From IMG/VR virus record IMGVR_UViG_3300025435_000010, positions 62,001 to 126,000 of that record: a stretch of DNA of 64,000 nucleotides. One strand, given 5' to 3'. Source of the DNA: a virus. The position numbers and the translations under genes were made by a program. Position 1 is the stretch's first letter; every line of letters starts with the position of its first letter. The notes beneath the pieces are model-generated. The model had not been told where the DNA came from. It saw only the letters and a list, made by a program, of their open reading frames with translations, and searched no databases. Shown here piece after piece: positions 1 to 64,000 of this stretch.

Positions 1-24
1 AAGTTTAGTACTCTGATAACTCAT
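1..24 (-). CDS. Start of a gene cut by the left edge
   Basis: Only the first eight codons (MSYQSTKL) are inside the window, reading leftward from an ATG at 24. The start is supported by an early-type promoter placed 6 nt upstream, in the same arrangement as at folE and other early genes. The product cannot be identified. Confidence 0.5.
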
Positions 25-30
25 AAAGAT

Positions 31-58
31 AGTATGACACGGAAAAGTTGAAAATCAA
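31..58 (-). promoter_or_regulatory. Early-type promoter for the left-edge gene
   Basis: On the minus strand TTGATT (58-53), a 16-bp spacer and CATACT (36-31) are followed by 6 nt and an ATG at 24. Predicted initiation falls on the A of ATG. Confidence 0.55.
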
Positions 59-140
59 CAGAAAAAGTTATTATTTGTCCACCGTTCCTCTTCTCAACTC
101 CATATTCTCTATTAGTTATTCCGCGTGAAAAATAAATCAA

Positions 141-338
141 CTAGGAGAGTAGCGTTTTCAATAAATTATTTACCCTCTGATTAAAACTTTCATGAGCGTG
201 TTTGCTTATCTCAATGGCTGCAATACGTTTTTGAGCTTTTTCCTTAGATGATGAAGCCCCGGGTACTGTATGCATCTTACCGTTTTTCTTATAACGTACC
301 TTATAACCTGCTTTGGATTTTTGTATATTATATGGCAT
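141..338 (-). CDS. Small basic hypothetical protein (65 aa)
   Basis: A 65-residue, Lys-rich protein. The segment GYKVRYKKNGKMHTVPGAS followed by SKEKAQKRIAAIE looks like a small three-strand-plus-helix module of the kind seen in many short phage proteins, but I do not recognise a function. It is the last gene of a minus-strand late run, starting 3 nt after the stop of the 342-1196 gene, so it is probably co-transcribed from the late promoter at 1624-1629. No targeting peptide of the T4 type is visible at its N-terminus. Small size and positive charge would fit a DNA-associated or virion protein, which is inference only. Confidence 0.7.
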   Translation of the reverse strand: MPYNIQKSKAGYKVRYKKNGKMHTVPGASSSKEKAQKRIAAIEISKHAHESFNQRVNNLLKTLLS

Positions 339-341
339 AAT

Positions 342-1196
342 TTATCGTCTTCTGTTAGGTGGTGTCCTATTAGTTAATGGATGAGATGGTAGTTTCATTT
401 CTAATTCATCCTTTCTTGTTGGTGGTTTAACAGGTACACCTGTCTTTGTATGTGTAGCACCTTTTGTTACCGGTACAGCAGGGGTCATAACTTTAGGTGC
501 CTGTTGTGTGGTATTAGTTGTTGATGCTGATTGTTGAGTAGCAGTAGTTTTTTGTACTTCAGGTGTTTTACCGGCTAAAAGATCTTGAACTACAGGGTCT
601 TCTTTCTTACTATCCGCTTGTCGATAAAATAATGTAGAGTTTCTGCTAATATCTCTATCTGTAAGCCCTGGTACTGCTTTTTTGAGTGCCTTGTTGACAC
701 CATTCATATCATTAGCAATGTCAATCTCACGCCTTTGATTTGCTGATAGCTTTGGATATTTTGTTTTAATAAATTCGCGGTACGGGTTTAAATATTTTTG
801 TTTGAATTCATAGCTTTGACCGTATCTTCTAATAGCATTATCAATTCTTTCAGGTGTAGCAGCGATTGTCTTTCCTACACTTGCAACAGCTCCACCAATA
901 TTCGTCACCGCACCACCAACTCTATTAGCTATAGCAGCACCTTGCGTACCTCCTAACGCGCCATAAACCTTCCCAGCACCTTGTATTGCTTTACCTGCTA
1001 GTTGTCCTAATTTACCTAATCCTTGAACTGCTCGACCTGGAGCCTGAGCAGCACCCTTTATAATACCTTTAGCTATTTTCTTACCGATGGGCTTTTTTGA
1101 AGCTGCATCAGATGCGCGCTTTGCAGCATTCATATAATCGGATAACGTACCTTCATTTAAAGCAAGTTTTGCTAAATTATTAAAATTATTATTCAT
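342..1196 (-). CDS. Gly/Ala/Lys-rich putative packaged head protein (284 aa)
   Basis: I choose the ATG at 1196 (MNNNFNNLAKLALNEG) rather than a longer in-frame start at 1235. It overlaps the stop of the upstream gene by 8 nt, and it puts a T4-like capsid-targeting segment with an LNE-G cleavage-like site at the N-terminus. Residues about 35-125 are glycine/alanine-rich with regular GxxxG spacing (GKLGQLAGKAIQGAGKV) and basic. This could be an amphipathic or membrane-active region. A helical middle (YEFKQKYLNPYREFIKTKY) is followed by a Thr/Gln/Pro-rich C-terminal linker ending in basic residues. No enzyme motif is visible. A virion internal protein is the best guess, from its targeting peptide and late operon. 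Confidence 0.65.
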   Translation of the reverse strand: MNNNFNNLAKLALNEGTLSDYMNAAKRASDAASKKPIGKKIAKGIIKGAAQAPGRAVQGLGKLGQLAGKAIQGAGKVYGALGGTQGAAIANRVGGAVTNIGGAVASVGKTIAATPERIDNAIRRYGQSYEFKQKYLNPYREFIKTKYPKLSANQRREIDIANDMNGVNKALKKAVPGLTDRDISRNSTLFYRQADSKKEDPVVQDLLAGKTPEVQKTTATQQSASTTNTTQQAPKVMTPAVPVTKGATHTKTGVPVKPPTRKDELEMKLPSHPLTNRTPPNRRR

Positions 1197-1617
1197 TGGC
1201 AATATAATATTTATAGAGATTTGTAATATCTTCATCCGTTAAACCTCTATCTTTTAGAAAGACCTCTACGTCATCAATGGATTCAGCTGCTTGAAGAATT
1301 TGTAATAAAGGATCATCTATTGTTACATCAAGAGCTAGTAAGATAAATTCCTTTAAACCGTTGAGATTATTATTAATATTGGCAAGTCTTTCAAGATGCT
1401 CATTCGGAATATCCATTACTGACATATTACCTTCATGATCTGGTACTACAACGAGTACTTTTGTAAATTCTTGATCTTCAGCTAAAACATATCCTTCATA
1501 ACCATTACAGTTTGAAAGATCAGCACTTTGACTGACGCTAATAGGGTCAACTTTGATACGTACTTTTTTTAAAGTTACCTTCTGTAAACTCTCTAAAATG
1601 ACTTGATTATACTTCAT
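1189..1617 (-). CDS. Putative packaged protein with beta-barrel-like N-half (142 aa)
   Basis: The N-terminus MKYNQVILESLQK resembles a T4 capsid-targeting peptide with an ILE-S cleavage-like site. Residues about 17-65 alternate as beta strands (VRIKVDP, GYEGYVLAEDQ, FTKVLVVVPDHEGN), suggestive of a small SH3/KOW-like barrel. The C-terminal half is helical and acidic (DPLLQILQAAESIDDVEVFL, TDEDITNLYKYY). No function is recognised. It heads the three-gene minus-strand run 1617-141, has a TAAATA late box 6 nt upstream of its ATG, and is divergent from folE. Confidence 0.7.
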   Translation of the reverse strand: MKYNQVILESLQKVTLKKVRIKVDPISVSQSADLSNCNGYEGYVLAEDQEFTKVLVVVPDHEGNMSVMDIPNEHLERLANINNNLNGLKEFILLALDVTIDDPLLQILQAAESIDDVEVFLKDRGLTDEDITNLYKYYIANE

Positions 1618-1623
1618 CCTTAT

Positions 1624-1629
1624 TATTTA
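1624..1629 (-). promoter_or_regulatory. Late promoter (TAAATA) for 1617-141 genes
   Basis: The minus strand reads CATAAATA, matching the T4 late promoter TATAAATA, 6 nt before the ATG at 1617. Predicted initiation is at or next to the start codon. Confidence 0.65.
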
Positions 1630-1631
1630 TG

Positions 1632-1659
1632 TTGAATTAAGCTAAGTCGCTAGTATAAT
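1632..1659 (+). promoter_or_regulatory. Early-type promoter of folE
   Basis: TTGAAT (1632-1637), a 16-bp spacer and a perfect TATAAT (1654-1659), then 6 nt to the ATG at 1666. No Shine-Dalgarno sequence fits between, so the mRNA should be leaderless. It lies back to back with the minus-strand late box at 1624-1629. Confidence 0.7.
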
Positions 1660-1665
1660 AAGCAT

Positions 1666-2316
1666 ATGTCTGAATATACAAAAGAGTATAAACTTAAATT
1701 TGCTAACGGAAATCATCCTCATTCATCTGAAGAGAGACAAGCTATTATCGATAACGCTTCAAAAGCATATGAAGCCTATCTAGACGCTCTTGGCTTTGAT
1801 TGGCGTAACGATCCAAACAGTACCGGTACACCATTGAGAGTAGCTAAAGCATTCGTCAATGATCTTGCAAGTGGTTGTTATGATAACCCTCCGAAGATTA
1901 CATCATTTCCTAGTAATGGATATGATGGAATGGTGTTTCAAGGTGGTATCCCTGTAAAGTCACTCTGTAGCCATCATCACCTTGCTTTTACCGGTGTCGC
2001 ACACGTTGCTTATATACCCTCTGCTGAGGGTCGAGTAATCGGGCTATCGAAGCTTAATCGAATTGTAGAATTTTATGCCCGTCGTCCACAAATTCAGGAA
2101 GGTCTCACAGTGCAGATTCATGATGCTATTAATGGCGTATGTGAGTTGAATAAGGGTGTTGCTGTCATGGTTAGCGCTACGCATACCTGTGCATGTCTTC
2201 GTGGTGTAAAACACGATGGATGTGAAATGAAGACCTCAAAACTTAGTGGAGACTTCTTAGAGGATGGTGCTACAAGAGCTGAATTTTATAACTTTGTAGC
2301 TAATATGAAGAGCTAA
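1666..2316 (+). CDS. folE: GTP cyclohydrolase I
   Basis: Converts GTP to 7,8-dihydroneopterin triphosphate, the first step of folate and of queuosine/7-deazaguanine synthesis. The 216-aa protein has the usual family length and signature: CSHHH at 101-105 (zinc ligand Cys101 and active-site histidines), the strand HVAYIP, GRVIGLSKLNRIVEFYARRPQ, QEGLTVQI, and ATHTCACLRG with Cys175 as the second zinc cysteine. The ATG at 1666 is fixed by the promoter 6 nt upstream. It stands alone on the plus strand between two minus-strand late clusters. With queC at 19099-19812 it may feed preQ0 synthesis for DNA or tRNA modification, but queD and queE are not in the window, and a pterin or thymidylate role is also possible. 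Confidence 0.95.
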   Translation: MSEYTKEYKLKFANGNHPHSSEERQAIIDNASKAYEAYLDALGFDWRNDPNSTGTPLRVAKAFVNDLASGCYDNPPKITSFPSNGYDGMVFQGGIPVKSLCSHHHLAFTGVAHVAYIPSAEGRVIGLSKLNRIVEFYARRPQIQEGLTVQIHDAINGVCELNKGVAVMVSATHTCACLRGVKHDGCEMKTSKLSGDFLEDGATRAEFYNFVANMKS

Positions 2317-2723
2317 ACGCCTCTCTTAACATCTACCAAAGCGTTGAGCCGTCTAATAAACGGCTCTCCTATTAATACTTGCTGTTCATTCTCAGCACGA
2401 TCAGCAATACTAAATGTTACATCATTGTAACTTTTGTTGTTTAAAACAATATTAAGTACAACCGTTGGGCGGCTTTCGATGTTACCGCTACCAATATTAA
2501 TATCAATACTGCCAGTACGAGGGAGTGTAATTTTTTTATCATTGATGGTGGTAAAGGTTATGGTATCATCACCATTGTCATCAATATCTACACCGTGTAG
2601 TACATTGTAGGCTTCATTTCCACTATCTATTTTTGCGACAACAGATCCAATCCCATCTATTGTTATATATTCTGTAACACCGAGAATAGGTCTATTTTGT
2701 GTAAAATCTTTAAATGTTTTCAT
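2313..2723 (-). CDS. Retropepsin-like aspartic protease (RimB / 'ATP-dependent zinc protease' family) with capsid-targeting-like N-terminus
   Basis: This 136-aa protein starts MKTFKDFTQN, very close to the T4 capsid-targeting peptide. From residue 14 it shows the pattern of the small retropepsin-like family that includes RimB: ITIDGIGSVVAKIDSGN with the DSG active-site triad at 33-35, then LHG, a strand FTTIND, IESRPTVVLNIVL, and the C-terminal FSIADR...QVLIGEPFI. The family fold is an aspartic protease that normally dimerises. It is the last gene of a four-gene late run starting at 3427 and shares a 4-nt CTAA stop-codon overlap with folE. I infer that it is packaged and acts on head or host proteins. 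Confidence 0.7.
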   Translation of the reverse strand: MKTFKDFTQNRPILGVTEYITIDGIGSVVAKIDSGNEAYNVLHGVDIDDNGDDTITFTTINDKKITLPRTGSIDINIGSGNIESRPTVVLNIVLNNKSYNDVTFSIADRAENEQQVLIGEPFIRRLNALVDVKRGV

Positions 2724-2727
2724 AAAA

Positions 2728-2976
2728 TTATTTTTTCTTCCAAGATATTCGTTTAGAACTTCTTTTAAGTCTCTTCCTACTATTACACATGCTCATTGTC
2801 GGTCTACAGGCTGGGTAACCTCTACGTTTTTCTCCTTTTTGTCTACCACACGCCTTACCTGTCTTACAGTCAACCCATCCTTTACCGTGATTACGTGTGA
2901 ACCATCCATGAAGACCTTGTTTTTTCTCTTTCTCAAATCCTTCTAGGATAAAATTAACTAAAGAGTCAAATTTCAT
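2728..2976 (-). CDS. Small cysteine-rich basic packaged protein (DUF5872-like, 82 aa)
   Basis: The N-terminus MKFDSLVNFILEGF is an amphipathic targeting-like segment with an ILE-G site. The rest is very basic with a conserved-looking cysteine pattern (GWVDCKTGKACGRQKGEKR, YPACRPTMSMC). This pattern recurs in small proteins of phages and large DNA viruses, which I recall as DUF5872. The four cysteines suggest a zinc-binding knuckle, and the tail KRLKRSSKRISWKKK should bind nucleic acid. The ATG overlaps the stop of the 50-aa gene upstream (ATGA), and the gene is 4 nt from the protease gene, so translational coupling is likely. A DNA-condensing head protein is a reasonable inference. Confidence 0.65.
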   Translation of the reverse strand: MKFDSLVNFILEGFEKEKKQGLHGWFTRNHGKGWVDCKTGKACGRQKGEKRRGYPACRPTMSMCNSRKRLKRSSKRISWKKK

Positions 2977-3125
2977 TTTTTCTTCCAGATTTTACCTTGA
3001 CGGCACTTTACTACTGCTCCAGATTTATAAGCAGATGTCTTTTTACCATATACAGAATCAGCTCTGCGTAAGCAGCGATCGCGTTTAACTTTTTCTTCAG
3101 TTAAGAATTGCTTAAAGGTTAACAT
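2973..3125 (-). CDS. 50-aa basic protein with a near-perfect capsid-targeting peptide
   Basis: A short gene read from ATG 3125 to TGA 2973. It begins MLTFKQFLTEEK, almost the same as the T4 targeting peptide MKTYQEFIxE and as the starts of the 5856 and 6548 genes, with an LTE-E cleavage-like site. The remaining 40 residues are basic with two cysteines (RDRCLRRADSVYGKKTSAY, VVKCRQGKIWKKK). It overlaps the gene upstream by 7 nt and the gene downstream by 4 nt (ATGA), exactly as expected for a coupled operon. It is likely a small DNA-binding packaged protein. No known family is recognised. Confidence 0.75.
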   Translation of the reverse strand: MLTFKQFLTEEKVKRDRCLRRADSVYGKKTSAYKSGAVVKCRQGKIWKKK

Positions 3126-3427
3126 TTCCATCTCCTTCTTGCAGCGCATCCTCTTGTCTTTTTACCAGCGCATCCGCCAGCAGGAATCCAAGCAGAACTT
3201 CTAGCACAAAAGCTTTTTCTACGTTTTGCAGCCTTGGATCCCTTCTTCGCCTTCCCAGTGACTGGCGCTTTAAGATGAGAGCCTGTAGCGCGATTGTACT
3301 TAGCTCTACCCTTAGCTGTTAGACCACCCCCGCGACTAACAGGCAGTTTTTCACCGCGCTTAATAGATAAGCTAGGTCCACCTTCTTCAAGTACTTGTAT
3401 AAAACGTGATTCGAACAAACATTGCAT
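3119..3427 (-). CDS. Small Cys/Arg-rich packaged protein (DUF6321-like, 102 aa)
   Basis: After a targeting-like N-terminus (FESRFIQVLEEGG) the protein contains GGLTAKGRAKYNRATGSHL, KAAKRRKSFCARSSAW and a C-terminal ARRRWKC. This order of short motifs is typical of a small family found in many large phages, which I recall as DUF6321. It is strongly basic with four cysteines, suggesting zinc binding and nucleic-acid contact. It heads the minus-strand run 3427-2313 and has a TAAATA late box 5 nt before its ATG. Together with the 2973-3125 and 2728-2976 genes it forms a set of three tiny basic proteins, plausibly DNA-compacting internal proteins. Confidence 0.65.
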   Translation of the reverse strand: MQCLFESRFIQVLEEGGPSLSIKRGEKLPVSRGGGLTAKGRAKYNRATGSHLKAPVTGKAKKGSKAAKRRKSFCARSSAWIPAGGCAGKKTRGCAARRRWKC

Positions 3428-3432
3428 AATAA

Positions 3433-3438
3433 TATTTA
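3433..3438 (-). promoter_or_regulatory. Late promoter (TAAATA) for 3427-2313 genes
   Basis: Minus-strand TTAAATA, 5 nt upstream of the ATG at 3427. It faces away from the plus-strand late box at 3450-3455. Confidence 0.6.
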
Positions 3439-3449
3439 ATGTGAGAGAA

Positions 3450-3455
3450 TAAATA
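3450..3455 (+). promoter_or_regulatory. Late promoter (TAAATA) for 3463 gene
   Basis: AATAAATA ending 7 nt before the ATG at 3463, in the same position as the other late boxes. Confidence 0.55.
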
Positions 3456-3462
3456 TTTACGT

Positions 3463-4104
3463 ATGCGTAGCTATATTGACGATCTTAATGCACTTTATAA
3501 CACAAAAATTTTCTTAAAGGAAAGTGCTGACCTTGGACCAGAAGGTATTGGACTGCCTTACGGTGAATATTCAGAGGAATGCGATGATTGTAAGAATGGC
3601 GCGCCGATGAGAAAGTGTTTAAAGTGTAAGATGCCTGCAACAGAGTGCGATTGCGATGAGGAAGAAGTTGCAAGTGAGGATGAAATCATCTTTTCAAGAG
3701 AACATCCGCACGGTGAAGAGGATGATTTTGCAGAAACAGGTGAACATCCTGAACATAAAGCTTCTAATATGGTAAAGCAGAATTTATATAGAATCACAAA
3801 AATGGCTGCTATGTTATATGATATTATTCCTGATGATGAAAATATCGAACCATGGGTGGCAGATAAGCTAAGTAAAGCGACAGACAATATTAATAGTGTT
3901 CTTGGTTTTAAGGACTACGAAGAATATAAGAGACGCGTAGATCATGATATTGAAATTGAAGAAAAGACAGAACAGGATCTCTATAAAAGCATAGATGACG
4001 GCGGTGAATCTTTAATTAGTAAAATTAAAGAAATTATGCGTGGACAGCCAAGAGATAGAGTTGAAGATGCTGTCTACGGTATGATCAAAACACTTGAAGC
4101 TTAA
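3463..4104 (+). CDS. Acidic zinc-ribbon-containing putative virion protein (213 aa)
   Basis: N-terminal residues 1-25 (DDLNALYNTKIFLKESAD) look like a longer targeting segment with an LKE-S site. Residues about 38-68 hold a cysteine cluster (CDDCKNG, KCLKCKMPATECDCDEE) typical of a zinc ribbon, followed by an acidic linker. Residues about 103-150 carry a helical module (NLYRITKMAAMLYDII, EPWVADKLSKATDNINSVLG) that recurs in proteins of T4-like and other phages. The C-terminal part is helical and charged. It is one of very few putative packaged proteins on the plus strand. It ends in a shared TTAA stop overlap with the 4101-4745 gene. The function is unknown. Confidence 0.7.
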   Translation: MRSYIDDLNALYNTKIFLKESADLGPEGIGLPYGEYSEECDDCKNGAPMRKCLKCKMPATECDCDEEEVASEDEIIFSREHPHGEEDDFAETGEHPEHKASNMVKQNLYRITKMAAMLYDIIPDDENIEPWVADKLSKATDNINSVLGFKDYEEYKRRVDHDIEIEEKTEQDLYKSIDDGGESLISKIKEIMRGQPRDRVEDAVYGMIKTLEA

Positions 4105-4745
4105 GGTTTCTTTTTGCGCGGTATAGCAGGTTTATAATTCTGCTTAATGTCGTTGAATAAAATTTGTGCCTGATCATCAGGCATACCCGTCGGTAATATT
4201 TTTCTAAAATTTACAAAATCGTTATTTAAAACATACTCACGAGCCTTTGTACCGCTAATACCTGATACATCATCACTATCAGGATCGCGTTCACCAGCAG
4301 ACTCAACTCTAAGGCTTGTATATCCAAGACGTTTTTCTAAATCTGGATGATCTTTATATGGCTCAAACAGTGATGTATAATTAGCAACGCGATCGCTTCC
4401 GCATACAAGCACTAGATCTGTGTATCCCTTACCTACAAGATATTTAACAGCATCAAATATTGATATAATTGATTCGTCATCAATAAAGTTAATTTTTGGT
4501 AGAGCTTTATCTAAAGCTGTTAATTTATTATTATAAGAAATTGGATTTTTTTTAGGATCGTTACTTCTCGATAAAATAATAAAACTCTCTCTGTGTTCAG
4601 CTCTTGCTATCTCTATAACTTTTGAAATTAACTTTTCATGACCCAGTGTAGGTGGATTCATTCTACCAAAAGTAAAGACTGCACGTCCATTGTTTGTAGG
4701 CTTAATATCTCTAATAATATTTTCTACGACAATATTAAATTTCAT
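4101..4745 (-). CDS. HIGH-superfamily nucleotidyltransferase (NMNAT/cytidylyltransferase-like) with targeting-like N-terminus
   Basis: The 214-aa protein has the two signatures of class I nucleotidyltransferases: GRMNPPTLGH at 27-36 (the HxGH-type loop, here TLGH) and ISGTKAR at 163-169 (the ISSTxxR-type motif). Rossmann strands AVFTFGR and DLVLVCGSDRV lie between. Such enzymes transfer AMP or CMP to small substrates such as NMN, pantetheine phosphate or sugar phosphates; the substrate is not evident. The first His of the HxGH loop is replaced by Thr, which also occurs in some family members. The N-terminus MKFNIVVENIIRD resembles the targeting peptides of its operon partners. It is the last gene of the run 6984-4101, starting 1 nt after the ligase-like gene. 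Confidence 0.8.
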   Translation of the reverse strand: MKFNIVVENIIRDIKPTNNGRAVFTFGRMNPPTLGHEKLISKVIEIARAEHRESFIILSRSNDPKKNPISYNNKLTALDKALPKINFIDDESIISIFDAVKYLVGKGYTDLVLVCGSDRVANYTSLFEPYKDHPDLEKRLGYTSLRVESAGERDPDSDDVSGISGTKAREYVLNNDFVNFRKILPTGMPDDQAQILFNDIKQNYKPAIPRKKKP

Positions 4746-4746
4746 A

Positions 4747-5856
4747 TTACATTCCTTGGTAATCTAAATGTCTGCCGCCCTGGTCGCCCATAACAGTGTT
4801 AATATAACTATGACCATTTTTTTCATTATCGTAGTTCATATTATCATTATCAAAATACCATTCAGCATCATTAATATTGCTAGCACCCTCTAGCTCTTCT
4901 TCATCTTCTTTATGTGCACCAAATTTTGCGCCCATAAAGTGAGGACTATTAACCTTAAACATTAAATTACCAGCCTTTATAACATACCCTTCAATATCAC
5001 CAAGCAGTCCTTCAGTCTTAAGAAGATTATTAACAATCTTGGTATATATTTCCTTTTGTATGGGTAATAATCTTTCTTGAATTTGAGCAGTAAGTGTACG
5101 TCTATGGCTTACAAGTGCATTTCTACCAGCACCGCCTGCTGTAATTTTTTCCTTAACTTGTTCTAATTCTTGTTCAATTTTTAAAATCTGATTGAATGCT
5201 TTTTGTGCCTTGAGAACCTCTGGTCTAAGATCAATTGAATGAAATAAATCAACATTTGGTAAAATAAATTTTACTTCTTTATCATTGATAGCAATTAATT
5301 TTTTTCTAATAGAGTCGACATTAACACCTTCTTCTGCTTGAATGCTAATGACAATAAATGTTGACCATGCACCGAGTTTTTCTTTATTATACTGAGCTAC
5401 AACAAAGCTTACTTTACCCGATGTTGGATCTGCCTCTAAAGCATTAGGTGAATAAAGCCATTCAAGCTGTACAGTGACATTATGTTTACCTATAATAGGT
5501 AATACAAGGTGCTTGATACGGTCAAAGCTATTTACAAACGCCTCTCTTGCAGGTAGATATTTTATGGCAGTTGCAAAGCCTTCAGGTTCATATACTTTAC
5601 CAGAATAGCTAGAACGTACAAAGAAGCCGTGTTCATCGTTACCCACTTTAAGAGCCATTCCATCAACTTTTTCTGTTACTGTTGAATTTTCAGGAGTAAT
5701 TTGACCTTTGTTTTGCTGTAAAAAGGTAATAAATTGCTTAAAATTTTCCGGTGACATCGAATAAAGTTCTGGTTTATTCTGTGAATAGAGATGCTGTATA
5801 CCAATACGATCACCTTCTTTAGTAGCTTCTGTAATAAATTGTTTAAACGTTATCAT
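4747..5856 (-). CDS. ATP-dependent DNA/RNA ligase-like protein with capsid-targeting peptide
   Basis: The 369-aa protein starts MITFKQFITEATK, matching the T4 targeting peptide with an ITE-A site. The covalent nucleotidyltransferase motifs follow: motif I EKVDGMAL with candidate catalytic Lys63, FVRSS (motif Ia, Arg81), QLEW (motif III, Glu132), EGYVIK at 289-294 (motif IV) and FKVNSP with Lys301 (motif V). A long helical insertion with coiled-coil character (about 215-280) separates III and IV. This supports adenylyl transfer by a DNA or RNA ligase-type enzyme; sequence alone does not say which. It overlaps the pol-beta-like gene by 4 nt (ATGA). A delivered ligase could seal DNA or RNA ends early in infection. 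Confidence 0.75.
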   Translation of the reverse strand: MITFKQFITEATKEGDRIGIQHLYSQNKPELYSMSPENFKQFITFLQQNKGQITPENSTVTEKVDGMALKVGNDEHGFFVRSSYSGKVYEPEGFATAIKYLPAREAFVNSFDRIKHLVLPIIGKHNVTVQLEWLYSPNALEADPTSGKVSFVVAQYNKEKLGAWSTFIVISIQAEEGVNVDSIRKKLIAINDKEVKFILPNVDLFHSIDLRPEVLKAQKAFNQILKIEQELEQVKEKITAGGAGRNALVSHRRTLTAQIQERLLPIQKEIYTKIVNNLLKTEGLLGDIEGYVIKAGNLMFKVNSPHFMGAKFGAHKEDEEELEGASNINDAEWYFDNDNMNYDNEKNGHSYINTVMGDQGGRHLDYQGM

Positions 5857-6548
5857 ATAAATGTATGCCCGGTTGTAGCTTCAGCATCTTGAACAATTTC
5901 TTTTGCCTTTTCAGCTCCGTATATCCAAATAAGCTTTCGAACTATTGCCTGTACATTATTTAGATCATTAGCTGTTGCTTTCTTGTTAAAAATAGTTTTA
6001 GCAATAGTATCAGGATCTTTTGTAATAATTTGTTTTGTATTCCTATCTACTAAACCATTTATTGATAATGAATAACCCTTATTCTTTGCTACAGCTGAGA
6101 GAAGTATATTGCGGTCCTTACCTTTAAACGGTGCCGTTTCATTTGAAGCATAGAACCATTTTAGGTAATCAGGATCATCACTAAACATAAAATCAACCTG
6201 AACATGTTTTTTTGTAACATTACCTTGTTTATCCCAGATAGGTGAAAGAAAATGTACAGATATTCCCGACTTTTTTGTACCAATAGTATCTACACTATGT
6301 TGTTTCCAATAAGCTTGTAATTTATTTTCAAGTTCTGTTTTATTTACTGTTTTTGAATCAACTACAAGATCAATATCACCTGAATCAGCCGCTTTACCTG
6401 TTGAACCTAACATATTATCTTTAAGAGGCAGACCTGTAATTTCCTCGAGCTTGTGTACAGTAGACGCAACATCCTCACGTGTAATACGACATGTATTACT
6501 AAAAACATTACCCCCCTCTTTAAGAAAATATTCTTTAAATGTTAGCAT
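5853..6548 (-). CDS. Pol-beta-fold nucleotidyltransferase with capsid-targeting peptide
   Basis: The start MLTFKEYFLKEGG is a strong targeting-like peptide (LKE-G). The catalytic signature of the pol-beta superfamily follows: GS at 48-49, then GDIDLVV with Asp58 and Asp60, and the third acidic strand HVQVDFMF with Asp119. Residues about 125-175 (ASNETAPFKGKDRNILLSAVAK) and a helical C-terminus complete a minimal nucleotidyltransferase of 231 aa. Relatives include tRNA nucleotidyltransferases and adenylyltransferases of toxins and resistance proteins; the substrate is not clear. It overlaps the upstream gene by 14 nt and the ligase-like gene by 4 nt. Confidence 0.75.
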   Translation of the reverse strand: MLTFKEYFLKEGGNVFSNTCRITREDVASTVHKLEEITGLPLKDNMLGSTGKAADSGDIDLVVDSKTVNKTELENKLQAYWKQHSVDTIGTKKSGISVHFLSPIWDKQGNVTKKHVQVDFMFSDDPDYLKWFYASNETAPFKGKDRNILLSAVAKNKGYSLSINGLVDRNTKQIITKDPDTIAKTIFNKKATANDLNNVQAIVRKLIWIYGAEKAKEIVQDAEATTGHTFI

Positions 6549-6984
6549 CTTTGATATATGGATCTTGCTTTTTCATTGCAGCAAGTATATGTTTATATTT
6601 GTTAATAAAGTTACTCGTATTAATACTGCTAATGTATTGCTTAACGTTTATATTATCTAAACGCTCAGGATTATCAGCGTACATTTCATTCTGTTTAATA
6701 GCAGCTTCTAAAGCTGTTTGTACAGGAAAAGCATTCTCAGCAGTAATTTCTGTTCTAAAAATTTCATCTAAAGCACCTGCCGGAAAAGACATCGCAGTCG
6801 CTTTCGCAAGTAACTTTACAAGACCAACATACCCTTCAGGTGCAACTGGAGCAAGTTCATTAGCTACCGGTTCAGGTGTTGCGTTAGGATCCGGAGCAGT
6901 GGCATCTTGTGTTGTATCTGGCGCTGTTTCTCCATCTTCGCTTATTATACTCCACTGCTCATTAATTTTATCAAGAAATTTCAT
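6535..6984 (-). CDS. Putative packaged protein with Pro/Ala-rich linker (149 aa)
   Basis: The N-terminus MKFLDKINEQWSIISEDG ends in an ISE-D site. An acidic Pro/Ala/Thr-rich linker (about 20-48) leads to a helical domain (about 50-149). This plan, targeting segment then PA-rich linker then helices, is shared with the 28862-29266 gene, although no sequence identity is obvious. It is the first gene of the four-gene late run that encodes the three nucleotidyltransferase-type proteins, with a TAAATA box 6 nt upstream. The function is unknown; it could be a head protein or a partner of the enzymes. Confidence 0.65.
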   Translation of the reverse strand: MKFLDKINEQWSIISEDGETAPDTTQDATAPDPNATPEPVANELAPVAPEGYVGLVKLLAKATAMSFPAGALDEIFRTEITAENAFPVQTALEAAIKQNEMYADNPERLDNINVKQYISSINTSNFINKYKHILAAMKKQDPYIKDANI

Positions 6985-6990
6985 TGTAAG

Positions 6991-6996
6991 TATTTA
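6991..6996 (-). promoter_or_regulatory. Late promoter (TAAATA) for the 6984-4101 operon
   Basis: Minus-strand TTAAATA ending 6 nt before the ATG at 6984. The only late box seen for the four overlapping genes downstream. Confidence 0.6.
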
Positions 6997-7000
6997 ATAC

Positions 7001-7615
7001 TTATATGAAGAGAAGTTGCTTTGTTTTGAGTTGATTAAAATACTTCTCACTAAGAAATGTAAGATTATTTCGCTTAGCAAAGCTTTTTACCCTAGCAAAA
7101 GTGTAGTGTGATCTCATAAAGTCTTTATTCCATAAAAAATTACGTAACCGTTCAATAAGTTCAACAGCATTACCGTCACGCTTATCATATGCTTCTTTAA
7201 GTTGACTAAATTTAATATCATGCTTATTGTATAATTTACGTAGCATCTCAAAATTTGAATCCTTTGTATAACCATAAATGCTTATAGGTAATAATTTTGC
7301 AATTTGTATAACTACTTGATCGATATGTTTTTGTATATCGTTTTCTTTAAAATATTGCAGCATTAATAATGCATCTGTACAATTTGTTTTAAGTATAATT
7401 ACTCTTTCTTTTGTTTTAAGAGCTAAAAGATATTCACAAAGACCGTGAAAGATATGATGATATAAGAGTTTCTTTATATCTCTGTTAATTATTTTGGAAT
7501 TTAAAAGCTGATATTTTGAAAGATCATTAATCAGATCAATTTCTATAGATCTATAGATAGAAGTAAAATCTATAAGTTGTAAATTAAACTGTTTAAAGGT
7601 ACAACTCTCAATCAC
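7001..7615 (-). CDS. Hypothetical helical protein (204 aa), GTG start
   Basis: I do not recognise this protein. It is predicted mostly helical, Lys/Leu-rich, with no signal peptide or membrane span and no clear catalytic motif. The GTG at 7615 is chosen because an early-type promoter ends exactly 6 nt upstream. Unlike its neighbours it therefore looks early rather than late, and its N-terminus (MIESCTFKQFNLQLIDF) is only weakly like a targeting peptide. It lies 15 nt downstream of the GIY-YIG gene. It may be an early host-takeover or accessory protein, but nothing in the sequence proves this. Confidence 0.6.
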   Translation of the reverse strand: MIESCTFKQFNLQLIDFTSIYRSIEIDLINDLSKYQLLNSKIINRDIKKLLYHHIFHGLCEYLLALKTKERVIILKTNCTDALLMLQYFKENDIQKHIDQVVIQIAKLLPISIYGYTKDSNFEMLRKLYNKHDIKFSQLKEAYDKRDGNAVELIERLRNFLWNKDFMRSHYTFARVKSFAKRNNLTFLSEKYFNQLKTKQLLFI

Positions 7616-7621
7616 TAATTC

Positions 7622-7650
7622 ATTATAACCTCATAATTTAAATTTTGCAA
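7622..7650 (-). promoter_or_regulatory. Early-type promoter for 7615 gene
   Basis: Minus strand TTGCAA (7650-7645), 17-bp spacer, perfect TATAAT (7627-7622), then 6 nt to GTG at 7615. It overlaps the end of the GIY-YIG gene. Confidence 0.55.
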
Positions 7651-8056
7651 GCTCTTGTTTTGGAGCCTTACCAATCCTCACATTGCATATACCGTTATAA
7701 TAATCATCTCTTAGGAGTACATCCTCACCTAACTGTTCTTTAATTTCATAATAAGCTAACGCCCACTTTGAATCACAGGTACGTAAGATTTTAAAAATAA
7801 ATTTATCCTTTCCATACTTCTTGATATCTGCATTAAGTTCATTTGATGAGCTTGTATATGATTTCCAGTCAGACTCCTTATAATCAATTCGATTATTCTT
7901 TTTACCCTTTAATGGCTTACGCTTAATACGACTTGTACATTGCTTTTTACCAATATATTTTTTATTGCTTATTGTATTGATAATCAAATAAATGAACCCG
8001 AACGTATTCTCGCTAACATTTACACCATCATTTAAGATCCAATGTCCACTATCCAT
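7631..8056 (-). CDS. GIY-YIG nuclease (SegE-like homing endonuclease family)
   Basis: Residues 19-36 give the two halves of the GIY-YIG motif (FGFIYLI and KKYIG). They are followed by a basic stretch (SRIKRKPLKGKK) and the block ESDWKSYTSSSNELNADIKKYGKDKF, with a conserved-type YYEIKEQ. This block order is the one I associate with SegE-like proteins of T4-type phages. Such enzymes cut DNA; in T4 the Seg proteins spread their own genes into co-infecting phages. It is 141 aa, complete, and lacks a separate DNA-binding repeat domain. It sits between a small head-protein-like gene and an early hypothetical, a typical place for an inserted free-standing endonuclease gene. Confidence 0.75.
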   Translation of the reverse strand: MDSGHWILNDGVNVSENTFGFIYLIINTISNKKYIGKKQCTSRIKRKPLKGKKNNRIDYKESDWKSYTSSSNELNADIKKYGKDKFIFKILRTCDSKWALAYYEIKEQLGEDVLLRDDYYNGICNVRIGKAPKQELAKFKL

Positions 8057-8067
8057 ATAGATAGTTA

Positions 8068-8316
8068 TTACATTCCCGTTGAATATATACCTCTACGCTG
8101 TACAGGTACTTTTCTTTTCTTCTTCCTACCTATCTTCTTACCACCTAAAATTGATGGAATTCGTGCATCACCTGGTGCATATGCTGCATCGTTTTGGGAG
8201 GGAAATTGATTTCCGTAATTACCTGAAGTAGCTGGACCAGTAACAGCACCTGTTCCCCCTACAACATTTGCGAGTTCTGTTAATAATTGATCTACAAGTT
8301 TATTAAAATTGCTCAT
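8068..8316 (-). CDS. Small Gly-rich basic packaged protein (82 aa)
   Basis: The first 15 residues (SNFNKLVDQLLTELAN) form an amphipathic helix with an LTE-L cleavage-like site, like the other putative packaged proteins. A Gly/Ala/Asn-rich middle is followed by a strongly basic tail (GGKKIGRKKKRKVPVQRR). No family is recognised. A TAAGTA late-like box lies 7 nt upstream of its ATG. The gene is divergent from uvsY, and its start codon touches the -35 element of the uvsY promoter. Confidence 0.65.
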   Translation of the reverse strand: MSNFNKLVDQLLTELANVVGGTGAVTGPATSGNYGNQFPSQNDAAYAPGDARIPSILGGKKIGRKKKRKVPVQRRGIYSTGM

Positions 8317-8343
8317 TGATTTTTACTTACCTTATACTATATT
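8316..8343 (+). promoter_or_regulatory. Early-type promoter of uvsY
   Basis: TTGATT (8316-8321), 16-bp spacer, TATATT (8338-8343), then 8 nt to ATG 8352. This decides the uvsY start: the in-frame TTG at 8316 is part of the -35 box, not a start codon. Confidence 0.6.
8324..8329 (-). promoter_or_regulatory. Late-like box (TAAGTA) inside the uvsY promoter
   Basis: Minus-strand GTAAGTA, 7 nt before the ATG at 8316. It lies within the spacer of the plus-strand early promoter, so both could not be occupied at once. Confidence 0.4.
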
Positions 8344-8351
8344 TAAGTTTA

Positions 8352-8741
8352 ATGCTTGAAGAATATATAAAAGAACTTGAAGAAGATCTTAAGATTAATG
8401 AGTTAAATCTTAAAGACTATCAACTTCGCTTACCTGCTATTAAACATAAATGGACAGGTAGATGTATTCGTCTTAAATCCCAGATTAACTCTCTCAAGAA
8501 ACAAAGAGATAAAGTCAAATCTGATATAATGTCTGAAATTGACCATACAAGTAACGTAAAGCTAACACAGCCTATTATAGCCGCAACAGCAGACAAGCAT
8601 AGTCGAATTCAAGATATTAATTTAAAAATACAAGACGCGGAATTAATTGTTGAACTCTTAGAACGCTCAGAAAAAACTTTAAGCAGCTGTAGTTATGATA
8701 TAAGCAATATAATAAAGATAATGCAGCTTGAAACAACATGA
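8352..8741 (+). CDS. uvsY: UvsY-like recombination mediator
   Basis: A 129-aa helical protein (T4 UvsY is 137 aa) starting MLEEYIKELEEDLKIN. It has the pattern LRLPAIKHKWTGRCIRLKSQ, a coiled-coil region, ATADKHSRIQDINLKIQDAE and a helical C-terminus. Identity to T4 UvsY is low by eye; the call rests on size, this helix pattern and its place directly upstream of uvsW, as in T4. UvsY loads UvsX on gp32-covered single-stranded DNA. The ATG at 8352 is preferred over an upstream TTG because of the promoter position. Its last 4 nt overlap uvsW (ATGA). Confidence 0.7.
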   Translation: MLEEYIKELEEDLKINELNLKDYQLRLPAIKHKWTGRCIRLKSQINSLKKQRDKVKSDIMSEIDHTSNVKLTQPIIAATADKHSRIQDINLKIQDAELIVELLERSEKTLSSCSYDISNIIKIMQLETT

Positions 8742-10201
8742 TAAAGTTTGATTATGACGAGAAAAAAAGATTAGGTATTATATCGGGTGATTTATTCGAC
8801 GAAATACGAGAATATTTTTCTGTAAAAAATGAAGCAGCACACTTTATGCGTAGACGTGGTAGGTTTATGCCTGCTAGGACATATGCTATAACACCTACAG
8901 GTAGATTTGAACCTTGTTTGTATACGGAAATTAAAAAGTTTATAACGAGTCAGCAATATGTAGGTGAGATTGAATATAGTAAAGAATTATTCGAACAAGT
9001 TGTACCTGCAAGACATGGCTGGCATCAGCAATTAGATTTTAAAAGCGAAATTTATCCTCTTAAGTTAAATTTAAGAGACTATCAAGAAGATATAGTTAAG
9101 GAATGTATGTTTAATGGCAGAGGTACAATTATCTTAGCAACAGCAGGTGGTAAAACCCTAACATCAGCCTCTTTAATATCGAAAATTTACAGCTTGTACA
9201 TGTCTGCATATAATAAAAAAAGCTTTAAATGTCTTTTTATTGTACCGGATAGAGGTCTTGCATCACAGACTTATCAAGATTTTATTGATTATGGTGTACC
9301 GTTTAGTGTCTCAAAATGGACTGGGGATGATGACTTAAATCTATCTACTAATGTTGTTGTATCTAATCTTGGTATCCTACAAAGTAAAAATAGTAATTTA
9401 GATTGGCTTGAAGATATTGATCTTCTTATCGTTGATGAAGTACATAAAATTCGTAAAGGCAATAAAATAAATGATATTCTTAAGAAGATTAAAACACCAT
9501 ATAAATTTGGATTTACAGGTACAATGCCTGAAGAGAATCTCGATCAATGGAATATTATAGGTAAGATAGGTCCTATAATTTATGAGAAAAATAGCTACGA
9601 CTTAAGACAGGAAAGCTACGTTAGTAATGCATCTATTCAAATTATAAAATTAATTCATAAAAACGAACCAAAGAAAAGCGATAACGGTAACGCGTATAGA
9701 GAAGAAATAGAATATCTTACTACCTCTATTTTTCGTAATGAACTCATAGCAAGACTTGCTAAGGGATTAAACCAGAATTCACTTATTATGGTTGATTATA
9801 TTCAACACGGGGAGCTGTTATTTGATATTATTCAACGAATGATGCCTGAAAAACAATGTTTCTTTATTCGTGGAGAAGTAGAAGTTGAAGAAAGAGATCG
9901 TGTCAGACAACTTATGGAGACTAATAGTAATGTTGTTGTAGTTGCTATATCGAAAATATTCTCAACTGGTATTAATATTAAAAACCTACACTATATTATT
10001 TTTGCATGTGGCGGTAAAGCTAAGATAAAAATCGTACAATCTATTGGTCGAGGTCTTAGGTTGCATAAGGATAAATCTAAGCTTATAATATTTGATATTA
10101 CTGATGATCTGCGCTATAGCGCAGCCCATGCATTAAAAAGACAAGCACTTTATGAAAAAGAACACATCCCGTTTGCAATCAAAAACATCGAAGAAAAGTA
10201 A
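8738..10201 (+). CDS. uvsW: UvsW-like SF2 DNA/RNA helicase
   Basis: An ATP-dependent helicase that in T4 unwinds R-loops and recombination intermediates and helps shift replication from origin- to recombination-dependent mode. The 487-aa protein has an N-terminal accessory domain, LRDYQEDIV (Q-like motif, about 110), Walker A ATAGGKT (about 133), IVDEVHK (motif II, about 232) and GFTGTMPE (motif III). The C-terminal RecA domain has IGRGLR as motif VI. T4 UvsW is of similar size. It is coupled to uvsY by a 4-nt overlap and overlaps the gp55 gene by 50 nt, so this is one early/middle operon. Confidence 0.9.
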   Translation: MIKFDYDEKKRLGIISGDLFDEIREYFSVKNEAAHFMRRRGRFMPARTYAITPTGRFEPCLYTEIKKFITSQQYVGEIEYSKELFEQVVPARHGWHQQLDFKSEIYPLKLNLRDYQEDIVKECMFNGRGTIILATAGGKTLTSASLISKIYSLYMSAYNKKSFKCLFIVPDRGLASQTYQDFIDYGVPFSVSKWTGDDDLNLSTNVVVSNLGILQSKNSNLDWLEDIDLLIVDEVHKIRKGNKINDILKKIKTPYKFGFTGTMPEENLDQWNIIGKIGPIIYEKNSYDLRQESYVSNASIQIIKLIHKNEPKKSDNGNAYREEIEYLTTSIFRNELIARLAKGLNQNSLIMVDYIQHGELLFDIIQRMMPEKQCFFIRGEVEVEERDRVRQLMETNSNVVVVAISKIFSTGINIKNLHYIIFACGGKAKIKIVQSIGRGLRLHKDKSKLIIFDITDDLRYSAAHALKRQALYEKEHIPFAIKNIEEK

Positions 10202-10763
10202 GCCGAAGAAAGAGCCTAAAATTCTTGATCTTAATCTTATTGGTAATGAGACAGAGGATATTGTTGATGTCTTACCTATTGAAGTTATTGAATCATTACC
10301 TATTGTCGATGAAGCAAGTCCTCCTAAAAAAGTAAAACCCAAGGATAAGGTTCATTATGTTAATAGTAGAGAATTTGAAGATGAAATTAAAAGTTACTAT
10401 AATACAGATGTAATGACAGATAAGTTATGCGAAAGTATTAACAAAATTGCTAACGGTTTATCTTATGCTCCAAACTTCTTAAATTATTCTTATAAAGAGG
10501 ACATGGTCGGTGACGCTGTTGTTAAGATGTTTTCAGCTTTAAAGAATAAAAAATTTAAGATTGATTGTGGATTTAGCCCATTTTCGTATTTTACTACGAT
10601 TGCTTTTCATGCTTTTATTAATAGAATTAAGAAAGAAAAAAAACATCACGAAGCTATTAATGAGTACCGGGATAAGGTGTACACAGAATTAATGTTGAAT
10701 CCTGAAGAGAATAACGGTGCACATATTTACGTTGAGCCAACCGGTGACGATCCAGAAGAATAA
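10152..10763 (+). CDS. 55: gp55-like late-transcription sigma factor
   Basis: A 203-aa protein with a low-complexity basic N-terminus (about 1-65). A region matching the sigma-like core of T4 gp55 follows: YSYKEDMVGDAVVKMFSALK and then FSPFSYFTTIAFHAFINRIK, the latter like a sigma region 2 helix. gp55 directs host RNA polymerase to TATAAATA-type late promoters, which agrees with the many TAAATA boxes in this window. The start lies 50 nt inside uvsW; a later start is possible because the N-terminal residues are not conserved-looking. gp47 follows after 2 nt. Confidence 0.85.
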   Translation: MKKNTSRLQSKTSKKSKPKKEPKILDLNLIGNETEDIVDVLPIEVIESLPIVDEASPPKKVKPKDKVHYVNSREFEDEIKSYYNTDVMTDKLCESINKIANGLSYAPNFLNYSYKEDMVGDAVVKMFSALKNKKFKIDCGFSPFSYFTTIAFHAFINRIKKEKKHHEAINEYRDKVYTELMLNPEENNGAHIYVEPTGDDPEE

Positions 10764-10765
10764 TT

Positions 10766-11824
10766 GTGGATATATTTTTAAATAAATCTAAAGTAGCTAT
10801 ATTTTCTGATTTGCACTTAGGTGTACATCTTGATTCAGTAACCTGGCATCAAGTGGCACTAGACTGGTGTGATTGGTTTGTATCTGAAATAACAAAACAA
10901 GATATTAAAGATGTTTTATTCTTAGGTGATTTTTTTCACCATAGAAGTGATATCTCGGTTGCTACGCTACATGTAGCGAGTTTAATACTCGATAAGTTAA
11001 ATGATTTTAATATTGTAATGATTGTTGGTAATCATGATGCGTATTATAAAGATAGAGCTGATGTAAATTCGCTATCCATTTTAAATGGTCGTAAAAATAT
11101 AACAGTTATTAGTGAAACAGTAACAACAACATTGTTCGGTAGATCTTTTTCTTTTATACCTTGGGGAGGTGATATAGATAAATTACCAAAATCTGATGCA
11201 ATCTTTGGTCATTTAGAGATTGAGAGTTTTAAGATGAATAGTTATAAGACCTGTGAACATGGTACAAAGACACGTGATCTTTTAACAAAATCAAATTTAG
11301 TAATGTCCGGTCACTTTCATCTCAGAGATGAACGAGTTTATGATAACGGTACTATAGTATATGTTGGGAATCCGTTTGAAATGGACTTTGGTGATCTTGG
11401 AGGCATTAAAGGTTATTATTTGCTTAATTTAGAAACGCTAAAATATGAATTTTATGAAAATAAAATATCACCAAAGCATAAAAAAATTACATTAACTGAA
11501 CTCACAAACGCAAAATCATTAACAGGTAGTGATATTAACGAAATGGTAAATGGGCATTTTGTTAAGTTTATTGTTGATAAAAAGGTAAAGAGTGATATTA
11601 TTGATACACTTATTCAAAAATTTTCCGTTTATAAGCCGCTAGCATTTACAACAGATTATACATATACAGAAAATAATTATAATGTTGAAGATAAGGGATA
11701 TGAATCAACCGGCGTCAACATGCAAGCCACAATTGAGGAGTTTATAGATGTGCTAGAAATTGATAATAAAGAGAGTATAATCAAGTATTGCACCGATCTC
11801 TATAAACGTGCTTGTGAAGTATGA
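10766..11824 (+). CDS. 47: gp47 recombination endonuclease subunit (Mre11-like), GTG start
   Basis: The nuclease subunit of the gp46/gp47 complex that resects DNA ends for recombination-dependent replication. The calcineurin-like phosphoesterase motifs are complete: SDLHLG (about 14-19), GDFFHH (about 54), GNHD (about 90), GHLE and GHFH (about 182). Length 352 aa is close to T4 gp47 (339). GTG at 10766 is the first codon after the gp55 stop that gives the expected N-terminus VAIFSDLH. It overlaps gp46 by 4 nt (ATGA). Confidence 0.93.
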   Translation: MDIFLNKSKVAIFSDLHLGVHLDSVTWHQVALDWCDWFVSEITKQDIKDVLFLGDFFHHRSDISVATLHVASLILDKLNDFNIVMIVGNHDAYYKDRADVNSLSILNGRKNITVISETVTTTLFGRSFSFIPWGGDIDKLPKSDAIFGHLEIESFKMNSYKTCEHGTKTRDLLTKSNLVMSGHFHLRDERVYDNGTIVYVGNPFEMDFGDLGGIKGYYLLNLETLKYEFYENKISPKHKKITLTELTNAKSLTGSDINEMVNGHFVKFIVDKKVKSDIIDTLIQKFSVYKPLAFTTDYTYTENNYNVEDKGYESTGVNMQATIEEFIDVLEIDNKESIIKYCTDLYKRACEV

Positions 11825-13632
11825 AATATATAAATTTTAAAACAATAACTATAAAGAACTTTCTTTCTGTTGGTAATGAGCCTGTATCTGTAGATTTTAA
11901 GCGAGGCTTGCACATTATTACAGGTATTAATAAAGACAAAGAAGATAGACAAAACGGTGTTGGTAAGTCTACTGTTGCTGATGCCATTAATTTTGCCGTT
12001 TTTGGTGAAACTCTTAGAGACCTTAAAAAGGAATTTATTGTAAATAGTATTAACAAGAAGAATTGCGAGGTTGTGTTAGAGGCTTCAATTAATCAATTTG
12101 ATACTATTGAGAACATTAAAATTGTAAGAACATTAGAACCATCAAAGTGTTATATCCATATTAATGGTGAAGACAAAACACGCGACAGTATCTCAAATAC
12201 AAACGACTTCATTATGAAGAAGTTTAATTGTACCCCGGAGATATTTCAGAATTGTGTCATTATGACCATAAACAATACTACACCGTTTATGGCAAAGAAG
12301 AAGCAGGAGAAAAGAAAGTTTATTGAAGATATTTTTAATCTCGGTGTATTTAGTAATATGTCGACATTACTAAAAGCTGACGTCACAGATAATAAGAAAG
12401 CTCTTGATATTGAAGGTACAAGATATGAGGAAGTGGATAAAGTTCTTGGAAGCTATATTCGTCAGCGCGATAATACTCTTGAAGAGCGTAAACAAAAGCA
12501 CGAAAAGTATACACAACGTAAGCTCAATAACGCTGATGAAATTATTGAAGTATCAAAAAAAATTAACTCTTTTAAGGAAAAAAGTATTGACAATATTAAC
12601 GAAGCAATCATTAAATTAAAGGATGCAAATACTAAAGTTGATGATAAAATACAAGCTTGTCGCCATACAAGAAGTGAGAGCCAGACGTTAATCACACAAA
12701 TTCAAAAACAATTAAATGCTGTAGGAACTGATAAAGATAAATGCCCTACATGTTTACGTTCAATTGAAGAGAGCGATAAAAATCATATTAAGAATGAAAA
12801 ACAAAAGCTTAACAATGAAATCGATAGCCATAAAAGTACTATTGATAAAGAAACAGATAACGAAACAACGTTAGTATCTAAACGCACAGATATTAATAAT
12901 AAGATAAAAACTTTAGAAAATAGTATTCACGCATATAATCTTGAAATAAAAGATCAGCAAAATCAACAAGCGCGTTTAGATCAATTAAATGAATGGCAGA
13001 CAATGCTTGACCAAGATTTAAAAGATCTCGAGCAAGCGTCTACGCAGTTTGATAAATTAATTGAAGAGAAACAAGACGAACTCAATAAGTTAATGGAAGG
13101 GCTTGATGTTATTAAAGAAACAACTAATGTTTTAGATGTTGTTAAATTTGTAGTATCAGAGGAGGGTGTTAAATCGTACATTGTCAAGAAAATTCTTCAG
13201 CTCTTTAATAGTAAACTTTCGTATTATCTTCAAAAAATGGACGCTAACTGTATTTGTACATTTAATGAGTATTTTGAAGAAGAGATTGTTGATACAAAAG
13301 GCAATGAACGTTCTTATTTTAATTTTAGTGGAGCTGAAAGAAAGAATATGGATCTTGCTTGCCTCTTTACATTCATGGATATGCGTAGGTTACAGGGTGA
13401 TGTATGCTTTAATTTTAGTATTTACGATGAATTATTTGATTCGAGTCTTGATGCTAAAGGTATTGAGCTTGTAATTGGTGTACTTAAGGAACGTGTTGAA
13501 AAATATGATGAGAGTATTATGGTAATTAGCCATCGTAAGGAAAGTGTTAAAGCTGCGACAGGTGATGTTATTTTCTTAGAAAAATTAAATGGTATAACAA
13601 AACGTGTTGATTACAAGGAGTACACATCATAA
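11821..13632 (+). CDS. 46: gp46 recombination endonuclease subunit (Rad50-like)
   Basis: The ATPase partner of gp47. The 603-aa protein has Walker A NGVGKST (about 43-49), a long coiled coil, a zinc-hook CPTC (about 308-311), a second coiled-coil arm, the ABC signature NFSGAERKN (about 500) and a Walker B-type IYDELFDSS (about 537). This is the standard Rad50/SMC layout. It is the last gene of the uvsY-uvsW-55-47-46 operon; a glycosyltransferase gene follows after 10 nt. Confidence 0.93.
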   Translation: MKYINFKTITIKNFLSVGNEPVSVDFKRGLHIITGINKDKEDRQNGVGKSTVADAINFAVFGETLRDLKKEFIVNSINKKNCEVVLEASINQFDTIENIKIVRTLEPSKCYIHINGEDKTRDSISNTNDFIMKKFNCTPEIFQNCVIMTINNTTPFMAKKKQEKRKFIEDIFNLGVFSNMSTLLKADVTDNKKALDIEGTRYEEVDKVLGSYIRQRDNTLEERKQKHEKYTQRKLNNADEIIEVSKKINSFKEKSIDNINEAIIKLKDANTKVDDKIQACRHTRSESQTLITQIQKQLNAVGTDKDKCPTCLRSIEESDKNHIKNEKQKLNNEIDSHKSTIDKETDNETTLVSKRTDINNKIKTLENSIHAYNLEIKDQQNQQARLDQLNEWQTMLDQDLKDLEQASTQFDKLIEEKQDELNKLMEGLDVIKETTNVLDVVKFVVSEEGVKSYIVKKILQLFNSKLSYYLQKMDANCICTFNEYFEEEIVDTKGNERSYFNFSGAERKNMDLACLFTFMDMRRLQGDVCFNFSIYDELFDSSLDAKGIELVIGVLKERVEKYDESIMVISHRKESVKAATGDVIFLEKLNGITKRVDYKEYTS

Positions 13633-13642
13633 AATATATCAC

Positions 13643-14860
13643 ATGATCTCTAGTCCTTTTGTATCTCCGTTTGTATCTCCTTTCGTACAGCCATACGGGT
13701 TAATTCCACAACAACCAATGCAACAGGAGATACCTCAGCCTCCTGAGATGAATTTAAAGCGTGTAATGAATTATTATGCCGATTATTCAGGCTGCGGTTT
13801 TTGGCGAATGATTTGGCCTGAACATATTTTAAATGCACATCAAAAAATGGTTGTACATGGTAGTACGATGATGTGCTTTGATCCAAATTATTTTAGAGGA
13901 GCTGAAGTTGTACGTATTCAGCGTCAGGCAACGGTACATCAATTAGAATTCATTAAGTTCTTAAAAAACTTAAGTAAGGATCTTGGATTTAGAATTATTT
14001 ACGAAATTGACGATCTCGTCTTTAGTGAAGATATTCCTGATTATAATAAATTTAAACCCGCCTTTACAGATCCTAATATTCGTAGAACAGCTCAGGAAAT
14101 CATGGAGCTTTGCGATGAAGTTACTGTAACATGCGATTTCATGAAGGATTATTATATGGGTAAGACAGCTAATAAAAATGTTACTGTTATTCCGAATTAT
14201 CCTCCTAAGTTCTGGATGGGTAACTTTTATAATGAAAAGAAAATTTCAGATAATTTTGACAAATATCGCAAGAAGCCTCGTATTCTATATGCAGGTTCCG
14301 GTGCACATTTTGATGTAGATAATCGTGTTGGACAGAACGATGACTTTGCGCATGTTAACCGTGTAATTCGCGCAACAAAAGACAAATATCAATGGGTGTT
14401 CCTTGGTGCATATCCCTTACCGTTACATGATCTTATTCAGAGCAAGGAATTCGAATTCCACCCTTGGGAGACACTTTACCGTTACCCCGAGCGTATTGCT
14501 AATCTTAATGTCCAGATGATGGTTGCACCTCTTCAAGACAATACTTTCAATAAAGCAAAGTCTGATCTGAAGTTTGTAGAAGCATGTTGCTACGGATTAC
14601 CGATCGCTTGTCAAAATCTTGTAACGTATCAAGATGCACCGTATAAATTTGATACAGGTGAAGAAATGATCGATATTGTTGATGATGTTCTTTCAAAGAA
14701 AGGCCGTTATATGAACATTTCATCTTCCATGCGCCGTCGTGCAAATGATCGTTGGTTAGAGAATGATAATAATATTGATAAGTACGTTGAACTACATACT
14801 CTACCATTCGGTCATAAAGATCGTAAGCTCCTAAATGCTATTAATGGTATTAAGGCTTGA
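13643..14860 (+). CDS. GT-B glycosyltransferase
   Basis: A 405-aa protein starting MISSPFVSPFVSPF with a Pro/Gln-rich leader of about 45 residues. The GT-B type core follows, with RIIYEIDDLVF (the end of the N-terminal Rossmann domain), VTVIPNYPPKFW, KKPRILYAGSGAHF, YQWVFLGAYP and the C-terminal SDLKFVEACCYGLPIACQ, the family's nucleotide-sugar binding block. It should transfer a sugar from an activated donor; the acceptor is unknown and may be DNA, a virion protein or the host surface. ATG 13643 is chosen over a GTG at 13604 that lies inside gp46. The stop codon is embedded in the -35 box of the gp43 promoter. Confidence 0.8.
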   Translation: MISSPFVSPFVSPFVQPYGLIPQQPMQQEIPQPPEMNLKRVMNYYADYSGCGFWRMIWPEHILNAHQKMVVHGSTMMCFDPNYFRGAEVVRIQRQATVHQLEFIKFLKNLSKDLGFRIIYEIDDLVFSEDIPDYNKFKPAFTDPNIRRTAQEIMELCDEVTVTCDFMKDYYMGKTANKNVTVIPNYPPKFWMGNFYNEKKISDNFDKYRKKPRILYAGSGAHFDVDNRVGQNDDFAHVNRVIRATKDKYQWVFLGAYPLPLHDLIQSKEFEFHPWETLYRYPERIANLNVQMMVAPLQDNTFNKAKSDLKFVEACCYGLPIACQNLVTYQDAPYKFDTGEEMIDIVDDVLSKKGRYMNISSSMRRRANDRWLENDNNIDKYVELHTLPFGHKDRKLLNAINGIKA

Positions 14861-14885
14861 TTGTAGTATTAGGTTGTAATATACT
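14857..14885 (+). promoter_or_regulatory. Early-type promoter of gene 43
   Basis: TTGATT (14857-14862), which contains the TGA stop of the glycosyltransferase gene, a 17-bp spacer and TATACT (14880-14885), then 6 nt to GTG 14892. No Shine-Dalgarno sequence. Confidence 0.55.
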
Positions 14886-14891
14886 TATTGG

Positions 14892-17480
14892 GTGTACAGG
14901 AACGTATCATATCTACCGCGGGAACAAACAATTAACCTTTATACGTGGGACGAGAACGGTAAACGTATAACCATCCCTTCAACGTTTGAGCCGTACATTT
15001 ATTTGGAAACAAATAATGCACCGGATGCAATGAGTATCTTTGATACGAAGTTGAAGAAGAAGAGATTTAAAAATCAATACGATCGTTCTAGATATCTTAA
15101 AGATAATAAGGTCACTAGGGTATTTGAAAACTTTAACGTTAATCAACAATTCCTAATTGATACATATTGGCAGGATAATGAAAAGTCGGATTTTACTAAA
15201 AATCAGTTAAAGGTACATTTTATTGATATCGAAACATATTCACCTGATGCGTTTCCTAATCCTCAAGATCCTAACGATACAATTAACATTATCACTATCT
15301 ACGATACTCTATCAAAGAAGTTTTATTCCTGGGGACTCAAACCATATACAGCTAAATCAGCTGATGTGATTTATGTTGCATGTAAGACGGAAGATGAACT
15401 ATTGCGCAGGTTTGTAGATTTCTTTAGTAAAGATTATCCTGATATTCTTTCTGGTTGGAACTCAGAGTTTTTTGATGTACCGTATGTAATTAATCGTGTT
15501 AAAAAGGTATTAGGCGAAGAAGCTATGCAGAAGCTTTCACCTGACCGTTCTTTACGCTCTAGGACGTTTATGGGTAAGTATGGACGAGAGCAGACAAAGT
15601 GGCATATTGAAGGACTATCGTGTGTTGATTATCTCGATATCTATAGACGTTTTTGTCAGACACTTCGTGAGTCATATAAGCTCGACGCTATTGGTGAAAT
15701 AGAGCTTCAAGAGCGTAAGATTGATTATGGTGATCAGAATTTGACTGAACTTGCTGATGATAACTGGGAGTTATTTGTAGACTATAATATTCAGGACGTT
15801 AACCTTCTTGTAAGACTTGAACAGAAATTGCAGTATATACAGTTATTGAGAATGATTGCATATGCCGGTCTAACAACGTTTGAAGGTGCTCTTGGCTCTC
15901 TCTCGGTTATTACAGGGCTATGTTCTATCCGAGCTCGGTTAAAAGACAAACGTATTCCTACTTTTGTTAAGGATGTTAAAGAAGGTGAGCAGAACGCAGG
16001 AGCTTACGTAGCAGATCCACAACAAGGCTTTCAAGAACACGTCGTCTCTTTTGACGCTAATAGTCTATATCCAAATACGATGATCACCTTAAATCTATCT
16101 CCTGAGACAAAGGTAGGTAAGATTATCAATAAGACTGAAACAGATATAACTATTAAACATGTTAATGGGCAAACGTTTAATCTAACACATGAAAAATTCG
16201 CTGCATTTGTTAAGCAGGAAGAAATAGCAGTATCACGAGCAAAGATTCTTTTTACTCAAAAAGAAAAAGGAATTATCCCTGATACAATCGATTATTATTA
16301 TAATAAACGAGTTGAAGTAAAAAAGCTTCTAACAAAAGCCAAGAAGAAAGCTCTTACTCTACAAGAAGGTACGGAAGAATACGAGGATAATCAAATTGAA
16401 ATCGACCGACTCAACATTCGACAGCATACGATTAAGATTCTAATGAATACAGTGTATGGGTACTTTGGGAATAAACACAGTCCGCTTGGTGACGATGAAC
16501 TAGCTGAATCAATCACCCTTACAGGTCAAGCAGTTATTAAAGAGTCAAATAGAATTCTCACTGAGTATATTAAGAATAAGGCTCATCTTACAGATAATGA
16601 TATTAAGGAAAGTGATCCTATCATCTATAATGATACAGATTCGAGTTACATCTCTATCAAGCATCTAGTGAAGGCGCTGAAGATACCTGTCTTTGATAAT
16701 GCCGGTAATGTAGCATCGGAGTATTATAAGACAGTAACAGATATTGAAGATCATCTTAATAGAGAAATTACTATTTGGGGTAAGAGTGCTCTCGGATCAA
16801 AGGATTGTCGATTAGTGTTTAAACGTGAGGCTATTGCTGATGTAGGCTTGTTTCTTAGAAAGAAACGATACGTATTGCATACTCTTGATGTTGAGGGTAT
16901 ACCTGGTAAGAAGTTTAAGTATACAGGTGTTGAGGTTGTACGCACTACGATGCCAACACCAATTAAACCTTATGTAAAGAAAATTATTGAGACAATGCTT
17001 CTTACAAAAGATTACGCTACTACAAATAAGATCTTTAATGAAACATATGAAATCTTCAAAGGCCTGCCCTTAGAAGATATAGCATTTGTAATGGGAGTTA
17101 AGGGATACGAAAAGTACGCCAATCATTGTAATGGATTCGAGACAGTAAAGAGAATGCCGAAGCATGTGAAAGCAGCTTACTACCATAATATTCTCCTTGA
17201 TAGATTTGGTATTGAACGAAAGTACGAAAAGATGACATCGGGCGATAAGGTGAGATTCTTTGAAGTAAAGAAACCAAACAGTTTTGGATTGTCTGTTATT
17301 GGTTACAAGTACTACTATCCGAAAGAGTTTCAAAGTGTATTTGAAATTGATCATGAAAAGATGTTTGAAAAGATTATCTACTCTGTCATTGAACGGTTTT
17401 ATGAAGCTGTAAATTGGACTGTTAAAAAGCCTGGTAATGATGCACAAATAGACCTTTTTGACCTTTTGGGTATGAACTAG
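14892..17480 (+). CDS. 43: gp43 family B DNA polymerase, GTG start
   Basis: The replicative polymerase with 3'-5' proofreading. The 862-aa protein (T4: 898) carries Exo I FIDIET (about 109-114), Exo II SGWNSEFFD, Exo III YNIQDVNLL, motif A SFDANSLYPN (about 386), motif B KILMNTVYGYFGNK (about 518) and motif C YNDTDSSY (about 578). All catalytic aspartates and the exonuclease acidic residues are present. The C-terminus QIDLFDLLGMN resembles the clamp-binding tail of T4-type polymerases. GTG at 14892 is supported by the promoter 6 nt upstream and by the absence of an earlier start. Confidence 0.95.
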   Translation: MYRNVSYLPREQTINLYTWDENGKRITIPSTFEPYIYLETNNAPDAMSIFDTKLKKKRFKNQYDRSRYLKDNKVTRVFENFNVNQQFLIDTYWQDNEKSDFTKNQLKVHFIDIETYSPDAFPNPQDPNDTINIITIYDTLSKKFYSWGLKPYTAKSADVIYVACKTEDELLRRFVDFFSKDYPDILSGWNSEFFDVPYVINRVKKVLGEEAMQKLSPDRSLRSRTFMGKYGREQTKWHIEGLSCVDYLDIYRRFCQTLRESYKLDAIGEIELQERKIDYGDQNLTELADDNWELFVDYNIQDVNLLVRLEQKLQYIQLLRMIAYAGLTTFEGALGSLSVITGLCSIRARLKDKRIPTFVKDVKEGEQNAGAYVADPQQGFQEHVVSFDANSLYPNTMITLNLSPETKVGKIINKTETDITIKHVNGQTFNLTHEKFAAFVKQEEIAVSRAKILFTQKEKGIIPDTIDYYYNKRVEVKKLLTKAKKKALTLQEGTEEYEDNQIEIDRLNIRQHTIKILMNTVYGYFGNKHSPLGDDELAESITLTGQAVIKESNRILTEYIKNKAHLTDNDIKESDPIIYNDTDSSYISIKHLVKALKIPVFDNAGNVASEYYKTVTDIEDHLNREITIWGKSALGSKDCRLVFKREAIADVGLFLRKKRYVLHTLDVEGIPGKKFKYTGVEVVRTTMPTPIKPYVKKIIETMLLTKDYATTNKIFNETYEIFKGLPLEDIAFVMGVKGYEKYANHCNGFETVKRMPKHVKAAYYHNILLDRFGIERKYEKMTSGDKVRFFEVKKPNSFGLSVIGYKYYYPKEFQSVFEIDHEKMFEKIIYSVIERFYEAVNWTVKKPGNDAQIDLFDLLGMN

Positions 17481-17511
17481 TTGATTTTAAAAAAATACAT
17501 TATAATATATT
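17481..17511 (+). promoter_or_regulatory. Probable early promoter for the 17518 gene
   Basis: TTGATT (17481-17486) starts directly after the gp43 stop. Two -10 choices exist: TATAAT (17501-17506, 14-bp spacer) or TATATT (17506-17511, 19-bp spacer, 6 nt from the ATG). Neither spacing is ideal. Confidence 0.4.
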
Positions 17512-17517
17512 AAACAT

Positions 17518-17871
17518 ATGAGCAATCTTATTACCTTCATTGATCACATCGGACGCACCATCATCGGCGAAAATGCTGGTGATACCGATAACGGAGCTTC
17601 TTTCCTTGTAAAGAACCCAGCCATCATTCACGTTCAGCCAACCCAGACCGGGCAGCTTAACGTTCAGACTATTCCCCTTTATTTCCGTGAGTTTATCGGA
17701 GAGAAGTCTAAGGAGAACGGTACAACTTGGAAGTATCATTACGCTAATGTTGTTGTTGGTACAGACGTTGATAATGATCCTCGTCTTACTGACCAGTATG
17801 AGAAGCTTTGGTCAGCTCCCGTTGCAGCTCCCACTGCCGAACCTTCCGTAGTTAAGCTTTTTGATGAGTAA
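17518..17871 (+). CDS. Small, apparently highly expressed hypothetical protein (117 aa)
   Basis: I do not recognise the function. The N-terminal part (LITFIDHIGRTIIGE, ASFLVKNPAIIHVQP, GQLNVQTIPLYFREFI) looks like an all-beta fold. The C-terminus is Ala/Pro-rich and ends in an acidic VKLFDE tail. I have an impression of similar small proteins in marine T4-like phages. The gene is a self-contained unit with a promoter-like sequence immediately upstream and a strong intrinsic terminator 31 nt downstream. Its codons end in C far more often than those of its neighbours (ACC, ATC, GCC, CTT runs), like gp32 and the sheath gene. This suggests an abundant early product, but not its role. Confidence 0.75.
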   Translation: MSNLITFIDHIGRTIIGENAGDTDNGASFLVKNPAIIHVQPTQTGQLNVQTIPLYFREFIGEKSKENGTTWKYHYANVVVGTDVDNDPRLTDQYEKLWSAPVAAPTAEPSVVKLFDE

Positions 17872-17902
17872 ATCGTAATCTGCTCTCAAAGAAACCAGAT
17901 TA

Positions 17903-17932
17903 AATACCCGACTTCGGTCGGGTATTTTTTTT
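17903..17932 (+). terminator. Intrinsic terminator with UUCG tetraloop
   Basis: The stem AATACCCGAC/GTCGGGTATT (17903-17912 with 17917-17926) closes on a TTCG loop and runs into eight T residues. It separates the 17518 gene from the uvsX promoter and is one of only two clear intrinsic terminators seen. Confidence 0.9.
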
Positions 17933-17933
17933 C

Positions 17934-17961
17934 TTGATTAGGTGAAATGTGATAGTATAAT
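17934..17961 (+). promoter_or_regulatory. Early-type promoter of uvsX
   Basis: TTGATT (17934-17939), 16-bp spacer, TATAAT (17956-17961), then 7 nt to ATG 17969. It starts right after the terminator T-tract. The -10 context AGTATAATAAG is identical to that of folE. Confidence 0.7.
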
Positions 17962-17968
17962 AAGAAAT

Positions 17969-19099
17969 ATGGATAAAGATTTACTTAAAACCCTTTCTGT
18001 TATTGACGAGCATAATTCAGATGCTTGTTTTCTTTCTGAAAATGCACTTTCAAATTTTACTGAGTGTTATGATACCGGTTGTTATGCTCTTAATGCTATT
18101 TTAACTGGTGATTTAAGGAATGGTGGTGTACCGCAAGGTCGTATTATTGGCTTTAGTGGTGAGTCAGGAACAGGTAAAACTCTCATTACCGGTAAAATTT
18201 TAGCTAACGCTCAGAAGAAAGGTGTTATCCCGGTTATTTTTGATTCCGAAATTGCTGTAGATAAAAACTCCGTCCGTGGCGTCGGACTCGATCCTGCTAA
18301 CGTTAAGTACGTACCAATTGATACTATTGAGAAGTGTCGTAACCAAGTTAGTGCCTTACTTGACAAGGTCATTGCTAATAATCAGCATGGTAAGATTATT
18401 ATCTGTATTGATAGTTTAGGTAATCTTGCATCACAGAAAGAGCTTGACGATGCTCTTAAGGATAAGTCAGCTGTTGATATGGGTATGCGCGCTAAGGCTC
18501 TTAAGTCTATGCTTAGAACCTTAACTTATAAGGCCGCTAAAGCTCAGGTTTCTATTATCTTTGTCAATCATACATATTCAGATCCTGCTGCTATGTATCC
18601 ATCTTTGATCAAGTCACAAGCTGGTGGGTCTGGTCCAGTTTATATGGCGAGTATTCTCGTTCAGCTTGCTAAGAGAAATGAAAAAGCAGGCGAAGGTGAG
18701 TTTGGCGGTGTTGAAGATAATAAGCTTTCTGAAGCTAACAAATATAGCGGTGTAACGCTTCGAGCACTTACTGCGAAGAATCGTTTTATTCCTCAATTCC
18801 TTGAGATTGAGATGTATCTATCATTTAAGTCAGGACTAAACAAATACAGTGGCTTGCTTGCCATGGCTACAGCAAGAGGTATTGTAGAGCAGAACGGCGC
18901 TACTTATACTGTCGGAGTCGATGGCGGTAAGTATAAAAAAGGTGATAAGCTTGGTTATGCAAAGAACTTTACTAAGGACGCATCGTTTTATGAAGATTTT
19001 ATTATACCGGCCTTAGACGAAGCGCTTAAAACAGATTATCGTTATCATCAAGCCTCTGATGATCTTATTGATGATGTGGTAGAGCAAAACGCAGAATAA
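17969..19099 (+). CDS. uvsX: UvsX RecA-like recombinase
   Basis: The strand-exchange protein of the T4 recombination system. The 376-aa protein (T4: 391) has Walker A GESGTGKT (about 64-71), the DSEIAVDK catalytic region, Walker B KIIICIDSLGN (about 142) and the L2/VSIIFVNHTY region. The ATG at 17969 (MDKDLLKTL) is chosen over an in-frame GTG at 17942, which lies inside the promoter. The C-terminus is acidic (DDVVEQNAE). The stop overlaps the queC ATG by one base (TAATG), so the two genes are co-transcribed. Confidence 0.93.
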   Translation: MDKDLLKTLSVIDEHNSDACFLSENALSNFTECYDTGCYALNAILTGDLRNGGVPQGRIIGFSGESGTGKTLITGKILANAQKKGVIPVIFDSEIAVDKNSVRGVGLDPANVKYVPIDTIEKCRNQVSALLDKVIANNQHGKIIICIDSLGNLASQKELDDALKDKSAVDMGMRAKALKSMLRTLTYKAAKAQVSIIFVNHTYSDPAAMYPSLIKSQAGGSGPVYMASILVQLAKRNEKAGEGEFGGVEDNKLSEANKYSGVTLRALTAKNRFIPQFLEIEMYLSFKSGLNKYSGLLAMATARGIVEQNGATYTVGVDGGKYKKGDKLGYAKNFTKDASFYEDFIIPALDEALKTDYRYHQASDDLIDDVVEQNAE

Positions 19100-19812
19100 T
19101 GAGCGGCGTTATTGTACCTATCAGTGGTGGAATGGATTCAACCGTTCTTCTCCATCATGCAGCAGCTAATTTTGATAAAGTATATGCTATATCTTTTGAT
19201 TATGGTCAAAGGCATATAAAAGAGTTAGAGTGTGCTGATTGGCAGATTAATAATATACGCGAAAGTGATGATGACAAAAATATATGCTTTAACACAACAG
19301 TTAAATTGCCATTTTTTAATCTCATTAAAAATTCTGCTCTACTGAATAGAGAAATTAATGTAGCTAAAGCAAAGGACGTAATGGGCGACCCGCAAACGGT
19401 TAATTATGTTCCGTTTAGAAATATGATGCTCTTGAGTATTGCATGTTCATTTGCTGAACAATTTGAAGCTAGCGTTGTATATCACGGTGCAGCTCAGGCG
19501 GACTCCGTTGCAGGATACTGGGACGGATCCCCTGAGTTTCTTGCATCTATTAATAACGTAACATCGCTTAATAGAAGAAATAAAGTTGAAATTGAAGCGC
19601 CATTGATTAATAAATCAAAAGCTGAAATTATTCAAATGGGTATTGATCTCGGTGTTGATTTTAGCCGTACTTGGACTTGCTATGAAGGTGTTGAAGAGGC
19701 GTGCGGTGAATGTACAGCTTGTAGTTTGAGATTGCAGGGCTTTATTCAAGCAGGAATTAAAGATCCAATAAACTATTCAAAAAATATTCCTTGGGATAAG
19801 CTTTTAGCTTAA
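19099..19812 (+). CDS. queC: QueC, 7-cyano-7-deazaguanine (preQ0) synthase
   Basis: Converts 7-carboxy-7-deazaguanine to preQ0 using ATP and ammonia. The 237-aa protein has the PP-loop SGGMDST at 8-14, FDYGQRHIKEL, YVPFRNMMLLSIA, HGAAQADSVAGYWDGSPEF and the zinc site Cys194, Cys202, Cys205, Cys208 (CGECTACSLR). All family motifs are present. It is co-transcribed with uvsX. With folE at 1666 and a class II glutamine amidotransferase at 20764 it suggests 7-deazaguanine modification of phage DNA. It ends convergently in a shared TTAA with the 19809-20723 gene. Confidence 0.93.
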   Translation: MSGVIVPISGGMDSTVLLHHAAANFDKVYAISFDYGQRHIKELECADWQINNIRESDDDKNICFNTTVKLPFFNLIKNSALLNREINVAKAKDVMGDPQTVNYVPFRNMMLLSIACSFAEQFEASVVYHGAAQADSVAGYWDGSPEFLASINNVTSLNRRNKVEIEAPLINKSKAEIIQMGIDLGVDFSRTWTCYEGVEEACGECTACSLRLQGFIQAGIKDPINYSKNIPWDKLLA

Positions 19813-20723
19813 CCAAAGTCGACACCGTAGCGACCACCTTCTCCACCAAATACCTCACGACCGGTGGTAGGTCTGGCATTGACGCCAAATTGACGTTGAG
19901 CGTATTCGTCTGGAGTAAGATCTGCTAAATCAGCTTCACCACTTGTAAATTCATCAGCATTATCACCGAATTCGATAATATTACCTCTCTTAGAGAGAAC
20001 ACCAGCCTTTAAGAGTCTATTAATGACACCTTTTGCTTGTCCAATAGCTCTACCTTCGCTAATATCCATATTACCCTGTACAATATGAGCCTTTATTGTA
20101 TTGATTAATTCTTGCTCATTAGTACCATCTCCGACATTATTAACAGCAAAATGCTCTAATTTATCGACACCACTTTCAGCGGCAGGCTCTTCCTGTTGAG
20201 TAGCCGTCGGTGTTGTGTGTTGTGCAGGAGCTGCTCTAAGTGCATGTTCAGACTCATCATCTTTATGCTCAATTGAGCTAGTAACTGCATCCTCAACGTC
20301 ACTATGATCGATATCTTCACCTTCTGAGGCCTTATCATTAAGAAATTTGACAGCAGGCGCTACAGCGTTCTTAATAATACGTGCCGTGTACCCAGCACGA
20401 GCCTTAGGATAGCCTAAATGAACAAGCTCACTATGAATAGCATCTTGAAGACTTGCAAGTTGTTCTTTCTCTGAACCTTCTGCATCAAAACGGCCACCAG
20501 GAAATAATGCATCATAGACAGGCTTAACGATCATTTCGATAACCTCTTCTGCAGATTTACCAGTCTTTTTCATTAAATCGGAAAAAAGATATGTATCACC
20601 TCCGCGTGTTGTAACAGCTTGTGTTGTTGCACTATGAATATCTGCATAATCAGCACCGATTGGTGCTTCCTTAATAAGGCGATTACGATAAGCTTCGAAA
20701 ATTAAATGTGAATCCTTGTTCAT
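19809..20723 (-). CDS. Putative packaged protein with winged-helix-like C-terminal domain (304 aa)
   Basis: The N-terminus HLIFEAYRNRLIKEAP is a targeting-like segment with an IKE-A site. Residues about 25-130 are helical. A Thr/Gln/Glu-rich linker (about 150-180) leads to a block of about 55 residues (ELINTIKAHIVQGNMD, GVINRLLKAGVLSKRGNIIEF) with the helix-turn-helix-wing outline of a winged-helix DNA-binding domain. The C-terminal 40 residues are Gly-rich. The function is unknown; a delivered DNA-binding protein is possible. A TAAATA box lies 9 nt upstream of its ATG, within the promoter of the divergent amidotransferase gene. Confidence 0.65.
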   Translation of the reverse strand: MNKDSHLIFEAYRNRLIKEAPIGADYADIHSATTQAVTTRGGDTYLFSDLMKKTGKSAEEVIEMIVKPVYDALFPGGRFDAEGSEKEQLASLQDAIHSELVHLGYPKARAGYTARIIKNAVAPAVKFLNDKASEGEDIDHSDVEDAVTSSIEHKDDESEHALRAAPAQHTTPTATQQEEPAAESGVDKLEHFAVNNVGDGTNEQELINTIKAHIVQGNMDISEGRAIGQAKGVINRLLKAGVLSKRGNIIEFGDNADEFTSGEADLADLTPDEYAQRQFGVNARPTTGREVFGGEGGRYGVDFG

Positions 20724-20726
20724 GTC

Positions 20727-20754
20727 TTGAATTATTTATTCTTGAAGGTATAAT
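20727..20754 (+). promoter_or_regulatory. Early-type promoter for the amidotransferase gene
   Basis: TTGAAT (20727-20732), 16-bp spacer, TATAAT (20749-20754), 9 nt to ATG 20764. Confidence 0.65.
20733..20738 (-). promoter_or_regulatory. Late box (TAAATA) inside the divergent early promoter
   Basis: Minus-strand AATAAATA, 9 nt before the ATG at 20723. It lies entirely in the spacer of the plus-strand early promoter. Confidence 0.5.
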
Positions 20755-20763
20755 ATATTCATA

Positions 20764-21447
20764 ATGTGTGGAATTTTCGCTGCTGCTGATTTTAACAAAT
20801 ATATAAAACTTTATCTTAAAAATAAAGAAAGAGGTACATTTGCCTATGGAGCTTTGTTTTTGAGTCATACCTATGATGCAGCTATGAAAACAGAGGGTAC
20901 AGTTGAATTATCAAAAAATATGATAATCAATAATATAGACATGCAGATGAAGCCATCAGAGTTTTATTATTTTATGGGCCATACCCAAGCTCCAACTAGT
21001 TCAAAGCGCATATATGACGAATCAACATCGCATCCGTTTCATTGTGGTAATTGGGTAGTGGCGCATAATGGTGTTCTTACAAACGATAAGAAGCTTAAAA
21101 GTAAAATTAAAAATATGAGTCACTATAATGAAGTAGATACTTCTGTAATACCTGCTCTTTTAAATCAATATTCTGAAGAGATGGACAATGAGGTAGGATT
21201 AATTTGTGAAGTCTTATCAAAGCTTGAAGGTACATTCGGTCTTTGGATTTATAATAAACAATCTCACAACGTATATTTTGTACGATCAGGTAGCACTCTT
21301 TACGCAAATATCTTAGATAATACTGTCTCATCTCTTCCTGATAATGATCTTGTACCTCTCGAAGAAGGAGTGCTATATCTCGTAACACTGGAGGGTTTAA
21401 CCTCTGTCGGAGGCTTTACAAATAACTCACCATTTTTTATTCTATGA
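20764..21447 (+). CDS. Class II glutamine amidotransferase (Ntn hydrolase)
   Basis: Releases ammonia from glutamine with an N-terminal cysteine nucleophile. The start MCGIFAA places Cys2 at the N-terminus. GHTQAPTS (72-79), HPFHCGNW, AHNGVLTN with the HNG motif at 101-103, NEVDTSVI and LEGTFGLWIY follow, as in the glutaminase domains of PurF, GlmS and asparagine synthetase. There is no synthetase domain; the 227-aa protein is the glutaminase alone. Archaeal and some phage GAT-QueC proteins fuse this domain to QueC to make archaeosine-type bases. Here queC lies 950 nt upstream as a separate gene, so it may be the split partner. It overlaps the following glycosyltransferase by 4 nt. Confidence 0.88.
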   Translation: MCGIFAAADFNKYIKLYLKNKERGTFAYGALFLSHTYDAAMKTEGTVELSKNMIINNIDMQMKPSEFYYFMGHTQAPTSSKRIYDESTSHPFHCGNWVVAHNGVLTNDKKLKSKIKNMSHYNEVDTSVIPALLNQYSEEMDNEVGLICEVLSKLEGTFGLWIYNKQSHNVYFVRSGSTLYANILDNTVSSLPDNDLVPLEEGVLYLVTLEGLTSVGGFTNNSPFFIL

Positions 21448-22136
21448 CATTCGCAATCGTATCCTGTACACAACAAGCTGATTATAAACAAACACTTCTC
21501 TATAAGAGCTTAGCTAAATTAGAAAAAACAAATAATTTGCAACTTTTAGATAAAGTTCAATTTCATACGCAAAATAAAAAAGGACTAAGCGAGGCTTATA
21601 ACGATTCGTTATCACGCAACCCTCTCAACGTTGATAAAGATATTATTATTTTTGCACATGATGATATCTGTATTGACGATGCAGGGTTTATATCAAAACT
21701 TGAAGAGGGGCACAAGACATATGATATTATCGGTGTCGCAGGAGGACTTAATCCAAAACTTAAAGCACCAGCTCTTTGGCATATTATGTGTGGTGGGTTT
21801 CAGGGAGGTGATTTACGTGGATTTGCCGGCCACTATCTACCAGATGGAACTACATCTATTACAAATTTTGGCCCATCACCAGCTCGTGTAGCAGTTATAG
21901 ATGGTGCGTTTATGTCAGTTAATACGAAGAAAGTTTTAGATGCTAAATGGTCGTTTAACGAAAACCACACGTTTCATCACTATGATTTATCTAGCTGTAT
22001 TGATGCTAATAAGAAGAAGCTTAAAATAGGTGTTGTACCTATTTTGACATATCATAATTCACCAGGGTTAAGGGATATTAACGATAAAACGTTTGTTAAA
22101 AACCAAGCAAAGTTTTTACAAGAATATGCTAGCTAA
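21444..22136 (+). CDS. GT-A-type glycosyltransferase-like protein
   Basis: A 230-aa protein with the outline of family 2-like glycosyltransferases: FAIVSCTQQ at the start, GLSEAYNDSL, and IIIFAHDDICIDD with HDD at 72-74 as the metal-binding DxD equivalent. GVAGGLNP, VIDGAFMSVNTK (acceptor-side loop), HHYDLSSCIDANK and TYHNS follow. The donor and acceptor are not known. It overlaps the amidotransferase gene (ATGA), so the two are translated together, which points to a linked role, possibly in nucleotide or DNA modification. gp41 follows after 30 nt. Confidence 0.72.
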   Translation: MTFAIVSCTQQADYKQTLLYKSLAKLEKTNNLQLLDKVQFHTQNKKGLSEAYNDSLSRNPLNVDKDIIIFAHDDICIDDAGFISKLEEGHKTYDIIGVAGGLNPKLKAPALWHIMCGGFQGGDLRGFAGHYLPDGTTSITNFGPSPARVAVIDGAFMSVNTKKVLDAKWSFNENHTFHHYDLSSCIDANKKKLKIGVVPILTYHNSPGLRDINDKTFVKNQAKFLQEYAS

Positions 22137-22166
22137 TAATAGCATTAGACAGTATTATAGATAGGA

Positions 22167-23480
22167 ATGGCATCAATAGATCACGATTATTTTGAAAGAA
22201 TAATGGTATGCAAGGCTTTAACAGATGAGATCTACCTTGCCTCCATTGTTGATTACGTAAAGCCTATCTTCTTTAAAGATAAAGATATTAAACCTATCTT
22301 TAATATTATAAAAGACTACTTCAATCGCCGTAACACATGCCCGACTAATACAGAGATTAAAGCTCTTCTTACTACTAGAGAATTAAAAGATTCTTATGTA
22401 AAGACAGTTGAGAAATTTAAAGATCTTGATTTAAATTTAAATGCAGAAGAACTTTATAAGAATACAGAGATTTTCTTAAAAGAAAAGGCTGTCTATCATA
22501 CAATGCTAGAGGTTGTCGAGAAGCCTGATATGGATACAGCAAAAATTTTAGAGATGTTTGAAGAGTCGTGTAATATTTCTTTAACTACAGAAATCGGACT
22601 AGACTTACTTGAGAATGTTGATAAGCTCGTTGAAAATTTGAGTTCGCAAATCAACTATATTCCTACAGGTTGGACGTGGTTAGATGAAAAAATTGGAGGA
22701 GGTTTTCTACAAGAAGGTAGAGCTCTATATGTGTTTACAGGTGAAACAAATATCGGTAAAAGTATCTTCCTTGGTAATGTGGCAATTAATATTGCCGAGC
22801 AAGGTAAAAACGTACTGCTCATCTCACTTGAAATGCCCGAGGTAATTTACGCACAGAGAATTAGTTCAAATCTTACTAAAATTCCGTTGAGTAAGCTAAG
22901 AACGGAACTACCTACTCTTAAGCAGTCTTTAGAAGAATATGCAGGTAATAACCCTGGAGCTAAGATTCTTATTAAAGAGTTTCCGCCTTCCACAATTACT
23001 GTTGGTTATTTGCAATCCTATATTAAGAAGCTCCGTGATAAGGGTCTAAAATTTGATGCTATTGTATTAGATTATGTGAATCTCCTTACATATCCCGGTG
23101 AAGGTAATAGTTATGAGAAGGTAAAAAAGATTACCGAACAGCTCCGGGCTTTAACGTATATCTTTAATTGTCCTATTATTACAGCTACTCAGGTTAATAG
23201 GAGTGGGTTTGGTGTTTCGGATCCTGGTATGGAGACGATTTCAGAGAGTTCAGGTCTTGCAATGACCGCGGATGTTATTATGAGTATTTGGCAAGAAACT
23301 ACAGATAGAGAGCTTGGTGTGATTAAGATGGGTATGATGAAGAATCGTTTTGGACAAAACTTCGGCCAATGTGTTTTACGTATTGACTACTCTACTTTAA
23401 CTCTTACTGAAGATGAACATCTAAACGATACCGAAGCGAGTACTAGTACTATTAACGCTCTTGCAGCGCTATCCAATTAA
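22167..23480 (+). CDS. 41: gp41 replicative DNA helicase (DnaB-like)
   Basis: The hexameric helicase-primase component that unwinds the fork. The 437-aa protein has an N-terminal helical domain and a RecA-like domain beginning IPTGWTWLDEKIGGGF. It has Walker A FTGETNIGKS (about 190-199), ISLEMPEVIYAQRI, Walker B IVLDYVNLL and ITATQVNRSG (motif 3/4). T4 gp41 is 475 aa. A TATTAT element (22153-22158) lies 8 nt before the ATG, but I see no good -35 box, so it may mainly be read from the amidotransferase promoter. It interacts with the primase (27831) and the probable loader (23811). Confidence 0.94.
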   Translation: MASIDHDYFERIMVCKALTDEIYLASIVDYVKPIFFKDKDIKPIFNIIKDYFNRRNTCPTNTEIKALLTTRELKDSYVKTVEKFKDLDLNLNAEELYKNTEIFLKEKAVYHTMLEVVEKPDMDTAKILEMFEESCNISLTTEIGLDLLENVDKLVENLSSQINYIPTGWTWLDEKIGGGFLQEGRALYVFTGETNIGKSIFLGNVAINIAEQGKNVLLISLEMPEVIYAQRISSNLTKIPLSKLRTELPTLKQSLEEYAGNNPGAKILIKEFPPSTITVGYLQSYIKKLRDKGLKFDAIVLDYVNLLTYPGEGNSYEKVKKITEQLRALTYIFNCPIITATQVNRSGFGVSDPGMETISESSGLAMTADVIMSIWQETTDRELGVIKMGMMKNRFGQNFGQCVLRIDYSTLTLTEDEHLNDTEASTSTINALAALSN

Positions 23481-23483
23481 ACA

Positions 23484-23511
23484 TTGATTTAATTAACTTT
23501 GTTGATAATTA
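23484..23511 (+). promoter_or_regulatory. Weak early-type promoter before 23521
   Basis: TTGATT (23484-23489), 16-bp spacer, poor -10 TAATTA (23506-23511), 9 nt to ATG 23521. Confidence 0.35.
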
Positions 23512-23520
23512 GTTAGATCA

Positions 23521-23808
23521 ATGAAGCATCGAGATGATCACGTATCTCTTATAACATACGAACAGGAGCATTTATTTCTTGCTTTCTGTTCTTTCGTTAC
23601 ACTCATGCACGCTAAAAAATTAAATCTAGCAAATGTCTTTCTTTTAGTATTACAGAACAAAGCTTTACGTGATTTGTTTAAGTTGTATTGTGATGCAAAT
23701 AGTGATTACGCTGTTGTACAAGCCTTTCTTTCATTTGATCCTAGCTTACATAAAAGCAAATATGTAATGAAATACTTGAATAATAGTAAAAATAAGATTA
23801 CAATCTAG
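23521..23808 (+). CDS. Small helical hypothetical protein (95 aa)
   Basis: I do not recognise this protein. It is helical (EQEHLFLAFCSFVTLMHAKK, NVFLLVLQNKALRDLFKLY) and ends in a basic segment. It lies between gp41 and the gp59-like gene, the position of T4 gene 33 (late co-activator) relative to 59 and 32. However, I see no convincing gp33 sequence pattern and do not make that call. The following gene starts 2 nt after its stop. Confidence 0.65.
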   Translation: MKHRDDHVSLITYEQEHLFLAFCSFVTLMHAKKLNLANVFLLVLQNKALRDLFKLYCDANSDYAVVQAFLSFDPSLHKSKYVMKYLNNSKNKITI

Positions 23809-23810
23809 AG

Positions 23811-24467
23811 ATGGAGCTATCTCTTACGGAGTTTGAAAAACACATCTACAATACCCATTTAAGAATCTCCCGTAGTAAAAAGGGATTACCATTTAAGTAT
23901 AGAAAAGATTTCAGCTATTTGCTTGATATTATTGTTATCAATTTAAAGAAAATATCAATTTTTCTAGCTAAGTTTCCGCATATTAAACTTGAAGACTTCA
24001 TTAAAGCTCCCTATGAAATCTATCCAGATGAGCAGCATTTTGAATTAGATTATTATACAACACTCAAAGCAACGAAAGCTTATACGTTATATCAAAAGAA
24101 ACTTGAGTCAATGGACCCTGACGCAGAAGAACAACTTAAAAATATTATCGAATCATTAAAATTTATTTCCCTATTTTGCAGAGAACAAAAAATATCTATT
24201 GATGAATATATCAATCATATCACCGGCAACAATCTCTCCTATGTCTTGCATCTGAAGGAACATAGAATAAATGCTTATACATTATTTGGATTTCCTAGCT
24301 TTGAGCGAAGTATAAGAGCTCTTGATAGCCAACTTATTAAATTCGTTCTAGGTGAAGACTTTTATAATAATCTTTCAAGCTTTCGGTTAAAGTTTTTTGC
24401 TTCTAAAAAAGCGAAAACATTAGTTGAACTTGGAATAAAAAAAATAAAAATACAAAAAACTACTTGA
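23811..24467 (+). CDS. 59: gp59-like helicase loader
   Basis: A 218-aa helical protein, nearly the same length as T4 gp59 (217 aa), encoded between gp41 and gp32 as expected for the loader. Visible blocks are FEKHIYNTHL, LPFKYRKDFSYLLDIIV, AKFPHIKLEDFIKAPYEIY, SLKFISLFCREQ, HRINAYTLFGFPSFERSI and a basic C-terminus FRLKFFASKKAK. gp59 binds fork DNA and gp32 and loads gp41. The identification rests mainly on size, helical character and position; identity to T4 gp59 is low by eye. Its TGA stop is inside the -35 box of the gp32 promoter. Confidence 0.6.
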   Translation: MELSLTEFEKHIYNTHLRISRSKKGLPFKYRKDFSYLLDIIVINLKKISIFLAKFPHIKLEDFIKAPYEIYPDEQHFELDYYTTLKATKAYTLYQKKLESMDPDAEEQLKNIIESLKFISLFCREQKISIDEYINHITGNNLSYVLHLKEHRINAYTLFGFPSFERSIRALDSQLIKFVLGEDFYNNLSSFRLKFFASKKAKTLVELGIKKIKIQKTT

Positions 24468-24492
24468 TTAAACAAAAACCACAAACTATACT
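24464..24492 (+). promoter_or_regulatory. Promoter of gene 32
   Basis: TTGATT (24464-24469, containing the stop of the preceding gene), 17-bp spacer, TATACT (24487-24492), then 14 nt to ATG 24507. This is the longest leader (about 8 nt) among the early-type promoters here. Confidence 0.55.
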
Positions 24493-24506
24493 AAACAAAA
24501 TTAATT

Positions 24507-25376
24507 ATGAGCTCCACATTCACATCATCAATGTTCGATAGCATTAAGTCCGCCCTTACTAAAAATACTGAGGGCAGCAACAACAAGTTTAAGGATTACC
24601 TTAAAACAGAGGTCGGTAATACCTACACTGTCCGTATCCTTCCTAATATTAAGGACCCTAATAAGACATTTCTCCATTACTATTCTTATGCTTGGAATAG
24701 CTTTGCTGATGGTAAGCTTATCAACGTAATAAGTCCTACTACTTGGGGCCAGCGTGACCCAATTGCTGAAGAGGGATACCGTATTCGCCGTAACGGTACA
24801 GAGGAAGAGAAGGACAAGGCTCGTGCTCTTAACCGTAAGGAGAGTTGGCTAGTTAATGTATATGTAGAAAACGATCCTGTTCGTCCAGAGAATAATGGTA
24901 CGATCAAGGTTCTTCGCTTTGGTCGTCAACTTAATAAGATTGTTATGGATGCTATTGAGGGGGACGATGCAGCTGATTTCGGACCTCGTATTTTTGATCT
25001 ATCACCTAACGGTTGTAGCTTCCGTATTAAGGTTGAGAAGCAAGGCGATTTCCCGACTTATGTTTCTTCTAAGTTTGCACTTCCTAAGGCTGCTGTTGGT
25101 CTTGATGCCGATTCCTACGAAGAGATCTATAATAATATTTTTGATCTTGAGTCCTACTTAACAGTTAAGAGTTACGATGAACTTAAAGATATTCTTAATG
25201 CACATTACCACTGCACAGCTGACGTAGTTGAGGACGCTGCAGAGGCTCCGGTAGTTGCTCCTAAGATTACCACAACACCTAAACCGGTATCAGCTCCAGT
25301 TGCTGAAAAGAAGGCAACCCCTGCTAGCCTTGATGATGACTCTATTGCTGATCTTCTTAAGGGACTTGAAGACTAA
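24507..25376 (+). CDS. 32: gp32 single-stranded DNA-binding protein
   Basis: Coats single-stranded DNA at the fork and in recombination. The 289-aa protein (T4: 301) shows the OB-fold core (NTYTVRILPN, FLHYYSYAW, KESWLVNVYVENDPVRPENNGTIKVLRFGRQ, GCSFRIKVEKQ). An Ala/Pro/Thr linker leads to an acidic C-terminal tail (DDDSIADLLKGLED) that recruits partner proteins. The zinc-binding His/Cys cluster of T4 gp32 is absent: no CxxC is found in the core. Codon use is biased as in highly expressed genes. The next gene overlaps by one base (TAATG). Confidence 0.92.
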   Translation: MSSTFTSSMFDSIKSALTKNTEGSNNKFKDYLKTEVGNTYTVRILPNIKDPNKTFLHYYSYAWNSFADGKLINVISPTTWGQRDPIAEEGYRIRRNGTEEEKDKARALNRKESWLVNVYVENDPVRPENNGTIKVLRFGRQLNKIVMDAIEGDDAADFGPRIFDLSPNGCSFRIKVEKQGDFPTYVSSKFALPKAAVGLDADSYEEIYNNIFDLESYLTVKSYDELKDILNAHYHCTADVVEDAAEAPVVAPKITTTPKPVSAPVAEKKATPASLDDDSIADLLKGLED

Positions 25377-25831
25377 TGGATACCTTTAACGAAGCAGGGC
25401 TTTCGCCAGACGAAATTAAAATGCTGACCCTACAGTTTATGGGTCAGCATTTAACTGGTGACCTTAAAGTATTGGATCAAAATATTATATCAAGAAATAA
25501 TACCCTACAGGGTATGGTGCTTAATCCAACTGCAGTAATAAACAGCATTCCATCTAGTGCTTCACAGCCGTTACCTCAACCTCAAGTACCAGTATTATCA
25601 CAACAGGTACAAGTAACCCCTACACTCGGAGCTGAAACATTTACTTCACCTCAACCAATACTAGCTCCTGTTGAACAAAGTAATAATACAAATCGTGATC
25701 AGCTTGAGTTTAGTTTTGAGACAAGTCCATTATCAGTACGCATTTTTGAATCACTTGAACGTATTGAGAAAAAGCTTTCTCTTATTGAGGACAGACTTTT
25801 TGCTCTTGAAGATTTTAAAAAAAAGGACTAA
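25376..25831 (+). CDS. Hypothetical protein with Pro/Gln-rich middle and C-terminal coiled coil (151 aa)
   Basis: No family is recognised. Residues 1-55 are helical (SPDEIKMLTLQFMGQHL), 56-110 form a Pro/Gln/Ser-rich linker, and 115-150 form a short coiled coil (VRIFESLERIEKKLSLIEDR) ending in a LEDFKKKD tail. It is translationally coupled to gp32 (TAATG) and lies just upstream of the clamp gene, so a role in replication or transcription by the clamp is conceivable but unproven. Confidence 0.7.
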   Translation: MDTFNEAGLSPDEIKMLTLQFMGQHLTGDLKVLDQNIISRNNTLQGMVLNPTAVINSIPSSASQPLPQPQVPVLSQQVQVTPTLGAETFTSPQPILAPVEQSNNTNRDQLEFSFETSPLSVRIFESLERIEKKLSLIEDRLFALEDFKKKD

Positions 25832-25839
25832 TATATCGC

Positions 25840-25867
25840 TTGTTTAGGCGAATAAAGTGTCTATTAT
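25840..25867 (+). promoter_or_regulatory. Early-type promoter of gene 45
   Basis: TTGTTT (25840-25845), 16-bp spacer, TATTAT (25862-25867), 6 nt to ATG 25874. Confidence 0.6.
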
Positions 25868-25873
25868 AACAGT

Positions 25874-26608
25874 ATGATTCTTACCATACCAGATAGAGAA
25901 GATTTTCTCAATAGCTTTTTAACACCCTTGAGCCGTGTAGCTGATAGTGCTGTTTTAAAGCTTACCTCTAATGAGATATCAGCAATTATAACTACGAGTG
26001 ATAATACACTTGTCGTTTACGCTACATATAATAATATTCTGTCTGGAGTAGAGAAGAATCTTAATATACCAGATTTAAAGAAGCTTTGCAGAGTAATTTC
26101 ATGTATTGAAGAAAAAGGTTGTGCTTTGGATATTGCTAGTAATTATGTTGGCTTTGAATCATCATCTGTTAGATTTAAGTATTTTCTTTACGAAGATAAT
26201 ATTATCAAGACCCCTAAGCAGATTAATCTTGATAAACTGAAAGAACTGCCTTTTGATGGTGATTTCACTATTCCCTTTACATCGGTAATATCCCTTATTA
26301 AGGGTAGTTCTATTGCTACTGAGACAAATAAGATTTATCTCTCTTTCAAAGAGGGTGATGTATTCGGTGAGTTGACTGACAAGACAAGAGCAAATACCGA
26401 TTCGTATGGTATTAAGATATCTTCAGATTACACAGGAGATGTAATTAATATACATGTACCGTTGAATTTTGAGTTATTTAGAATAATTTCTTGTATGAAA
26501 TACAAAGAGCTCGCGGCGAGTATCTCCTCAAAGCGAGGACTATTAATTCTTAACACAGGCAATGAGACAACGAAAATGAAGTTTATTGTTTCAGCACTAC
26601 AAAACTAA
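25874..26608 (+). CDS. 45: gp45 sliding clamp
   Basis: The trimeric processivity clamp of the polymerase, which in T4 also activates late transcription with gp55 and gp33. The 244-aa length (T4: 228) and the pattern fit: FLNSFLTPLSRVADSAVLKL, SAIITTSDNTLVVYATY, NIPDLKKLCRVISC and VRFKYFLYED, then a second domain with TIPFTSVISLIKGSS, INIHVPLNFELFRII and the C-terminal strand TKMKFIVSAL. The following gene starts 3 nt after the stop. Confidence 0.88.
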   Translation: MILTIPDREDFLNSFLTPLSRVADSAVLKLTSNEISAIITTSDNTLVVYATYNNILSGVEKNLNIPDLKKLCRVISCIEEKGCALDIASNYVGFESSSVRFKYFLYEDNIIKTPKQINLDKLKELPFDGDFTIPFTSVISLIKGSSIATETNKIYLSFKEGDVFGELTDKTRANTDSYGIKISSDYTGDVINIHVPLNFELFRIISCMKYKELAASISSKRGLLILNTGNETTKMKFIVSALQN

Positions 26609-26611
26609 TTT

Positions 26612-27013
26612 ATGAGCAACAATAAACTTAAAACACCTAGTTATTTTATTAAACGATTACGCGATAATGGATTCGTTGTTGTTCGGTTATTCTCTGTATA
26701 CGCTAAGCATGACCCACGTAGATGGACGGTTATTGTAAATCCGAGCGAAGCATCAGTCTTAATTACTTGCTATGTAAATAAAACTGAACTCGGTGAAGTT
26801 TTATTTGAACTTAATGATGGCGGTGCACGTATTCCAAAGAATTTTAATCTCCAAACCGATAGTATTGAAGTTATTATTGACTATCTTATTATGCGCGGTA
26901 TCACAAATAACACAGATTATCATGGTCGCTCGAGATATCTTTCCAAGGGAATAAATAATTGTGATGAGCGACAAGCGCCCCAACAACAGGGAGAAGAAAG
27001 TGAAGAAGTCTGA
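26612..27013 (+). CDS. Conserved-type phage hypothetical protein (133 aa)
   Basis: The pattern SYFIKRLRDNGFVVVRLFS, DPRRWTVIVNP, VLITCYVN, FELNDGGARIPKNF and TDSIEVIIDYLIMRGI is one I associate with a small uncharacterised protein common in T4-like marine phages. It is a mixed alpha/beta protein of unknown function. It sits in the gp45 transcription unit. Its last 50 nt overlap the start of the next gene, and the acidic C-terminal residues (QQQGEESEEV) come from that overlap. Confidence 0.75.
   Translation: MSNNKLKTPSYFIKRLRDNGFVVVRLFSVYAKHDPRRWTVIVNPSEASVLITCYVNKTELGEVLFELNDGGARIPKNFNLQTDSIEVIIDYLIMRGITNNTDYHGRSRYLSKGINNCDERQAPQQQGEESEEV
26952..26957 (+). promoter_or_regulatory. Possible late box within the 26612 gene
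   Basis: AATAAATA ending 6 nt before ATG 26964, the usual late spacing, but inside a coding region, so chance is possible. Confidence 0.35.
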
Positions 27014-27299
27014 AACAAAACTTTCTAATGAAGATAAGGAGGTATTGCGTAAGGCTATGCTTTCCTCTTTACAGGAAAATATACAAACTCATGAAAACGG
27101 TATAAAAAGAGATCTCAAAACTCTTTCTACCCAAGTTGAAGAGTACCTTTCGTCCTTTATTATTCTCGGTTACACGTTTGATGGAGAACCTGTTCATTGT
27201 ATATCTGCACATAACCAACAGGAAGCCGATTCTTTAGTTACGTTAATTAATAAGTTCTTTCACAGTCATATTGAAAATGACAATCCAGAACAAAATTAA
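26964..27299 (+). CDS. Hypothetical protein (111 aa)
   Basis: The ATG at 26964 (MSDKRPNN) is preferred over a GTG one codon earlier. A basic N-terminus is followed by a helix (NEDKEVLRKAMLSSLQEN) and a small alpha/beta part (SSFIILGYTFDGEPVHCISAH, ADSLVTLINKFF). No function is recognised. It overlaps both neighbours (50 nt upstream, 23 nt downstream) in a gp45-linked block of small genes. Confidence 0.65.
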   Translation: MSDKRPNNREKKVKKSETKLSNEDKEVLRKAMLSSLQENIQTHENGIKRDLKTLSTQVEEYLSSFIILGYTFDGEPVHCISAHNQQEADSLVTLINKFFHSHIENDNPEQN

Positions 27300-27594
27300 A
27301 TCTCTCTTTAAAAAACCTCAGCACCCAAAGCAGCCGTATATATATGCAGTAACTGCTGGAAAGTATTTGGGCGAACTACTTGTATATATTGAAGGTAATG
27401 CTGATGATTATTCTTTTTTAGCGTTGCCTGAAATGAAGATACGTCATATACCCAGAGAAAAATTTGATATTGGTATACGAGATAAGATTATTGACGTAGT
27501 GGAAAAATTACCTGCATTTGTACATAAGACCTGCATACAGCAGTTTAATAAGAATAAATCTAGTACCCTAGCACTAGAAGATACGGAAGACTAA
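27277..27594 (+). CDS. Conserved-type phage hypothetical protein (105 aa)
   Basis: The ATG at 27277 (MTIQNKIKSLFKKPQ) is chosen over a TTG two codons upstream. The core AVTAGKYLGELLVYIEGNADDYSFLALPEM, followed by IPREKFDIGIRDKIIDVVEKLP, resembles a small uncharacterised protein I associate with T4-like phages. The function is unknown. Its TAA stop is the first three bases of the late box that precedes the 27603 gene. Confidence 0.7.
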   Translation: MTIQNKIKSLFKKPQHPKQPYIYAVTAGKYLGELLVYIEGNADDYSFLALPEMKIRHIPREKFDIGIRDKIIDVVEKLPAFVHKTCIQQFNKNKSSTLALEDTED

Positions 27595-27597
27595 ATA
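27592..27597 (+). promoter_or_regulatory. Late box (TAAATA) for 27603 gene
   Basis: CTAAATA ending 5 nt before ATG 27603; its TAA is also the stop codon of the preceding gene. Confidence 0.5.
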
Positions 27598-27602
27598 AAT
27601 TC

Positions 27603-27791
27603 ATGGACATCATACAACCAAAGGTTATACAGTCTCCTATTAGCGGTGAACCTGTAAGACCGAGATTAAAAACTTATATTCGCGACAATCAAGAAATTGT
27701 TGAAGCTGAATATATTTGCCCTGCCTCTGGTAAGTTCATTCGCAAAGGTGTCGTCTCAGTGAAAGATCTCAGTAAACCTGAGACACAATAA
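27603..27791 (+). CDS. Small conserved-type phage hypothetical protein (62 aa)
   Basis: The sequence QSPISGEPVRPRLKTYIRDNQEIVEAEYICPASGKFIRKG forms a compact beta-rich unit. A PxSG motif occurs twice (SPISGEPV and CPASGKFI), possibly two small ribbon-like strands, though only one cysteine is present. I have seen such short proteins in T4-like phages but know no function. The late box gives predicted initiation at its ATG. Confidence 0.65.
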   Translation: MDIIQPKVIQSPISGEPVRPRLKTYIRDNQEIVEAEYICPASGKFIRKGVVSVKDLSKPETQ

Positions 27792-27796
27792 TTATC

Positions 27797-27824
27797 TTGT
27801 TTTTAATATTTTTGGTCATATACT
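27797..27824 (+). promoter_or_regulatory. Early-type promoter of gene 61
   Basis: TTGTTT (27797-27802), 16-bp spacer, TATACT (27819-27824), 6 nt to GTG 27831. Confidence 0.6.
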
Positions 27825-27830
27825 GATGAT

Positions 27831-28865
27831 GTGATACTGCCTCAGGAATATATAATTCAAAAATTTTACCAGTACGCAGGCTACCCTAAGTTTAAGAAGA
27901 TTACGAATACCTACGAGGCAGGTTGTCCAATTTGTCGTGAGGGTACATCGTGGTTAAAGAAAAGCAGATGCTATTATATTGTTGAGAAAAATGCAATTTG
28001 CTGTCATAACTGCGGTTGGTATGGTAAACCGCTAAAGTGGATTCAAGAAGTATCAAATCAAACGTACGATGAAATCTTAAAAGAAGTCAGGACTTACGAT
28101 ATTATACCGACTGATATCTCTCAAGAAGAAGAGTCGTTAGATATATCTAAAATAACGCATAAGCTTCCATTAGATTGCATAAATTTGTTCGATCAGCATC
28201 AAGTTGACTATCATAGGAACAATAGTATTGTTCAAAAAGCTCTTGAATTAATAAAGAACAGAAGGCTCAACACAGCAGTTAATAGACCAAATTCATTGTG
28301 GTTATCCTTGACGGACAGAGTACATAAAAACCGTTTAATTATTCCGTTTTACGATGAAAAAGGGAATATTATCTTTTATCAGTCTAGAACTATTATTAGC
28401 CAACCTAACGATAAATTACCTAAGTATCTCAGCAAAATTAATGGCGAAAAATCATTATTCAATCTTAATAAGATTGATACAGATTATGACTATATTTTTA
28501 TTTTTGAAGGTCCAATTGATGCCTTTTTCGTGCAAAACGGTACCGCAGTAGCCGGTATACAGGAGAACAGTAATAACACATTCTCTTCACTCCAACAGAC
28601 CCAGATTAATAATTTTAAACTATCTAAAATGATATGGGTCTTGGATAGTCAGTGGCTAGATAATGCAAGTAAAACTAAGACTCAACGGTTAATTAACGCA
28701 GGTGAGACAGTTTTTATATGGCCAGAAAAAATAGGTAAGTTATATAAAGATTTTAATGATGCGTGTATTGCAGCAAACATTGACGAAATATCACACAAAT
28801 TTATATTATCAAATTCGTATGAAGGGCTGAAAGCAAAACTACTGCTTTCTGAGATAAGATCTTAG
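27831..28865 (+). CDS. 61: gp61-like DNA primase (DnaG type), GTG start
   Basis: Makes RNA primers at the fork with gp41. The 344-aa protein (T4: 342) has an N-terminal zinc-binding domain with CPIC and CCHNCGW cysteine pairs, a middle catalytic region (NRLIIPFYDEKGNIIFYQSRTI) and a TOPRIM domain with YIFIFEGPIDAFF and MIWVLDSQWLD. The GTG at 27831 is supported by the promoter 6 nt upstream. It shares a 4-nt TTAG stop overlap with the convergent 28862-29266 gene. Confidence 0.9.
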   Translation: MILPQEYIIQKFYQYAGYPKFKKITNTYEAGCPICREGTSWLKKSRCYYIVEKNAICCHNCGWYGKPLKWIQEVSNQTYDEILKEVRTYDIIPTDISQEEESLDISKITHKLPLDCINLFDQHQVDYHRNNSIVQKALELIKNRRLNTAVNRPNSLWLSLTDRVHKNRLIIPFYDEKGNIIFYQSRTIISQPNDKLPKYLSKINGEKSLFNLNKIDTDYDYIFIFEGPIDAFFVQNGTAVAGIQENSNNTFSSLQQTQINNFKLSKMIWVLDSQWLDNASKTKTQRLINAGETVFIWPEKIGKLYKDFNDACIAANIDEISHKFILSNSYEGLKAKLLLSEIRS

Positions 28866-29266
28866 TCGTTAGCTGAAGCTAAGTAGCCTTTAAGTGACTG
28901 ACTTAAACTACCGAGATCTGCAGCAAGGCGTGAAATCTTTTTCTTCTCACTTCTTGCAATGTTTTCAAACATTGTATCGCAAGGAGCAGAGTGGAGTTGA
29001 ATTTGCATTGAATTGCTATTTGTATCGTTTAAAAATATGATAAAATCATCGATTTTATTAATCCATTCATGTAGTGTGTTAATTTGCTCAACCTTTACAT
29101 GGTCAATACGCGTCTGCCTTTCAGCAGCTTTTACATCGAAATCAGAAGGTTTTGCTGTATCAAGACTTTGTGCCATAGCTTCTTGATCATTTGCGGGAGC
29201 AGGCTCAGGGACCGGAGCAACATCTGCTTCAAGAATATAATCAAACCTCGACTTAAAATAACTCAT
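28862..29266 (-). CDS. Putative packaged protein with PA-rich linker (134 aa)
   Basis: The start MSYFKSRFDYILEADVAP is a targeting-like segment (ILE-A). A Pro/Ala/Glu linker (about 16-35) is followed by a helical domain (about 48-134) with an amphipathic helix INTLHEWINKIDDFIIFL and KKISRLAADLGSLSQSL. The organisation is like the 6535-6984 protein. A perfect T4 late promoter TATAAATA lies 5 nt before the ATG. The function is unknown. Confidence 0.7.
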   Translation of the reverse strand: MSYFKSRFDYILEADVAPVPEPAPANDQEAMAQSLDTAKPSDFDVKAAERQTRIDHVKVEQINTLHEWINKIDDFIIFLNDTNSNSMQIQLHSAPCDTMFENIARSEKKKISRLAADLGSLSQSLKGYLASAND

Positions 29267-29271
29267 AATAG

Positions 29272-29279
29272 TATTTATA
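29272..29279 (-). promoter_or_regulatory. Perfect T4 late promoter TATAAATA
   Basis: Minus-strand TATAAATACTATT then ATG at 29266: an exact T4 late box, with predicted initiation on the A of ATG. Confidence 0.8.
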
Positions 29280-29287
29280 GCTGAGAT

Positions 29288-29293
29288 TAAATA
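29288..29293 (+). promoter_or_regulatory. Late box (TAAATA) for 29301 gene
   Basis: TTAAATA ending 7 nt before ATG 29301, back to back with the minus-strand late promoter at 29272-29279. Confidence 0.5.
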
Positions 29294-29300
29294 ATTTTAC

Positions 29301-29693
29301 ATGAAAAAGAAGGTTCTATTTGAGGATACAGTTTCATACTATAATAAGTGGGTATCTGGTCAAGCTGCACGTGAATTCGGTGCCATTAAAATGAAATTCA
29401 AGGACCTAACTGGACAGGATAAAGGTAAACTAACACAGAGTCCTAACGATGCTAGAGCGAATAATGTATTACCTTTCCCTCTACCGAACACAGCATCAGT
29501 TCTCGGTGATTTGCTTACAAATACAACAAATTCACTAACTTTGTTTAAAGATGCTCTTAAGCATCCGTTAATTAGAGAAGACGAAAAAGCGAAAAAGGAA
29601 ATTGAATTAATTGTTAACTGCTTAAACAAATCACTATTAGATCTCAAACAGATCTTTGTTGTACTTACAAAAAGCGCTAAAGAAGACGCTTGA
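29301..29693 (+). CDS. Hypothetical protein, possibly virion (130 aa)
   Basis: No family is recognised. The N-terminus MKKKVLFEDTVSYYNKW is weakly like the targeting peptides (LFE-D). Residues 30-75 are polar (DKGKLTQSPNDARANN), and 75-130 are helical (SVLGDLLTNTTNSLTLFKDA, EIELIVNCLNKSLLDLKQIF). The late box and the divergent targeting-peptide gene suggest a late virion-related product. Its TGA stop is part of the -35 box of the next promoter. Confidence 0.65.
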   Translation: MKKKVLFEDTVSYYNKWVSGQAAREFGAIKMKFKDLTGQDKGKLTQSPNDARANNVLPFPLPNTASVLGDLLTNTTNSLTLFKDALKHPLIREDEKAKKEIELIVNCLNKSLLDLKQIFVVLTKSAKEDA

Positions 29694-29718
29694 TTTTAAG
29701 TGTTTATAGCATTATTAT
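29690..29718 (+). promoter_or_regulatory. Early-type promoter for 29725 gene
   Basis: TTGATT (29690-29695, containing the upstream stop), 17-bp spacer, TATTAT (29713-29718), 6 nt to ATG 29725. Confidence 0.55.
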
Positions 29719-29724
29719 ATAGTA

Positions 29725-30138
29725 ATGCTCGGTAAACTTTTAACACAATTAACAGCGCTAATTATAGTTGCTATATTATTTGGCTTACTATTACAACACT
29801 CTGGTGTTAGCTTATTTATAAGCATTCCACTCGGTATAATTCTTCAATTTGGTGTGTATTATGCGTTTATTACTATTCTCAATGCTTTTGTAGAATTAAG
29901 AAATAAAAAGCTTGAAAACGAACGCATTAAAGAATTTAGCCTTCAAGGTCTTGAGGTAACATGTCCTTGTGCTCTAAAGAAAATAGAGTTTGTTCCTATT
30001 ATTCTCAATACCGACAACAAATATACGTGTAATTTTTGTCAAAAAAATGTTAGCGTATATGTCGTACCCGAAACAGCACTTGTAACAGAACCACTTGCTC
30101 TTACACAGATGCCACCAATAATTCCGCTGCCTGAATAA
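29725..30138 (+). CDS. Membrane protein with two TM helices and a C-terminal zinc ribbon (137 aa)
   Basis: Two hydrophobic segments (LTALIIVAILFGLLL and SLFISIPLGIILQFGVYYAF, about residues 10-55) should form a hairpin in the inner membrane. A charged helix (VELRNKKLENERIKEF) is followed by CPC and CNFC pairs about 25 residues apart, a likely zinc ribbon, probably on the cytoplasmic side, and a Pro-rich tail. The function is unknown. The early-type promoter suggests a role during takeover, for example anchoring a complex to the membrane, which is speculation. Confidence 0.7.
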   Translation: MLGKLLTQLTALIIVAILFGLLLQHSGVSLFISIPLGIILQFGVYYAFITILNAFVELRNKKLENERIKEFSLQGLEVTCPCALKKIEFVPIILNTDNKYTCNFCQKNVSVYVVPETALVTEPLALTQMPPIIPLPE

Positions 30139-30142
30139 TATA

Positions 30143-30601
30143 ATGGAAATACCTGAAAGTATAAGCAAATTAACGATAGAAGGTGTCGCAGATCAATTTA
30201 CACTCTCATCTCAAAAACAACAAATACCTATTGAGGATTTTATAATTCTACTAAAACAACAACTAAATTTATCAAACTATAAGTCCTTTGAGGAGGGTTT
30301 AGTATACCACAAGAAAGACCCGAAATCCGAAAAAAACTTTATTAAAAATTTATTTTTTTTATATAACGATACCATGGTTAAAGCTATACAAACCTCGAGT
30401 ATTAGCGATGATATAAAGAATGACGTTGTAACAGCGTTCACAACTATTGTCAGTAATACCATGCAAAATATTGATACAATCTATACTCTTACAAGTACTT
30501 TAAATAACAATAAGAATATTATTGACGTTCAAAAAATTCTATACATAATACTCGGATATGTCATCGACACAATTAAGCGAAATAACAACACAAGTAACTG
30601 A
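30143..30601 (+). CDS. Hypothetical helical protein (152 aa)
   Basis: No family is recognised. It is almost all helical, with a helix-rich C-terminus (SNTMQNIDTIYTLTSTLNN, ILYIILGYVIDTIKR). It starts 4 nt after the membrane protein gene and overlaps the next gene by 44 nt, so it belongs to the 29725 early unit. Confidence 0.65.
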   Translation: MEIPESISKLTIEGVADQFTLSSQKQQIPIEDFIILLKQQLNLSNYKSFEEGLVYHKKDPKSEKNFIKNLFFLYNDTMVKAIQTSSISDDIKNDVVTAFTTIVSNTMQNIDTIYTLTSTLNNNKNIIDVQKILYIILGYVIDTIKRNNNTSN

Positions 30602-30869
30602 CCACAATCAATTTAACATGTCATACGACGAATATGCACGTTGGCTTTGCTTACTCGAGGGCATTGAAATTGTAGGTAAAAGAGTAGAACAACTCAAGAA
30701 ACGCTCGATTGATAGTAGTATTGATTGGATTAAACCACTGGCTTTTCAAAAATATATTGATGAGCGTTTTCTGTCAATGAAGTCAGATCTTGATGAGATC
30801 GAACGACACGAATCAATTACAGCCCCAAAAATTTCATGCACTACATCATTGGTACCAACTTTAGCGTAA
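30558..30869 (+). CDS. Hypothetical protein (103 aa)
   Basis: The region NQFNMSYDEYARWLCLLEGI, VGKRVEQLKKR and YIDERFLSMKSDLDEIER is helical with coiled-coil character. The function is unknown. The overlaps of 44 nt upstream and 34 nt downstream show tight packing in one transcription unit. Confidence 0.6.
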   Translation: MSSTQLSEITTQVTDHNQFNMSYDEYARWLCLLEGIEIVGKRVEQLKKRSIDSSIDWIKPLAFQKYIDERFLSMKSDLDEIERHESITAPKISCTTSLVPTLA

Positions 30870-31108
30870 AGCCAGATCCTCGACGCAGCTTCCTTGCAAA
30901 GGAAACAGCATTTAATGTGAATATGCAATATAATCTCATTAATATTAAACCTCAAGACAGCGCTCTTGAATATACATTTTATGGTAGCGATGATTCAAAA
31001 GTGACTTTAAAATTCAATACAAGCAAAGATGCAGATCAATTCATTGCTAAGTTGCGAAACGAGAATTTGCCAGTGTATAACCCTGAAATCGGTAAACTCG
31101 ACGTCTAG
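30836..31108 (+). CDS. Small hypothetical protein (90 aa)
   Basis: The start MHYIIGTNFSVKPDPRRSFL, followed by YNLINIKPQDSALEYTFYG and a short strand-helix end (KVTLKFNTSKDADQFIAKL), suggests a small beta-barrel. I have an impression of similar MHYIxGT proteins in T4-like phages but know no function. It ends in a shared CTAG with the gp14-like gene. Confidence 0.65.
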   Translation: MHYIIGTNFSVKPDPRRSFLAKETAFNVNMQYNLINIKPQDSALEYTFYGSDDSKVTLKFNTSKDADQFIAKLRNENLPVYNPEIGKLDV

Positions 31109-31845
31109 GCGTAACCACCATATACACTATCATAATCTGTAAGTGTATAATCAAAAACAGATTTAGATGCAACATCAACACTGTAGCTATAAGGTTTATT
31201 GGCGCCTGATACACCAGGATTAAGCGTGTCATCATATACCTGTTGATTAACAGCTTCACCTGACAGACCTGGCTCAAACGACCATTCAAAACGCTTAGCC
31301 TTTATTAGCCAAACATAATGACCAGCGAGCGGATTAATCTGCGCGATATCCTGATCAAGACGTTCAGTTATCTCATAAAAATTACCATTTCGACCATTTG
31401 GACGATCACTACCATATTCTGAGAGCTGAAAAACATCTCCTGACTTTGGCTCGCGACTCGCACCGAATATGGTATAAAAACCGCTAATATGAATAAACGC
31501 TGTTACTTCATCTTCTGATAATAAACCATACTTACTAAGCATGAGAGCGTTTTCATTTAAATTGATCGCTACAGTAATTGGAAGAGGAGGTGCAAACGTT
31601 TGGGTTGGTTGTTCACCGTAAAGCATGTCTGCAGAAAGAACGCTAAATGTATTCACATAATATAGCGTCTGTTGACCGTAGAGATTTATTTGCTCCCTCC
31701 AATAATTGGAATATAAAACTCTTTCACTCTGATTATTATTCTTATCAGTAAAGCGAATACACGTATTATCGACAAAGTTTAAACTACTCGGATAGATCTG
31801 CGGAGTAGGATTACCTGTATAGAAGTCTTTTTCGTTGACGCTCAT
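31105..31845 (-). CDS. 14: gp14-like neck protein
   Basis: A 246-aa protein (T4 gp14: 256 aa). The call rests on blocks that resemble gp14 of T4-like phages: INLYGQQTLYYVNT, then SADMLYGEQPTQTF, SKYGLLSEDEVTAF, EPKSGDVFQL, NFYEITERLDQDIAQINPL and YVWLIKAKRFEWSFEPG. gp14 joins the head to the tail at the neck. Unlike the main tail cluster it is on the minus strand, coupled to the preceding targeting-peptide gene by a 1-nt overlap (TAATG). A different neck or head-completion protein is possible. Confidence 0.6.
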   Translation of the reverse strand: MSVNEKDFYTGNPTPQIYPSSLNFVDNTCIRFTDKNNNQSERVLYSNYWREQINLYGQQTLYYVNTFSVLSADMLYGEQPTQTFAPPLPITVAINLNENALMLSKYGLLSEDEVTAFIHISGFYTIFGASREPKSGDVFQLSEYGSDRPNGRNGNFYEITERLDQDIAQINPLAGHYVWLIKAKRFEWSFEPGLSGEAVNQQVYDDTLNPGVSGANKPYSYSVDVASKSVFDYTLTDYDSVYGGYA

Positions 31846-32192
31846 TATTTAGTTAATGTAAAGAATCCAGGTTCATGATGTGGTGCTAGATATATACCAG
31901 TATTACCGAGAGAGCCTTTAAGTTCTTTAAGATTAAATTTTGTACCCAATTGACGAGCTTTAGCTAAGGTAATTGTCTTTGTACCACTATTCATCGTCTT
32001 AAGGGTTTCAAACTCTTGTACAGCATTATTATCATGCTTACAGTACTCTGGGACAGTCTTACCACCAGTTGCAGAGTGTGAATTGACATCCGGAATAATG
32101 TCAGCCATATGACGATGCTGTCTAGCTTTACCGGTTTTTTTATTAAAATGAGGGTTAAACCTTTCGAAAATAAAGTCTTTAAAGCTCTTCAC
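31845..32192 (-). CDS. Putative packaged protein (115 aa), GTG start
   Basis: GTG at 32192 gives MKSFKDFIFERFNPHF, a clear targeting-like peptide with an IFE-R site. The start is fixed by a late promoter 5 nt upstream. The rest is basic and His-rich (KKTGKARQHRHMADIIPDV) with a C-terminal alpha/beta part (KTITLAKARQLGTKFNLKEL, GIYLAPHHEPGFF). No function is recognised. It is co-transcribed with the gp14-like gene, which supports a head/neck connection. Confidence 0.7.
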   Translation of the reverse strand: MKSFKDFIFERFNPHFNKKTGKARQHRHMADIIPDVNSHSATGGKTVPEYCKHDNNAVQEFETLKTMNSGTKTITLAKARQLGTKFNLKELKGSLGNTGIYLAPHHEPGFFTLTK

Positions 32193-32197
32193 AGATA

Positions 32198-32205
32198 TAT
32201 TTATA
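32198..32205 (-). promoter_or_regulatory. Perfect T4 late promoter TATAAATA
   Basis: Minus-strand TATAAATATATCT then GTG at 32192. It starts directly after the T-tract of the terminator at 32207-32236. Confidence 0.75.
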
Positions 32206-32206
32206 C

Positions 32207-32236
32207 AAAAAAAAGGGCCTTATTGCTAAGGCCCTT
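32207..32236 (-). terminator. Intrinsic terminator for 32262-33230
   Basis: Minus strand AAGGGCCTTA, loop GCAA, TAAGGCCCTT followed by a T8 run. A strong hairpin 26 nt after the stop of the acidic protein gene. Confidence 0.9.
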
Positions 32237-32261
32237 AATTTTAATTTGATCTACTTTATTA

Positions 32262-33230
32262 TTAGAGCTTACGGAAGTCGCGAACTGTACCCTTTGGAGC
32301 CTTATAACCATCCTTACCGGTTGCAAAGAGAACCTTACCAACGTTCTTAGAGACCTTTGAGTCAACAGGAACTGGCTTAGCAGGTACTGGTGTTGTATCA
32401 GCTGTATCAGGTACTCCATCGGCAGCACCGTAGAGATGTACTTTAGCATTCTTAGCGCCGAGACCTTCATCCTGACCATTGATCTCACCTTCGCCGATCT
32501 TACCGTCGACGTGATGTGTTGTCCAGGAATCCTTGACTTGATTGCTCTTAGCACCACCAAGTTCCCAAGGATGCTTGCCACCCTTAGCAACAGAACCGGA
32601 AATCTTGATTTCTTCAAGCTCGGTAGCTTCAGCGCTAAAACCGGCTGATTCTTCATCTTCACCCTCTTCACCTTCAAGCTCACCCTCTTCTTCACCGTGC
32701 TGTTCTTCATCAGAACCAAGTACGGCCATAAGAGCATCGTGAAGCTTACCAGCAAGTTCTTTACTAAGGGTAATTGTAACTTCATCACCTTCACCCTCAG
32801 CACCAGGAAGGTCAAGGGCTAAGGCATCATGCTGGTCAGCATCTTCAGGTGAGTGGATATTATCGGACATAACGTCCTCGAAGAGTTTATCAAAAGTAGA
32901 TTTTGTCATAAAATTATTTATAGGCTCTACTTCCATTTTTTCGGGGGCTAACGATAATTTTTCTACTCCCGTGAAAGTTGACTTGCCCTTAGCGTCCTTA
33001 GCTTCAAGGGGCTTAACGAGAGATTTTCCATTTTCATTGCTCATAGGTCCACGTTTATCAAAGGCCTTTGTTTTAAATCCCTTAGGTAAAACAACGTCAG
33101 ACGTCTTTTTACCTGCTCTGGCGAAAGTGTCTTTACCGATACCTTTAAGGTTGTTCTTCTTGGCTGCCTCAGTAAGTATTGTAGAGGCGTAGAATTCACC
33201 CATTTCAACGAGATTGCGTGCTTTATTCAT
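32262..33230 (-). CDS. Putative packaged or scaffold-like acidic protein (322 aa)
   Basis: The N-terminus (EMGEFYASTILTEAAKKN) has a targeting-like segment with an LTE-A site. A second one occurs inside (FMTKSTFDKLFEDVMSDN, about 107-124). Residues about 142-207 are extremely acidic (EEGELEGEEGEDEESAGF), and the C-terminal third is Gly/Lys-rich. Such composition fits internal or scaffold-like head proteins. No family is recognised. It has its own late promoter and a strong terminator, so it is a single-gene unit, divergent from the terminase gene; this suggests high expression. Confidence 0.7.
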   Translation of the reverse strand: MNKARNLVEMGEFYASTILTEAAKKNNLKGIGKDTFARAGKKTSDVVLPKGFKTKAFDKRGPMSNENGKSLVKPLEAKDAKGKSTFTGVEKLSLAPEKMEVEPINNFMTKSTFDKLFEDVMSDNIHSPEDADQHDALALDLPGAEGEGDEVTITLSKELAGKLHDALMAVLGSDEEQHGEEEGELEGEEGEDEESAGFSAEATELEEIKISGSVAKGGKHPWELGGAKSNQVKDSWTTHHVDGKIGEGEINGQDEGLGAKNAKVHLYGAADGVPDTADTTPVPAKPVPVDSKVSKNVGKVLFATGKDGYKAPKGTVRDFRKL

Positions 33231-33241
33231 ATATGCTTAAT

Positions 33242-33249
33242 TATTTATA
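33242..33249 (-). promoter_or_regulatory. T4 late promoter TATAAATA for 33230 gene
   Basis: Perfect TATAAATA on the minus strand, 11 nt before the ATG at 33230, giving a leader of about 5 nt. Confidence 0.7.
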
Positions 33250-33253
33250 CTAA

Positions 33254-34975
33254 ATGGCTACTAAAAAAGAGAAACAACAGTTTTATCTTGGTAATGAAAA
33301 CTTACCGACACCTGATGCTTTATTTGATTATGAATCAAATCCGGAGTGGATTAAAGATATTGAAAAGTGTAAAAAGAATATTTTGTACTTTGCTGAGAAT
33401 TTCTTTTTTATTACTAACCTCGATGAAGGCAAGATTAAGATCAAGTTACATCTATTCCAAAAGCGTATATTGAGAAGTATGAGAGACAATCGATTTGTCT
33501 GTCTACTTGCCTCTAGACAGATCGGTAAAACGACTCTTATGACAATTTACGCTCTTTGGATTGTCTGCTTTCAAACCGATCAACGTATTCTCATTGTAGC
33601 TAACAAGGAAGCAACGGCTATCAATATTTTTAAGCGTGTTAGAATGGCTTATGAGTTATTGCCAAATTATCTTAAGCCTGGTATTTTAGAGTATGGTAAA
33701 ACCTCAATGGCTTTGGCCAATGGCTCAAGTATTGGTATTAGTACTACAAGTAGTGATGCTGGTCGTGGTGACTCAGTAAACGTTGTTCTTTTAGATGAGT
33801 TAGCCTTTATTGATAACCATCTAGTAGAAGAATTCTGGGCATCTGTCTACCCAATTATATCATCTTCAAAGAAATCTAAGATATTTGTAGCTAGTACACC
33901 AAACGGAACAGGTAACCTATTCCATGAATTATATGAAGGTGCGTTAGAGAGTGACCCTGAAAAACATAATGGATGGAAGGCAGAGCGTGTAGATTGGTGG
34001 GAGGTACCAGGTAGAGATGAAAAATGGAAAGTCAAGACAATCCGGGAAATGGGTAGTAGAGAGAAGTTTGATCAGGAGTTTGGCAATACATTTTTACAGT
34101 CTGGTGAAAGCTCAATTAATGAGGCATTCTTTGATCAATTAAAATCTGAATGTCAAGAACCAGCATTTATATTTGACGAAGGTAAGTATCTCCTTTGGAA
34201 AGAACCAGATAAAGAACATTTATACGTGGTTGGAGTCGATGTAGCTGAGGGAGTCGGTGAAGCAGCTTCTGTTATACAAGTTCTGGATATTACTAATTTA
34301 CGTAGTATAGAACAAGTAGCAATTTACCATAATAATGAAATAAGCCCGTATAATTTCACTACAAAATTACATGAAATTTTACTACATTGGGGTAGTCCGC
34401 CCGCTTTAATTGAAAGAAATAACTGCGGAGCTCAAGTTGTAGATCAATTAAAACATAATCTTGGATATGAAAATATCGTGTATTATAGTGCTAAGGCTGG
34501 CGATAAGGTCTTCAATAAACCTGGTGTCGTAGCTCATACAAACACAAAATACAAAGGTGTTACCAATATGAGGTATTGGATGAATGAATTAAATGTGGTT
34601 AGAATTAAAGATATCAAAACTCTAATTGAATTAAAAAACTTTGTACGCTATCCAAACGGTACATGGGCAGCTAAACCAGGCAATGATAATCAAGACGATA
34701 GAGTTATGAGTTTAATTTGGTCTTTAGTGATATTAGAAAATGAAGTAACAGAAAGATATTTTGAAATTGTTGAATTAGATGATAACAAGCGTCCTCTTAG
34801 ACTGAAATCCTTAGACTACGGTATTAAATATTTTATTAACCCCACGTCCATGTATAATAATGAAGCCAATAAAGAAGAAGGCATACCTATGCCTGTATTA
34901 TTTGATCTTGGAGCAGCTCCAGATAAAACAGATATACAGGAAATGGAAAACCAGGGTTGGTCTTTAATGGGATAA
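33254..34975 (+). CDS. 17: gp17 large terminase
   Basis: The packaging motor ATPase and headful nuclease. The 573-aa protein (T4: 610) has LHLFQKRIL (adenine-binding region), Walker A ASRQIGKTT, VVLLDELAFI (Walker B plus Glu), VASTPNG (motif III), and a RuvC/RNase H-like nuclease domain beginning VGVDVAEGVGEAAS with a later IERNNCG and QDDRVMSL acidic residues. It is followed after 8 nt by a tail gene. The small terminase is not adjacent (see 50820-51287). Confidence 0.95.
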   Translation: MATKKEKQQFYLGNENLPTPDALFDYESNPEWIKDIEKCKKNILYFAENFFFITNLDEGKIKIKLHLFQKRILRSMRDNRFVCLLASRQIGKTTLMTIYALWIVCFQTDQRILIVANKEATAINIFKRVRMAYELLPNYLKPGILEYGKTSMALANGSSIGISTTSSDAGRGDSVNVVLLDELAFIDNHLVEEFWASVYPIISSSKKSKIFVASTPNGTGNLFHELYEGALESDPEKHNGWKAERVDWWEVPGRDEKWKVKTIREMGSREKFDQEFGNTFLQSGESSINEAFFDQLKSECQEPAFIFDEGKYLLWKEPDKEHLYVVGVDVAEGVGEAASVIQVLDITNLRSIEQVAIYHNNEISPYNFTTKLHEILLHWGSPPALIERNNCGAQVVDQLKHNLGYENIVYYSAKAGDKVFNKPGVVAHTNTKYKGVTNMRYWMNELNVVRIKDIKTLIELKNFVRYPNGTWAAKPGNDNQDDRVMSLIWSLVILENEVTERYFEIVELDDNKRPLRLKSLDYGIKYFINPTSMYNNEANKEEGIPMPVLFDLGAAPDKTDIQEMENQGWSLMG

Positions 34976-34983
34976 TATAGTAT

Positions 34984-35607
34984 ATGTCAAACGCAGCAAA
35001 TTACACACAGAGTCCGTTCAATCTATCAAGGAAAGATAAATTCTTACTTGTTCTTGATGTACCACCTCCCTTAAAAAAGATTACATCAAAGTTCGTACGT
35101 GACAATGTTAATATTTTACCTGATACCATGCAGTTTTCTGTTGCTGGCACTGTAATACCCGAAATCTCAGTCCCTGCTATACAAAATCGTTATGCCGGTC
35201 AGACGCAAACCTCTTCCTCACATGCTCGTGACCCTTACCCGCCGGTTACAGTAGAGTTTATTGTCGATAATAGATTTAATAACTACTGGGTTATCTATAC
35301 ATGGCTTAATCTCTTGAATGATGACCAGCTAGATATATATGACAGTACAGATTTAACTGATCCTACCCAAACTATTGTCGATAATAAGGCAAGAGGCAAG
35401 TACAGTCAGTATAAAACAACGATATCTGTATACGGTCTTGATGAATACAATAAGCGAGTAATTGAGTTCAAGTATATTGACGCTTTCCCGACAAGCTTAG
35501 GTAATATTAACTATAATTACAAGGATAGCGGTGAAATTGAAACAACGATGACGATAAGCTACTCACAGCTCATCGTAACACCTATTTATGAAATAGAAAA
35601 TCTTTAA
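34984..35607 (+). CDS. Tail-tube-fold (gp19-like) tail protein
   Basis: A 207-aa protein whose blocks DKFLLVLDVPPPL, LPDTMQFSVAGTVIPEISVPA, PVTVEFIVDNRFNNYWVIYTW, EFKYIDAFPTSLG and ETTMTISYSQLIVTP match the strand order of the gp19/gp54-type tube fold. It lies between terminase and sheath, where T4 has gp17 then gp18. It may be a tube paralogue, a tube initiator or a tail-terminator-like protein. No clear late box precedes it (GATAATATAGTAT is imperfect), so it may be read from terminase transcripts. Confidence 0.7.
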   Translation: MSNAANYTQSPFNLSRKDKFLLVLDVPPPLKKITSKFVRDNVNILPDTMQFSVAGTVIPEISVPAIQNRYAGQTQTSSSHARDPYPPVTVEFIVDNRFNNYWVIYTWLNLLNDDQLDIYDSTDLTDPTQTIVDNKARGKYSQYKTTISVYGLDEYNKRVIEFKYIDAFPTSLGNINYNYKDSGEIETTMTISYSQLIVTPIYEIENL

Positions 35608-35633
35608 AAGATAAAAAAAATATTTCCAAACAC

Positions 35634-35641
35634 CATAAATA
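35634..35641 (+). promoter_or_regulatory. Late promoter (CATAAATA) of gene 18
   Basis: CATAAATACTTTAT then ATG 35648; the box ends 6 nt from the start. Confidence 0.7.
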
Positions 35642-35647
35642 CTTTAT

Positions 35648-37996
35648 ATGGCACGTACAATTCAAAGTCCCGGAGTTCAAATTAGCGAAGTTGATCTTTC
35701 ATTACAGGCGAGCTTAGTTTCGCCAACAAATATTTTAATCCCTGGGTTCGCACCCAAAGGCCCTACTTCTGAGCCTGTAACAGTAGGTACGCTTTCAGAA
35801 TTTGAACAAATTTTCGGTGCACCAACCAACACTGCTGAACGTTATTTTTATCAAACAACTAAGGCTGTCTTTCAGTCACCTGCAAATGTAACTGTATACC
35901 GTCTTCCTTACGGTACAGGAGCTGGAATAGGTTATTCGAGCCAGTATAGTGCCCTCGTTTACCCTGTTGTTTCTGTAGTTAATAACGGCTCAACTCAACT
36001 TTCCGGTAGTAATTTATCTTTCGCTGCTTCAGCTGCTGGTGTTACGTACTTCTTCGGTCAACCAAGTCATATTTCCTTAACACAGACTGACTATTACGGT
36101 ATTCTCCGTGGTAGCAGTTTTACATGGAGCTCAGCTGGCGGTGTAGCAAATTATTCATATAGTAATGGTTTATCTACCTTAAATTCAGCTGGTTTAATTA
36201 TCCTTAATAAGGCTCAAACCTCTATTAATGGTAAGTTTGAAGGTACATACATCGGTATTACTGATAATACCTGCTATAATTCATTCTCACAATATGATGA
36301 CTTTAGTAGCGTTCTTTCAGTTAACCAGAGCAATGTCTCTTTCGGCGGTGTTGGCGGTAATTCATACATCACAGTACCGTCTCAGCGCTTAACCTTCCCT
36401 CTTTCAGCTAGCGCTGATGGTGCAAACGGCGGTGTCTCTGAAGCTATCGAAAAGATCCCAACATTTGATACCTCGACAAAAGCCTTTAACGACACTATCA
36501 ATCTCGGTGTTTTCAAGCTTCGTCAATCAGTCTTCTCGCCTGATACAATTCAGCTTGACTACATTCTCCAGGAAGGTTATAACGCTTCTTTCGACTATTA
36601 TCGTCAAATTAATAACCCTAACGGTGGACCTGCTGTTAGCTACTTCCTAGGAAATGTAGAAAACAATTCTTCAAATATTGTTGCTCTCGTTAACCCTTAC
36701 ATTTCAAATCAGTTCTCAAGCACTTGGCTTAACCTTAGCGGTACACCTAATAAGAGCATCCGTTTCTTAAGCAATATTCGCGCTACTTTTCCGCTTGCCT
36801 CTGACACAGATGGTGTAACTGGTACATTCGCTACACGTATGGGTGCAACATCAGCTCTATACGGTTATCTTGCCAGTACATATGGGTCAAATGACAGTCT
36901 TATCGCACTCGGTGATTACACAGTTGAGAATGTTAACTCCAAGCAAATTGGTAACGTACCAACAAAGGTTAGCACAATGTGTAATGCATTATATAATGCT
37001 GACCTTTATCCGCTCTCAATTGTAACAGAAGCCGGCCTTGGTACAATTTACGCTAATACGTTTAATCCTAATACATCAGGTTATTTTGATGATTCAATTC
37101 CTTATACAAATACCGACTTTACAAATCTCACTGCTCAAGACGGTACTGGCGGATCTGCACAATGCGCCGTTAACTATAAGGCTGTCGTGAATCAGTTCGT
37201 CGACTTTGCTGCTAATCAGCGTAAGGATCACATTTTCATCGCTGATCCCCTCACCAATATTCTTGTACAGAACAACGTGAAGGTTCTTGACGATCCTAAT
37301 AATAACTTCTCTACAAACGTTTATTGGCCGTTGTATAACTTGTTCGGCTTTATCAATAATAGCTATACTGCTGTATACGCAAATGCCGTTCAAGTCCCTG
37401 ATACAGCTTCAAGCAGACAGGTCTGGGTACCGTTCTCTGGATTTGCTGCAGCTGCAATGGCCCGCACTGATTCTAATTATCAACCTTGGTTCGCACCTGC
37501 TGGCTTTACAAGAGGTATTGTAAATGGTGTCACTGACGTTGCGATTTACCCAAATCAGAAACAACGCGATTTATTCTACAAGGCTAATCTTAACCCGGTT
37601 GCATTCTTCCCGAACGAAGGATATGTTATCTACGGACAGAAGACAATGTCAAAGCTCCCGAGTGCTTTTGATAGAATTAACGTCCGTCGTTTATTCCTTA
37701 CACTCGAAACACAGACAAACACAGTTGCTCGCAACTACGTCTTCGAGCCTAATACACTTTTCACAAGAACACAAGTTAAAAACGTATTAACACCAATCTT
37801 TGATAATGCAAAGAATTCATCTGGTATTTACGATTACTTATTAATCTGCGACGAGCGTAACAATACACCTGCTGTTATTGATGACAATTCACTCGTGATT
37901 GACATTTACATTAAACCAGTACGTACAGCTGAGTTCGTTCTCGTTAACTTCTACGCTACCAGAACAAGTCAGAATTTCTCTGAAATCGTCTCGTAA
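35648..37996 (+). CDS. 18: gp18 contractile tail sheath
   Basis: The contractile sheath subunit. The N-terminus SPGVQISEVDLSLQASLV, with ILIPGFAPKGP and a C-terminal domain (FDRINVRRLFLTLETQTNTV, YDYLLICDERNN, IDIYIKPVRTAEFVLVNFYAT), is typical. At 782 aa it is longer than T4 gp18 (659); extra material in the middle (about 110-440) probably forms additional surface-exposed domains. Codons are C-rich, consistent with an abundant virion protein. Confidence 0.94.
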   Translation: MARTIQSPGVQISEVDLSLQASLVSPTNILIPGFAPKGPTSEPVTVGTLSEFEQIFGAPTNTAERYFYQTTKAVFQSPANVTVYRLPYGTGAGIGYSSQYSALVYPVVSVVNNGSTQLSGSNLSFAASAAGVTYFFGQPSHISLTQTDYYGILRGSSFTWSSAGGVANYSYSNGLSTLNSAGLIILNKAQTSINGKFEGTYIGITDNTCYNSFSQYDDFSSVLSVNQSNVSFGGVGGNSYITVPSQRLTFPLSASADGANGGVSEAIEKIPTFDTSTKAFNDTINLGVFKLRQSVFSPDTIQLDYILQEGYNASFDYYRQINNPNGGPAVSYFLGNVENNSSNIVALVNPYISNQFSSTWLNLSGTPNKSIRFLSNIRATFPLASDTDGVTGTFATRMGATSALYGYLASTYGSNDSLIALGDYTVENVNSKQIGNVPTKVSTMCNALYNADLYPLSIVTEAGLGTIYANTFNPNTSGYFDDSIPYTNTDFTNLTAQDGTGGSAQCAVNYKAVVNQFVDFAANQRKDHIFIADPLTNILVQNNVKVLDDPNNNFSTNVYWPLYNLFGFINNSYTAVYANAVQVPDTASSRQVWVPFSGFAAAAMARTDSNYQPWFAPAGFTRGIVNGVTDVAIYPNQKQRDLFYKANLNPVAFFPNEGYVIYGQKTMSKLPSAFDRINVRRLFLTLETQTNTVARNYVFEPNTLFTRTQVKNVLTPIFDNAKNSSGIYDYLLICDERNNTPAVIDDNSLVIDIYIKPVRTAEFVLVNFYATRTSQNFSEIVS

Positions 37997-38012
37997 TGGT
38001 TGATAAAAAGAT

Positions 38013-38018
38013 TAAATA
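38013..38018 (+). promoter_or_regulatory. Late box (TAAATA) of gene 19
   Basis: TTAAATA, 9 nt before ATG 38028. Confidence 0.55.
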
Positions 38019-38027
38019 ATTACACAT

Positions 38028-38594
38028 ATGGCCGATACAAACCAACTTATTCAAAACTTCTACTCGACAGCCGCAAATCGCGACTTCGCTCGTGATTTTA
38101 GCTTCCGTGTTTTATCAATTACAACAGGCGGCGCTACAAACGCTGCCGGTCAGACGATCAGCTTCGGTGACAATGATCTTGTTTATGTCAAGACAGCAAC
38201 ACTACCTGAAAGAGCTATTACTAACGTACCAGTACCTTACATGGGTCTTAATTTTAACTTACCCGGTAATGCTACATATCCAGGTTCTGAAGCTTATAGC
38301 TTAACTTTCTACGCTGATGCTAAGTCACAGATCAGGCAGAAGTTTGAAGATTGGTCACGCTATACATTTGATGATGCTAACAGTACAGGTGATTATTTAA
38401 CACCAAAGCCAACATCCGTTATTAATCTTATTCAGCTTGATAATAAGATGAATCGCATTGCTGAATATAGCCTTATCGGTGTTTCGCCACGCAGTGTTGG
38501 AGCTCTTTCATACTCTATCGCTGCTGGTACAGGTCAGTCTATTGAGTTTACTGCTACATTAGCTTACCACTACTTTACAAGAACATCGCCCTAA
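38028..38594 (+). CDS. 19: gp19 tail tube
   Basis: The inner tube subunit, 188 aa (T4: 163). Blocks FARDFSFRVLSI, LVYVKTATLPERAITNVPVPYMGLNF, YSLTFYADAKSQIRQKFEDW, IAEYSLIGVSPRSVGALSY and IEFTATLAYHYF fit the tube fold, and it follows the sheath gene as in T4. Strong expression is suggested by its own late box and C-rich codons. Confidence 0.9.
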   Translation: MADTNQLIQNFYSTAANRDFARDFSFRVLSITTGGATNAAGQTISFGDNDLVYVKTATLPERAITNVPVPYMGLNFNLPGNATYPGSEAYSLTFYADAKSQIRQKFEDWSRYTFDDANSTGDYLTPKPTSVINLIQLDNKMNRIAEYSLIGVSPRSVGALSYSIAAGTGQSIEFTATLAYHYFTRTSP

Positions 38595-38612
38595 AGAATT
38601 AGCTACTTAACC

Positions 38613-38618
38613 TAAATA
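38613..38618 (+). promoter_or_regulatory. Late box (TAAATA) for 38624 gene
   Basis: CTAAATA ending 5 nt before GTG 38624. Confidence 0.6.
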
Positions 38619-38623
38619 ATTAG

Positions 38624-39529
38624 GTGAGCTTAAACGATGCTTTTAGTAGTGCTTTAAATAGTTTCGGTCAAAATATAGCCGGGATAGGTACTGGATCTAA
38701 TCCCCTTTTCGCACCACAAGTAACACAGCTCCTTGGATTAAACATCCCTGCTGTACCAATTATTAGTGTTAGAGATTACTTTCTAACACAAATGGAGTCA
38801 TGGTTTACTGCCGTACCCATGTCAACTCAATGGGTAATTCTTATTGATGAATACCCACAAGGGTTAAATTCATCTCTATTACAAGGATTAGAAAGAACAG
38901 ACGGTTCAAAGCAAGGGTTTGATATTGATAATGCAAAGAATATCCTGACTAATTTCGCATATAATAAAGTTATTGGTTGTTTATTCGCTAACAATATAAC
39001 AGTACCCAATGAAGCCTATAATGTAGAGAGTGCATATATAGATAATAATCGAGGATTTTTACCAGGTGTACTGGGAGGTGGTCGTAATCATGAAGCCCCG
39101 GTATTAGATATTGGCTTCATGGAGACTAATACCTCATTTATTGATTTTGTAGTAAGGCCTTGGGTTATTCTTGGTGCGCATTTCGGCATGGTAGCACGAC
39201 CTGGTGATAAAAACGGTAATAGAGATCCTAAGAATATGAAGTGTAATATGCATTTAATGCAATATACACGTACAAGAGCTGGTGTATCACAGGTACCACG
39301 TAAGATTTGGAATTTTTATAACTGTATGCCGTTTACAGTTAATGAAGAGTCATTAGAATATACAGAAGAGAAATTAATGATATATAACACCCGTTGGACG
39401 TATTCTAATTATACGATTACTAATAATCTATATTTACCTATCGGTGAAATTATTAATAACTTTGCAAAGAACGGTTTTCCGAAAATCGGCAACCCAAGCA
39501 TATTTAAAGGCTTTAATTCACCTGTCTAA
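38624..39529 (+). CDS. Baseplate/tail-tube-like protein (gp54-like?), GTG start
   Basis: A 301-aa protein. The C-terminal half (FIDFVVRPWVILGAHFG, CNMHLMQYTR, IWNFYNCMPFTVNEESLEYTEE, IYNTRWTYSNYTI) has the strand pattern of the tube fold as in gp54/gp48, proteins that connect the tube to the baseplate. The N-terminal half is unique. GTG 38624 is fixed by the late box 5 nt upstream. T4 gp54 is 320 aa, but T4 gene order differs, so the assignment is tentative. Confidence 0.55.
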   Translation: MSLNDAFSSALNSFGQNIAGIGTGSNPLFAPQVTQLLGLNIPAVPIISVRDYFLTQMESWFTAVPMSTQWVILIDEYPQGLNSSLLQGLERTDGSKQGFDIDNAKNILTNFAYNKVIGCLFANNITVPNEAYNVESAYIDNNRGFLPGVLGGGRNHEAPVLDIGFMETNTSFIDFVVRPWVILGAHFGMVARPGDKNGNRDPKNMKCNMHLMQYTRTRAGVSQVPRKIWNFYNCMPFTVNEESLEYTEEKLMIYNTRWTYSNYTITNNLYLPIGEIINNFAKNGFPKIGNPSIFKGFNSPV

Positions 39530-39552
39530 TTTGAGTATTTTTTAATCTCACC

Positions 39553-39558
39553 TAAGTA
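39553..39558 (+). promoter_or_regulatory. Late-like box (TAAGTA) for 39564 gene
   Basis: CTAAGTA ending 5 nt before GTG 39564; a one-base variant of TAAATA at the usual spacing. Confidence 0.45.
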
Positions 39559-39563
39559 AAATA

Positions 39564-40439
39564 GTGAGACAGTTTGTTTATACAGTAAAATTACCTAGAC
39601 AGGGGCAAACAATCCTAATTAAGGAACTACAATTTGATAGATATAAACATCTTGTAAAAAACATCTTAAACGACAATGATGCTGTTATAAATCATTCATT
39701 TAATATGCTTATAGCAGATTTATGTGAAGATATAGATACCACTGCATTTACATTCTTAGATAAATTAACTATTCTCTTAACGATAAGATCAGTTTGCATA
39801 TCACCAATGTTAGAGTTAACAGTTAATTGCCCAGAAACTGGACAACAGTTTAACACAAATATTAAAATATCTGATATTATTGAAAAGCTTCAAAATTTGA
39901 ATTTACCAGATAATGTATATAAAACAATAAAACATTATAATGATGGTAATTTGATAGTAGAATTAGGTATGCCTAATACACTTGACCTAAAAGAAGAAGA
40001 TCTTGCTTTAATGGATACAATAATACAAAAAATTGTACTAAATGGTGAAGATGTAACTAATAGTAAGGGACAAATTATTGACCATTTACCTATTACAGTA
40101 TTAAGAGATATTAGAGAATATGTTGATTATTTTAGTGACAATTTTTATAACCTAAATTTGCTATCTTTACAATCCCCCTTCGCTACAACAAATAATACTG
40201 TTACTGTTCCGTTAAATTTATTCTCAAGCTCAATAATTGATTTTTTGAAAATATGTTTTAAGCGTAGCTTACTTTCATTCTATGAGTTAGAGTATTTTCT
40301 TATTAATAAACTTAATATGGATTACGAACTCATTAGAGTATCGACACCTGCTGAAGTTAATATCTATATAAACTTCTTTAAAGATGAAAAAGCCGAGGAA
40401 GAAAAGAGAGAACGTAAAAAGAACTTGAATCTCCCATAA
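39564..40439 (+). CDS. gp26/gp51-like baseplate hub assembly protein, GTG start
   Basis: A 291-aa protein resembling the T4_baseplate family (gp26/gp51 type): FVYTVKLPRQGQTILIKELQFDRYKHLVK, FTFLDKLTILLTIRSVCI, LTVNCPETGQQFNTNIKISDII, and a helical C-terminal region with a basic tail. These proteins help build the baseplate hub and may act like tail assembly chaperones. They usually precede the tape-measure gene, as here. The next gene is a paralogue-like protein. Confidence 0.6.
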   Translation: MRQFVYTVKLPRQGQTILIKELQFDRYKHLVKNILNDNDAVINHSFNMLIADLCEDIDTTAFTFLDKLTILLTIRSVCISPMLELTVNCPETGQQFNTNIKISDIIEKLQNLNLPDNVYKTIKHYNDGNLIVELGMPNTLDLKEEDLALMDTIIQKIVLNGEDVTNSKGQIIDHLPITVLRDIREYVDYFSDNFYNLNLLSLQSPFATTNNTVTVPLNLFSSSIIDFLKICFKRSLLSFYELEYFLINKLNMDYELIRVSTPAEVNIYINFFKDEKAEEEKRERKKNLNLP

Positions 40440-40457
40440 TGGTAGATACATATTATT

Positions 40458-41222
40458 ATGAGCACCAATGTAAGTGATATCCTTAAACAACTTGATACTT
40501 TAAATCAATCCACTGGGATTGATATCTTTATTCCATCTTTAAACCGTACAGTGAAGTTTAAGAATCTTAATCTTAAGCAGCAAAAGGATATTTTAAAGTC
40601 ATCTGTTGACGAGACTCTAACAAAGCTTACCTTTATTGTTAACTTTTATAGTATCATTCAAGAGAATATTCTTGATAAAACAATTGATGTCAATTCTCTC
40701 TATACGTTTGATCGTCCCTCTATCGCCCTAGCACTAAGGGCAAATGGTTTGAGTAGTGAATATGTATCCGATGAAAACGTCATTGATCTTAACGATCTTG
40801 TGACTAAGATCCCTACGATCCCTGTATCTCTCGATGCATTATCGAAAACAGTAGAGCTTCAGAACTTGAGCGTTGATCTTGAAGTACCTCATTTGAACGT
40901 TGATCGCGACGTTAGCCTTACAGCCGTTAACAAGCTAAAGAACGTCCAGGAAAGAGATATCAAGACGTTAGTTGGTGAGCTCTTTATTCATGAGATTATT
41001 AAATTCGTCAAGAATGTAACCTTTAAGGGAGCTGAAGATGATCAGACAATTTCGTTTAACGGTCTTAAGATTGAAGATAAGATTGCCATTATCGAAAAAT
41101 TCCCATCTAACCTCACTAGTAAGATTCTTGAGTTTATTAAAGAGTATAGGGATTTTGAAGTCAAATTCACTACAATTGGTGAATCTACTATTGAAATTGA
41201 TGGTAGCTTCTTTAGTGTATAA
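40458..41222 (+). CDS. gp26/gp51-like baseplate hub assembly protein, second copy
   Basis: A 254-aa protein with IDIFIPSLNRTVKFKNLNLKQQKDILKSS, a helical region and a C-terminal alpha-helical pair (GLKIEDKIAIIEKFPSNL). The first block is the one typical of the T4_baseplate family. With 39564-40439 it forms an adjacent pair upstream of the tape measure, comparable to gp26 and gp51 in T4. Which one corresponds to which is not decidable here. Confidence 0.6.
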   Translation: MSTNVSDILKQLDTLNQSTGIDIFIPSLNRTVKFKNLNLKQQKDILKSSVDETLTKLTFIVNFYSIIQENILDKTIDVNSLYTFDRPSIALALRANGLSSEYVSDENVIDLNDLVTKIPTIPVSLDALSKTVELQNLSVDLEVPHLNVDRDVSLTAVNKLKNVQERDIKTLVGELFIHEIIKFVKNVTFKGAEDDQTISFNGLKIEDKIAIIEKFPSNLTSKILEFIKEYRDFEVKFTTIGESTIEIDGSFFSV

Positions 41223-41253
41223 AGATCCTATAATCATCTAGGTTGTTTTATGA

Positions 41254-41259
41254 TAAATA
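41254..41259 (+). promoter_or_regulatory. Late box (TAAATA) for 41266 gene
   Basis: GATAAATA ending 6 nt before ATG 41266. Confidence 0.6.
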
Positions 41260-41265
41260 ATCTAG

Positions 41266-44200
41266 ATGGATGGCATAACGCTCGAACAGTTTGAAAGTGT
41301 CTTCGGCAGACTTGAAAGAGGTTTGCTCGATAGCAATGAAGGGTTTCAGAAAAAATTTGAAACTCAAACTACTACGTTAAACAAACTTCAAAATTTTCTT
41401 GGACAAAAGGTAGATAAAATCACCGAGTACCAAAAAACTGTTACTAGAAAAGTCGAGCTTTTAAACGAATATGCTAAGAAATTAGTAACTAATACAAAAC
41501 CAGTTGGAAAGGCACAAGCTACAACACCGACACCTAAACCTGACCCGACCAATAAAAAGGAAAAAGTAGATACTAAGGATGACAGTTTAGATAATATCAA
41601 ACTCATTACATCGAGTACTGGCATTTCTTCTAGTCTTAAAATTTTACCTGTACGTGTAGTTGAAGACGAAAAAAAGAAAAAGGATATTAATGTCTTTTTT
41701 CCACCCGAGACAAAGGTTTGGATAGAGAACCTACTTGGTGATACAATGAAGGATTTATTTGACGCTATAAAAGATAGCGAAAAAAATAAATCTAAAGATA
41801 ATAAGAAGGATGAAAAGAAAGGGGATAAGAAAGATTGGCTCGAGAAACTTTTAGGCGGATCAATGATTGCTGGTGCAATTGGCAAGCTTCTTGGCGCTTT
41901 ATTTTCACCGATCAAGCACTTATTATTAAAGCCAATTGAATTTATTGCGAAAAAAGTACTTGGATTAATTCCAAAAGTTTTAGGAGAAATAGCAGGTAAG
42001 CTTATTATGCCTCTTGTACGCGGTGTATTTGCAGCTCTTGGACCAATTTTATTGGGTATAGGTGGAGTAGCAGCAGGTGTAATGACATTAATTAGCGGAT
42101 TACAAGATTCAGGTCCTATGAAAGGGACTAAAAAATTACTCGGTAAAGGATTACTAGATATTGGTGCTAATATAATCAAAAAAGAATTCGGTAAGCTTAG
42201 TAAAATGGTCATGGTAACAGCTAAAGACTTATCTAAAGAAAGTAGAAAATTTGTATTTAAAGCCATGGGCGGTTTAAGAAGAGTTCTTAGATATATTAAA
42301 AATATACCAAGTAAGCTTTTTGGCGGTATTACTGACTTACTAAAAAATGTTTTTTCAGGCGGCGCTATTAAAGAGGTTGGTGAAGTTGCTGCCAAGGGAG
42401 CCGGTAAGGGCGGGTTTAAAGCTATACTCGGTAATATTGGTAAATTTTTTAGTGAAAAAGTTTTAAAGCGTTTACCATTTATTGGTACTCTTATAGGTCT
42501 AGGATTTGCCTTCACACGATTAATGAAAGGAGATGTGGTAGGTGCCTTACTCGATGTAGCTTCAGCTCTCGCAGCATCAGTACCTGTTGTTGGTACAGCA
42601 CTCTCTATTGCTATTGATGTATTCAGCGCTGTTAGGGATGTTAAAACCGGAGGATCTGAAAAAGCAGGCAAAGCAAATATGGGTTGGATCGAAGGTGCTA
42701 AAAAATGGATTAGTGAGCGTATAAAATATGTACCAATTATCGGACCACTCATTGACATGGTTAAAGCCTTAGGCCAAGGTAAATATCTTGATGCCCTCGG
42801 CTATCTTGGTAAATCAATACCTCTCGTAGGTACTATTGTTGATTTATTTGAACATCCAAAAGAAGTTGCTAAAGCGACAAAGACAGGTATTAACTGGATT
42901 GGTAGTTTAACAAAATGGCTTTATAGTAAGATAAAATACGTACCAATTATAGGTCCATTAGTTGGAGCTGTTGAGGCAATGACCGAAGGTAATTGGAGAG
43001 ATGCGTTTAAGCTATTAACCAAAGCAGCGCTTCCTGAATTAGGGGTAATAATGGATTTACTTGAAAATAAACAAGCTATTGGTAAAACAGTAAAGAGCAC
43101 TATTGATGTTATAGGAGGTATTTCAACATGGCTCTTTGATAGATTCAAATATGTACCTGTATTTGGACCATTAATGGGCATGGTCGAGTCTATTACAAAA
43201 GGAGAATGGTTGGATGCGTTAGGATATCTTGCTAAAGCTGCTATTCCACCTCTAGGTATTCTTATTGATATACTCGACAACAAAGAAGCTATTGGTAATG
43301 CAATAACAAGTACAGTTGATGTAATTGGACAAATGTCATCTTGGCTTTATAGTAAAGCAAAAGAACTACCTGTTATTGGCGGTCTTATTAAAGCCGGTGA
43401 AGCAATAGGATCCGGTAAATGGGGCGATGTTCTCGGTTACCTTGGCGAAGCTATTGAACCACTACAATATATTGGCGGTTTAATTGCTAATACCGTTAAG
43501 CCTATAGCAATTGATGCTACAGGTGGTGTAACGGACTTCTTTAAAGATTTAAGTAATCAGCTTTTAAGAGCTGTACTTGATATGGTACCGGATATCAAGA
43601 TCGGTACTTGGAGTTTAAAAAAATCTGTAGCGAGTATACTTGGCATATCTGAGACAGGATCAACGAGTACACCACCGCCTATTAACTTACCGCCTCAGGC
43701 TGCTGCTACTGTGCAGATGCCACCTGCAGCTACAGCGCAAACACCACCTATAACGAATAATACAGCTCAAGTAATTAATCAGCCTGTAGATACATTTACT
43801 AGAATGCAGGAAGATGCTAATAAGGATCTTGATACACCAGATGATGTCAAGTATAAGAGGGAGTTAATGAAGATTAAAATAAAGCAAGCTCAACTTGACA
43901 AATATAAATCAAAGCATTCCGACGCTGATGAAGATATGCTTGATAGAATTCAAGCACAAATTGATGCGAGAAAAGAAAATCTCAGTCGTTGGAGTAAAAA
44001 TAAGCATTTAGATAACACTGATACAGGTGCAGATGTAGACACAGCTGATAATGACAATGATCAAACAACAAAATCTAATGTACAAGCAGTAGATAATAAA
44101 CAGCTACCTAATATACAGCCCACTGAAGCACCAGCTACACCGAAGCAGACAGAGCAAGAAGATAATAGTGGTGATAATACAGATGAAATGTCCGATTCTC

Positions 44201-44397
44201 TTAAGGAGCATTCAAATTTATTAAAAGGTTTAATTGAGTATAATAAACAAACTGCTGCCAATACAAAAGCTCTTATTGCTGCAATTATAAAAAACCAAGG
44301 CAGTCAAACTAATATGGTAAACAATATCAGTAGCCCGACAACGTTTGTTACTGGGCCTGCTTCTAATTCTAGCTTTAGACAGGCTGCGTTCCAGTAA
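41266..44397 (+). CDS. Tape-measure-like tail protein (gp29 position, 1043 aa)
   Basis: Residues 1-75 are coiled coil. A Lys/Asp-rich linker with a very charged stretch (about 170-190) follows, then a hydrophobic, Gly-rich region (about 195-280) with membrane-like segments (MPLVRGVFAALGPILLGIGG). Residues about 400-744 contain five imperfect repeats. The C-terminal part is Pro/Gln-rich followed by a coiled coil (SLKEHSNLLKGLIEYNKQTA). This layout, and its place after gp26/gp51-like genes and before a gp48-like gene, fits the tape measure that sets tube length. T4 gp29 is 590 aa, so the tail may be longer, or the protein has extra roles such as membrane insertion. Confidence 0.65.
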   Translation: MDGITLEQFESVFGRLERGLLDSNEGFQKKFETQTTTLNKLQNFLGQKVDKITEYQKTVTRKVELLNEYAKKLVTNTKPVGKAQATTPTPKPDPTNKKEKVDTKDDSLDNIKLITSSTGISSSLKILPVRVVEDEKKKKDINVFFPPETKVWIENLLGDTMKDLFDAIKDSEKNKSKDNKKDEKKGDKKDWLEKLLGGSMIAGAIGKLLGALFSPIKHLLLKPIEFIAKKVLGLIPKVLGEIAGKLIMPLVRGVFAALGPILLGIGGVAAGVMTLISGLQDSGPMKGTKKLLGKGLLDIGANIIKKEFGKLSKMVMVTAKDLSKESRKFVFKAMGGLRRVLRYIKNIPSKLFGGITDLLKNVFSGGAIKEVGEVAAKGAGKGGFKAILGNIGKFFSEKVLKRLPFIGTLIGLGFAFTRLMKGDVVGALLDVASALAASVPVVGTALSIAIDVFSAVRDVKTGGSEKAGKANMGWIEGAKKWISERIKYVPIIGPLIDMVKALGQGKYLDALGYLGKSIPLVGTIVDLFEHPKEVAKATKTGINWIGSLTKWLYSKIKYVPIIGPLVGAVEAMTEGNWRDAFKLLTKAALPELGVIMDLLENKQAIGKTVKSTIDVIGGISTWLFDRFKYVPVFGPLMGMVESITKGEWLDALGYLAKAAIPPLGILIDILDNKEAIGNAITSTVDVIGQMSSWLYSKAKELPVIGGLIKAGEAIGSGKWGDVLGYLGEAIEPLQYIGGLIANTVKPIAIDATGGVTDFFKDLSNQLLRAVLDMVPDIKIGTWSLKKSVASILGISETGSTSTPPPINLPPQAAATVQMPPAATAQTPPITNNTAQVINQPVDTFTRMQEDANKDLDTPDDVKYKRELMKIKIKQAQLDKYKSKHSDADEDMLDRIQAQIDARKENLSRWSKNKHLDNTDTGADVDTADNDNDQTTKSNVQAVDNKQLPNIQPTEAPATPKQTEQEDNSGDNTDEMSDSLKEHSNLLKGLIEYNKQTAANTKALIAAIIKNQGSQTNMVNNISSPTTFVTGPASNSSFRQAAFQ
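42463..43497 (+). repeat. Five imperfect ~71-aa repeats in the tape-measure-like gene
   Basis: Repeat cores at residues about 401, 486, 556, 627 and 698 share the pattern KYVPIIGPL, then G-K/E-x-DALGYL and PxLGxxxDLL, followed by a spacer ending in a Trp-containing helix. The last four are spaced 70-71 residues apart. They are diverged at DNA level, so they are old. Confidence 0.85.
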
Positions 44398-44404
44398 AGG
44401 TAAT

Positions 44405-44410
44405 TAAATA
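44405..44410 (+). promoter_or_regulatory. Late box (TAAATA) for 44416 gene
   Basis: TTAAATA, 5 nt before ATG 44416. Confidence 0.6.
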
Positions 44411-44415
44411 TCTAT

Positions 44416-45807
44416 ATGCCTGGTTTTTTATGGACATTTGCAAATAATAATACCGGTACAACTAGTACTGTTTCAAATTCTATTGCTCTACCTACAATAC
44501 AACCAGCAGGTAGTACGGGTAGTGGTTATAATGCATCAACTACTACATCACAGGTTAATGTAGTACGTGATTATTATTGGACATACTCGCCTGTTGGAGA
44601 TACAGCACGAGCTGAAGTACCGAGAATAATTTTAACTGAACGTAAGTTAAGAACAAATGCTTTAATTAGTCAATTAAAATACTCACTCGGACAAACTACA
44701 AATGGTTATCAGCAAACTGTACAAAACCTACAACAGTTCGGACAATCAACTGGTGCAACAGCAGCCATTCAGGGTGCTAATTGTAGTATAACTCAATTTA
44801 TTTCTAATTTATCTAATACAGCAGTCGGTCAAGCTTTTGGACAGGCTGGGTCTGTGATTAGTGGCGGTGTTAGAGATGCTACCAACGCTGTTGAGAGTTA
44901 TGCTGCTAATTCAGATTCCGTCCAACAGCTTGCTGCTGTAGGGAGCAAAGCCGCAACACAAGTGGTGAACGCAGTTGGCACTGCTCTTGCTGATGATAAT
45001 AATTCTACAGTAAACAATAGCCCATGGCTTGCACCTTATAGAAACTTATATCTTACCGATCCTACCGGCTGGGTATATGTGCTACCGTATTTCAATAATA
45101 ACTCTGCCAGTCAGCAAAATAACTTCGCAGACGACGGTAAGACCGGTGTATTATCTGATGCTGCTTTAGGTATTGGGGCAAAAGCTGTAAATGAAGCAGC
45201 AGGATTTTTTGCCTCCCTTAATAGTCCAACACAAATTACATATATAGAAAAAGCTAAGTTCTATAATTATCCAACAGAAGGTGAATCTATTACAGTAGAT
45301 TTCCCTCTCATTAATACAGGTAATGTTACGTATGATGATGTTGTAAAAAATTGGCAATTCTTATTTTTATTACTCTATCAAAACAGACCCGGTAAAACAG
45401 GTAATAATGTTGTTGATCAACCTGTAATCTATCAAGTCGAAGTACCAGGTACTAAATTTTTTCCATTCTGTTGTATGGAATCAATTAACATTGAATTCAT
45501 GGGATCTAGACGTGAGTTAGTTATAAGCGTACCAACGAGTACTTCTCTTGCTTCAAATGTTTTCGGTGATACGCAATCGGTAAATAATTCTTCTGGAGCT
45601 ACAAATATATTAGCGGTAATCCCTGACGCTTATAAGGTAACAATAACGTTAAAGAGTATGATAGCAAACTCTAAAAACTTTATGCAACATATGATTACAA
45701 ATAATAACATTGTTCAAACAAGCACAGCATCAGCATATTCCAATATAGCTAGTACCATTAACGCATTAGCAAATAATATTGAAACCGGGCTTGTCAATCT
45801 CATTTAG
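44416..45807 (+). CDS. gp48-like baseplate tube-cap protein
   Basis: A 463-aa protein. The C-terminal third has the tube-like strand pattern (ITYIEKAKFYNYPTEGESITVDFPL, WQFLFLLLYQNRPG, YQVEVPGTKFFPFCCMESINIEFMG, DAYKVTITLKSMIANSKNFM). The Ala/Gln-rich middle is low in motifs. It follows the tape measure as gp48 does in T4 (29-48-54). T4 gp48 is 364 aa. The role is inferred from position and fold outline. Confidence 0.55.
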   Translation: MPGFLWTFANNNTGTTSTVSNSIALPTIQPAGSTGSGYNASTTTSQVNVVRDYYWTYSPVGDTARAEVPRIILTERKLRTNALISQLKYSLGQTTNGYQQTVQNLQQFGQSTGATAAIQGANCSITQFISNLSNTAVGQAFGQAGSVISGGVRDATNAVESYAANSDSVQQLAAVGSKAATQVVNAVGTALADDNNSTVNNSPWLAPYRNLYLTDPTGWVYVLPYFNNNSASQQNNFADDGKTGVLSDAALGIGAKAVNEAAGFFASLNSPTQITYIEKAKFYNYPTEGESITVDFPLINTGNVTYDDVVKNWQFLFLLLYQNRPGKTGNNVVDQPVIYQVEVPGTKFFPFCCMESINIEFMGSRRELVISVPTSTSLASNVFGDTQSVNNSSGATNILAVIPDAYKVTITLKSMIANSKNFMQHMITNNNIVQTSTASAYSNIASTINALANNIETGLVNLI

Positions 45808-45841
45808 CAGTAAAACAAGTTTTAAAAGCGTGATATTGCGC

Positions 45842-45847
45842 TAAATA
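45842..45847 (+). promoter_or_regulatory. Late box (TAAATA) for 45853 gene
   Basis: CTAAATA, 5 nt before ATG 45853. Confidence 0.6.
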
Positions 45848-45852
45848 TCTAC

Positions 45853-46215
45853 ATGGACGGTCAATATCAAAATACAATAAACGCTCTACCTAATTTAGGT
45901 ATCTACCGTTATGAAAATATTCTCAAATTATATCAGACGAATGATAATCAGTATTTTTATAATTTGATTCAGTCTATATTTTTACCTGATAAATTAGATG
46001 AACGTGCTCTCACGTATATGAATATACAAGAGTCCCAGCCCTGGACATTAATAAGTTTTAAAGCCTATCAAACAATAGAGCTCTGGTGGTTGATTCTTCT
46101 AACAAATAAACTCTATAATCCCTTCAAATTACCTGCAGCAGGATCGACGATCAAACTTATTAGGCCAAATTACGTACCAGGTATTTTGAAAGATATTAAT
46201 TCAGCATTACAATAA
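45853..46215 (+). CDS. 53: gp53-like baseplate wedge protein (LysM-like)
   Basis: A 120-aa protein with QPWTLISFKAYQTIELWWLILLTNKLYNPFKLPAAGSTIKL, the LysM-like block found in gp53 and related wedge proteins of contractile tails. The N-terminal half (LGIYRYENILKLYQTND, DERALTYMNI) is short; T4 gp53 is 196 aa. gp53 joins wedges to the hub. The stop overlaps the next ATG by one base (TAATG). Confidence 0.78.
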   Translation: MDGQYQNTINALPNLGIYRYENILKLYQTNDNQYFYNLIQSIFLPDKLDERALTYMNIQESQPWTLISFKAYQTIELWWLILLTNKLYNPFKLPAAGSTIKLIRPNYVPGILKDINSALQ

Positions 46216-47948
46216 TGAGCACATCACCCGGAACAACTATACCCTCAGAATATAATCATAAGATTAATAATAATGATTATATCTTCAAGGTTACGTTAGT
46301 TAACGCAGCAGGTGATTATAGTACCGCTCAAGACATCAAGCCTCCCAATATTCAGGATTTTGTAATTGACGATACAATTAATTCGTTTTATCAAACAGGT
46401 TATATTATTATTAATAATGCCCGTGATAAAATAGAACGAGATACACCTGCCGGAAGCTCGACAAAGGATCCAGCTTACTATAATAATTCTGGTAATTCAG
46501 CAGATACGTCAACTGCAGGATTTGTATTTCGTGGTGAAGCACGTGACATTCTTCGTGTAGAGATAATGCCTCATTTAGACGGTACAGCCGTTAGTAATTT
46601 GGGATCTGATGACGCGCAAAAGTTTTTTAAGATAGATTATGATTTTGTAATTTATGATTCCGAGGAAATACCTAGCGATGACCCTGATCAAAAATTTAAA
46701 AAATTATATTTTTGGGATATAACATATCAGCTTTTATTAGAAAAAAACGTTCAATTCTCCACAGCTACTATAGCTCAATCTGCAGCAGCTTCATTAACAA
46801 CGCAAGCAACAAATGGAGTTCAACCTGCATCTCTTCCTAGTAATGCAGATGATAGTGATCGAGCTATTTCAACAGGCTTAGCGCTACGTGAATTTTTAAA
46901 GGCAGCTTTTCCGCCTAATGAACAATACCCTATCACATTTTCACAAAACATACCCGGTACTCAGAATACAGCAGGATTATCTCAAGGTGAAGTTGATCAG
47001 CAAAATATTGATTGGGATCTTGGTGGTACAAATATATTCTTCACAACACCCGCTAGCTATAAAGGAATAGACAGTCTTTATTATATATTATCAAGACATG
47101 TGTCAAATCCTCAAAGTAATTATGATCAATGTTTTTTACAGTTAGAGAGGTATCCAAGACAATTTACATTTAAAAGTTTGAAACAGTATTTTGATCAGGC
47201 ACTTGGTACTAATAAGGATTCACCAGGCAGTCTATATCTTGAAACATTAAAGATTGGCGGTAATACGCAGCAGGATGGAAGAGATGCTTCAGGTACATAT
47301 TTTACACCAACTAACGGCTTGTATTTTGAGCGTATTGGTACGATAAAAAGTTTTGCTTTTGATAGTCTACCCGGTCTTCACTCCCAACGTAAGTTAGTGC
47401 CAACGTTTGTACATAGTTACGATTATGAAAATAAACAATTCTCTATAGACATTCAGCGTAACGGTATTGAACAAATGATGAAAACATATCAAGAGAATTA
47501 TGTTAATAATATGCTTAGTTCAACAAAGGATCCTGCGTTTCCAAGTTTTGCTCCAGGTCAATTAAGATATTTAAATAAAAACGTTAATAACGTGTTTTCA
47601 GTAACAAATCAAGACGCTAATCAAAGACTTGCCTGGGGTAGAAATAAATTCTTATACGCGAGTATATTTGCAAATAACGTAATATCTTTTCGCTTACCAG
47701 GATCAACTCACCGCCAGCCAGGCTACTTTATAGGTATAGATCGCGATAACTCTATACCTGACAGTAAGTTTGATAATAAATTATTAGGTGTATATCTCAT
47801 TGTACAGGTATCCCATAATTTTACCGGTAATGAATACTACAATAATTTATATTGTATTAAGACATATAATTATCAGCAGCTTGATAACACATACACAAAT
47901 GAAGATGCTGATGGTAATCTAGTCGGGCTTGTATCAAAAGGACAATAA
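46215..47948 (+). CDS. gp27-like baseplate hub protein
   Basis: A 577-aa protein. The N-terminal half has hub-like beta domains (YIFKVTLVNAAGDYS, FVIDDTINSFYQTGYIIINN, DILRVEIMPHLDG, FKIDYDFVIYD, LYFWDITYQLLLEK). The middle has KGIDSLYYILSRHVSNP, and the C-terminal part has KSFAFDSLPGLHSQRKLVPTFVHSYDYENKQFSI and SFRLPGSTHRQPGYFIGID. This outline fits the central hub that plugs the tube (T4 gp27, 391 aa), with extra length. It is downstream of gp53 and 3 nt upstream of a protein with a chitosanase-like domain. Confidence 0.6.
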   Translation: MSTSPGTTIPSEYNHKINNNDYIFKVTLVNAAGDYSTAQDIKPPNIQDFVIDDTINSFYQTGYIIINNARDKIERDTPAGSSTKDPAYYNNSGNSADTSTAGFVFRGEARDILRVEIMPHLDGTAVSNLGSDDAQKFFKIDYDFVIYDSEEIPSDDPDQKFKKLYFWDITYQLLLEKNVQFSTATIAQSAAASLTTQATNGVQPASLPSNADDSDRAISTGLALREFLKAAFPPNEQYPITFSQNIPGTQNTAGLSQGEVDQQNIDWDLGGTNIFFTTPASYKGIDSLYYILSRHVSNPQSNYDQCFLQLERYPRQFTFKSLKQYFDQALGTNKDSPGSLYLETLKIGGNTQQDGRDASGTYFTPTNGLYFERIGTIKSFAFDSLPGLHSQRKLVPTFVHSYDYENKQFSIDIQRNGIEQMMKTYQENYVNNMLSSTKDPAFPSFAPGQLRYLNKNVNNVFSVTNQDANQRLAWGRNKFLYASIFANNVISFRLPGSTHRQPGYFIGIDRDNSIPDSKFDNKLLGVYLIVQVSHNFTGNEYYNNLYCIKTYNYQQLDNTYTNEDADGNLVGLVSKGQ

Positions 47949-47951
47949 CAT

Positions 47952-49625
47952 ATGAGTATAACAACGAGCACATATACTGTTAGAAAGCCGAACACAAACA
48001 CTATCACCATAGCTCCGGAGATAGCAGATATCGACTTAGCTGATACATATGAAATGCTTGTGAGCTCGACAAATACGTCTTTAAGCTCTGTATTAACACC
48101 AGATGTAATGCCTCCAACGGAGTTACAGGCAACTATGGATTATAGAAACGCCTTTAAGCAAGGTGACACCATAACTGCAGTTAATCAATTTTTTAATCAA
48201 TTAACAACAAATTATTTTAGACAGACAGACTTCTCTCTTGATGCGGTACTCTTTTGGTATCAAAGATTCAAATACAGTAATAAGGAAATAACATCATATA
48301 AATCACAAGCTAGTTTTTATAATCAAAATATTCTCAGCAATCAACTACCCGGAGCTGCATTATTCGCACAAAATGCTGTAACAGATGCTAATGCCACAAC
48401 AGATTATTTTGATGTTGTAAGTGACAGTATCGGTATTGTTGCCAATTCTAAATATATACAGCTTGATTCAACATTACCACTTTTTGATGTAGATCAAACA
48501 TATTACGGTGTACCGGTCCCGTTTTCAGCTTCAACAGATAGTAAAATAAGCGCAGCAACAAGAAACGTCATGTACAATTTAAGTAAAAAAACAACATCCT
48601 TAATGAGACGTAATTTACTTAATATCGGTTATTCAAATACTATCTTACAGCAAAATATGGCTGCTGACGCTACTACGTCTCACGGCTTGAATCTTATCAA
48701 CGATTTACCTACATTTGTCAATATTAATAAGGCTCTCGATACATTTAAAACTGCATTAGGTGCTATATATTCGCAAGCTAAAGCATTTAGCTTTGTACAA
48801 TATCTCAATAATATTGCCAACACCACGTCATTAAATTTACGCGATATATTTCCTGTTTCACCTTCTGATCTCGACTTTACAGTTATAACAACGCAAGAGA
48901 GTGCACAAGCATCGCAAGCCATAGCACAACAAGAACAAGCAGATGCAGCGGCAAATGCTGCTCTTGCCCAACAACAACAAACCTTTGCTATAGCTAGTGG
49001 AATAACAGGCGGTAGTATACAACCAATCGGTGTACAAAATTCCGGTAATGCAGCGGTTGCTACAGCCTCTACTGCGCCCGGTGCAGGAAATAGCACTGTT
49101 GTTAATGGTAAAATACAGACAGATGGAAGTGGATACGGTCAGCCCGATCCTGCTCTACTCGGACAGGGCGTTGCCTATGATCCGGCATCAGCAAGAAATG
49201 ACGGTGACGGTAGCGGTGGTAATGTATTTAACGATCAATACTATCAAAGCGATACTTCAGGGCATCAAGACGGCGGACGAGCAGCTAATGCTTCTGTTGA
49301 TCAGTATGTTGTTGTATCACCTGAGGTAAGAGCTGCTAATAATATTCAAATTGGTGATTGGGCGCAAGTAACAAATCCAGACACAGGAGCTACAACCTAC
49401 GCACGCGTTATGGATGTCGGACCACATAATGCACCTCCTGGAGAATGCTCAACAGCAACTTTACAATCTGTAGGTGTAGGTATCACATCTAATGGTAATA
49501 CAGTAGGTAATCCAAAGGTGCAAGTTACATATTTCCCGGGATCAAAGAATATAGCAGGATCTCAAAGCACGAAGAATACAGCAAATATCGCTTCAGCTAG
49601 TACACCAACACCCGGAAAGATATAG
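47952..49625 (+). CDS. Tail hub-associated protein with C-terminal chitosanase (GH75)-like / double-psi barrel domain
   Basis: A 557-aa protein. Residues about 1-310 are helical. An Ala/Gln-rich coiled coil (about 315-345) leads to a C-terminal domain (about 400-535) with DGDGSGGNVF, YYQSDTSG, SVDQYVVVSPEVR, IQIGDWAQVTN, TYARVMDVGPHNAPPGECSTATLQSVGV. The DxDG, QxDTS and DVGP...GE blocks resemble the GH75 chitosanase fold. T4 uses gp5 lysozyme at this point; this could be the cell-wall-degrading part of the tail tip. The match is by eye and remote, and enzymatic activity is not established. Confidence 0.5.
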   Translation: MSITTSTYTVRKPNTNTITIAPEIADIDLADTYEMLVSSTNTSLSSVLTPDVMPPTELQATMDYRNAFKQGDTITAVNQFFNQLTTNYFRQTDFSLDAVLFWYQRFKYSNKEITSYKSQASFYNQNILSNQLPGAALFAQNAVTDANATTDYFDVVSDSIGIVANSKYIQLDSTLPLFDVDQTYYGVPVPFSASTDSKISAATRNVMYNLSKKTTSLMRRNLLNIGYSNTILQQNMAADATTSHGLNLINDLPTFVNINKALDTFKTALGAIYSQAKAFSFVQYLNNIANTTSLNLRDIFPVSPSDLDFTVITTQESAQASQAIAQQEQADAAANAALAQQQQTFAIASGITGGSIQPIGVQNSGNAAVATASTAPGAGNSTVVNGKIQTDGSGYGQPDPALLGQGVAYDPASARNDGDGSGGNVFNDQYYQSDTSGHQDGGRAANASVDQYVVVSPEVRAANNIQIGDWAQVTNPDTGATTYARVMDVGPHNAPPGECSTATLQSVGVGITSNGNTVGNPKVQVTYFPGSKNIAGSQSTKNTANIASASTPTPGKI

Positions 49626-49628
49626 TCT

Positions 49629-50813
49629 ATGATCGATTTAAATACAGTAACAGGTAATACAGCATTTTTAAAAAATGTTGATAGTATTATAGGTCCTGGT
49701 GTCACACCAAATCCTAACAATATACTATCTCCAGCTGCTCAAGCTCTAGCTAATACATCGCCACAGTCTAATACACCAACCAGTACATCTGGTGCAGATG
49801 CTTTGATGAGCAAGTCCCAAGGGCAATACAGTAACAGACAATTTATCGCTCCATTTTCGTATACGCAGAACGTTGAAGGTATAATGATTCAAGTAGACTA
49901 TCTCGGTAAACGTGTCAAGACCAGCGGATCAATGCCCTATAGGTCTATCATATCTCTTTCAGCTATTACCTTACCACCAGCGGTTATCAATGATCCAGCA
50001 GAGAATAACCCCGAAAGAACAGTCAAGCAGCCTGCTACAATAGCCTTCTCGGGTACACCATCGCAAAATGCAGCTATACAGCAATTTGGCACTGGTGTTA
50101 ATGCTCTCACAAATAGCTTACAAGGCAGAACAACACAATTCTCTAGCTTGGTTCAAACAGCTAAGTCCAACCCATCTCAACTTTTTAGTAATCTACAATC
50201 AAGCGGAGCAGCAGCCCTACAAGGTCAATTAAACAATCTTGTACCGTTTTCGACTATTAATCAATCTATAGCTAATTTACCTGGATTTAATATAGCTACA
50301 AACGTACTCGGTCAAATACCAGGTGGTTCAGATATTGTAGGCGCACTATCAAATCCTGTGGGGACAGTTACTAGTGCATTAACACAGAACCTTACTCAAG
50401 GTCTGAATCTTCAAGGCGGGCTACCATCAGTCTCGCTCGGATCACTTACCGAGTTATTCAGTCTTGCAACAAATATTGCTAGCAACGGTCCACCAACAAG
50501 TTTAACCGGTATTATAAACCTAGAAAAACAAGTTAAATCTATTGTATGTAATTTCGTAATGCCAATCCTTACAATACCAGATTTAAAAGCTATTCTTAAT
50601 TTTAAATTTCCAAATCCTCTCGATACACTTAAGAAGATTAAAACTGAGCTAGAAAACGAAATTTCAAATATTATCAATTCACTTGATATCGTTCAACTCT
50701 TGCAGGATCTATTACCCGACCCTCATGCTATTTACGATGCTATTGTTAAGGAGATAACTACTTGCGATACTGCTCCAACAAATAAACAGAATGCTAAGAA
50801 CGGAAAAAAATAA
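49629..50813 (+). CDS. Hypothetical tail/baseplate protein (394 aa)
   Basis: No family is recognised. The N-terminus has a short beta region (IAPFSYTQNVEGIMIQVDYLG, MPYRSIISLSAITLPP). The middle is Gly/Ser/Gln-rich low complexity with repeated LPG/LGQIPGG-like turns. The C-terminus is helical (LKKIKTELENEISNIINSLD, IVQLLQDLLPDPHAIYDAI) and ends in Lys/Asn. It starts 3 nt after the preceding hub gene and closes the plus-strand hub block, so a structural role in the tail is likely. Confidence 0.65.
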   Translation: MIDLNTVTGNTAFLKNVDSIIGPGVTPNPNNILSPAAQALANTSPQSNTPTSTSGADALMSKSQGQYSNRQFIAPFSYTQNVEGIMIQVDYLGKRVKTSGSMPYRSIISLSAITLPPAVINDPAENNPERTVKQPATIAFSGTPSQNAAIQQFGTGVNALTNSLQGRTTQFSSLVQTAKSNPSQLFSNLQSSGAAALQGQLNNLVPFSTINQSIANLPGFNIATNVLGQIPGGSDIVGALSNPVGTVTSALTQNLTQGLNLQGGLPSVSLGSLTELFSLATNIASNGPPTSLTGIINLEKQVKSIVCNFVMPILTIPDLKAILNFKFPNPLDTLKKIKTELENEISNIINSLDIVQLLQDLLPDPHAIYDAIVKEITTCDTAPTNKQNAKNGKK

Positions 50814-50819
50814 CGGCGG

Positions 50820-51287
50820 TTAGTCTATTCTCTTATTTTCAATAAGATCAGCTTCAATTGGTTTTGCTTTATCTACGAGCATTTTAAAAATCTCTTCTCT
50901 TGTTGCAAGTAATTTGTGTGTATTGTTATCCTGTTGAAGCTCTTTTCTAGATGCTATATCCATCTCCTTGAGTTTAACAGAAGTAGTTGAGCGTTTATCT
51001 TGAATAGTTAAATGATTAAGTGAATCAATAGCAGAAGAGGCAGCTTTAATTAATCCCGCAAGTGCTTCAACATCCTCAGCATTAGGCGCAGAGATAATAA
51101 AGTCTTTGACAGTAGCAACCATTTCTAAAGCATCCTGAACCAATGCAGCTCCATTTTCAATAGTAAATTTCTCGAGCTCCTCCTTAGTAATAGGATCTCT
51201 CTCTTTTTTTACATCCTTTACCTTAACGCTAACTGCTTGAAGCTGGTCAAGTAATGTTTCAACTTCATCATGTATCTCATCATCCAT
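50820..51287 (-). CDS. gp16-like small terminase (tentative)
   Basis: A 155-aa all-helical protein (T4 gp16: 164 aa). The segment from GAALVQDALEMVATVKDFIISAP through DVEALAGLIKAASSAIDSLNHL and KRSTTSVKLKEMDIA to LLATREEIFKMLVDKAKP resembles the central coiled-coil and C-terminal parts of gp16-type small terminases, which recognise DNA for packaging. Identity is weak by eye, and there is no N-terminal targeting peptide. If correct, it is 16 kb from gp17 and on the other strand, which is unusual. A TAAGTA late-like box precedes it by 10 nt. Confidence 0.45.
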   Translation of the reverse strand: MDDEIHDEVETLLDQLQAVSVKVKDVKKERDPITKEELEKFTIENGAALVQDALEMVATVKDFIISAPNAEDVEALAGLIKAASSAIDSLNHLTIQDKRSTTSVKLKEMDIASRKELQQDNNTHKLLATREEIFKMLVDKAKPIEADLIENKRID

Positions 51288-51297
51288 ACTGTAGATA

Positions 51298-51303
51298 TAC
51301 TTA
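51298..51303 (-). promoter_or_regulatory. Late-like box (TAAGTA) for 51287 gene
   Basis: Minus-strand TAAGTA, 10 nt from the ATG at 51287, close to the divergent dut promoter. Confidence 0.35.
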
Positions 51304-51310
51304 TTCCAGG

Positions 51311-51338
51311 TTGATTTTAAATAAAGGTATATTATTAT
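51311..51338 (+). promoter_or_regulatory. Early-type promoter of dut-gp44
   Basis: TTGATT (51311-51316), 16-bp spacer, TATTAT (51333-51338), 8 nt to ATG 51347. Confidence 0.65.
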
Positions 51339-51346
51339 AGGCTTAT

Positions 51347-51796
51347 ATGTCTGATCCTAATATTCACTATCTTCCTATTTTAAAGTTTGAAAAGACCCAT
51401 GAATTAGCTAAGCTTCCTACTAAGAATCACGAATCCGATACCGGTTATGATGTCTATAGTGTTGAAGATGCTGTGGTTCCTGCTAGAGGAAGCGCTGTTG
51501 TCCCTGTTGGTCTTAAGTTTGCCTATATCCCTGAAGGGTATTGGGTTAAAGTAGAGAGTCGTAGCGGCCTAGGATTTAAACACGGTGTTACAGCTCATCC
51601 AGGTATTATTGATAACGCCTATCGCGGTGATGCCGGTATTAAGCTCTATAACAATACCGACGTACCGTATGAGGTTAAAGCTGGTGATAGGATTGCGCAA
51701 TTTGTAATCTATATGAATATTCATATGCCAGTAGAGTGGGGTAAAGCTGATAGTACTGAGCGTGGTGAAAAAGGTTTCGGTGCTTCCGGACGATAA
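51347..51796 (+). CDS. dut: dUTP diphosphatase
   Basis: Hydrolyses dUTP to dUMP, keeping uracil out of DNA and feeding dTMP synthesis. The 149-aa trimeric-type enzyme has all five motifs: DTGYDV, ESRSGLGFKHG, GIIDNAYRGDAGIKL, GDRIAQFVI and the C-terminal RGEKGFGASGR. The start is fixed by the early promoter 8 nt upstream. gp44 follows after a single base, so the two genes form one early unit. Confidence 0.95.
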   Translation: MSDPNIHYLPILKFEKTHELAKLPTKNHESDTGYDVYSVEDAVVPARGSAVVPVGLKFAYIPEGYWVKVESRSGLGFKHGVTAHPGIIDNAYRGDAGIKLYNNTDVPYEVKAGDRIAQFVIYMNIHMPVEWGKADSTERGEKGFGASGR

Positions 51797-51797
51797 A

Positions 51798-52730
51798 ATG
51801 AGTTATAATTTTCAAAATCTTTGGGTAGAACGCTACCGCCCTCATACACTTGACGAGTTAGTATGTACTTCTTTTACCAAAGAGTCGTTACTATCTTTTA
51901 AAGATAAAGAAGAGATTCCAAATCTGCTCTTTACAGGGGCAGCTGGTATTGGTAAAACGTCAGTAGCTAAGATTATTGTAAATGATATTCTTAATTGTCA
52001 GTATCTTTACATAAATGCATCTGATGAAAATGGTATTGATACTATTAGACACAAAGTAATTAACTTTGCTCAAACTATGAGCATTGATGGAAAGATTAAG
52101 GTTATTATTCTTGATGAGTGTGATGGTCTATCTATTGACGCGCAGCGTGCTCTTAGAAATACAATGGAAGAGTTTGCCGGTATTACTCGCTTTATTCTGA
52201 CTGCGAATTACAAATACAAGATTATACCTGCCCTTCAGAGTCGTTGTCAAAGCTTTGATCTAACACCTCCTGTCGATTTAGCGGTGAAGAGATGTGCTAG
52301 TATCTTAAAGAAAGAAGGTATCTCTGTACCAGATAGCGAAAAAGTAAAGCTCGTAGAATTTATTAAAGGTACGTATCCTGACCTCCGTAAGTGCATTAAT
52401 GAATTACAAAAATTCTCATCTACCGGTACCCTTTCTCTTAGAGATATAAAGAATAATAAAGTATTGGAATTAATCTTTAGAGAGATAAAAAAGAAAAATG
52501 TTGAGTTACTTCGTAAAGCTTTAATTGAAAGCGAACAGACATTTAATTCTGATTATACTTCCCTTCTTCGTAACTTGTTTAATTATGTCGACGAAGCTGA
52601 GACAAACGCTGATCTTAAGAGATTTTATTTACTTACAATCTCTGAATACCTCTATCGAGATGGGTTTGTAATTGATAAAGAAATCAATTGCTATGCCTGC
52701 TTAATTCAGCTTTCTGAAGTTAAGCTTTAG
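51798..52730 (+). CDS. 44: gp44 clamp-loader ATPase
   Basis: Loads the gp45 clamp. The 310-aa AAA+ protein (T4: 319) starts MSYNFQNLWVERYRP at ATG 51798. It has Walker A FTGAAGIGKTS, Walker B KVIILDECDG, the arginine-finger region QRALRNTMEEF, sensor 1 RFILTANY, SRCQSF and a C-terminal helical collar. A longer in-frame start at 51762 lies within dut and lacks family sequence. The partner gp62 is not recognised in this window. It overlaps the convergent gene by 11 nt. Confidence 0.94.
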   Translation: MSYNFQNLWVERYRPHTLDELVCTSFTKESLLSFKDKEEIPNLLFTGAAGIGKTSVAKIIVNDILNCQYLYINASDENGIDTIRHKVINFAQTMSIDGKIKVIILDECDGLSIDAQRALRNTMEEFAGITRFILTANYKYKIIPALQSRCQSFDLTPPVDLAVKRCASILKKEGISVPDSEKVKLVEFIKGTYPDLRKCINELQKFSSTGTLSLRDIKNNKVLELIFREIKKKNVELLRKALIESEQTFNSDYTSLLRNLFNYVDEAETNADLKRFYLLTISEYLYRDGFVIDKEINCYACLIQLSEVKL

Positions 52731-53319
52731 GCATATACTTTGCAGTATAAGAAGCTGGATCCTTAGCATCGGCATTAGGTGATGCAGGAATTGCAGTATT
52801 AATATTTTTAAGCTTTGATTCTGTAGGAGCTAATTTTTTATTTCCTAAATCAGCCGTACGCGTACGAGCTGGAGAATAAAACGGAACTTCTTCAGCTTCA
52901 TCCTTAACTTCTACAGGCTTAATCTTAACTTTATTGTCATACTTGTTTCTATCAGGTACTTCTTCAAGGCCTGGAACAGTGTCAATCTTGTCAAGCATTC
53001 CTACGTGAACAATAGTAGTTTTGAAGATTCTACCACCACCTTCATCGAGACCGACTTCAACAGTAAAATCAGGACCTGTGTCGTCAGGGTTACCTGTACC
53101 CATAACTGCAGGAAATTTATTGATAACGTTTGTAACTCTAAGGGTACGACCGTCCTTAATAAGATTTTCGAGGTTCTTAGCAAGTTCATCTGACTGTGTT
53201 ACTACAAAGGGGTGCTTTAAGGCATTAACCTTAAATTTAACAATATCACCCTGAAGAAAACCACCATGGTTATAACGGGTTAACCAACTTTCATAGAGCC
53301 TAAGAAAACGCTTTTTCAT
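52720..53319 (-). CDS. Putative packaged protein (199 aa)
   Basis: The start MKKRFLRLYESWLTRYN is a targeting-like segment with an LYE-S site. The block RYNHGGFLQGDIVKFKVNALKHPFVV, followed by RTLRVTNVINKFPAVMGTG and FTVEVGLDEGGGRIFKTTIVHV, makes a beta-rich, SH3-like domain of the GGFLxGDxVKFK type. I have seen this type at the N-terminus of uncharacterised phage proteins. The C-terminal 70 residues are a polar linker. It has a late box 7 nt upstream and is divergent from gp25. Confidence 0.65.
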   Translation of the reverse strand: MKKRFLRLYESWLTRYNHGGFLQGDIVKFKVNALKHPFVVTQSDELAKNLENLIKDGRTLRVTNVINKFPAVMGTGNPDDTGPDFTVEVGLDEGGGRIFKTTIVHVGMLDKIDTVPGLEEVPDRNKYDNKVKIKPVEVKDEAEEVPFYSPARTRTADLGNKKLAPTESKLKNINTAIPASPNADAKDPASYTAKYMPKA

Positions 53320-53326
53320 GTATTAT

Positions 53327-53332
53327 TATTTA
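53327..53332 (-). promoter_or_regulatory. Late box (TAAATA) for 53319 gene
   Basis: Minus-strand AATAAATA, 7 nt from the ATG at 53319. Confidence 0.55.
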
Positions 53333-53377
53333 TTGTCCAAGGTACAATAAACCAATCAACGAAACGTAAAACCCTGA

Positions 53378-53383
53378 TAAATA
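53378..53383 (+). promoter_or_regulatory. Late promoter (TAAATA) of gene 25
   Basis: GATAAATATATAT then GTG 53389; the box ends 5 nt before the start. Confidence 0.65.
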
Positions 53384-53388
53384 TATAT

Positions 53389-53895
53389 GTGGCAACTATC
53401 AAACTTAATTCATTAACAGATCAGCCTACAAAATCTAATAAAGGCTACAAATATAATGACTTACATTTAGACTTTACGCCTGTTTTTTATAACCCCCCTT
53501 ATGGAGGATATACACAACACAATGAATTACACCGCAATCTGGAGATTGTCGATATTGCTGCTGATTATGATCTTGGAGCTATTAAAAATTCCCTTATTAA
53601 TCTCTTTACGACAATACCAGGTCAAAAGCTACTCAATCCCTTTTTTGGTTTAAATCTTGTTCAGTATATCTTCGATAAATGCGACGAGGATACAGCAAAT
53701 TTGATTGGTAATGAAATAGTTCACGGTATAACAACATTTGAGCCCAGAGTCTCACTACAACAGGTATCAGTAATAGCTCAACCCGACGCACACCAATACA
53801 CTGTTGTAATTACTTTTTCCGTACCAACAATAGGTACTAGTAGTTATCAGTTCTTCGGTACATTAAGTAATTCAGGCTTCGTCTTTACATCATAA
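53389..53895 (+). CDS. 25: gp25 baseplate wedge protein, GTG start
   Basis: A 168-aa member of the gp25/lysozyme-like wedge family: IVDIAADYDLGAIKNSLINLFTTIPGQKLLNPFFGLNL, NLIGNEIVHGITTFEPRVSLQQVSV and YTVVITFSVP. T4 gp25 is 132 aa; the extra length is at the N-terminus. It is central to the sheath-wedge junction. GTG 53389 is supported by the late box. gp6 starts 3 nt after its stop. Confidence 0.88.
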   Translation: MATIKLNSLTDQPTKSNKGYKYNDLHLDFTPVFYNPPYGGYTQHNELHRNLEIVDIAADYDLGAIKNSLINLFTTIPGQKLLNPFFGLNLVQYIFDKCDEDTANLIGNEIVHGITTFEPRVSLQQVSVIAQPDAHQYTVVITFSVPTIGTSSYQFFGTLSNSGFVFTS

Positions 53896-53898
53896 TCT

Positions 53899-55761
53899 AT
53901 GGCAACTAACAACAATCAATTTAACGATTTTAATCTACCGGTAAATGCCTACGCGGCATTTGATGCCCTTAGCTTAAAGAATCTTATTATTACGAGGCTT
54001 AACTCAACTAATAATTATACAGACCAACAATTTGAAGGTAGTAATCTTTCATCAATTATTGATATTATTGCCTACGCATACCACGTTTTACTGTTTTATT
54101 TAAATAGAACTAGTGCTGAAAGTACATTTACTACTGCTGAGCTTTATGAAAACGTTAACAAGATCGTTAAATTAATTGGCTATAACCCCGTTGGGTATCA
54201 AACAGCCATCCTACCGTTTCAAGCCAAGAGTAATGGTAATTTACCTACAGCGACTTTTACTATACCACGTTATTCATTTTTTAATGTAAACGGTACAACA
54301 TACTCATTCAATAGTGATGCAACATTTACAAATACAACTAATGCAGCATCTACCCTAACAGACTTACAGGATAATAATTTATTATATCAGGGTACGTATA
54401 CAGAATACCCCACCTACGCGGCGTATGGTGCGCCTTTCGAAGTTTTAACATTGACAATTGTTGATACAAACGGGCAGAACGTTCTAATCGATCACTTCAA
54501 TACCGATGTCTATGTCAAAAGTAGTGTAGCAGCTAATGCTACCTGGATAAAATGGGCACCCACACAATCCTTATTCCTTGAACAATCAAACGCTACAAAA
54601 TATGAAATCCGACTTAATGAAAATGGTAGATACGAAATAAAATTCGGTAACGGCGTCACAGGTCAACAATTAAATTCTGGTGATCAAGTAGCTGTCTATT
54701 ATCTCAAAACAGATGGTGTAAAAGGACAAATCGGACCAAATCAATTAAATGGTAAACAATTATTCTTCTATAATACAGCGAGATTTAATTCTATTGCAGC
54801 TAATGTAATTTCACGTAATCTTAACTTACTCACATCAACAAACGCTGCAAATATTGTCTTTTCAAATACTGACCCTTCTACGAATTTTATTGCTGCTGAA
54901 GATGTAACGAGTATCAAGCTCAACGCACCAAACACATTTAGAAGTCAATTTAGACTTGTTACACCGAATGACTATGTTACTTATATTGATAAAAACTATA
55001 GTAACATTATTACATCGTCTCGCGTTGTTAGTAACTGGGATTATATTTCCGGTCATTTAAAATATTATTACGATCTAGGGTTAACCACACCTAATACACA
55101 ATCACGCATACTATACAATCAAGTTAAATTTGCTGATACAAGTAATTTCAATAATATCTATATCTATGCTGTACCGAAGTTAGCTAAAACATCATCACTC
55201 TCTACAAGAGTTAACTATCTTAATAGCGCTCAAAAGCAATTAATCATTAATGATTTGCAAAATAGTAAACTAACAACAGCGGAAATTATTGTAAATGACC
55301 CTGTTTATGTGGAGGTAGCTCTTGGTGTCGCTTCATCGGGTAGTGTATTGACGCCAAATATGGCTAAAAGTACAAAACTAGTAGTGACAAGAGATATCAC
55401 ATCAAGCAATTCTCCGACATCTATTGCCCAACAAGTTGCTAATGTGTTGGTAAACTATTTCTCCACGACAAACGATAACCTCGGCTTACTAATTGATATT
55501 GCAGGTCTAAATGGTCAAATTCTTAACATAAACGGTGTTACTAAGGTAGTCACGCAATATACAGATGCCAATGGAAATGTATTTACAGTGCCCGGTGTGA
55601 GTTTACTCATATCTAACCCCGTGCACCCATATGATGATATTAATGTATATACTCAAAATGTACCATTACCTTATTTTAAGTTCCCATATCTAGCAAATGC
55701 ATTACAATTTGTTAATAATATCAATGTCGTTACCCCTTCGATACAATCGCTAACACATTAA
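53899..55761 (+). CDS. 6: gp6 baseplate wedge protein
   Basis: A 620-aa protein (T4: 660) with the gp6/baseplate J-like outline: LKNLIITRLNSTNNYTDQQFEGSNLSSIIDIIAYAYHV, NVNKIVKLIGYNPVGYQTA, TFTIPRYSFFNVNGTTYSF, FRLVTPNDYVTYIDKNYSNII, and a C-terminal dimerisation region. It forms the inner iris of the baseplate with gp25 and gp53. It is co-transcribed with gp25. Confidence 0.88.
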   Translation: MATNNNQFNDFNLPVNAYAAFDALSLKNLIITRLNSTNNYTDQQFEGSNLSSIIDIIAYAYHVLLFYLNRTSAESTFTTAELYENVNKIVKLIGYNPVGYQTAILPFQAKSNGNLPTATFTIPRYSFFNVNGTTYSFNSDATFTNTTNAASTLTDLQDNNLLYQGTYTEYPTYAAYGAPFEVLTLTIVDTNGQNVLIDHFNTDVYVKSSVAANATWIKWAPTQSLFLEQSNATKYEIRLNENGRYEIKFGNGVTGQQLNSGDQVAVYYLKTDGVKGQIGPNQLNGKQLFFYNTARFNSIAANVISRNLNLLTSTNAANIVFSNTDPSTNFIAAEDVTSIKLNAPNTFRSQFRLVTPNDYVTYIDKNYSNIITSSRVVSNWDYISGHLKYYYDLGLTTPNTQSRILYNQVKFADTSNFNNIYIYAVPKLAKTSSLSTRVNYLNSAQKQLIINDLQNSKLTTAEIIVNDPVYVEVALGVASSGSVLTPNMAKSTKLVVTRDITSSNSPTSIAQQVANVLVNYFSTTNDNLGLLIDIAGLNGQILNINGVTKVVTQYTDANGNVFTVPGVSLLISNPVHPYDDINVYTQNVPLPYFKFPYLANALQFVNNINVVTPSIQSLTH

Positions 55762-55774
55762 GGAAATATAACAG

Positions 55775-58700
55775 ATGCCTAACAGTTTAAACTATACATA
55801 TATCTATTTTAATGTAGTTGACTATACAGGCAATAGTTCTCTGTCTTCATTTACTCTCAGTAATACACCACTCACTTTTCGTCCTGATTTTACCACGTCA
55901 TCGATTTTATCGGGATCAAATAGCATATCAAATAAATCCCTGCACTGGGATTTTGGAGATGGCACATCGTCTAATGACCTCATACCAACACATAATTATG
56001 TATGGCCTGGTGAATACACCGTAACGTTAACAATATTTGACAAATACGGTAATGCATATGATAGTAACTATCAACCCACAATACAGATCTTTGATTACAT
56101 CTCTACCCAAATTGATTTTCAAGACTATAAAAGCTTAGTATACGATATACCTTCCGGTCAGATAATCGATCCCTTGATACTTAACACATATTTTAGTTGG
56201 CAAGACTATCAAGCTCTTAGTGGTACAGCTTTAAGCGCATCTGGCTATACGATTAATCTATATGCTTCAGGAGCTAAGGGTGATTACAATTATGTCGCTA
56301 ATGCCTTACTGGATAAATGGGAGCATTTAAGGTCCTTGAGTCGTTTTTATGTGTTATCTACTGTAAATGGCTATACTGACTATACAATTGTTGATAGTGT
56401 ACAACCACAGCTTACACCCGTATACGCAGCAATACAAAATAACAAATTACAGCTTTGTTCGTCGTCTATCTCAGGTAGTGTTCTTGTAGGTGTAACAGGT
56501 AGTTCACAATTCTGGTATACGGATGACAGACCAGCTAATTATCTTACTGATAGTAAACCTATTATTCTCTTTGCTACTTTAGATAGCTCAAAATTTCATG
56601 ATAAATTTACTCAAGAAAATAACGCTTTTAATTATATTAACTACCCACCATACGGGTTTCAAAATTTAGAGCCTGCCGTATTTCCAAATATTAAAACGCG
56701 GTATAACCCTGCCGACCATATTTCAATCACCACTACAGGTATCGATGGTGAAGGTACACTTCCTATCAATAGTTTTAACTTACCTAGTATTAGCTGGCAA
56801 CAAACAGAAATACCGTATGTAATTAAATTTAAGGACTCACTAAATTTTACAACAAAAAATTACCCTGCCCTATCTTCTTCTATTGCCCAGGGTTCAGGTA
56901 TTTACGGTAACCCACAGCCTTATTATGACGTTCAAACAGGCGTTGTATATATTAGCGGTGGTGTGTACTTACCGCTATCTGGTGTAACATTTTATGAGGA
57001 TTTTCCTGCACAGGCACCACAAAGCTTAGGTGCATTTTATAAAGGGTATTTTGTATCCAGCCAATCAAGTACAAATTGCGTACTCACGGCATCAGTGACA
57101 ATTATAGACCCAGCTTATTATCGCAAGGACTCCCTTATAAGTTGGATTGCTATCCCACAATATAATTCTGCGTTAAGACTCTTACGACAAGAAGCTATTG
57201 ATGGGTATACTCTATCTGATACAATTACATTTACCAATGGACTTTCGTCAGAATTTAATATCAATAACCAAAATGTGTATGCTATAACTGTAGTCCCATC
57301 CGGTAATAGTCCTGATAATGACTATCAAACCTGGTTTGCCGATAGTGTAAACGATCAACTTGTAAAATATGATGTAAATGGTAATCAAGTACCTTTATAC
57401 TATACAGCCTCCTTAACAGGCGCGAATAATGCATATTATAGTCTTGCATTATCATCGATGCCGACACTTGTTAACAATACTATTGTTTATCAATCATATC
57501 AATCAACACCGACTAATGGTGTATCGGCGTTTGCAACCCCAAATGATATGGCTTTAGATGGAAACAGTGATCTCTGGGTATCATTGCTCGATAGTGGGCT
57601 AGTTATTAAGATTACTAACGGTACGTTAAACGGTGTATTAACTGGTAGTTATGTAACCACGTACGCTGTACCGAGCGGTTATAGCTATCCCTTATCTGCG
57701 AGTTATTTCTACGAAAATAAAACTGACTATAATACAACAAGCGGTTTTGCCGGTGAAGGTTTAATTTTACCGTCTTCAGTTGACACCGATTTATATAATA
57801 ATATTTGGGTAGCGTATAATCACCCTGATTATAATAAACTGATAAAATATCAAGGTGTCGGTAATTTCTCAAATATAGCTACACAGCTAACATCAATTTC
57901 TTTCCCTTACGGTGTCACACCTGAAATGATACGCATTGACAGAAATCAATATATTTGGGTTACATGCAATAACCATAACTCGAACGGTATTGGCTTCGGC
58001 ACCTACAATGACCTTCTATATAAATTTGATACTAACGGTAACTTAGTACAAGGGTATCCATTATCAGGCTTTCAACAAATAGGTGATATTGTCATTGACG
58101 GTAGTCAAAACGCCTGGGTTGTACAAGGAGCTGATATATTAACGAGGGTAGATGGGGTATTGGCTACAACAAATAACGTCGCCGCGGGGTTACGTGACCC
58201 TGACGGTACGTCAACAAATAATAAAACAGAATATATCTGCAGCATTGGCGGTGTAACATGCGATACTGATAATAATATTTGGATTATCAATAATTTCGAT
58301 AAAAATTTATACACAATCAATACCAGTCTCGCGAATGCAACACCTAGAGTTAATTCTTTTTCTCCAAAATATACGCTACCATTAACCTATCCGCTTCCTG
58401 GGTTATCACCTATATCCGCATATACAATACCAGCGACACCTGTACCTAACACCTACAGTGACGGCTTACAGGAATTCCAGGCAATCGGTGACTGGAATGG
58501 ATACAACTGGTTAAACAAATACGCTGCACCTATCAGTACTATTCGTACGATTACAGGATCATCTAGCTTATTTAATATCTACCCAGGGACAGGTGAATAT
58601 AATCTCGCTAAGGTTAACGATAACTGGAACGCAGCAGGATATTATGAATCTTTACGCTATCAAGAATCACTCATTAATAAACCGGTATTCTTTGAGCAAT

Positions 58701-59434
58701 TTCTTGGTGTTATTCTCGGTGGTCTTAACGCTCAACCCTATGAACTTGGTAAGACTATTTACGAGAAGATTGCAAACTTTGTAGATAATAATGCTGATAT
58801 CGATAAAGTCAATGTTAATCAGCTATTATCATTCTGCCAGGAATTAACTGTTGACTATCAACAGCATGTCTACATATTACCACCTCAAATTCAGCGTTTA
58901 GTAGATCTATTATCAATTAAACAGAGCGTTCTTTGGGGCCAACCTAACCAATACGCGCTAAATTTTAACTCACGTGGTACAACGATATCAAATAGTACAT
59001 ATGGAGCTAATTTGAGTTCACAAATTGACCCGCTTACAGGTATATTTACAAACGGCGTACCTATTGTAGCGCAGGAGGTATTCTCCGGTAATTTTAAGCT
59101 TGTAAATACTAACATTATTAGTAATAGTGCTAATACTATTTCACTTTCTGCTTATACACCTAATTGGGGATGGGGACTAGTTATTAGTGATGATATAACA
59201 GGTACAAACATTACAAATTATTATAAATTTTTTAATTATAACCCTACACCAAATAATACCTATTATAACAATATTATTGATTGGACTAATCCGCTTACAA
59301 CACTATCACCAACTAATAGCTCCTATCAAGCATGGAGCTCAGATAATGGTATTGTACAAAACATACTCAGCTACGAGTTAACAAAGGGTCTAAGGCTCTT
59401 TACCTCTGCTGTCAACATTACCTATAATAGCTAA
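55775..59434 (+). CDS. Large baseplate protein with PKD domain and beta-propeller (1219 aa)
   Basis: Residues about 35-108 form a PKD-type Ig-like domain (LHWDFGDGTSSND, WPGEYTVTLTIFD). Between about 510 and 850 there are six strands of the NHL/streptogramin-lyase type, each with a W in xxxW(V/I/F) followed by a KI/KY/KF strand: QTWFADS, DLWVSLL, NIWVAYN, YIWVTCN, NAWVVQG, NIWIINN. This indicates a six-bladed propeller. The C-terminal 350 residues (NKPVFFEQFLGVILGGLNAQ, YELGKTIYEKIANFV) resemble a wedge-anchoring part. The position after gp6 is that of T4 gp7. I infer a peripheral wedge protein with added surface- or glycan-binding domains. Confidence 0.6.
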   Translation: MPNSLNYTYIYFNVVDYTGNSSLSSFTLSNTPLTFRPDFTTSSILSGSNSISNKSLHWDFGDGTSSNDLIPTHNYVWPGEYTVTLTIFDKYGNAYDSNYQPTIQIFDYISTQIDFQDYKSLVYDIPSGQIIDPLILNTYFSWQDYQALSGTALSASGYTINLYASGAKGDYNYVANALLDKWEHLRSLSRFYVLSTVNGYTDYTIVDSVQPQLTPVYAAIQNNKLQLCSSSISGSVLVGVTGSSQFWYTDDRPANYLTDSKPIILFATLDSSKFHDKFTQENNAFNYINYPPYGFQNLEPAVFPNIKTRYNPADHISITTTGIDGEGTLPINSFNLPSISWQQTEIPYVIKFKDSLNFTTKNYPALSSSIAQGSGIYGNPQPYYDVQTGVVYISGGVYLPLSGVTFYEDFPAQAPQSLGAFYKGYFVSSQSSTNCVLTASVTIIDPAYYRKDSLISWIAIPQYNSALRLLRQEAIDGYTLSDTITFTNGLSSEFNINNQNVYAITVVPSGNSPDNDYQTWFADSVNDQLVKYDVNGNQVPLYYTASLTGANNAYYSLALSSMPTLVNNTIVYQSYQSTPTNGVSAFATPNDMALDGNSDLWVSLLDSGLVIKITNGTLNGVLTGSYVTTYAVPSGYSYPLSASYFYENKTDYNTTSGFAGEGLILPSSVDTDLYNNIWVAYNHPDYNKLIKYQGVGNFSNIATQLTSISFPYGVTPEMIRIDRNQYIWVTCNNHNSNGIGFGTYNDLLYKFDTNGNLVQGYPLSGFQQIGDIVIDGSQNAWVVQGADILTRVDGVLATTNNVAAGLRDPDGTSTNNKTEYICSIGGVTCDTDNNIWIINNFDKNLYTINTSLANATPRVNSFSPKYTLPLTYPLPGLSPISAYTIPATPVPNTYSDGLQEFQAIGDWNGYNWLNKYAAPISTIRTITGSSSLFNIYPGTGEYNLAKVNDNWNAAGYYESLRYQESLINKPVFFEQFLGVILGGLNAQPYELGKTIYEKIANFVDNNADIDKVNVNQLLSFCQELTVDYQQHVYILPPQIQRLVDLLSIKQSVLWGQPNQYALNFNSRGTTISNSTYGANLSSQIDPLTGIFTNGVPIVAQEVFSGNFKLVNTNIISNSANTISLSAYTPNWGWGLVISDDITGTNITNYYKFFNYNPTPNNTYYNNIIDWTNPLTTLSPTNSSYQAWSSDNGIVQNILSYELTKGLRLFTSAVNITYNS

Positions 59435-59437
59435 ATA
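59432..59437 (+). promoter_or_regulatory. Late box (TAAATA) for 59443 gene
   Basis: CTAAATATTTCC then ATG 59443, 5-nt gap. The TAA of the box is the stop of the preceding gene. Confidence 0.6.
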
Positions 59438-59442
59438 TTTCC

Positions 59443-62400
59443 ATGGCTGATGTATTGCAATTTATAGATGAAAGGTTGAGCAATTCGATAACAGCGCTTG
59501 TCCCGCCTGCAAATCCTATCGATCGTATTCAGCCCTTAACCTTTACCGATTGGCTCAAATATAATACACGTCTTTTTACAACAACTAATGAATTTTTAAA
59601 TAGGTATCAATCCTATCTTAATAATTGGTATACAGCAAACAAAACATCTATTGAACATCAAACAACAGGTGTTCAGAGTTACTATACAGATTTAATTAAT
59701 GAAATTGTAATTAATTATACGTCTAGTGACGAGCAGCGCTATTTACAAAATCTCGATCTTTCAAACTCTCGTGATTTAGCAATCGCTGTTCCCTTCTTCG
59801 CACAAAAAATAAAAGAGATCTGCCTCTATTATAGTAACTTGCGTGATGAAGTACAGACATCAACAATACAATTTAACCTCAAGGGCTCTAACATTGGTAA
59901 TGAAAATCTAATATATGTCTCACTAATTAAGGCGTTACAAACTCCTGAAATTTTAAATCAATTATCAACTCTTGGCTTATCTATATCATCAATTAGTAAT
60001 AACATAGCTATCGATATTGAGGAATTATACGATACATATCCTGATTATTATGATATAAATCCTGTTTTACCTGCCTCTGCATATAACGTAACAACAGGAC
60101 TAAGAAATGACTATTTTTCAGCAAATACTGTAAATCTTGATCCTTATCTTGACCTTAATATTAATATAAGCATTTTAAATGCTATCTTAGCTTATCCCTT
60201 TTATGCTATCGAGCTCGGCAGTGATCTTACAATCGATCCTCTAGTTAATTCATCGCAGTTAAATCTATTAAAAGATAGTGACTTCATATCCACAGTAAAC
60301 GACGGTAATATTGATAATCTCAATGTACAAACTCAAGCCCTAGAGCTATCCAAATACATGGGTGTTGATTATTATTATATTGTAACATCGACAACAAACA
60401 CATATACCTCAGGATCTTTGTTTACAGCAAATAGTGAATTTGCTAATACCCTCAACAAGCGCTACCCAACGATAGCAGCTATTCCCAGTCAAGAATTTTT
60501 AAAAACCGCAAAAGAGCTTGGTCTGTTTTTTAAACCGGATAAGATCGGTCTTTCTAATTTTACTAATTTTAAATTTACAGCTTCCGTAGATTTAACTCAG
60601 TTACAGCCAAATTCTGTTTATTATTTTCCTGATCCTTCCAAATACGGTAATATTTCCGGTAATTCAAAAACACAATTTCAATCACCGTTAAACTTTTTCG
60701 AAGAAAACTACTTTAATAAAATTGATTATAGTAATCAATATCGATTTGGCGATGTAGCTACGGATCCTGCCTATCAAACACTTCGTGCGTATCAATCAAG
60801 AGAGCAAACACTTAATTACTCCAATGACGGACTATCACGATACGTTGATTCACAAGATTTCTTCACTGGAGACATGGATACAATATGGAGTAATGTTGAT
60901 GCATATCCCCTTGCCTCAGTTAGTCAATTTCCAATCGATAGCCGATTACAGGATCTATTGACATTAAATCAAAATTTATTTCAATATAAGAGTGATGTGT
61001 ATGGAAATGAGTACGGTTTGTATAAAACAACTACAAACAAGCAATTCAGTACTGCACTAAGTCCGGTTAGTGTATTAGACTTAATTATTGATGGTTTTGT
61101 ATTTAATACGTCAGCAGTAGATGTTAATTTCGTTGATGCAACGCAGACCTTTAACGGTGTCAATTTTAATAGCTGGTTAACCTATAGTTCAACACCAAGC
61201 TATTCGGCGTTTAATCTTAAGACTCAATATTCAGGCGTTGTATTAAAAACAAGCTATACAGAATCTCGCGCTAATAACACCTTTAATTTTACCAAACAAT
61301 CCATAAATCCAAAATTTGTAGTTAATAATTTACCAGGACGCAATAGAAATTATATTATTGATGACGGTACAGGGTTCTCCACATCAGATGATTCAGGTAA
61401 TGTAATGGTACTTGAATCATATGATTTTAAAACAAATGATGCATTTACAACTACAAGTGCCGTAAATGTTGCATATGTATGTGAGTTCCATGATGCTGTA
61501 ACATTTACTAGACCATATACTGCTAATAATGCTGCTTTACCTGATTCGCCGAGTGATGCACCAAATTTCAATATTAATAACCCTACACTCTATTATAATG
61601 AATTAGTAGATGGTTCGATTATTAACGTCAATACAGGGACAGGCTATATTGATAGCTTTACATTCAACGACCCGACATCATATATTACAAAACAATATGA
61701 TTGTGGTGTTTTCTTTGATACAACAATAAATGCAGAACCTTGTAGTAGCGTATATTCGTATTCATATGTTGAACTCAATAATTTTGTTAATACCCGCTTA
61801 ATTGATAGAAATACAGCACTAGATTTCTCTTTATCAGGAATCGATACCAACAGAAATTCTCTATATTATACACGACATCTTCAATATGGTGATTTATATT
61901 TTAGAAACGCAAATAGCACAATAATAGGTCCAATTTCGTCTACATTGAGTGCAACGTTCTTAAATTACCCACTAGCTGTACGCAATCAAATTTATAACAA
62001 TACAATTAATTTTGATTTATACTTTGATACCTTACAGATTGAGACTAAAGATTACCTCATTTTTGATAAAATTGAATACGATTACGATACAAATCAGGTA
62101 GTGGGCTCGGTTAAGGGATATGATGTTATTCCTCGTGGTAGTGGCACTGACTTTGAAAAATTTTCTACTGTATGGTTCGACGAATCGACAAATGTATTAA
62201 TGGTGTGTGTAACAACACTCTTTAATCAGTTAAGTGATACTAATTATAAAATTGTATATCCAACAATATACACTATTAATCTTAATAATAGACAATCAAA
62301 TATAGTATACCCTGTTGAAAGCCCTAGTACCCTAACATTTAATTCTCTCAGTGCTTTCTCATTATACGGTCAAGGTATTGAACTTAACATCGTTAAAGTT

Positions 62401-62703
62401 GAAAAGCCAATCTTAAATTACAGTAAGGATACAGGATACTTTACCCTTACTTACCTCGGTAAAGATGCAGCTAACTGTTTCTATATCTTTACAACTCGCT
62501 ACCAGTTTATCAATAATCAAATTGTTAATATGAACTCAACAGTACATATTCCTTCTACCAACACATATCATATTAACTTCGCAAATACCCTACCTAATGG
62601 TGCACGTGTCGGTACACCGTATCTTGATACATATACAATTATTGGATCCGCCGCCGGTTACGTGAATACAACCGATAATACCTTTACCTGGGGACCGCAA
62701 TAA
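59443..62703 (+). CDS. Large baseplate/tail structural protein of unknown family (1086 aa)
   Basis: The N-terminal 150 residues are helical (MADVLQFIDERLSNSITALVPP, TFTDWLKYNTRLFTTTNEFLNRY, RDLAIAVPFFAQKIKEICLYYSNLRDE); the rest is rich in beta, Asn, Thr and Tyr. The end (YLDTYTIIGSAAGYVNTTDNTFTWGPQ) is also beta-rich. Size and position after gp6 fit a T4 gp7/gp10-like wedge component, but I see no specific motif. No enzymatic domain is visible. It ends 2 nt from the convergent ferritin-like gene. Confidence 0.6.
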   Translation: MADVLQFIDERLSNSITALVPPANPIDRIQPLTFTDWLKYNTRLFTTTNEFLNRYQSYLNNWYTANKTSIEHQTTGVQSYYTDLINEIVINYTSSDEQRYLQNLDLSNSRDLAIAVPFFAQKIKEICLYYSNLRDEVQTSTIQFNLKGSNIGNENLIYVSLIKALQTPEILNQLSTLGLSISSISNNIAIDIEELYDTYPDYYDINPVLPASAYNVTTGLRNDYFSANTVNLDPYLDLNINISILNAILAYPFYAIELGSDLTIDPLVNSSQLNLLKDSDFISTVNDGNIDNLNVQTQALELSKYMGVDYYYIVTSTTNTYTSGSLFTANSEFANTLNKRYPTIAAIPSQEFLKTAKELGLFFKPDKIGLSNFTNFKFTASVDLTQLQPNSVYYFPDPSKYGNISGNSKTQFQSPLNFFEENYFNKIDYSNQYRFGDVATDPAYQTLRAYQSREQTLNYSNDGLSRYVDSQDFFTGDMDTIWSNVDAYPLASVSQFPIDSRLQDLLTLNQNLFQYKSDVYGNEYGLYKTTTNKQFSTALSPVSVLDLIIDGFVFNTSAVDVNFVDATQTFNGVNFNSWLTYSSTPSYSAFNLKTQYSGVVLKTSYTESRANNTFNFTKQSINPKFVVNNLPGRNRNYIIDDGTGFSTSDDSGNVMVLESYDFKTNDAFTTTSAVNVAYVCEFHDAVTFTRPYTANNAALPDSPSDAPNFNINNPTLYYNELVDGSIINVNTGTGYIDSFTFNDPTSYITKQYDCGVFFDTTINAEPCSSVYSYSYVELNNFVNTRLIDRNTALDFSLSGIDTNRNSLYYTRHLQYGDLYFRNANSTIIGPISSTLSATFLNYPLAVRNQIYNNTINFDLYFDTLQIETKDYLIFDKIEYDYDTNQVVGSVKGYDVIPRGSGTDFEKFSTVWFDESTNVLMVCVTTLFNQLSDTNYKIVYPTIYTINLNNRQSNIVYPVESPSTLTFNSLSAFSLYGQGIELNIVKVEKPILNYSKDTGYFTLTYLGKDAANCFYIFTTRYQFINNQIVNMNSTVHIPSTNTYHINFANTLPNGARVGTPYLDTYTIIGSAAGYVNTTDNTFTWGPQ

Positions 62704-62705
62704 TA

Positions 62706-63065
62706 TTACTCTAGAGTAAGAAGATACTTCAGACGATTGAGCTCACCGAGCATACTATCGCGTATATTAAGAAGATCGGTATCTTTAACAGAATCGACCT
62801 CATCTGTAATATCAATAAGATAACCGATAAAACTATCAACAACTTCAAGATAATTATCACTGAGATTATCGAGTTGTATGTTATAGCTAGTCGCAGCTTT
62901 TGAGCGACCATACTTACCCATAAAAACCTCTACAAATTCATCAATTTGCTCGTCGAGATGCTCATACGCCTTGCCGAAAGCCTTGTGTTGCGCGTAACTA
63001 GAAGTTTGCCAATGAAAAATTCTTAATTGATTTTGAATTTGAAGAAATGGTGATAAAAGCTTCAT
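62706..63065 (-). CDS. Ferritin/Dps-like small helical protein (DUF5856-like, 119 aa)
   Basis: The pattern LQIQNQLRIFHWQTSSYAQHKAFGKAYEHLDEQIDEFVEVFMG resembles the first helices of Dps/ferritin-like proteins, with His and Glu/Asp at metal-ligand-like places (HWQT, EHLDEQIDEF). I recall the phage family as DUF5856. Two further helices complete a four-helix bundle. Whether it binds iron or only shares the fold cannot be told. A late box lies 6 nt upstream; a virion or DNA-protection role is possible. Confidence 0.65.
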   Translation of the reverse strand: MKLLSPFLQIQNQLRIFHWQTSSYAQHKAFGKAYEHLDEQIDEFVEVFMGKYGRSKAATSYNIQLDNLSDNYLEVVDSFIGYLIDITDEVDSVKDTDLLNIRDSMLGELNRLKYLLTLE

Positions 63066-63071
63066 TTATGA

Positions 63072-63077
63072 TATTTA
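63072..63077 (-). promoter_or_regulatory. Late box (TAAATA) for 63065 gene
   Basis: Minus-strand AATAAATA, 6 nt from the ATG at 63065. Confidence 0.6.
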
Positions 63078-63080
63078 TTG

Positions 63081-63551
63081 TTAAACTCCAAAAGCAGTAC
63101 AGAGTAATGATGTGGTATCTTGACTAGCTGCTGTACTGACTGTATTATATGATTCATAATCACCATAAGGATCTAAGGCATTTGTGGTAATAGTGATAGA
63201 AGCAGATGTTTGCTTTTGCGATAAATGCGGCATGGTCATATCAATTTTACCTAAAATAAGCGCTAAAAGTTGGTGTAGTACAATATCAGAATTTGCTTCA
63301 TTAACAAACTCAATAATATCACTCTCAGTAAATTTACCTTTTAGAACTTCAAAGGGATTTGCATAATGACCAAAGACGAAATGAGGTAAATACTTGTTAG
63401 CTAAAGTAGCACAATCTTTAATAACATGAAAGGCAGCTGGTGTTTGTATGGTAATACCAGTCTCTGGTCGTTCGGCAGCTTTTTTAGAAGGACCATAAAG
63501 CTTAGCTTCTTTAATTTGACTATTCTGTAGTATTTGATCTATAAATTTCAT
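63081..63551 (-). CDS. Putative packaged protein (156 aa)
   Basis: The start MKFIDQILQNSQIKEAKLYG is a targeting-like segment with an IKE-A site. The middle is helical (FHVIKDCATLANKYLPHFV, FTESDIIEFVNEANSDIVLHQLLALIL). The C-terminal 45 residues are Ser/Thr-rich. No function is recognised. Its ATG overlaps the stop of the upstream nuclease-like gene (ATGA). Confidence 0.65.
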   Translation of the reverse strand: MKFIDQILQNSQIKEAKLYGPSKKAAERPETGITIQTPAAFHVIKDCATLANKYLPHFVFGHYANPFEVLKGKFTESDIIEFVNEANSDIVLHQLLALILGKIDMTMPHLSQKQTSASITITTNALDPYGDYESYNTVSTAASQDTTSLLCTAFGV

Positions 63552-64000
63552 TTGTTCTTAGTGTGATTGAGCATAGATATGATTTCATGCTTCATATAAT
63601 TTATCGGGTAATGAGTAAATTTACACGCTTCCCGATCAAAGTAAATAACACCTAATTGATTAACCCGACGCCCGGTAATACCCTGATACATAAAAGCATA
63701 GAGTGAGAGTTGAAGTGCGTAATTTGAATATTCACAAGCAGGTAGATGCTCAACCGGGGAAAGCAAATAATCGCTATACTGACTATACATATTAAACTTC
63801 TTATTTGTCTTAAAATCGAAAATACTAAACCCGCCTTTATCTTCTACACGGATAATATCAGCAGTTCCGGCAATCTTATACTCATGGTTGTATACTTGCT
63901 GTTCAGAGAGAATATTATCACGCTTAGCATCAATAAGATCAAGATCAATATAAGCCTGAATAATATCAACGTACTTTATATCATAGGTACCCATTTTATT
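63548..64000 (-). CDS. PD-(D/E)XK nuclease-like protein, probably cut by the right edge
   Basis: The core EYKIAGTADIIRVEDKGGFSIFDFKTNKKF, followed by SNYALQLSLYAFMYQ, is the signature of RecB/Cas4-like nucleases: the Asp in GTADI, D-x-K in FDFKTNK and the downstream Gln/Tyr motif. An ATG exists at 63994 (148 aa), but the frame stays open to the window end. The family normally has an additional N-terminal part, so the true start probably lies beyond 64000. It is coupled to the 63081-63551 gene. Confidence 0.7.
   Translation of the reverse strand, partial: NKMGTYDIKYVDIIQAYIDLDLIDAKRDNILSEQQVYNHEYKIAGTADIIRVEDKGGFSIFDFKTNKKFNMYSQYSDYLLSPVEHLPACEYSNYALQLSLYAFMYQGITGRRVNQLGVIYFDREACKFTHYPINYMKHEIISMLNHTKNK

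Follow-up and report, generated by a model that had tools for sequence, protein, structure and literature searches.

The uncultured T4 relative described here very probably belongs to a lineage of T4-type phages in which most transcription units would start on the start codon of their first gene or at most about 3 nt from it. Most of its promoters, both early and late, lie so near the genes that the predicted mRNA begins on or beside the start codon, and the phage thus seems to do largely without the ribosome-landing sequence that is usual in bacterial messages. We infer the RNA 5' ends from features that can be read from the DNA, namely the start codons, the geometry of the promoters and how well it is conserved, and the scarcity of Shine-Dalgarno motifs.

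According to the mechanism that we propose, early units would be transcribed from host-type sigma70 promoters, usually with a -10 hexamer that ends 6 nt before the start codon, and late units from gp55-type late boxes, usually 5 nt before it. Since these are the distances from each box to +1, transcription would start on the first base of ATG or GTG in both classes. Gaps of 7-9 nt imply leaders of 1-3 nt. The host ribosome would then bind the 5'-terminal AUG or GUG by leaderless initiation, without a Shine-Dalgarno sequence, and translation of operon-internal genes would be coupled to termination at the preceding gene's stop codon.

The window, by which we mean the whole stretch of 64,000 nt that was analysed, comes from a genome labelled G000. 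The phage is of the T4 type, with replication, late sigma and structural genes all present: the genome encodes gp43, uvsX, uvsY (a weak match), a gp41-like DnaB, gp32 and gp46, and furthermore gp55, tail sheath, tail tube and terminase. As to a place in Kyanoviridae or another named family, the best identity of gp43 to named phages among the matches listed was 30.8%, and the records searched gave no near match at the DNA level for positions 1-25000 of the window. The habitat of the relatives is presumably freshwater.

Early and late promoters next to start codons

The preliminary description listed 11 early promoters with TTG-type -35 elements and -10 hexamers ending 6-9 nt before the start codon. 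All 11 are present at rechecked coordinates, with gaps of 6, 6, 6, 8, 6, 7, 9, 6, 6, 6 and 8 nt in site order, and 6 nt is indeed the commonest distance (7/11 sites, all three GTG starts among them). The quoted hexamers recur, but the set is wider, with TTGCAA as a -35 element and CATACT, TATACT and TATATT as -10 elements. The left-edge promoter, given only as position 24, belongs to the minus strand, where it precedes an ORF that leaves the window. These sites and one further gene (17518) are given below, with the number of orthologue upstream regions that have a promoter at leaderless distance.

22..58, minus strand: early promoter and 225-aa ORF; -35 TTGATT 58-53, -10 CATACT 36-31, gap 6 nt, ATG 24-22
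1632..2316, plus strand: early promoter and folE (GTP cyclohydrolase I); -35 TTGAAT 1632-1637, -10 TATAAT 1654-1659, gap 6 nt, ATG 1666
7001..7650, minus strand: early promoter and GTG 7615 gene; -35 TTGCAA 7650-7645, -10 TATAAT 7627-7622, gap 6 nt; 26/28 differing upstream regions
8316..8741, plus strand: early promoter and uvsY (Pfam match just under cut-off); TTGATT, TATATT, gap 8 nt, ATG 8352; 12/14
14857..17480, plus strand: early promoter and gp43 DNA polymerase; TTGATT 14857-14862, TATACT 14880-14885, gap 6 nt, GTG 14892; 50/52 differing upstream regions, 38 with a gap of 6 nt
17518..17871, plus strand: 117-aa gene with no assigned function; -10 TATATT, gap 6 nt to ATG, poor -35 TTTTAA with spacer 15; 43/43
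17934..19099, plus strand: early promoter and uvsX; TTGATT, TATAAT, gap 7 nt, ATG 17969; 33/36
20727..21447, plus strand: early promoter and glutamine-amidotransferase-domain gene; TTGAAT, TATAAT, gap 9 nt, ATG 20764; 8/9, after 19/33 orthologues were dropped
25840..26608, plus strand: early promoter and ATG 25874 gene; TTGTTT, TATTAT, gap 6 nt; 19/20
27797..28865, plus strand: early promoter and DnaG-like primase (weak Pfam match, under the curated cut-off); TTGTTT, TATACT, gap 6 nt, GTG 27831
29690..30138, plus strand: early promoter and ATG 29725 gene; TTGATT, TATTAT, gap 6 nt
51311..51796, plus strand: early promoter and dUTPase; TTGATT, TATTAT, gap 8 nt, ATG 51347

The 225-aa ORF that runs off the left edge is QueD-like by eye, and a terminator-like hairpin (17907-17932) directly precedes the uvsX promoter. 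The gene at 25874, first named gp45, had no Pfam or PHROG match in our search; that at 27831 was first named gp61. The statement that no Shine-Dalgarno sequence fits holds at 10 of the 11 sites (no 4-mer at -18 to -5) but not at 7615, which has GAGG at -17 to -14. This GAGG lies upstream of the -10 element and hence outside the predicted mRNA.

The preliminary description saw only half of the pattern, as the late genes share the near-start promoter geometry of the early genes. In T4 late transcription, gp55 reads the late box TATAAATA. The T4-type late box is described as 8 bp long with T at -13 (PMC2988020), which we take here as the first base of the 8-bp box. The gp55-type sigma factor of this phage is the expected reader of the boxes listed after it.

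10152..10763, plus strand: gp55-type late sigma factor (PHROG 234, E 3.4e-23)
1624..1631, minus strand: late box CATAAATA, 6 nt before ATG 1617(-)
27590..27597, plus strand: late box ACTAAATA, 5 nt before ATG 27603
29272..29279, minus strand: late box TATAAATA then CTATT, 5 nt before ATG 29266(-)
32198..32205, minus strand: late box TATAAATA, 5 nt before GTG 32192(-)
35634..35641, plus strand: late box CATAAATA, 6 nt before ATG 35648, tail sheath gene
38611..38618, plus strand: late box CCTAAATA, 5 nt before GTG 38624
41252..41259, plus strand: late box GATAAATA, 6 nt before ATG 41266
44403..44410, plus strand: late box ATTAAATA, 5 nt before ATG 44416
45840..45847, plus strand: late box GCTAAATA, 5 nt before ATG 45853
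53376..53383, plus strand: late box GATAAATA, 5 nt before GTG 53389, baseplate wedge gene
59430..59437, plus strand: late box GCTAAATA, 5 nt before ATG 59443
63072..63079, minus strand: late box AATAAATA, 6 nt before ATG 63065(-)

The commonest gap is 5 nt for the late boxes and 6 nt for the sigma70 promoters. A TAAATA late box was found 4-9 nt before 18/62 called starts, compared with 8/3062 other ATG/GTG codons and only 1/333 in-frame internal ones. The preliminary description had named random in-frame ATGs as a control, and other ATG/GTG codons fell far below the called starts both for the late box and by the combined early-or-late rule.

Counts across the genome and conservation in relatives

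The gene caller placed starts blind to promoters and accepted only ATG and GTG; 63 genes were called, and 62 were counted after one edge gene was dropped. Seven stretches were left uncovered, including 23521-24467 and the gene at 27831, and misplaced starts were kept in the counts (17942 for 17969 in uvsX, 10413 for 10152 in gp55). The promoter rule is permissive, with a background of 7.41% (early) and 4.14% (late) of 3064 other ATG/GTG codons, or about 11.6%. An early or late promoter was found in 26/33 called window genes that have 20 nt or more free upstream (expected 3.8, P ~8e-19), whereas genes with less than 10 nt upstream fitted the rule in 3/21 cases (expected 2.4), which is chance. 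Likewise, in a held-out 45 kb of the same genome the numbers were 24/31 and, at chance level, 3/18. Counting all called genes, background included, 36/62 in the window and 32/56 in the held-out DNA fitted the rule.

The spaced window genes without a promoter by this rule were 8316(-), 17942, 24507, 30836, 33254, 39564 and 51287(-), that is 7/33. Inspection by eye shows that 17942 was called in place of the true start 17969, and that 39564 has CTAAGTA. Among relatives, 24507 (gp32) has a promoter in 18/20 cases and 8316(-) only in 3/10.

The called genes are no test of a restriction to ATG and GTG, because the caller took only these codons. Gene-blind scans bear on it, with an E. coli matrix for sigma70. 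The held-out 45 kb gave 68 sites with ATG at offset 6 in 18 (expected 1.1), a strong signal, and TTG or CTG at that offset never. In the relatives, 304 sites had ATG in 17 and GTG in 17 cases at offset 6 (expected 5.1 and 2.5), a moderate signal that was absent from the 16 top-scoring sites, and in the window 81 sites had ATG in 2 and GTG in 3 (expected 1.3 and 0.7), a weak one. Inside the window the E. coli matrix is too blunt, and this was the weakest of the tests made of the leaderless reading. A gene-blind search for late boxes in the window gave 75, with ATG or GTG at offsets 5-7 in 22 cases (expected 5.7) and TTG and CTG at background; in the relatives, TTG stood at offset 6 after late boxes in 37 cases against 25.7 expected. 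An immediate-early cassette occurs in about 20 copies with ATG at 6 nt, the first 19 of which came from a pattern requiring that ATG; a matrix blind to the ATG found it there in 11/17 and 6/9 untrained hits.

The geometry is conserved in relatives. Across nine early gene families, a leaderless-distance promoter was present in 229/246 differing upstream regions, compared with 21/152 in eight operon-internal families, among which gp47 was above chance (8/27). The late families were less clean (41/65), and in the undeduplicated relatives the late boxes show a second, smaller peak at a gap of 15 (20 cases). Early and late boxes stay separated by gene family. These comparisons left out orthologues that have no ATG or GTG at most four codons from the aligned start (for example 19/33 for 20764 and 28/43 for 19099). 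The start codons are validated by codon-periodic conservation, which sets in at codon 2 with none upstream of the start, and by in-frame stops upstream of the start in 43/44 gp43 cases. According to PMC9031893, E. coli and Caulobacter use a 5'-terminal GUG only weakly, yet the gp43 start is GTG in 40/52 upstream regions.

Shine-Dalgarno motifs were found in 1/33 window genes with at least 20 nt of space, at 7/62 of all called window starts and in 6/246 differing upstream regions of the nine early families. In the relatives they occur at 19/493 starts compared with 648/5224 internal RTG codons, and a search for an excess at operon-internal genes found none. Leaderless early mRNAs, as first proposed from the window, remain the simplest reading, having held up in most tests (other ATG/GTG codons, other T4-like phages, held-out DNA, relatives and the start-codon validation).

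Ribosomes, hosts and other explanations

We also considered the possibility that this phage, or its kin, shift the preference of the host ribosome toward leaderless or non-Shine-Dalgarno mRNAs, for example with a phage bS21, as opposed to infecting a leaderless-prone host. This would be an addition to the best explanation rather than an exclusive alternative, and we think it rather unlikely. The bS21 family (PF01165) is encoded in 12/22 records searched, all 12 of them relatives and 11 above the family cut-off; in eight relatives the locus lies between homologues of window genes 23521 and 23811, and the C-terminal tail is aromatic-rich (W-K-F/Y-Y) in 7/8 sequences. For Bacteroidetes phages, a selection of phage transcripts by phage bS21 has been proposed, and such aromatic residues help block the anti-Shine-Dalgarno sequence in a view cited in the same source (PMC9723584). 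However, G000 itself had no bS21 match, in a record that may be incomplete. Its genes 23521 and 23811 lie next to each other, and its promoters are equally leaderless. Furthermore, translation of the first early mRNAs would have to precede the synthesis of any new phage protein. Only tentatively, and with small expectation, do we suggest that a whole T4-like lineage swapped Shine-Dalgarno for leaderless initiation in early and late genes, with the anti-Shine-Dalgarno-blocking tail of bS21 tilting ribosomes in sister lineages.

Frequent GTG starts argue weakly for an actinobacterial host, and the presence of bS21 in some relatives, together with the lack of a match to PF01165 in a control Corynebacterium, argues weakly against one. 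A WhiB gene was found in 0/1 and 0/27 records searched (28 in all); WhiB is a hint of an actinobacteriophage and not its definition, and such a phage need not carry it. A FolE query against genome contigs gave 15 loci of 39-47% identity, 14/15 in Bacteroidota, which says nothing on the phage host. With the C48C1 protein as query no RegA match came up, an empty result that carries no weight, and a comparison with the family phrog_33 was uninformative.

The intergenic spaces before many promoter-bearing genes are 23-70 nt, which leaves little room for a promoter plus leader, and compaction alone could have pressed the promoters against the starts, the leaders then being short rather than absent and the register incidental. 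We regard this as improbable: compaction predicts neither the separate preferred gaps of 6 nt (sigma70) and 5 nt (late) nor the enrichment of ATG and GTG but not of TTG and CTG in this genome, and the tested T4 regions are also compact, yet their late boxes are mostly 23-28 nt away and accompanied by Shine-Dalgarno motifs. It is more improbable still that the boxes are no promoters and that the conserved AT-rich block just before the start codon is a translation signal in leadered mRNA, as in the Bacteroidetes. The phage and its kin have no Shine-Dalgarno excess, and the same is described for Bacteroidetes (PMC6847099). Against this reading, -35 TTG elements accompany the -10 box at 15-18 nt spacing, early and late boxes go with different gene families, and where the upstream space is below 10 nt the block is no more frequent than chance predicts.

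If the leaderless reading is true, a phage group that relies mostly on leaderless units would offer a natural test of 5'-terminal AUG/GUG initiation at high output. It would also improve gene calling for relatives in metagenomes, and it would suggest that the host initiates translation in an unusual way.

Comparison with known systems

As a rule, only a minority of mRNAs are leaderless. Bacterial TA-led genes, which are read as leaderless, carry a TANNNT box some 12 bp ahead of the start codon, and their share of all genes is given as 19.2% on average in Actinobacteria and at most 46.1%, in Deinococcus radiodurans (PMC3160421). The box just before the start and the leaderless reading are alike here. 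Unlike that minority, the rule in this phage covers 26/33 and 24/31 spaced genes, or 36/62 and 32/56 of all called genes with background included, in a virus and with two promoter classes. The lambda cI mRNA is also named as leaderless (PMC9031893); it is a single phage gene, whereas the rule here is genome-wide.

With T4, this phage shares the gp55 homologue and NTAAATA boxes, but in the annotated late region of T4 10/15 late boxes lie 23-28 nt upstream, compared with mostly 5-7 nt here, and Shine-Dalgarno motifs are present in 31/41 genes, compared with 7/62 starts. By the same rule, start-adjacent promoters are near chance in both T4 and Syn9.

The Pelagibacter phage HTVC008M has 8 late boxes 5 nt from ATG in its first 50 kb. 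Together with marine relatives, 27/30 late boxes are 5 nt from ATG (101 genes at 48 loci that share one homologous gene), in a set that was cleared of exact 40-nt copies only and that includes HTVC008M itself as one locus; of 80 loci, 52 entered the upstream listing and 48 the gene count. The query gene has a box at leaderless distance in 4 of 7 differing upstream regions and none in one; by eye, two more have a box 5 nt before an ATG just upstream. Unlike this phage, Shine-Dalgarno motifs are found in 63/115 HTVC008M genes and 54/101 marine-loci genes, and none of the best sigma70 sites of HTVC008M lies at 5-9 nt, the near-start geometry being mainly on its late genes. This suggests a series of steps in T4-like phages, from T4 with leader and Shine-Dalgarno sequence, through HTVC008M with leaderless late genes, to the present lineage, in which both classes would be leaderless.

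Promoter spacing in the window

The parent virus record comprises 131,144 bases, of which the window is positions 62001-126000. Its T4-type genes include gp43, uvsX, dUTPase and folE (Pfam), a gp41-like DnaB, gp32, tail sheath and tail tube (PHROGs), as well as gp55, a helicase, gp46 and terminase. The nearest named phage by gp43, among the matches listed, is 30.8% identical. FolE (1666), a QueC-like protein (19099), a glutamine amidotransferase (20764) and a QueD-like ORF (24(-), recognized by eye) suggest a 7-deazaguanine pathway, perhaps serving DNA modification.

All 11 early promoters named in the preliminary description were recovered on re-checking the sequence, with gaps between the -10 hexamer and the start codon of 6, 6, 6, 8, 6, 7, 9, 6, 6, 6 and 8 nt, 6 nt being, as claimed, the commonest. 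The promoter at 24 is real and lies on the minus strand, heading a 225-aa ORF that leaves the window. An early promoter is likewise present at the gene described as gp45, which has no Pfam or PHROG match, and at those described as uvsY and gp61, for which the Pfam matches are weak and below the curated cut-offs.

When 63 gene starts were called blind to promoters, T4-type late boxes were found directly upstream of structural and other genes, for example:

29266 (-): late box TATAAATA, then CTATT, then ATG

TAAATA occurs 4-9 nt upstream of 18/62 called starts versus 8/3062 other ATG/GTG codons (Fisher P about 2e-26), and of 1/333 internal in-frame ATG/GTG codons. The late gap is most often 5 nt (8/18). 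A sigma70 -10 hexamer ends at -7, leaving six bases before +1. The T4 late box, as described in excerpts of PMC2988020, has 8 bp with T at -13, replaced by A at nine T4 sites; -13 is here read as the first base of the box, leaving five bases before +1. Since gaps of 5 (late) and 6 (sigma70) match these box-to-+1 distances, both promoter classes would put the predicted +1 of their mRNAs, early and late, on the opening A or G of ATG/GTG. GC hairpins with T runs, terminator-like, are located directly before predicted leaderless units at 17907-17932 (uvsX) and about 32206-32240 (32192(-)).

Conservation in relatives

Relatives were the best 80 of 156 loci from a gp43 search, 56-100% identical. The gap survey included 778 genes from 79 loci, undeduplicated, excluding L002 (a 100% copy). 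Among the 493 genes with upstream space, the commonest gap is 6 for -10-like hexamers (97) and 5 for late boxes (34); the late boxes have a lesser peak at 15 (20). Shine-Dalgarno motifs precede 19/493 of these genes versus 648/5224 internal RTG codons, and 29/242 genes with <10 nt upstream. Orthologues were counted only where upstream regions were <80% alike.

Orthologues with a promoter at leaderless distance (predicted mRNA starting on or next to the start codon); numbers denote window genes by start position
gp43: 50/52, gap 6 in 38
17518: 43/43
uvsX: 33/36
gp41: 20/24
gp32: 18/20
25874: 19/20
uvsY: 12/14
7615: 26/28
20764: 8/9

These nine families sum to 229/246, six late families to 41/65 (including 16/30 and 3/10) and eight operon-internal families to 21/152, gp47 being the highest of the last (8/27). 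FolE had one match, with an unusable start; matches were absent for 10 of the 34 families examined, probably because the loci do not extend to them. Upstream of gp43, the sequence between the boxes diverges widely, with the boxes and their spacing mostly kept. The gp43 match is about 990 nt longer in four relatives (L013, L014, L015, L019) than in the others, which suggests that their DNA polymerase gene is interrupted by an intron or intein.

In codons 2-11 of gp43 (44 sequences), differences per codon position are 0.26, 0.22 and 0.55, third positions foremost; no third-position pattern is seen upstream in the same 44 sequences (0.58, 0.64, 0.57), and an in-frame stop lies <=60 nt upstream of the start in 43/44. 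The same behaviour was found for uvsX (30), gp41 (24) and the 25874 gene (20), and three further genes with 3-5 sequences each are consistent with it. By this pattern of conservation, the start codons of the tested families are right.

Chance expectation and gene-blind tests

Under one permissive early-or-late rule, a promoter at leaderless distance precedes 26/33 window genes that have >=20 nt of space upstream (3.8 expected) and 3/21 with <10 nt (2.4 expected). In 45 kb of held-out DNA from the same genome, the figures are 24/31 and 3/18.

We also scored start-like codons, irrespective of genes, at offsets after late boxes or sigma70-like sites, the latter with an E. coli sigma70 matrix. Of 68 sigma70-like sites in the held-out DNA, 18 have ATG at offset 6 (1.1 expected) and none has TTG or CTG there. 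The matrix signal is weak in the window (at offset 6, ATG 2 and GTG 3 among 81 sites). Among 304 sites in relatives, offset 6 holds ATG 17 times (5.1 expected) and GTG 17 times (2.5 expected), with neither at the 16 best-scoring sites. ATG/GTG occurs 22 times at offsets 5-7 after the 75 late boxes of the window (5.7 expected), TTG and CTG being there at about background. After 1278 late boxes in relatives, ATG occurs 57, 38 and 37 times at these offsets (21.6 expected each); TTG at offset 6 is raised too (37 versus 25.7 expected).

A segment of the same genome outside the window (L086, 2996-13427) contains about 20 copies of one immediate-early promoter cassette, most of them found by a pattern that required ATG. 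Conserved from -36 to about +13, it consists of CTTGA, two TTCC words, TATACT or CATAAT, six bases and then ATGAAAAATAA. Lying between -35 and -10 at a distance of 11 nt from each other, the TTCC words are perhaps a regulator site. With a matrix ending at -7, ATG was found at the same place in 11/17 and 6/9 hits outside the training set. The small proteins downstream are mostly unrelated by eye (two are alike); they start with MKNK or similar, and one ORF has only 11 codons.

Translation and comparison with other phages

Mycobacterial ribosomes accept 5'-terminal AUG and GUG and refuse CUG and UUG (PMC4633059, in part), and 5'-terminal GUG is weak in E. coli and Caulobacter (PMC9031893, in part). 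In this lineage, gp43 starts with GTG in 40/52 upstreams. A gene for bS21 was identified in 12 of 22 records searched, all 12 being relatives, with no match in this phage's own record. In eight fetched relatives (L109-L116) it lies between homologues of window genes 23521 and 23811, a position without bS21 in the window's genome, and 7/8 sequences have an aromatic-rich C-terminal tail.

Leaderless initiation is itself already known. Phage transcripts "are often leaderless" according to excerpts of PMC5312081, a paper that nevertheless reports leaders of 26-491 nt for phage AR9. Among the papers listed in searches of the open literature, none described, by title or abstract opening, a T4-type phage with systematic leaderless mRNAs, and excerpts of three papers dealing with promoters of T4-like phages make no mention of them.

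The permissive rule was also applied to called genes with upstream space in other T4-like phages. In the T4 late region, 2/16 called and 1/17 annotated starts have a promoter at leaderless distance, and 10/15 late boxes lie 23-28 nt before annotated starts; the T4 early/middle genes gave 0/20 (annotated). The counts are 0/7 in Syn9 and P-SSM2 together (1/7 annotated in the Syn9 replication region), 0/15 in ACP17, 0/26 in Cr30, 4/23 in C48C1 and 9/45 in HTVC008M (5/19 annotated). The rarity of Shine-Dalgarno motifs is not unique to this lineage, these being found at 0/8 genes in a Syn9 late stretch and 2/15 in P-SSM2, though at 18/43 in the Syn9 replication region.

We also collected 48 HTVC008M-like marine loci around one homologous gene, removing exact copies and keeping near-copies. 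Late boxes number 30 across their 101 genes; the distance to the start is 5 nt for 27 of them and 6 nt for 2, and a Shine-Dalgarno motif precedes none of these 29 versus 54/101 genes overall, so leaderless late genes would occur also in the group of this cultured phage. Among the papers listed in literature searches, none described these exact 5-nt late promoters of HTVC008M and its marine kin (L085, L117-L164). Of the phages tested, only the present lineage showed leaderless early genes as the norm, and the use of leaderless initiation for most of a T4-like programme looks to be the new part.

Follow-up and report, generated by a model that had tools for sequence, protein, structure and literature searches.

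Modification of phage DNA with 7-deazaguanines is a known pathway, described for Flavobacterium phage immuto (NC_055915, Immutovirus), in which the genes for DpdA, a formyltransferase, a thymidylate-kinase-like protein and QueF follow one another in this order, and in which QueD, QueE, FolE and a phosphoribosyltransferase are also encoded. QueC is described as taking up free ammonia, and a glutamine amidotransferase (GAT) beside QueC is taken to signal archaeosine. In asparagine synthetase B and in archaeal GMP synthetase, a PP-loop ATP-pyrophosphatase consumes the ammonia that its glutaminase partner sets free; the GAT of GMP synthetase belongs to class I, and asparagine synthetase B is a fused protein with aspartate as its substrate. 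The glutaminase and the ATP-pyrophosphatase of archaeal GMP synthetase are encoded by separate genes (PMC13329287). The Gat-QueC archaeosine synthase of phage 9g and archaea unites a class II GAT domain and a QueC domain, the same domains as in the phage analyzed here, in one fused protein, the product of which is dG+ (PMC6884629).

The window, that is, the whole 64,000-nucleotide stretch of DNA that was analyzed, belongs to a 131-kb contig and encodes QueC and a stand-alone GAT. The phage shares the cassette order of immuto, with identities of 44% for DpdA and 42.5% for the formyltransferase, but differs from immuto in that its pathway genes are spread across about 60 kb and in that the QueC of immuto has no stand-alone GAT. 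A homologous GAT directly follows QueC in the KVP40/Schizotequatrovirus Vibrio phages 6E35.1a, nt-1, F86 and 1.081.O and in phage 2.275.O. All five except nt-1 encode QueF, whereas none encodes the formyltransferase, and the transglycosylase of nt-1 and 6E35.1a is DpdA2, a subfamily other than that of the window phage DpdA. The GAT homologues of these Vibrio phages are annotated as hypothetical proteins or nucleophile aminohydrolases.

QueC, the 7-cyano-7-deazaguanine (preQ0) synthase (19099–19812, + strand), matched PF06508 with 199 bits and NCBIfam TIGR00364 with 169.4 bits, exceeding the equivalog cut-off of 150.3. It was aligned to the QueC proteins 2pg3 (E. coli) and 3bl5 (B. subtilis), and it has the SGGMDS loop and a Cys4 zinc site with the spacing C(x)7CxxCxxC. 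With the loop, the zinc site and the equivalog-level score all present, the protein is predicted to be a genuine preQ0 synthase. The uvsX gene (17942–19099, + strand; phrog_97, 204 bits) lies directly 5' of queC, and its stop codon shares one base with the queC ATG (TAATG at 19097–19101), which supports the co-transcription of the two genes put forward in the preliminary description; they are regarded as translationally coupled. In a PADLOC search for defence systems, the single match of QueC was to the generic QueC model.

The separate GAT gene that had been placed about 950 nt past QueC is real. A class II glutamine amidotransferase (Ntn-Cys glutaminase; 20764–21447, + strand), the proposed partner of QueC, starts 951 nt after the QueC end, matches PF13522 with 42 bits (cut-off, 27), and yields an AlphaFold model (pLDDT 94.8) that resembles the glutaminase domains of GlmS, PurF and EgtC (Foldseek against GlmS, E 1e-11). 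Cys2, Arg23, His73, His101-Asn102-Gly103 and Asp125 are invariant among 40 diverse relatives, and dN/dS is roughly 0.04–0.09, with saturated dS. The presence of Cys2, the Arg, the Asn-Gly oxyanion hole, the Asp and the modeled Ntn fold marks the protein as a predicted class II amidotransferase. Pfam gave no match for the homologues of nt-1 and 6E35.1a, and one scan of 84,980 genomes, with a single motif as the query, revealed no cellular homologue of the family. The GAT is unassigned in databases, and homologues are encoded by dozens of related phages.

Between queC and the GAT gene, a gene for 304 amino acids (19809–20723, − strand), which is variable (present or absent) among relatives and matched neither Pfam nor PHROGs, lies on the opposite strand, so that QueC and GAT do not form one operon in the window phage; this gene is probably outside the pathway. 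A glycosyltransferase-like gene (21444–22136, + strand; PF13712, 37.7 bits) overlaps the GAT stop codon by 4 bp, and is kept as a GAT neighbour only in the clade resembling the window. The T4-type late promoter TATAAATA was not found near QueC or GAT, and was not enriched across the window (6 found versus 14 expected).

The remaining pathway genes were identified on the same contig. FolE, the GTP cyclohydrolase I of step 1, occupies 1666–2316 (+ strand; PF01227, 159 bits; phrog_2197, 208 bits), in agreement with the folE assigned at 1666. QueD, the 6-carboxytetrahydropterin synthase (contig positions 61347–62024, − strand; PF01242, 52.8 bits, cut-off 22.4), straddles the left edge of the window: its 5' end covers window positions 1–24, with the start at base 24, and the gene continues leftwards beyond the window. 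As had been noted, no complete copy of queD, queE or dpdA lies inside the window, and a search of the remaining contig located all three outside it, QueE, QueF, the DpdA-like protein and the formyltransferase being encoded to the left of the window beyond QueD. QueF, QueD and QueE all score below the NCBIfam equivalog cut-offs, as seen for QueF with TIGR03138 (174.7 versus 293; PF14819, 84.5 bits). In QueF, the NADPH motif ESKSxKLY (E88–Y95), Cys199 and Asp206 are conserved in 87 sequences, and the motif together with the catalytic Cys and Asp points to a canonical QueF, a predicted preQ0 nitrile reductase.

The DpdA-like protein (272 aa) shares 44–45% identity with the annotated DNA guanine transglycosylase of immuto and with a Campylobacter phage CP220 protein. 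A sequence search against the PDB found no TGT or other match, and the class of the protein was settled by fold comparison: the 15 best PDB matches of its AlphaFold model (pLDDT 93.5) are TGTs, with DpdA (7ui4) at rank 18, and the model indicates a TGT-type TIM barrel. D55 and D215 are invariant in 25 relatives, their assignment to the TGT catalytic positions having been made by eye only. In CP220, dADG replaces 100% of dG (PMC8306585). DpdA is followed by the kinase and QueF in all 65 untruncated loci, 54 of which include the formyltransferase. The latter matched PF00551 with 61 bits, and its Asn102, His104 and Asp143 are conserved; the 10-formyl-THF domain, the Asn-His-Asp triad and the adjacency to DpdA and QueF would fit an enzyme that we take to be the preQ1 formyltransferase, named DpdN. 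Its substrate would be preQ1, judging from the synteny and from the work of Cui et al. in 2023 (NAR 51:9214), reportedly the source of fdPreQ1 and of DpdN, and formylation of the base is considered fairly likely.

In the viral contigs, the GAT was found downstream of QueC in 72 of 80 QueC loci, the other eight being truncated, and QueC was visible at 50 of 67 GAT loci, the other 17 being truncated. Twenty-six of the QueC-GAT gaps fall within −104 to +37 bp, and the start and stop codons often overlap. At least three gene orders that are unrelated to one another contain the pair, namely UvsX-QueC-GAT-GT2-DnaB, QueD-QueE-FolE-DpdA-FmT-QueF-QueC-GAT, and that of the KVP40-like Vibrio phages. The link between GAT and QueC is strong. 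QueF and DpdA coincide: of 20 contigs with a GAT, 11 encode both, among them every one of the eight that measure at least 137 kb. Phages Dp-1, immuto, CP220 and Seurat possess QueC without a stand-alone GAT, indicating that QueC can act without it. The 7-deazaguanine modification of phage DNA proposed in the preliminary description is supported both by the missing genes on the contig and by the recurrence of the pair, and we regard it as highly probable.

Gene content, catalytic residues, folds and the association are read directly from sequence or structure, and the phage has every gene that the route from GTP to the modified DNA base would need. In the proposed mechanism, to which as a whole we assign a probability of about two in three, FolE, QueD and QueE would convert GTP to 7-carboxy-7-deazaguanine, from which QueC would form preQ0, consuming ammonia and two ATP. 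The GAT would split glutamine and pass the released ammonia to QueC, the two acting as a two-subunit glutamine-dependent amide synthetase, comparable to an asparagine synthetase B divided between two proteins. QueF would then reduce preQ0 to preQ1, the DpdA-type transglycosylase would swap DNA guanine for the modified base, and the formyltransferase would add a formyl group to the aminomethyl group, either on the free base or once the base is in DNA, to yield (formylamino)methyl-7-deazaguanine. What we infer is that ammonia is transferred, which substrate is formylated and in which order the last steps occur. That the GAT supplies QueC with ammonia is probable. It is somewhat less so, although still favored, that the large viral QueC clade represents a two-subunit glutamine-dependent preQ0 synthase, which acquired a dedicated glutaminase in an event independent of the fused archaeosine enzyme and thereby raises the preQ0 supply where DNA is heavily modified in aquatic hosts poor in ammonium.

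The preliminary description was supported as to the QueC-GAT pair and the pathway, whereas its two further ideas, a split of the known fused GAT-QueC and an archaeosine-type product, were not supported. In the QueC tree, the GAT-linked QueCs form one clade (100/97) apart from the fused Gat-QueC clade (100/100), and GAT and QueC are distinct genes in every relative inspected; the window pair is thus neither fused nor a member of the Gat-QueC clade, and the tree gives no support to fission of Gat-QueC as its origin. The separate proteins might nevertheless work as Gat-QueC does, adding ammonia to the preQ0 nitrile and leading to dG+ in DNA. The domain types are identical to those of Gat-QueC, which yields dG+ together with DpdA in E. 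coli (PMC6884629), and the profile of the split GAT detects the GAT domains of Gat-QueC with 45–50 bits, although it ranks GlmS higher (61 bits). The published chemistry of the relatives points elsewhere: the DNA of 6E35.1a, which encodes GAT, QueC and QueF, contains dPreQ1 (295 Da) at 15% of dG (PMC12028318), and that of nt-1, which encodes GAT and QueC without QueF, contains mainly dPreQ0, some dADG and just 0.02% dG+ (PMC6884629). In view of this trace, a weak archaeosine-forming activity may exist. Together with the co-occurrence of GAT and QueF and the formyltransferase beside DpdA, these data led us to reject archaeosine as the leading reading and make dG+ formation by the pair unlikely, and a preQ1-type end product is very likely to be formed instead.

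It is more doubtful still that the ammonia from the GAT is used at another step, such as formation of the dADG amide or amination of the DNA-bound base, alongside or in place of QueC. An amide intermediate does occur on the QueC route (PMC13329287), and nt-1 contains dADG, but only QueC accompanies the GAT in every gene order, and immuto has DpdA and QueF without a GAT.

The GAT could also be unrelated to QueC and serve the adjoining glycosyltransferase, for instance in amino sugar synthesis, as the 4-bp overlap, the retention of both genes in the window-like clade and the position of GlmS nearest to the GAT profile would allow. However, the GAT directly follows QueC with no glycosyltransferase both in the QueD...QueC-GAT operons and among the KVP40-like phages, is coupled to the formyltransferase instead in loci L220, L222 and L229, and lacks a sugar-isomerase domain, which makes this role very improbable; a glycosyltransferase-only partnership was rejected because the other gene orders lack that gene.

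Least probable is a pathway that targets host tRNA as a queuosine supply and leaves phage DNA untouched. In its favor, queuosine is made from preQ1, and the transglycosylase resembles TGTs. The transglycosylase is, however, short, matches no PDB TGT by sequence and has homologues in phages whose DNA modification is proven, such as CP220; GAT-bearing relatives carry modified DNA, and a formyltransferase is not known to act in the queuosine pathway.

No description of a conserved separate glutaminase partner of QueC was found in the literature searched. Judging from this locus and from related ones, a GAT beside QueC may also be read in another way, namely as a separate glutaminase that drives preQ0 synthesis for preQ1-type DNA modification. 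If so, phage DNA chemistry would be predicted differently from sequence, a glutamine-dependent route to preQ0 would take the place of the free-ammonia route of QueC, and the GAT protein overlooked by Pfam in nt-1 and 6E35.1a would gain a function. The window phage, a candidate for DNA with formylated 7-deazaguanine, encodes a transglycosylase that is kin to one from a phage with fully replaced guanine. The contig is metagenomic, and the relatives of its DNA polymerase are only about 30% identical.

The window covers bases 62001-126000 of a viral contig 131,144 bases long. The score of its QueC (19099-19812) exceeds the NCBI equivalog cut-off, and sequence inspection revealed that the uvsX stop and queC start codons share one base. 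GAT (20764-21447), the stand-alone class II glutamine amidotransferase gene, matches PF13522 and encodes a complete class II glutaminase, whose predicted structure (pLDDT 94.8) is best matched in the PDB by glutaminase domains, those of GlmS, PurF, and EgtC. Cys2, Arg23, His73, His-Asn-Gly 101-103, and Asp125 were invariant among 40 relatives, each <80% identical, and dN/dS against close relatives was roughly 0.04-0.09, with synonymous sites close to saturation. Together with FolE (1666-2316), these results bear out the three genes named in the preliminary description.

A scan of viral contigs using four GATs as queries yielded 67 GAT relatives, with QueC nearby in 50 and the upstream side truncated in 17. 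In the QueC scan, 72 of the 80 loci carried GAT downstream, and the remaining 8 were truncated. QueC and GAT overlapped or lay ≤37 bp apart in 26 loci; in the others, they were separated by variable genes, among them the window's opposite-strand gene. The pair was found in at least three gene orders, UvsX-QueC-GAT-glycosyltransferase-DnaB, QueD-QueE-FolE-DpdA-formyltransferase-QueF-QueC-GAT, and that of KVP40-like Vibrio phages, whose GAT is annotated as hypothetical or as a nucleophile aminohydrolase. The copies in phages nt-1 and 6E35.1a had no Pfam match and scored >100 bits with the GAT family profile. QueC was the sole partner shared by all of the orders. Several GAT-linked QueCs, at L023, L036, L055, and loci related to these, no longer have the four Cys residues that bind zinc.

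In a tree of 58 QueC sequences, in which the GAT-less QueCs were a small sample (13 rows), the GAT-linked QueCs formed one supported group (100/97) and the fused Gat-QueCs another (100/100), which argues against fission of Gat-QueC as the origin of the pair. What had been described as a possible split GAT-QueC pair therefore looks like a recruitment independent of Gat-QueC. A GAT-QueC-like fusion in Xanthomonas phage PhiXhv-16 (locus L255:2167-5401) adjoins a deacetylase and a glycosyltransferase; this cluster may be unrelated, serving a sugar-linked or DNA-hypermodification function.

Like GAT and QueC, the two parts of asparagine synthetase B are a class II glutaminase and a PP-loop ATP pyrophosphatase. 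In the simplest reading, GAT would feed QueC, presumably by ammonia transfer with direct binding of the two proteins. QueC forms preQ0 via an amide intermediate with ammonia as the donor (PMC13329287). The 7-deazaguanine DNA-modification pathway is already known in kind; no description of a separate glutaminase partner of QueC was found in the literature searched, which did not cover every key paper.

The search of the remaining genome that had been proposed for queD, queE, and dpdA located all three on the same contig, left of the window, dpdA as a candidate. QueD lies at contig 61347-62024 (-), QueE (phrog_2076) at 58614-59366 (-), QueF at 31348-32256 (+), the formyltransferase at 29889-30446 (+), and the DpdA candidate at 29080-29898 (+). 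The candidate matched none of the Pfam or NCBIfam models, and is 44% identical to a protein of Flavobacterium phage immuto annotated as a DNA guanine transglycosylase and 45% identical to a protein of the Campylobacter CP220 group. In its model (pLDDT 93.5), PDB ranks 1-15 were TGTs, and the DNA preQ0 insertase DpdA (7ui4) was at rank 18. A second AAA_28 kinase adjoins QueE at contig 57829-58578. A phosphoribosyltransferase at contig 21138-21599 (+) (L003:1138-1599, on the phage's own contig), nearest to xanthine/guanine PRTases and also present in the immuto cluster, could recycle guanine freed by DpdA.

A search with the DpdA alignment gave 80 loci from viral contigs, 65 of which had at least 4.5 kb 3' of DpdA and were counted. 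A kinase and QueF followed DpdA in 65/65 and the formyltransferase in 54/65, and immuto has the same cassette gene order. The NADPH motif and the catalytic Cys and Asp are conserved in QueF, as is the Asn-His-Asp triad in the formyltransferase. DpdA is therefore expected to be offered preQ1, which would be formylated in most cassette members if, as we infer, it is the formyltransferase substrate. The kinase is a thymidylate-kinase-like P-loop protein (contig 30796-31344 (+), L003:10796-11344), which adjoins DpdA in CP220 too. A phrog_1485 protein (contig 30379-30780 (+), L003:10379-10780) lies between the formyltransferase and the kinase in 47/65 cassettes. At loci L220 (7739-8940), L222, and L229, a formyltransferase away from DpdA is coupled directly to GAT with a 4-bp overlap. 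CP220 has a related transglycosylase without QueF, and dADG accounts for 100% of dG in its DNA (PMC8306585); by analogy, heavy guanine replacement is possible in the window phage.

QueF and DpdA occurred in the same 11 of 20 GAT-bearing contigs, including 8/8 of those of at least 137 kb, and 8 of these 11 had the formyltransferase. Vibrio phage 6E35.1a has the order QueD-FolE-DpdA2-QueF-QueC-GAT, and its DNA contains a 295-Da nucleoside at 15% of dG, consistent with dPreQ1 (PMC12028318). Phage nt-1 has QueC-GAT without QueF, and its DNA contains dPreQ0, dADG, and dG+ at 0.11%, 0.035%, and 0.02% of G, respectively; in the passages found of this 2019 paper, dG+ is ascribed to an ArcS homologue and the nt-1 GAT is unmentioned (PMC6884629). 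The published chemistry of 6E35.1a versus nt-1 is a natural experiment, in which the product tracks QueF rather than GAT. The archaeosine-type product proposed earlier does not agree with a dPreQ1-like base in GAT-bearing 6E35.1a and chiefly dPreQ0 in nt-1.

A glycosyltransferase-like gene (window 21444-22136 (+)) overlaps the GAT stop by 4 bp and stays beside GAT in the window-like clade, with invariant HDD, DG, YD, and H residues; its product might act by decorating the modified base. A LIFEAY-type stretch is found at the N-terminus of two proteins, as NKDSHLIFEAYRNRL in that of window 19809-20723 (-) and as NKDSNLIFEAYKKKL in that of contig 17970-18494 (+); it may be a signal that targets internal head proteins to the capsid.
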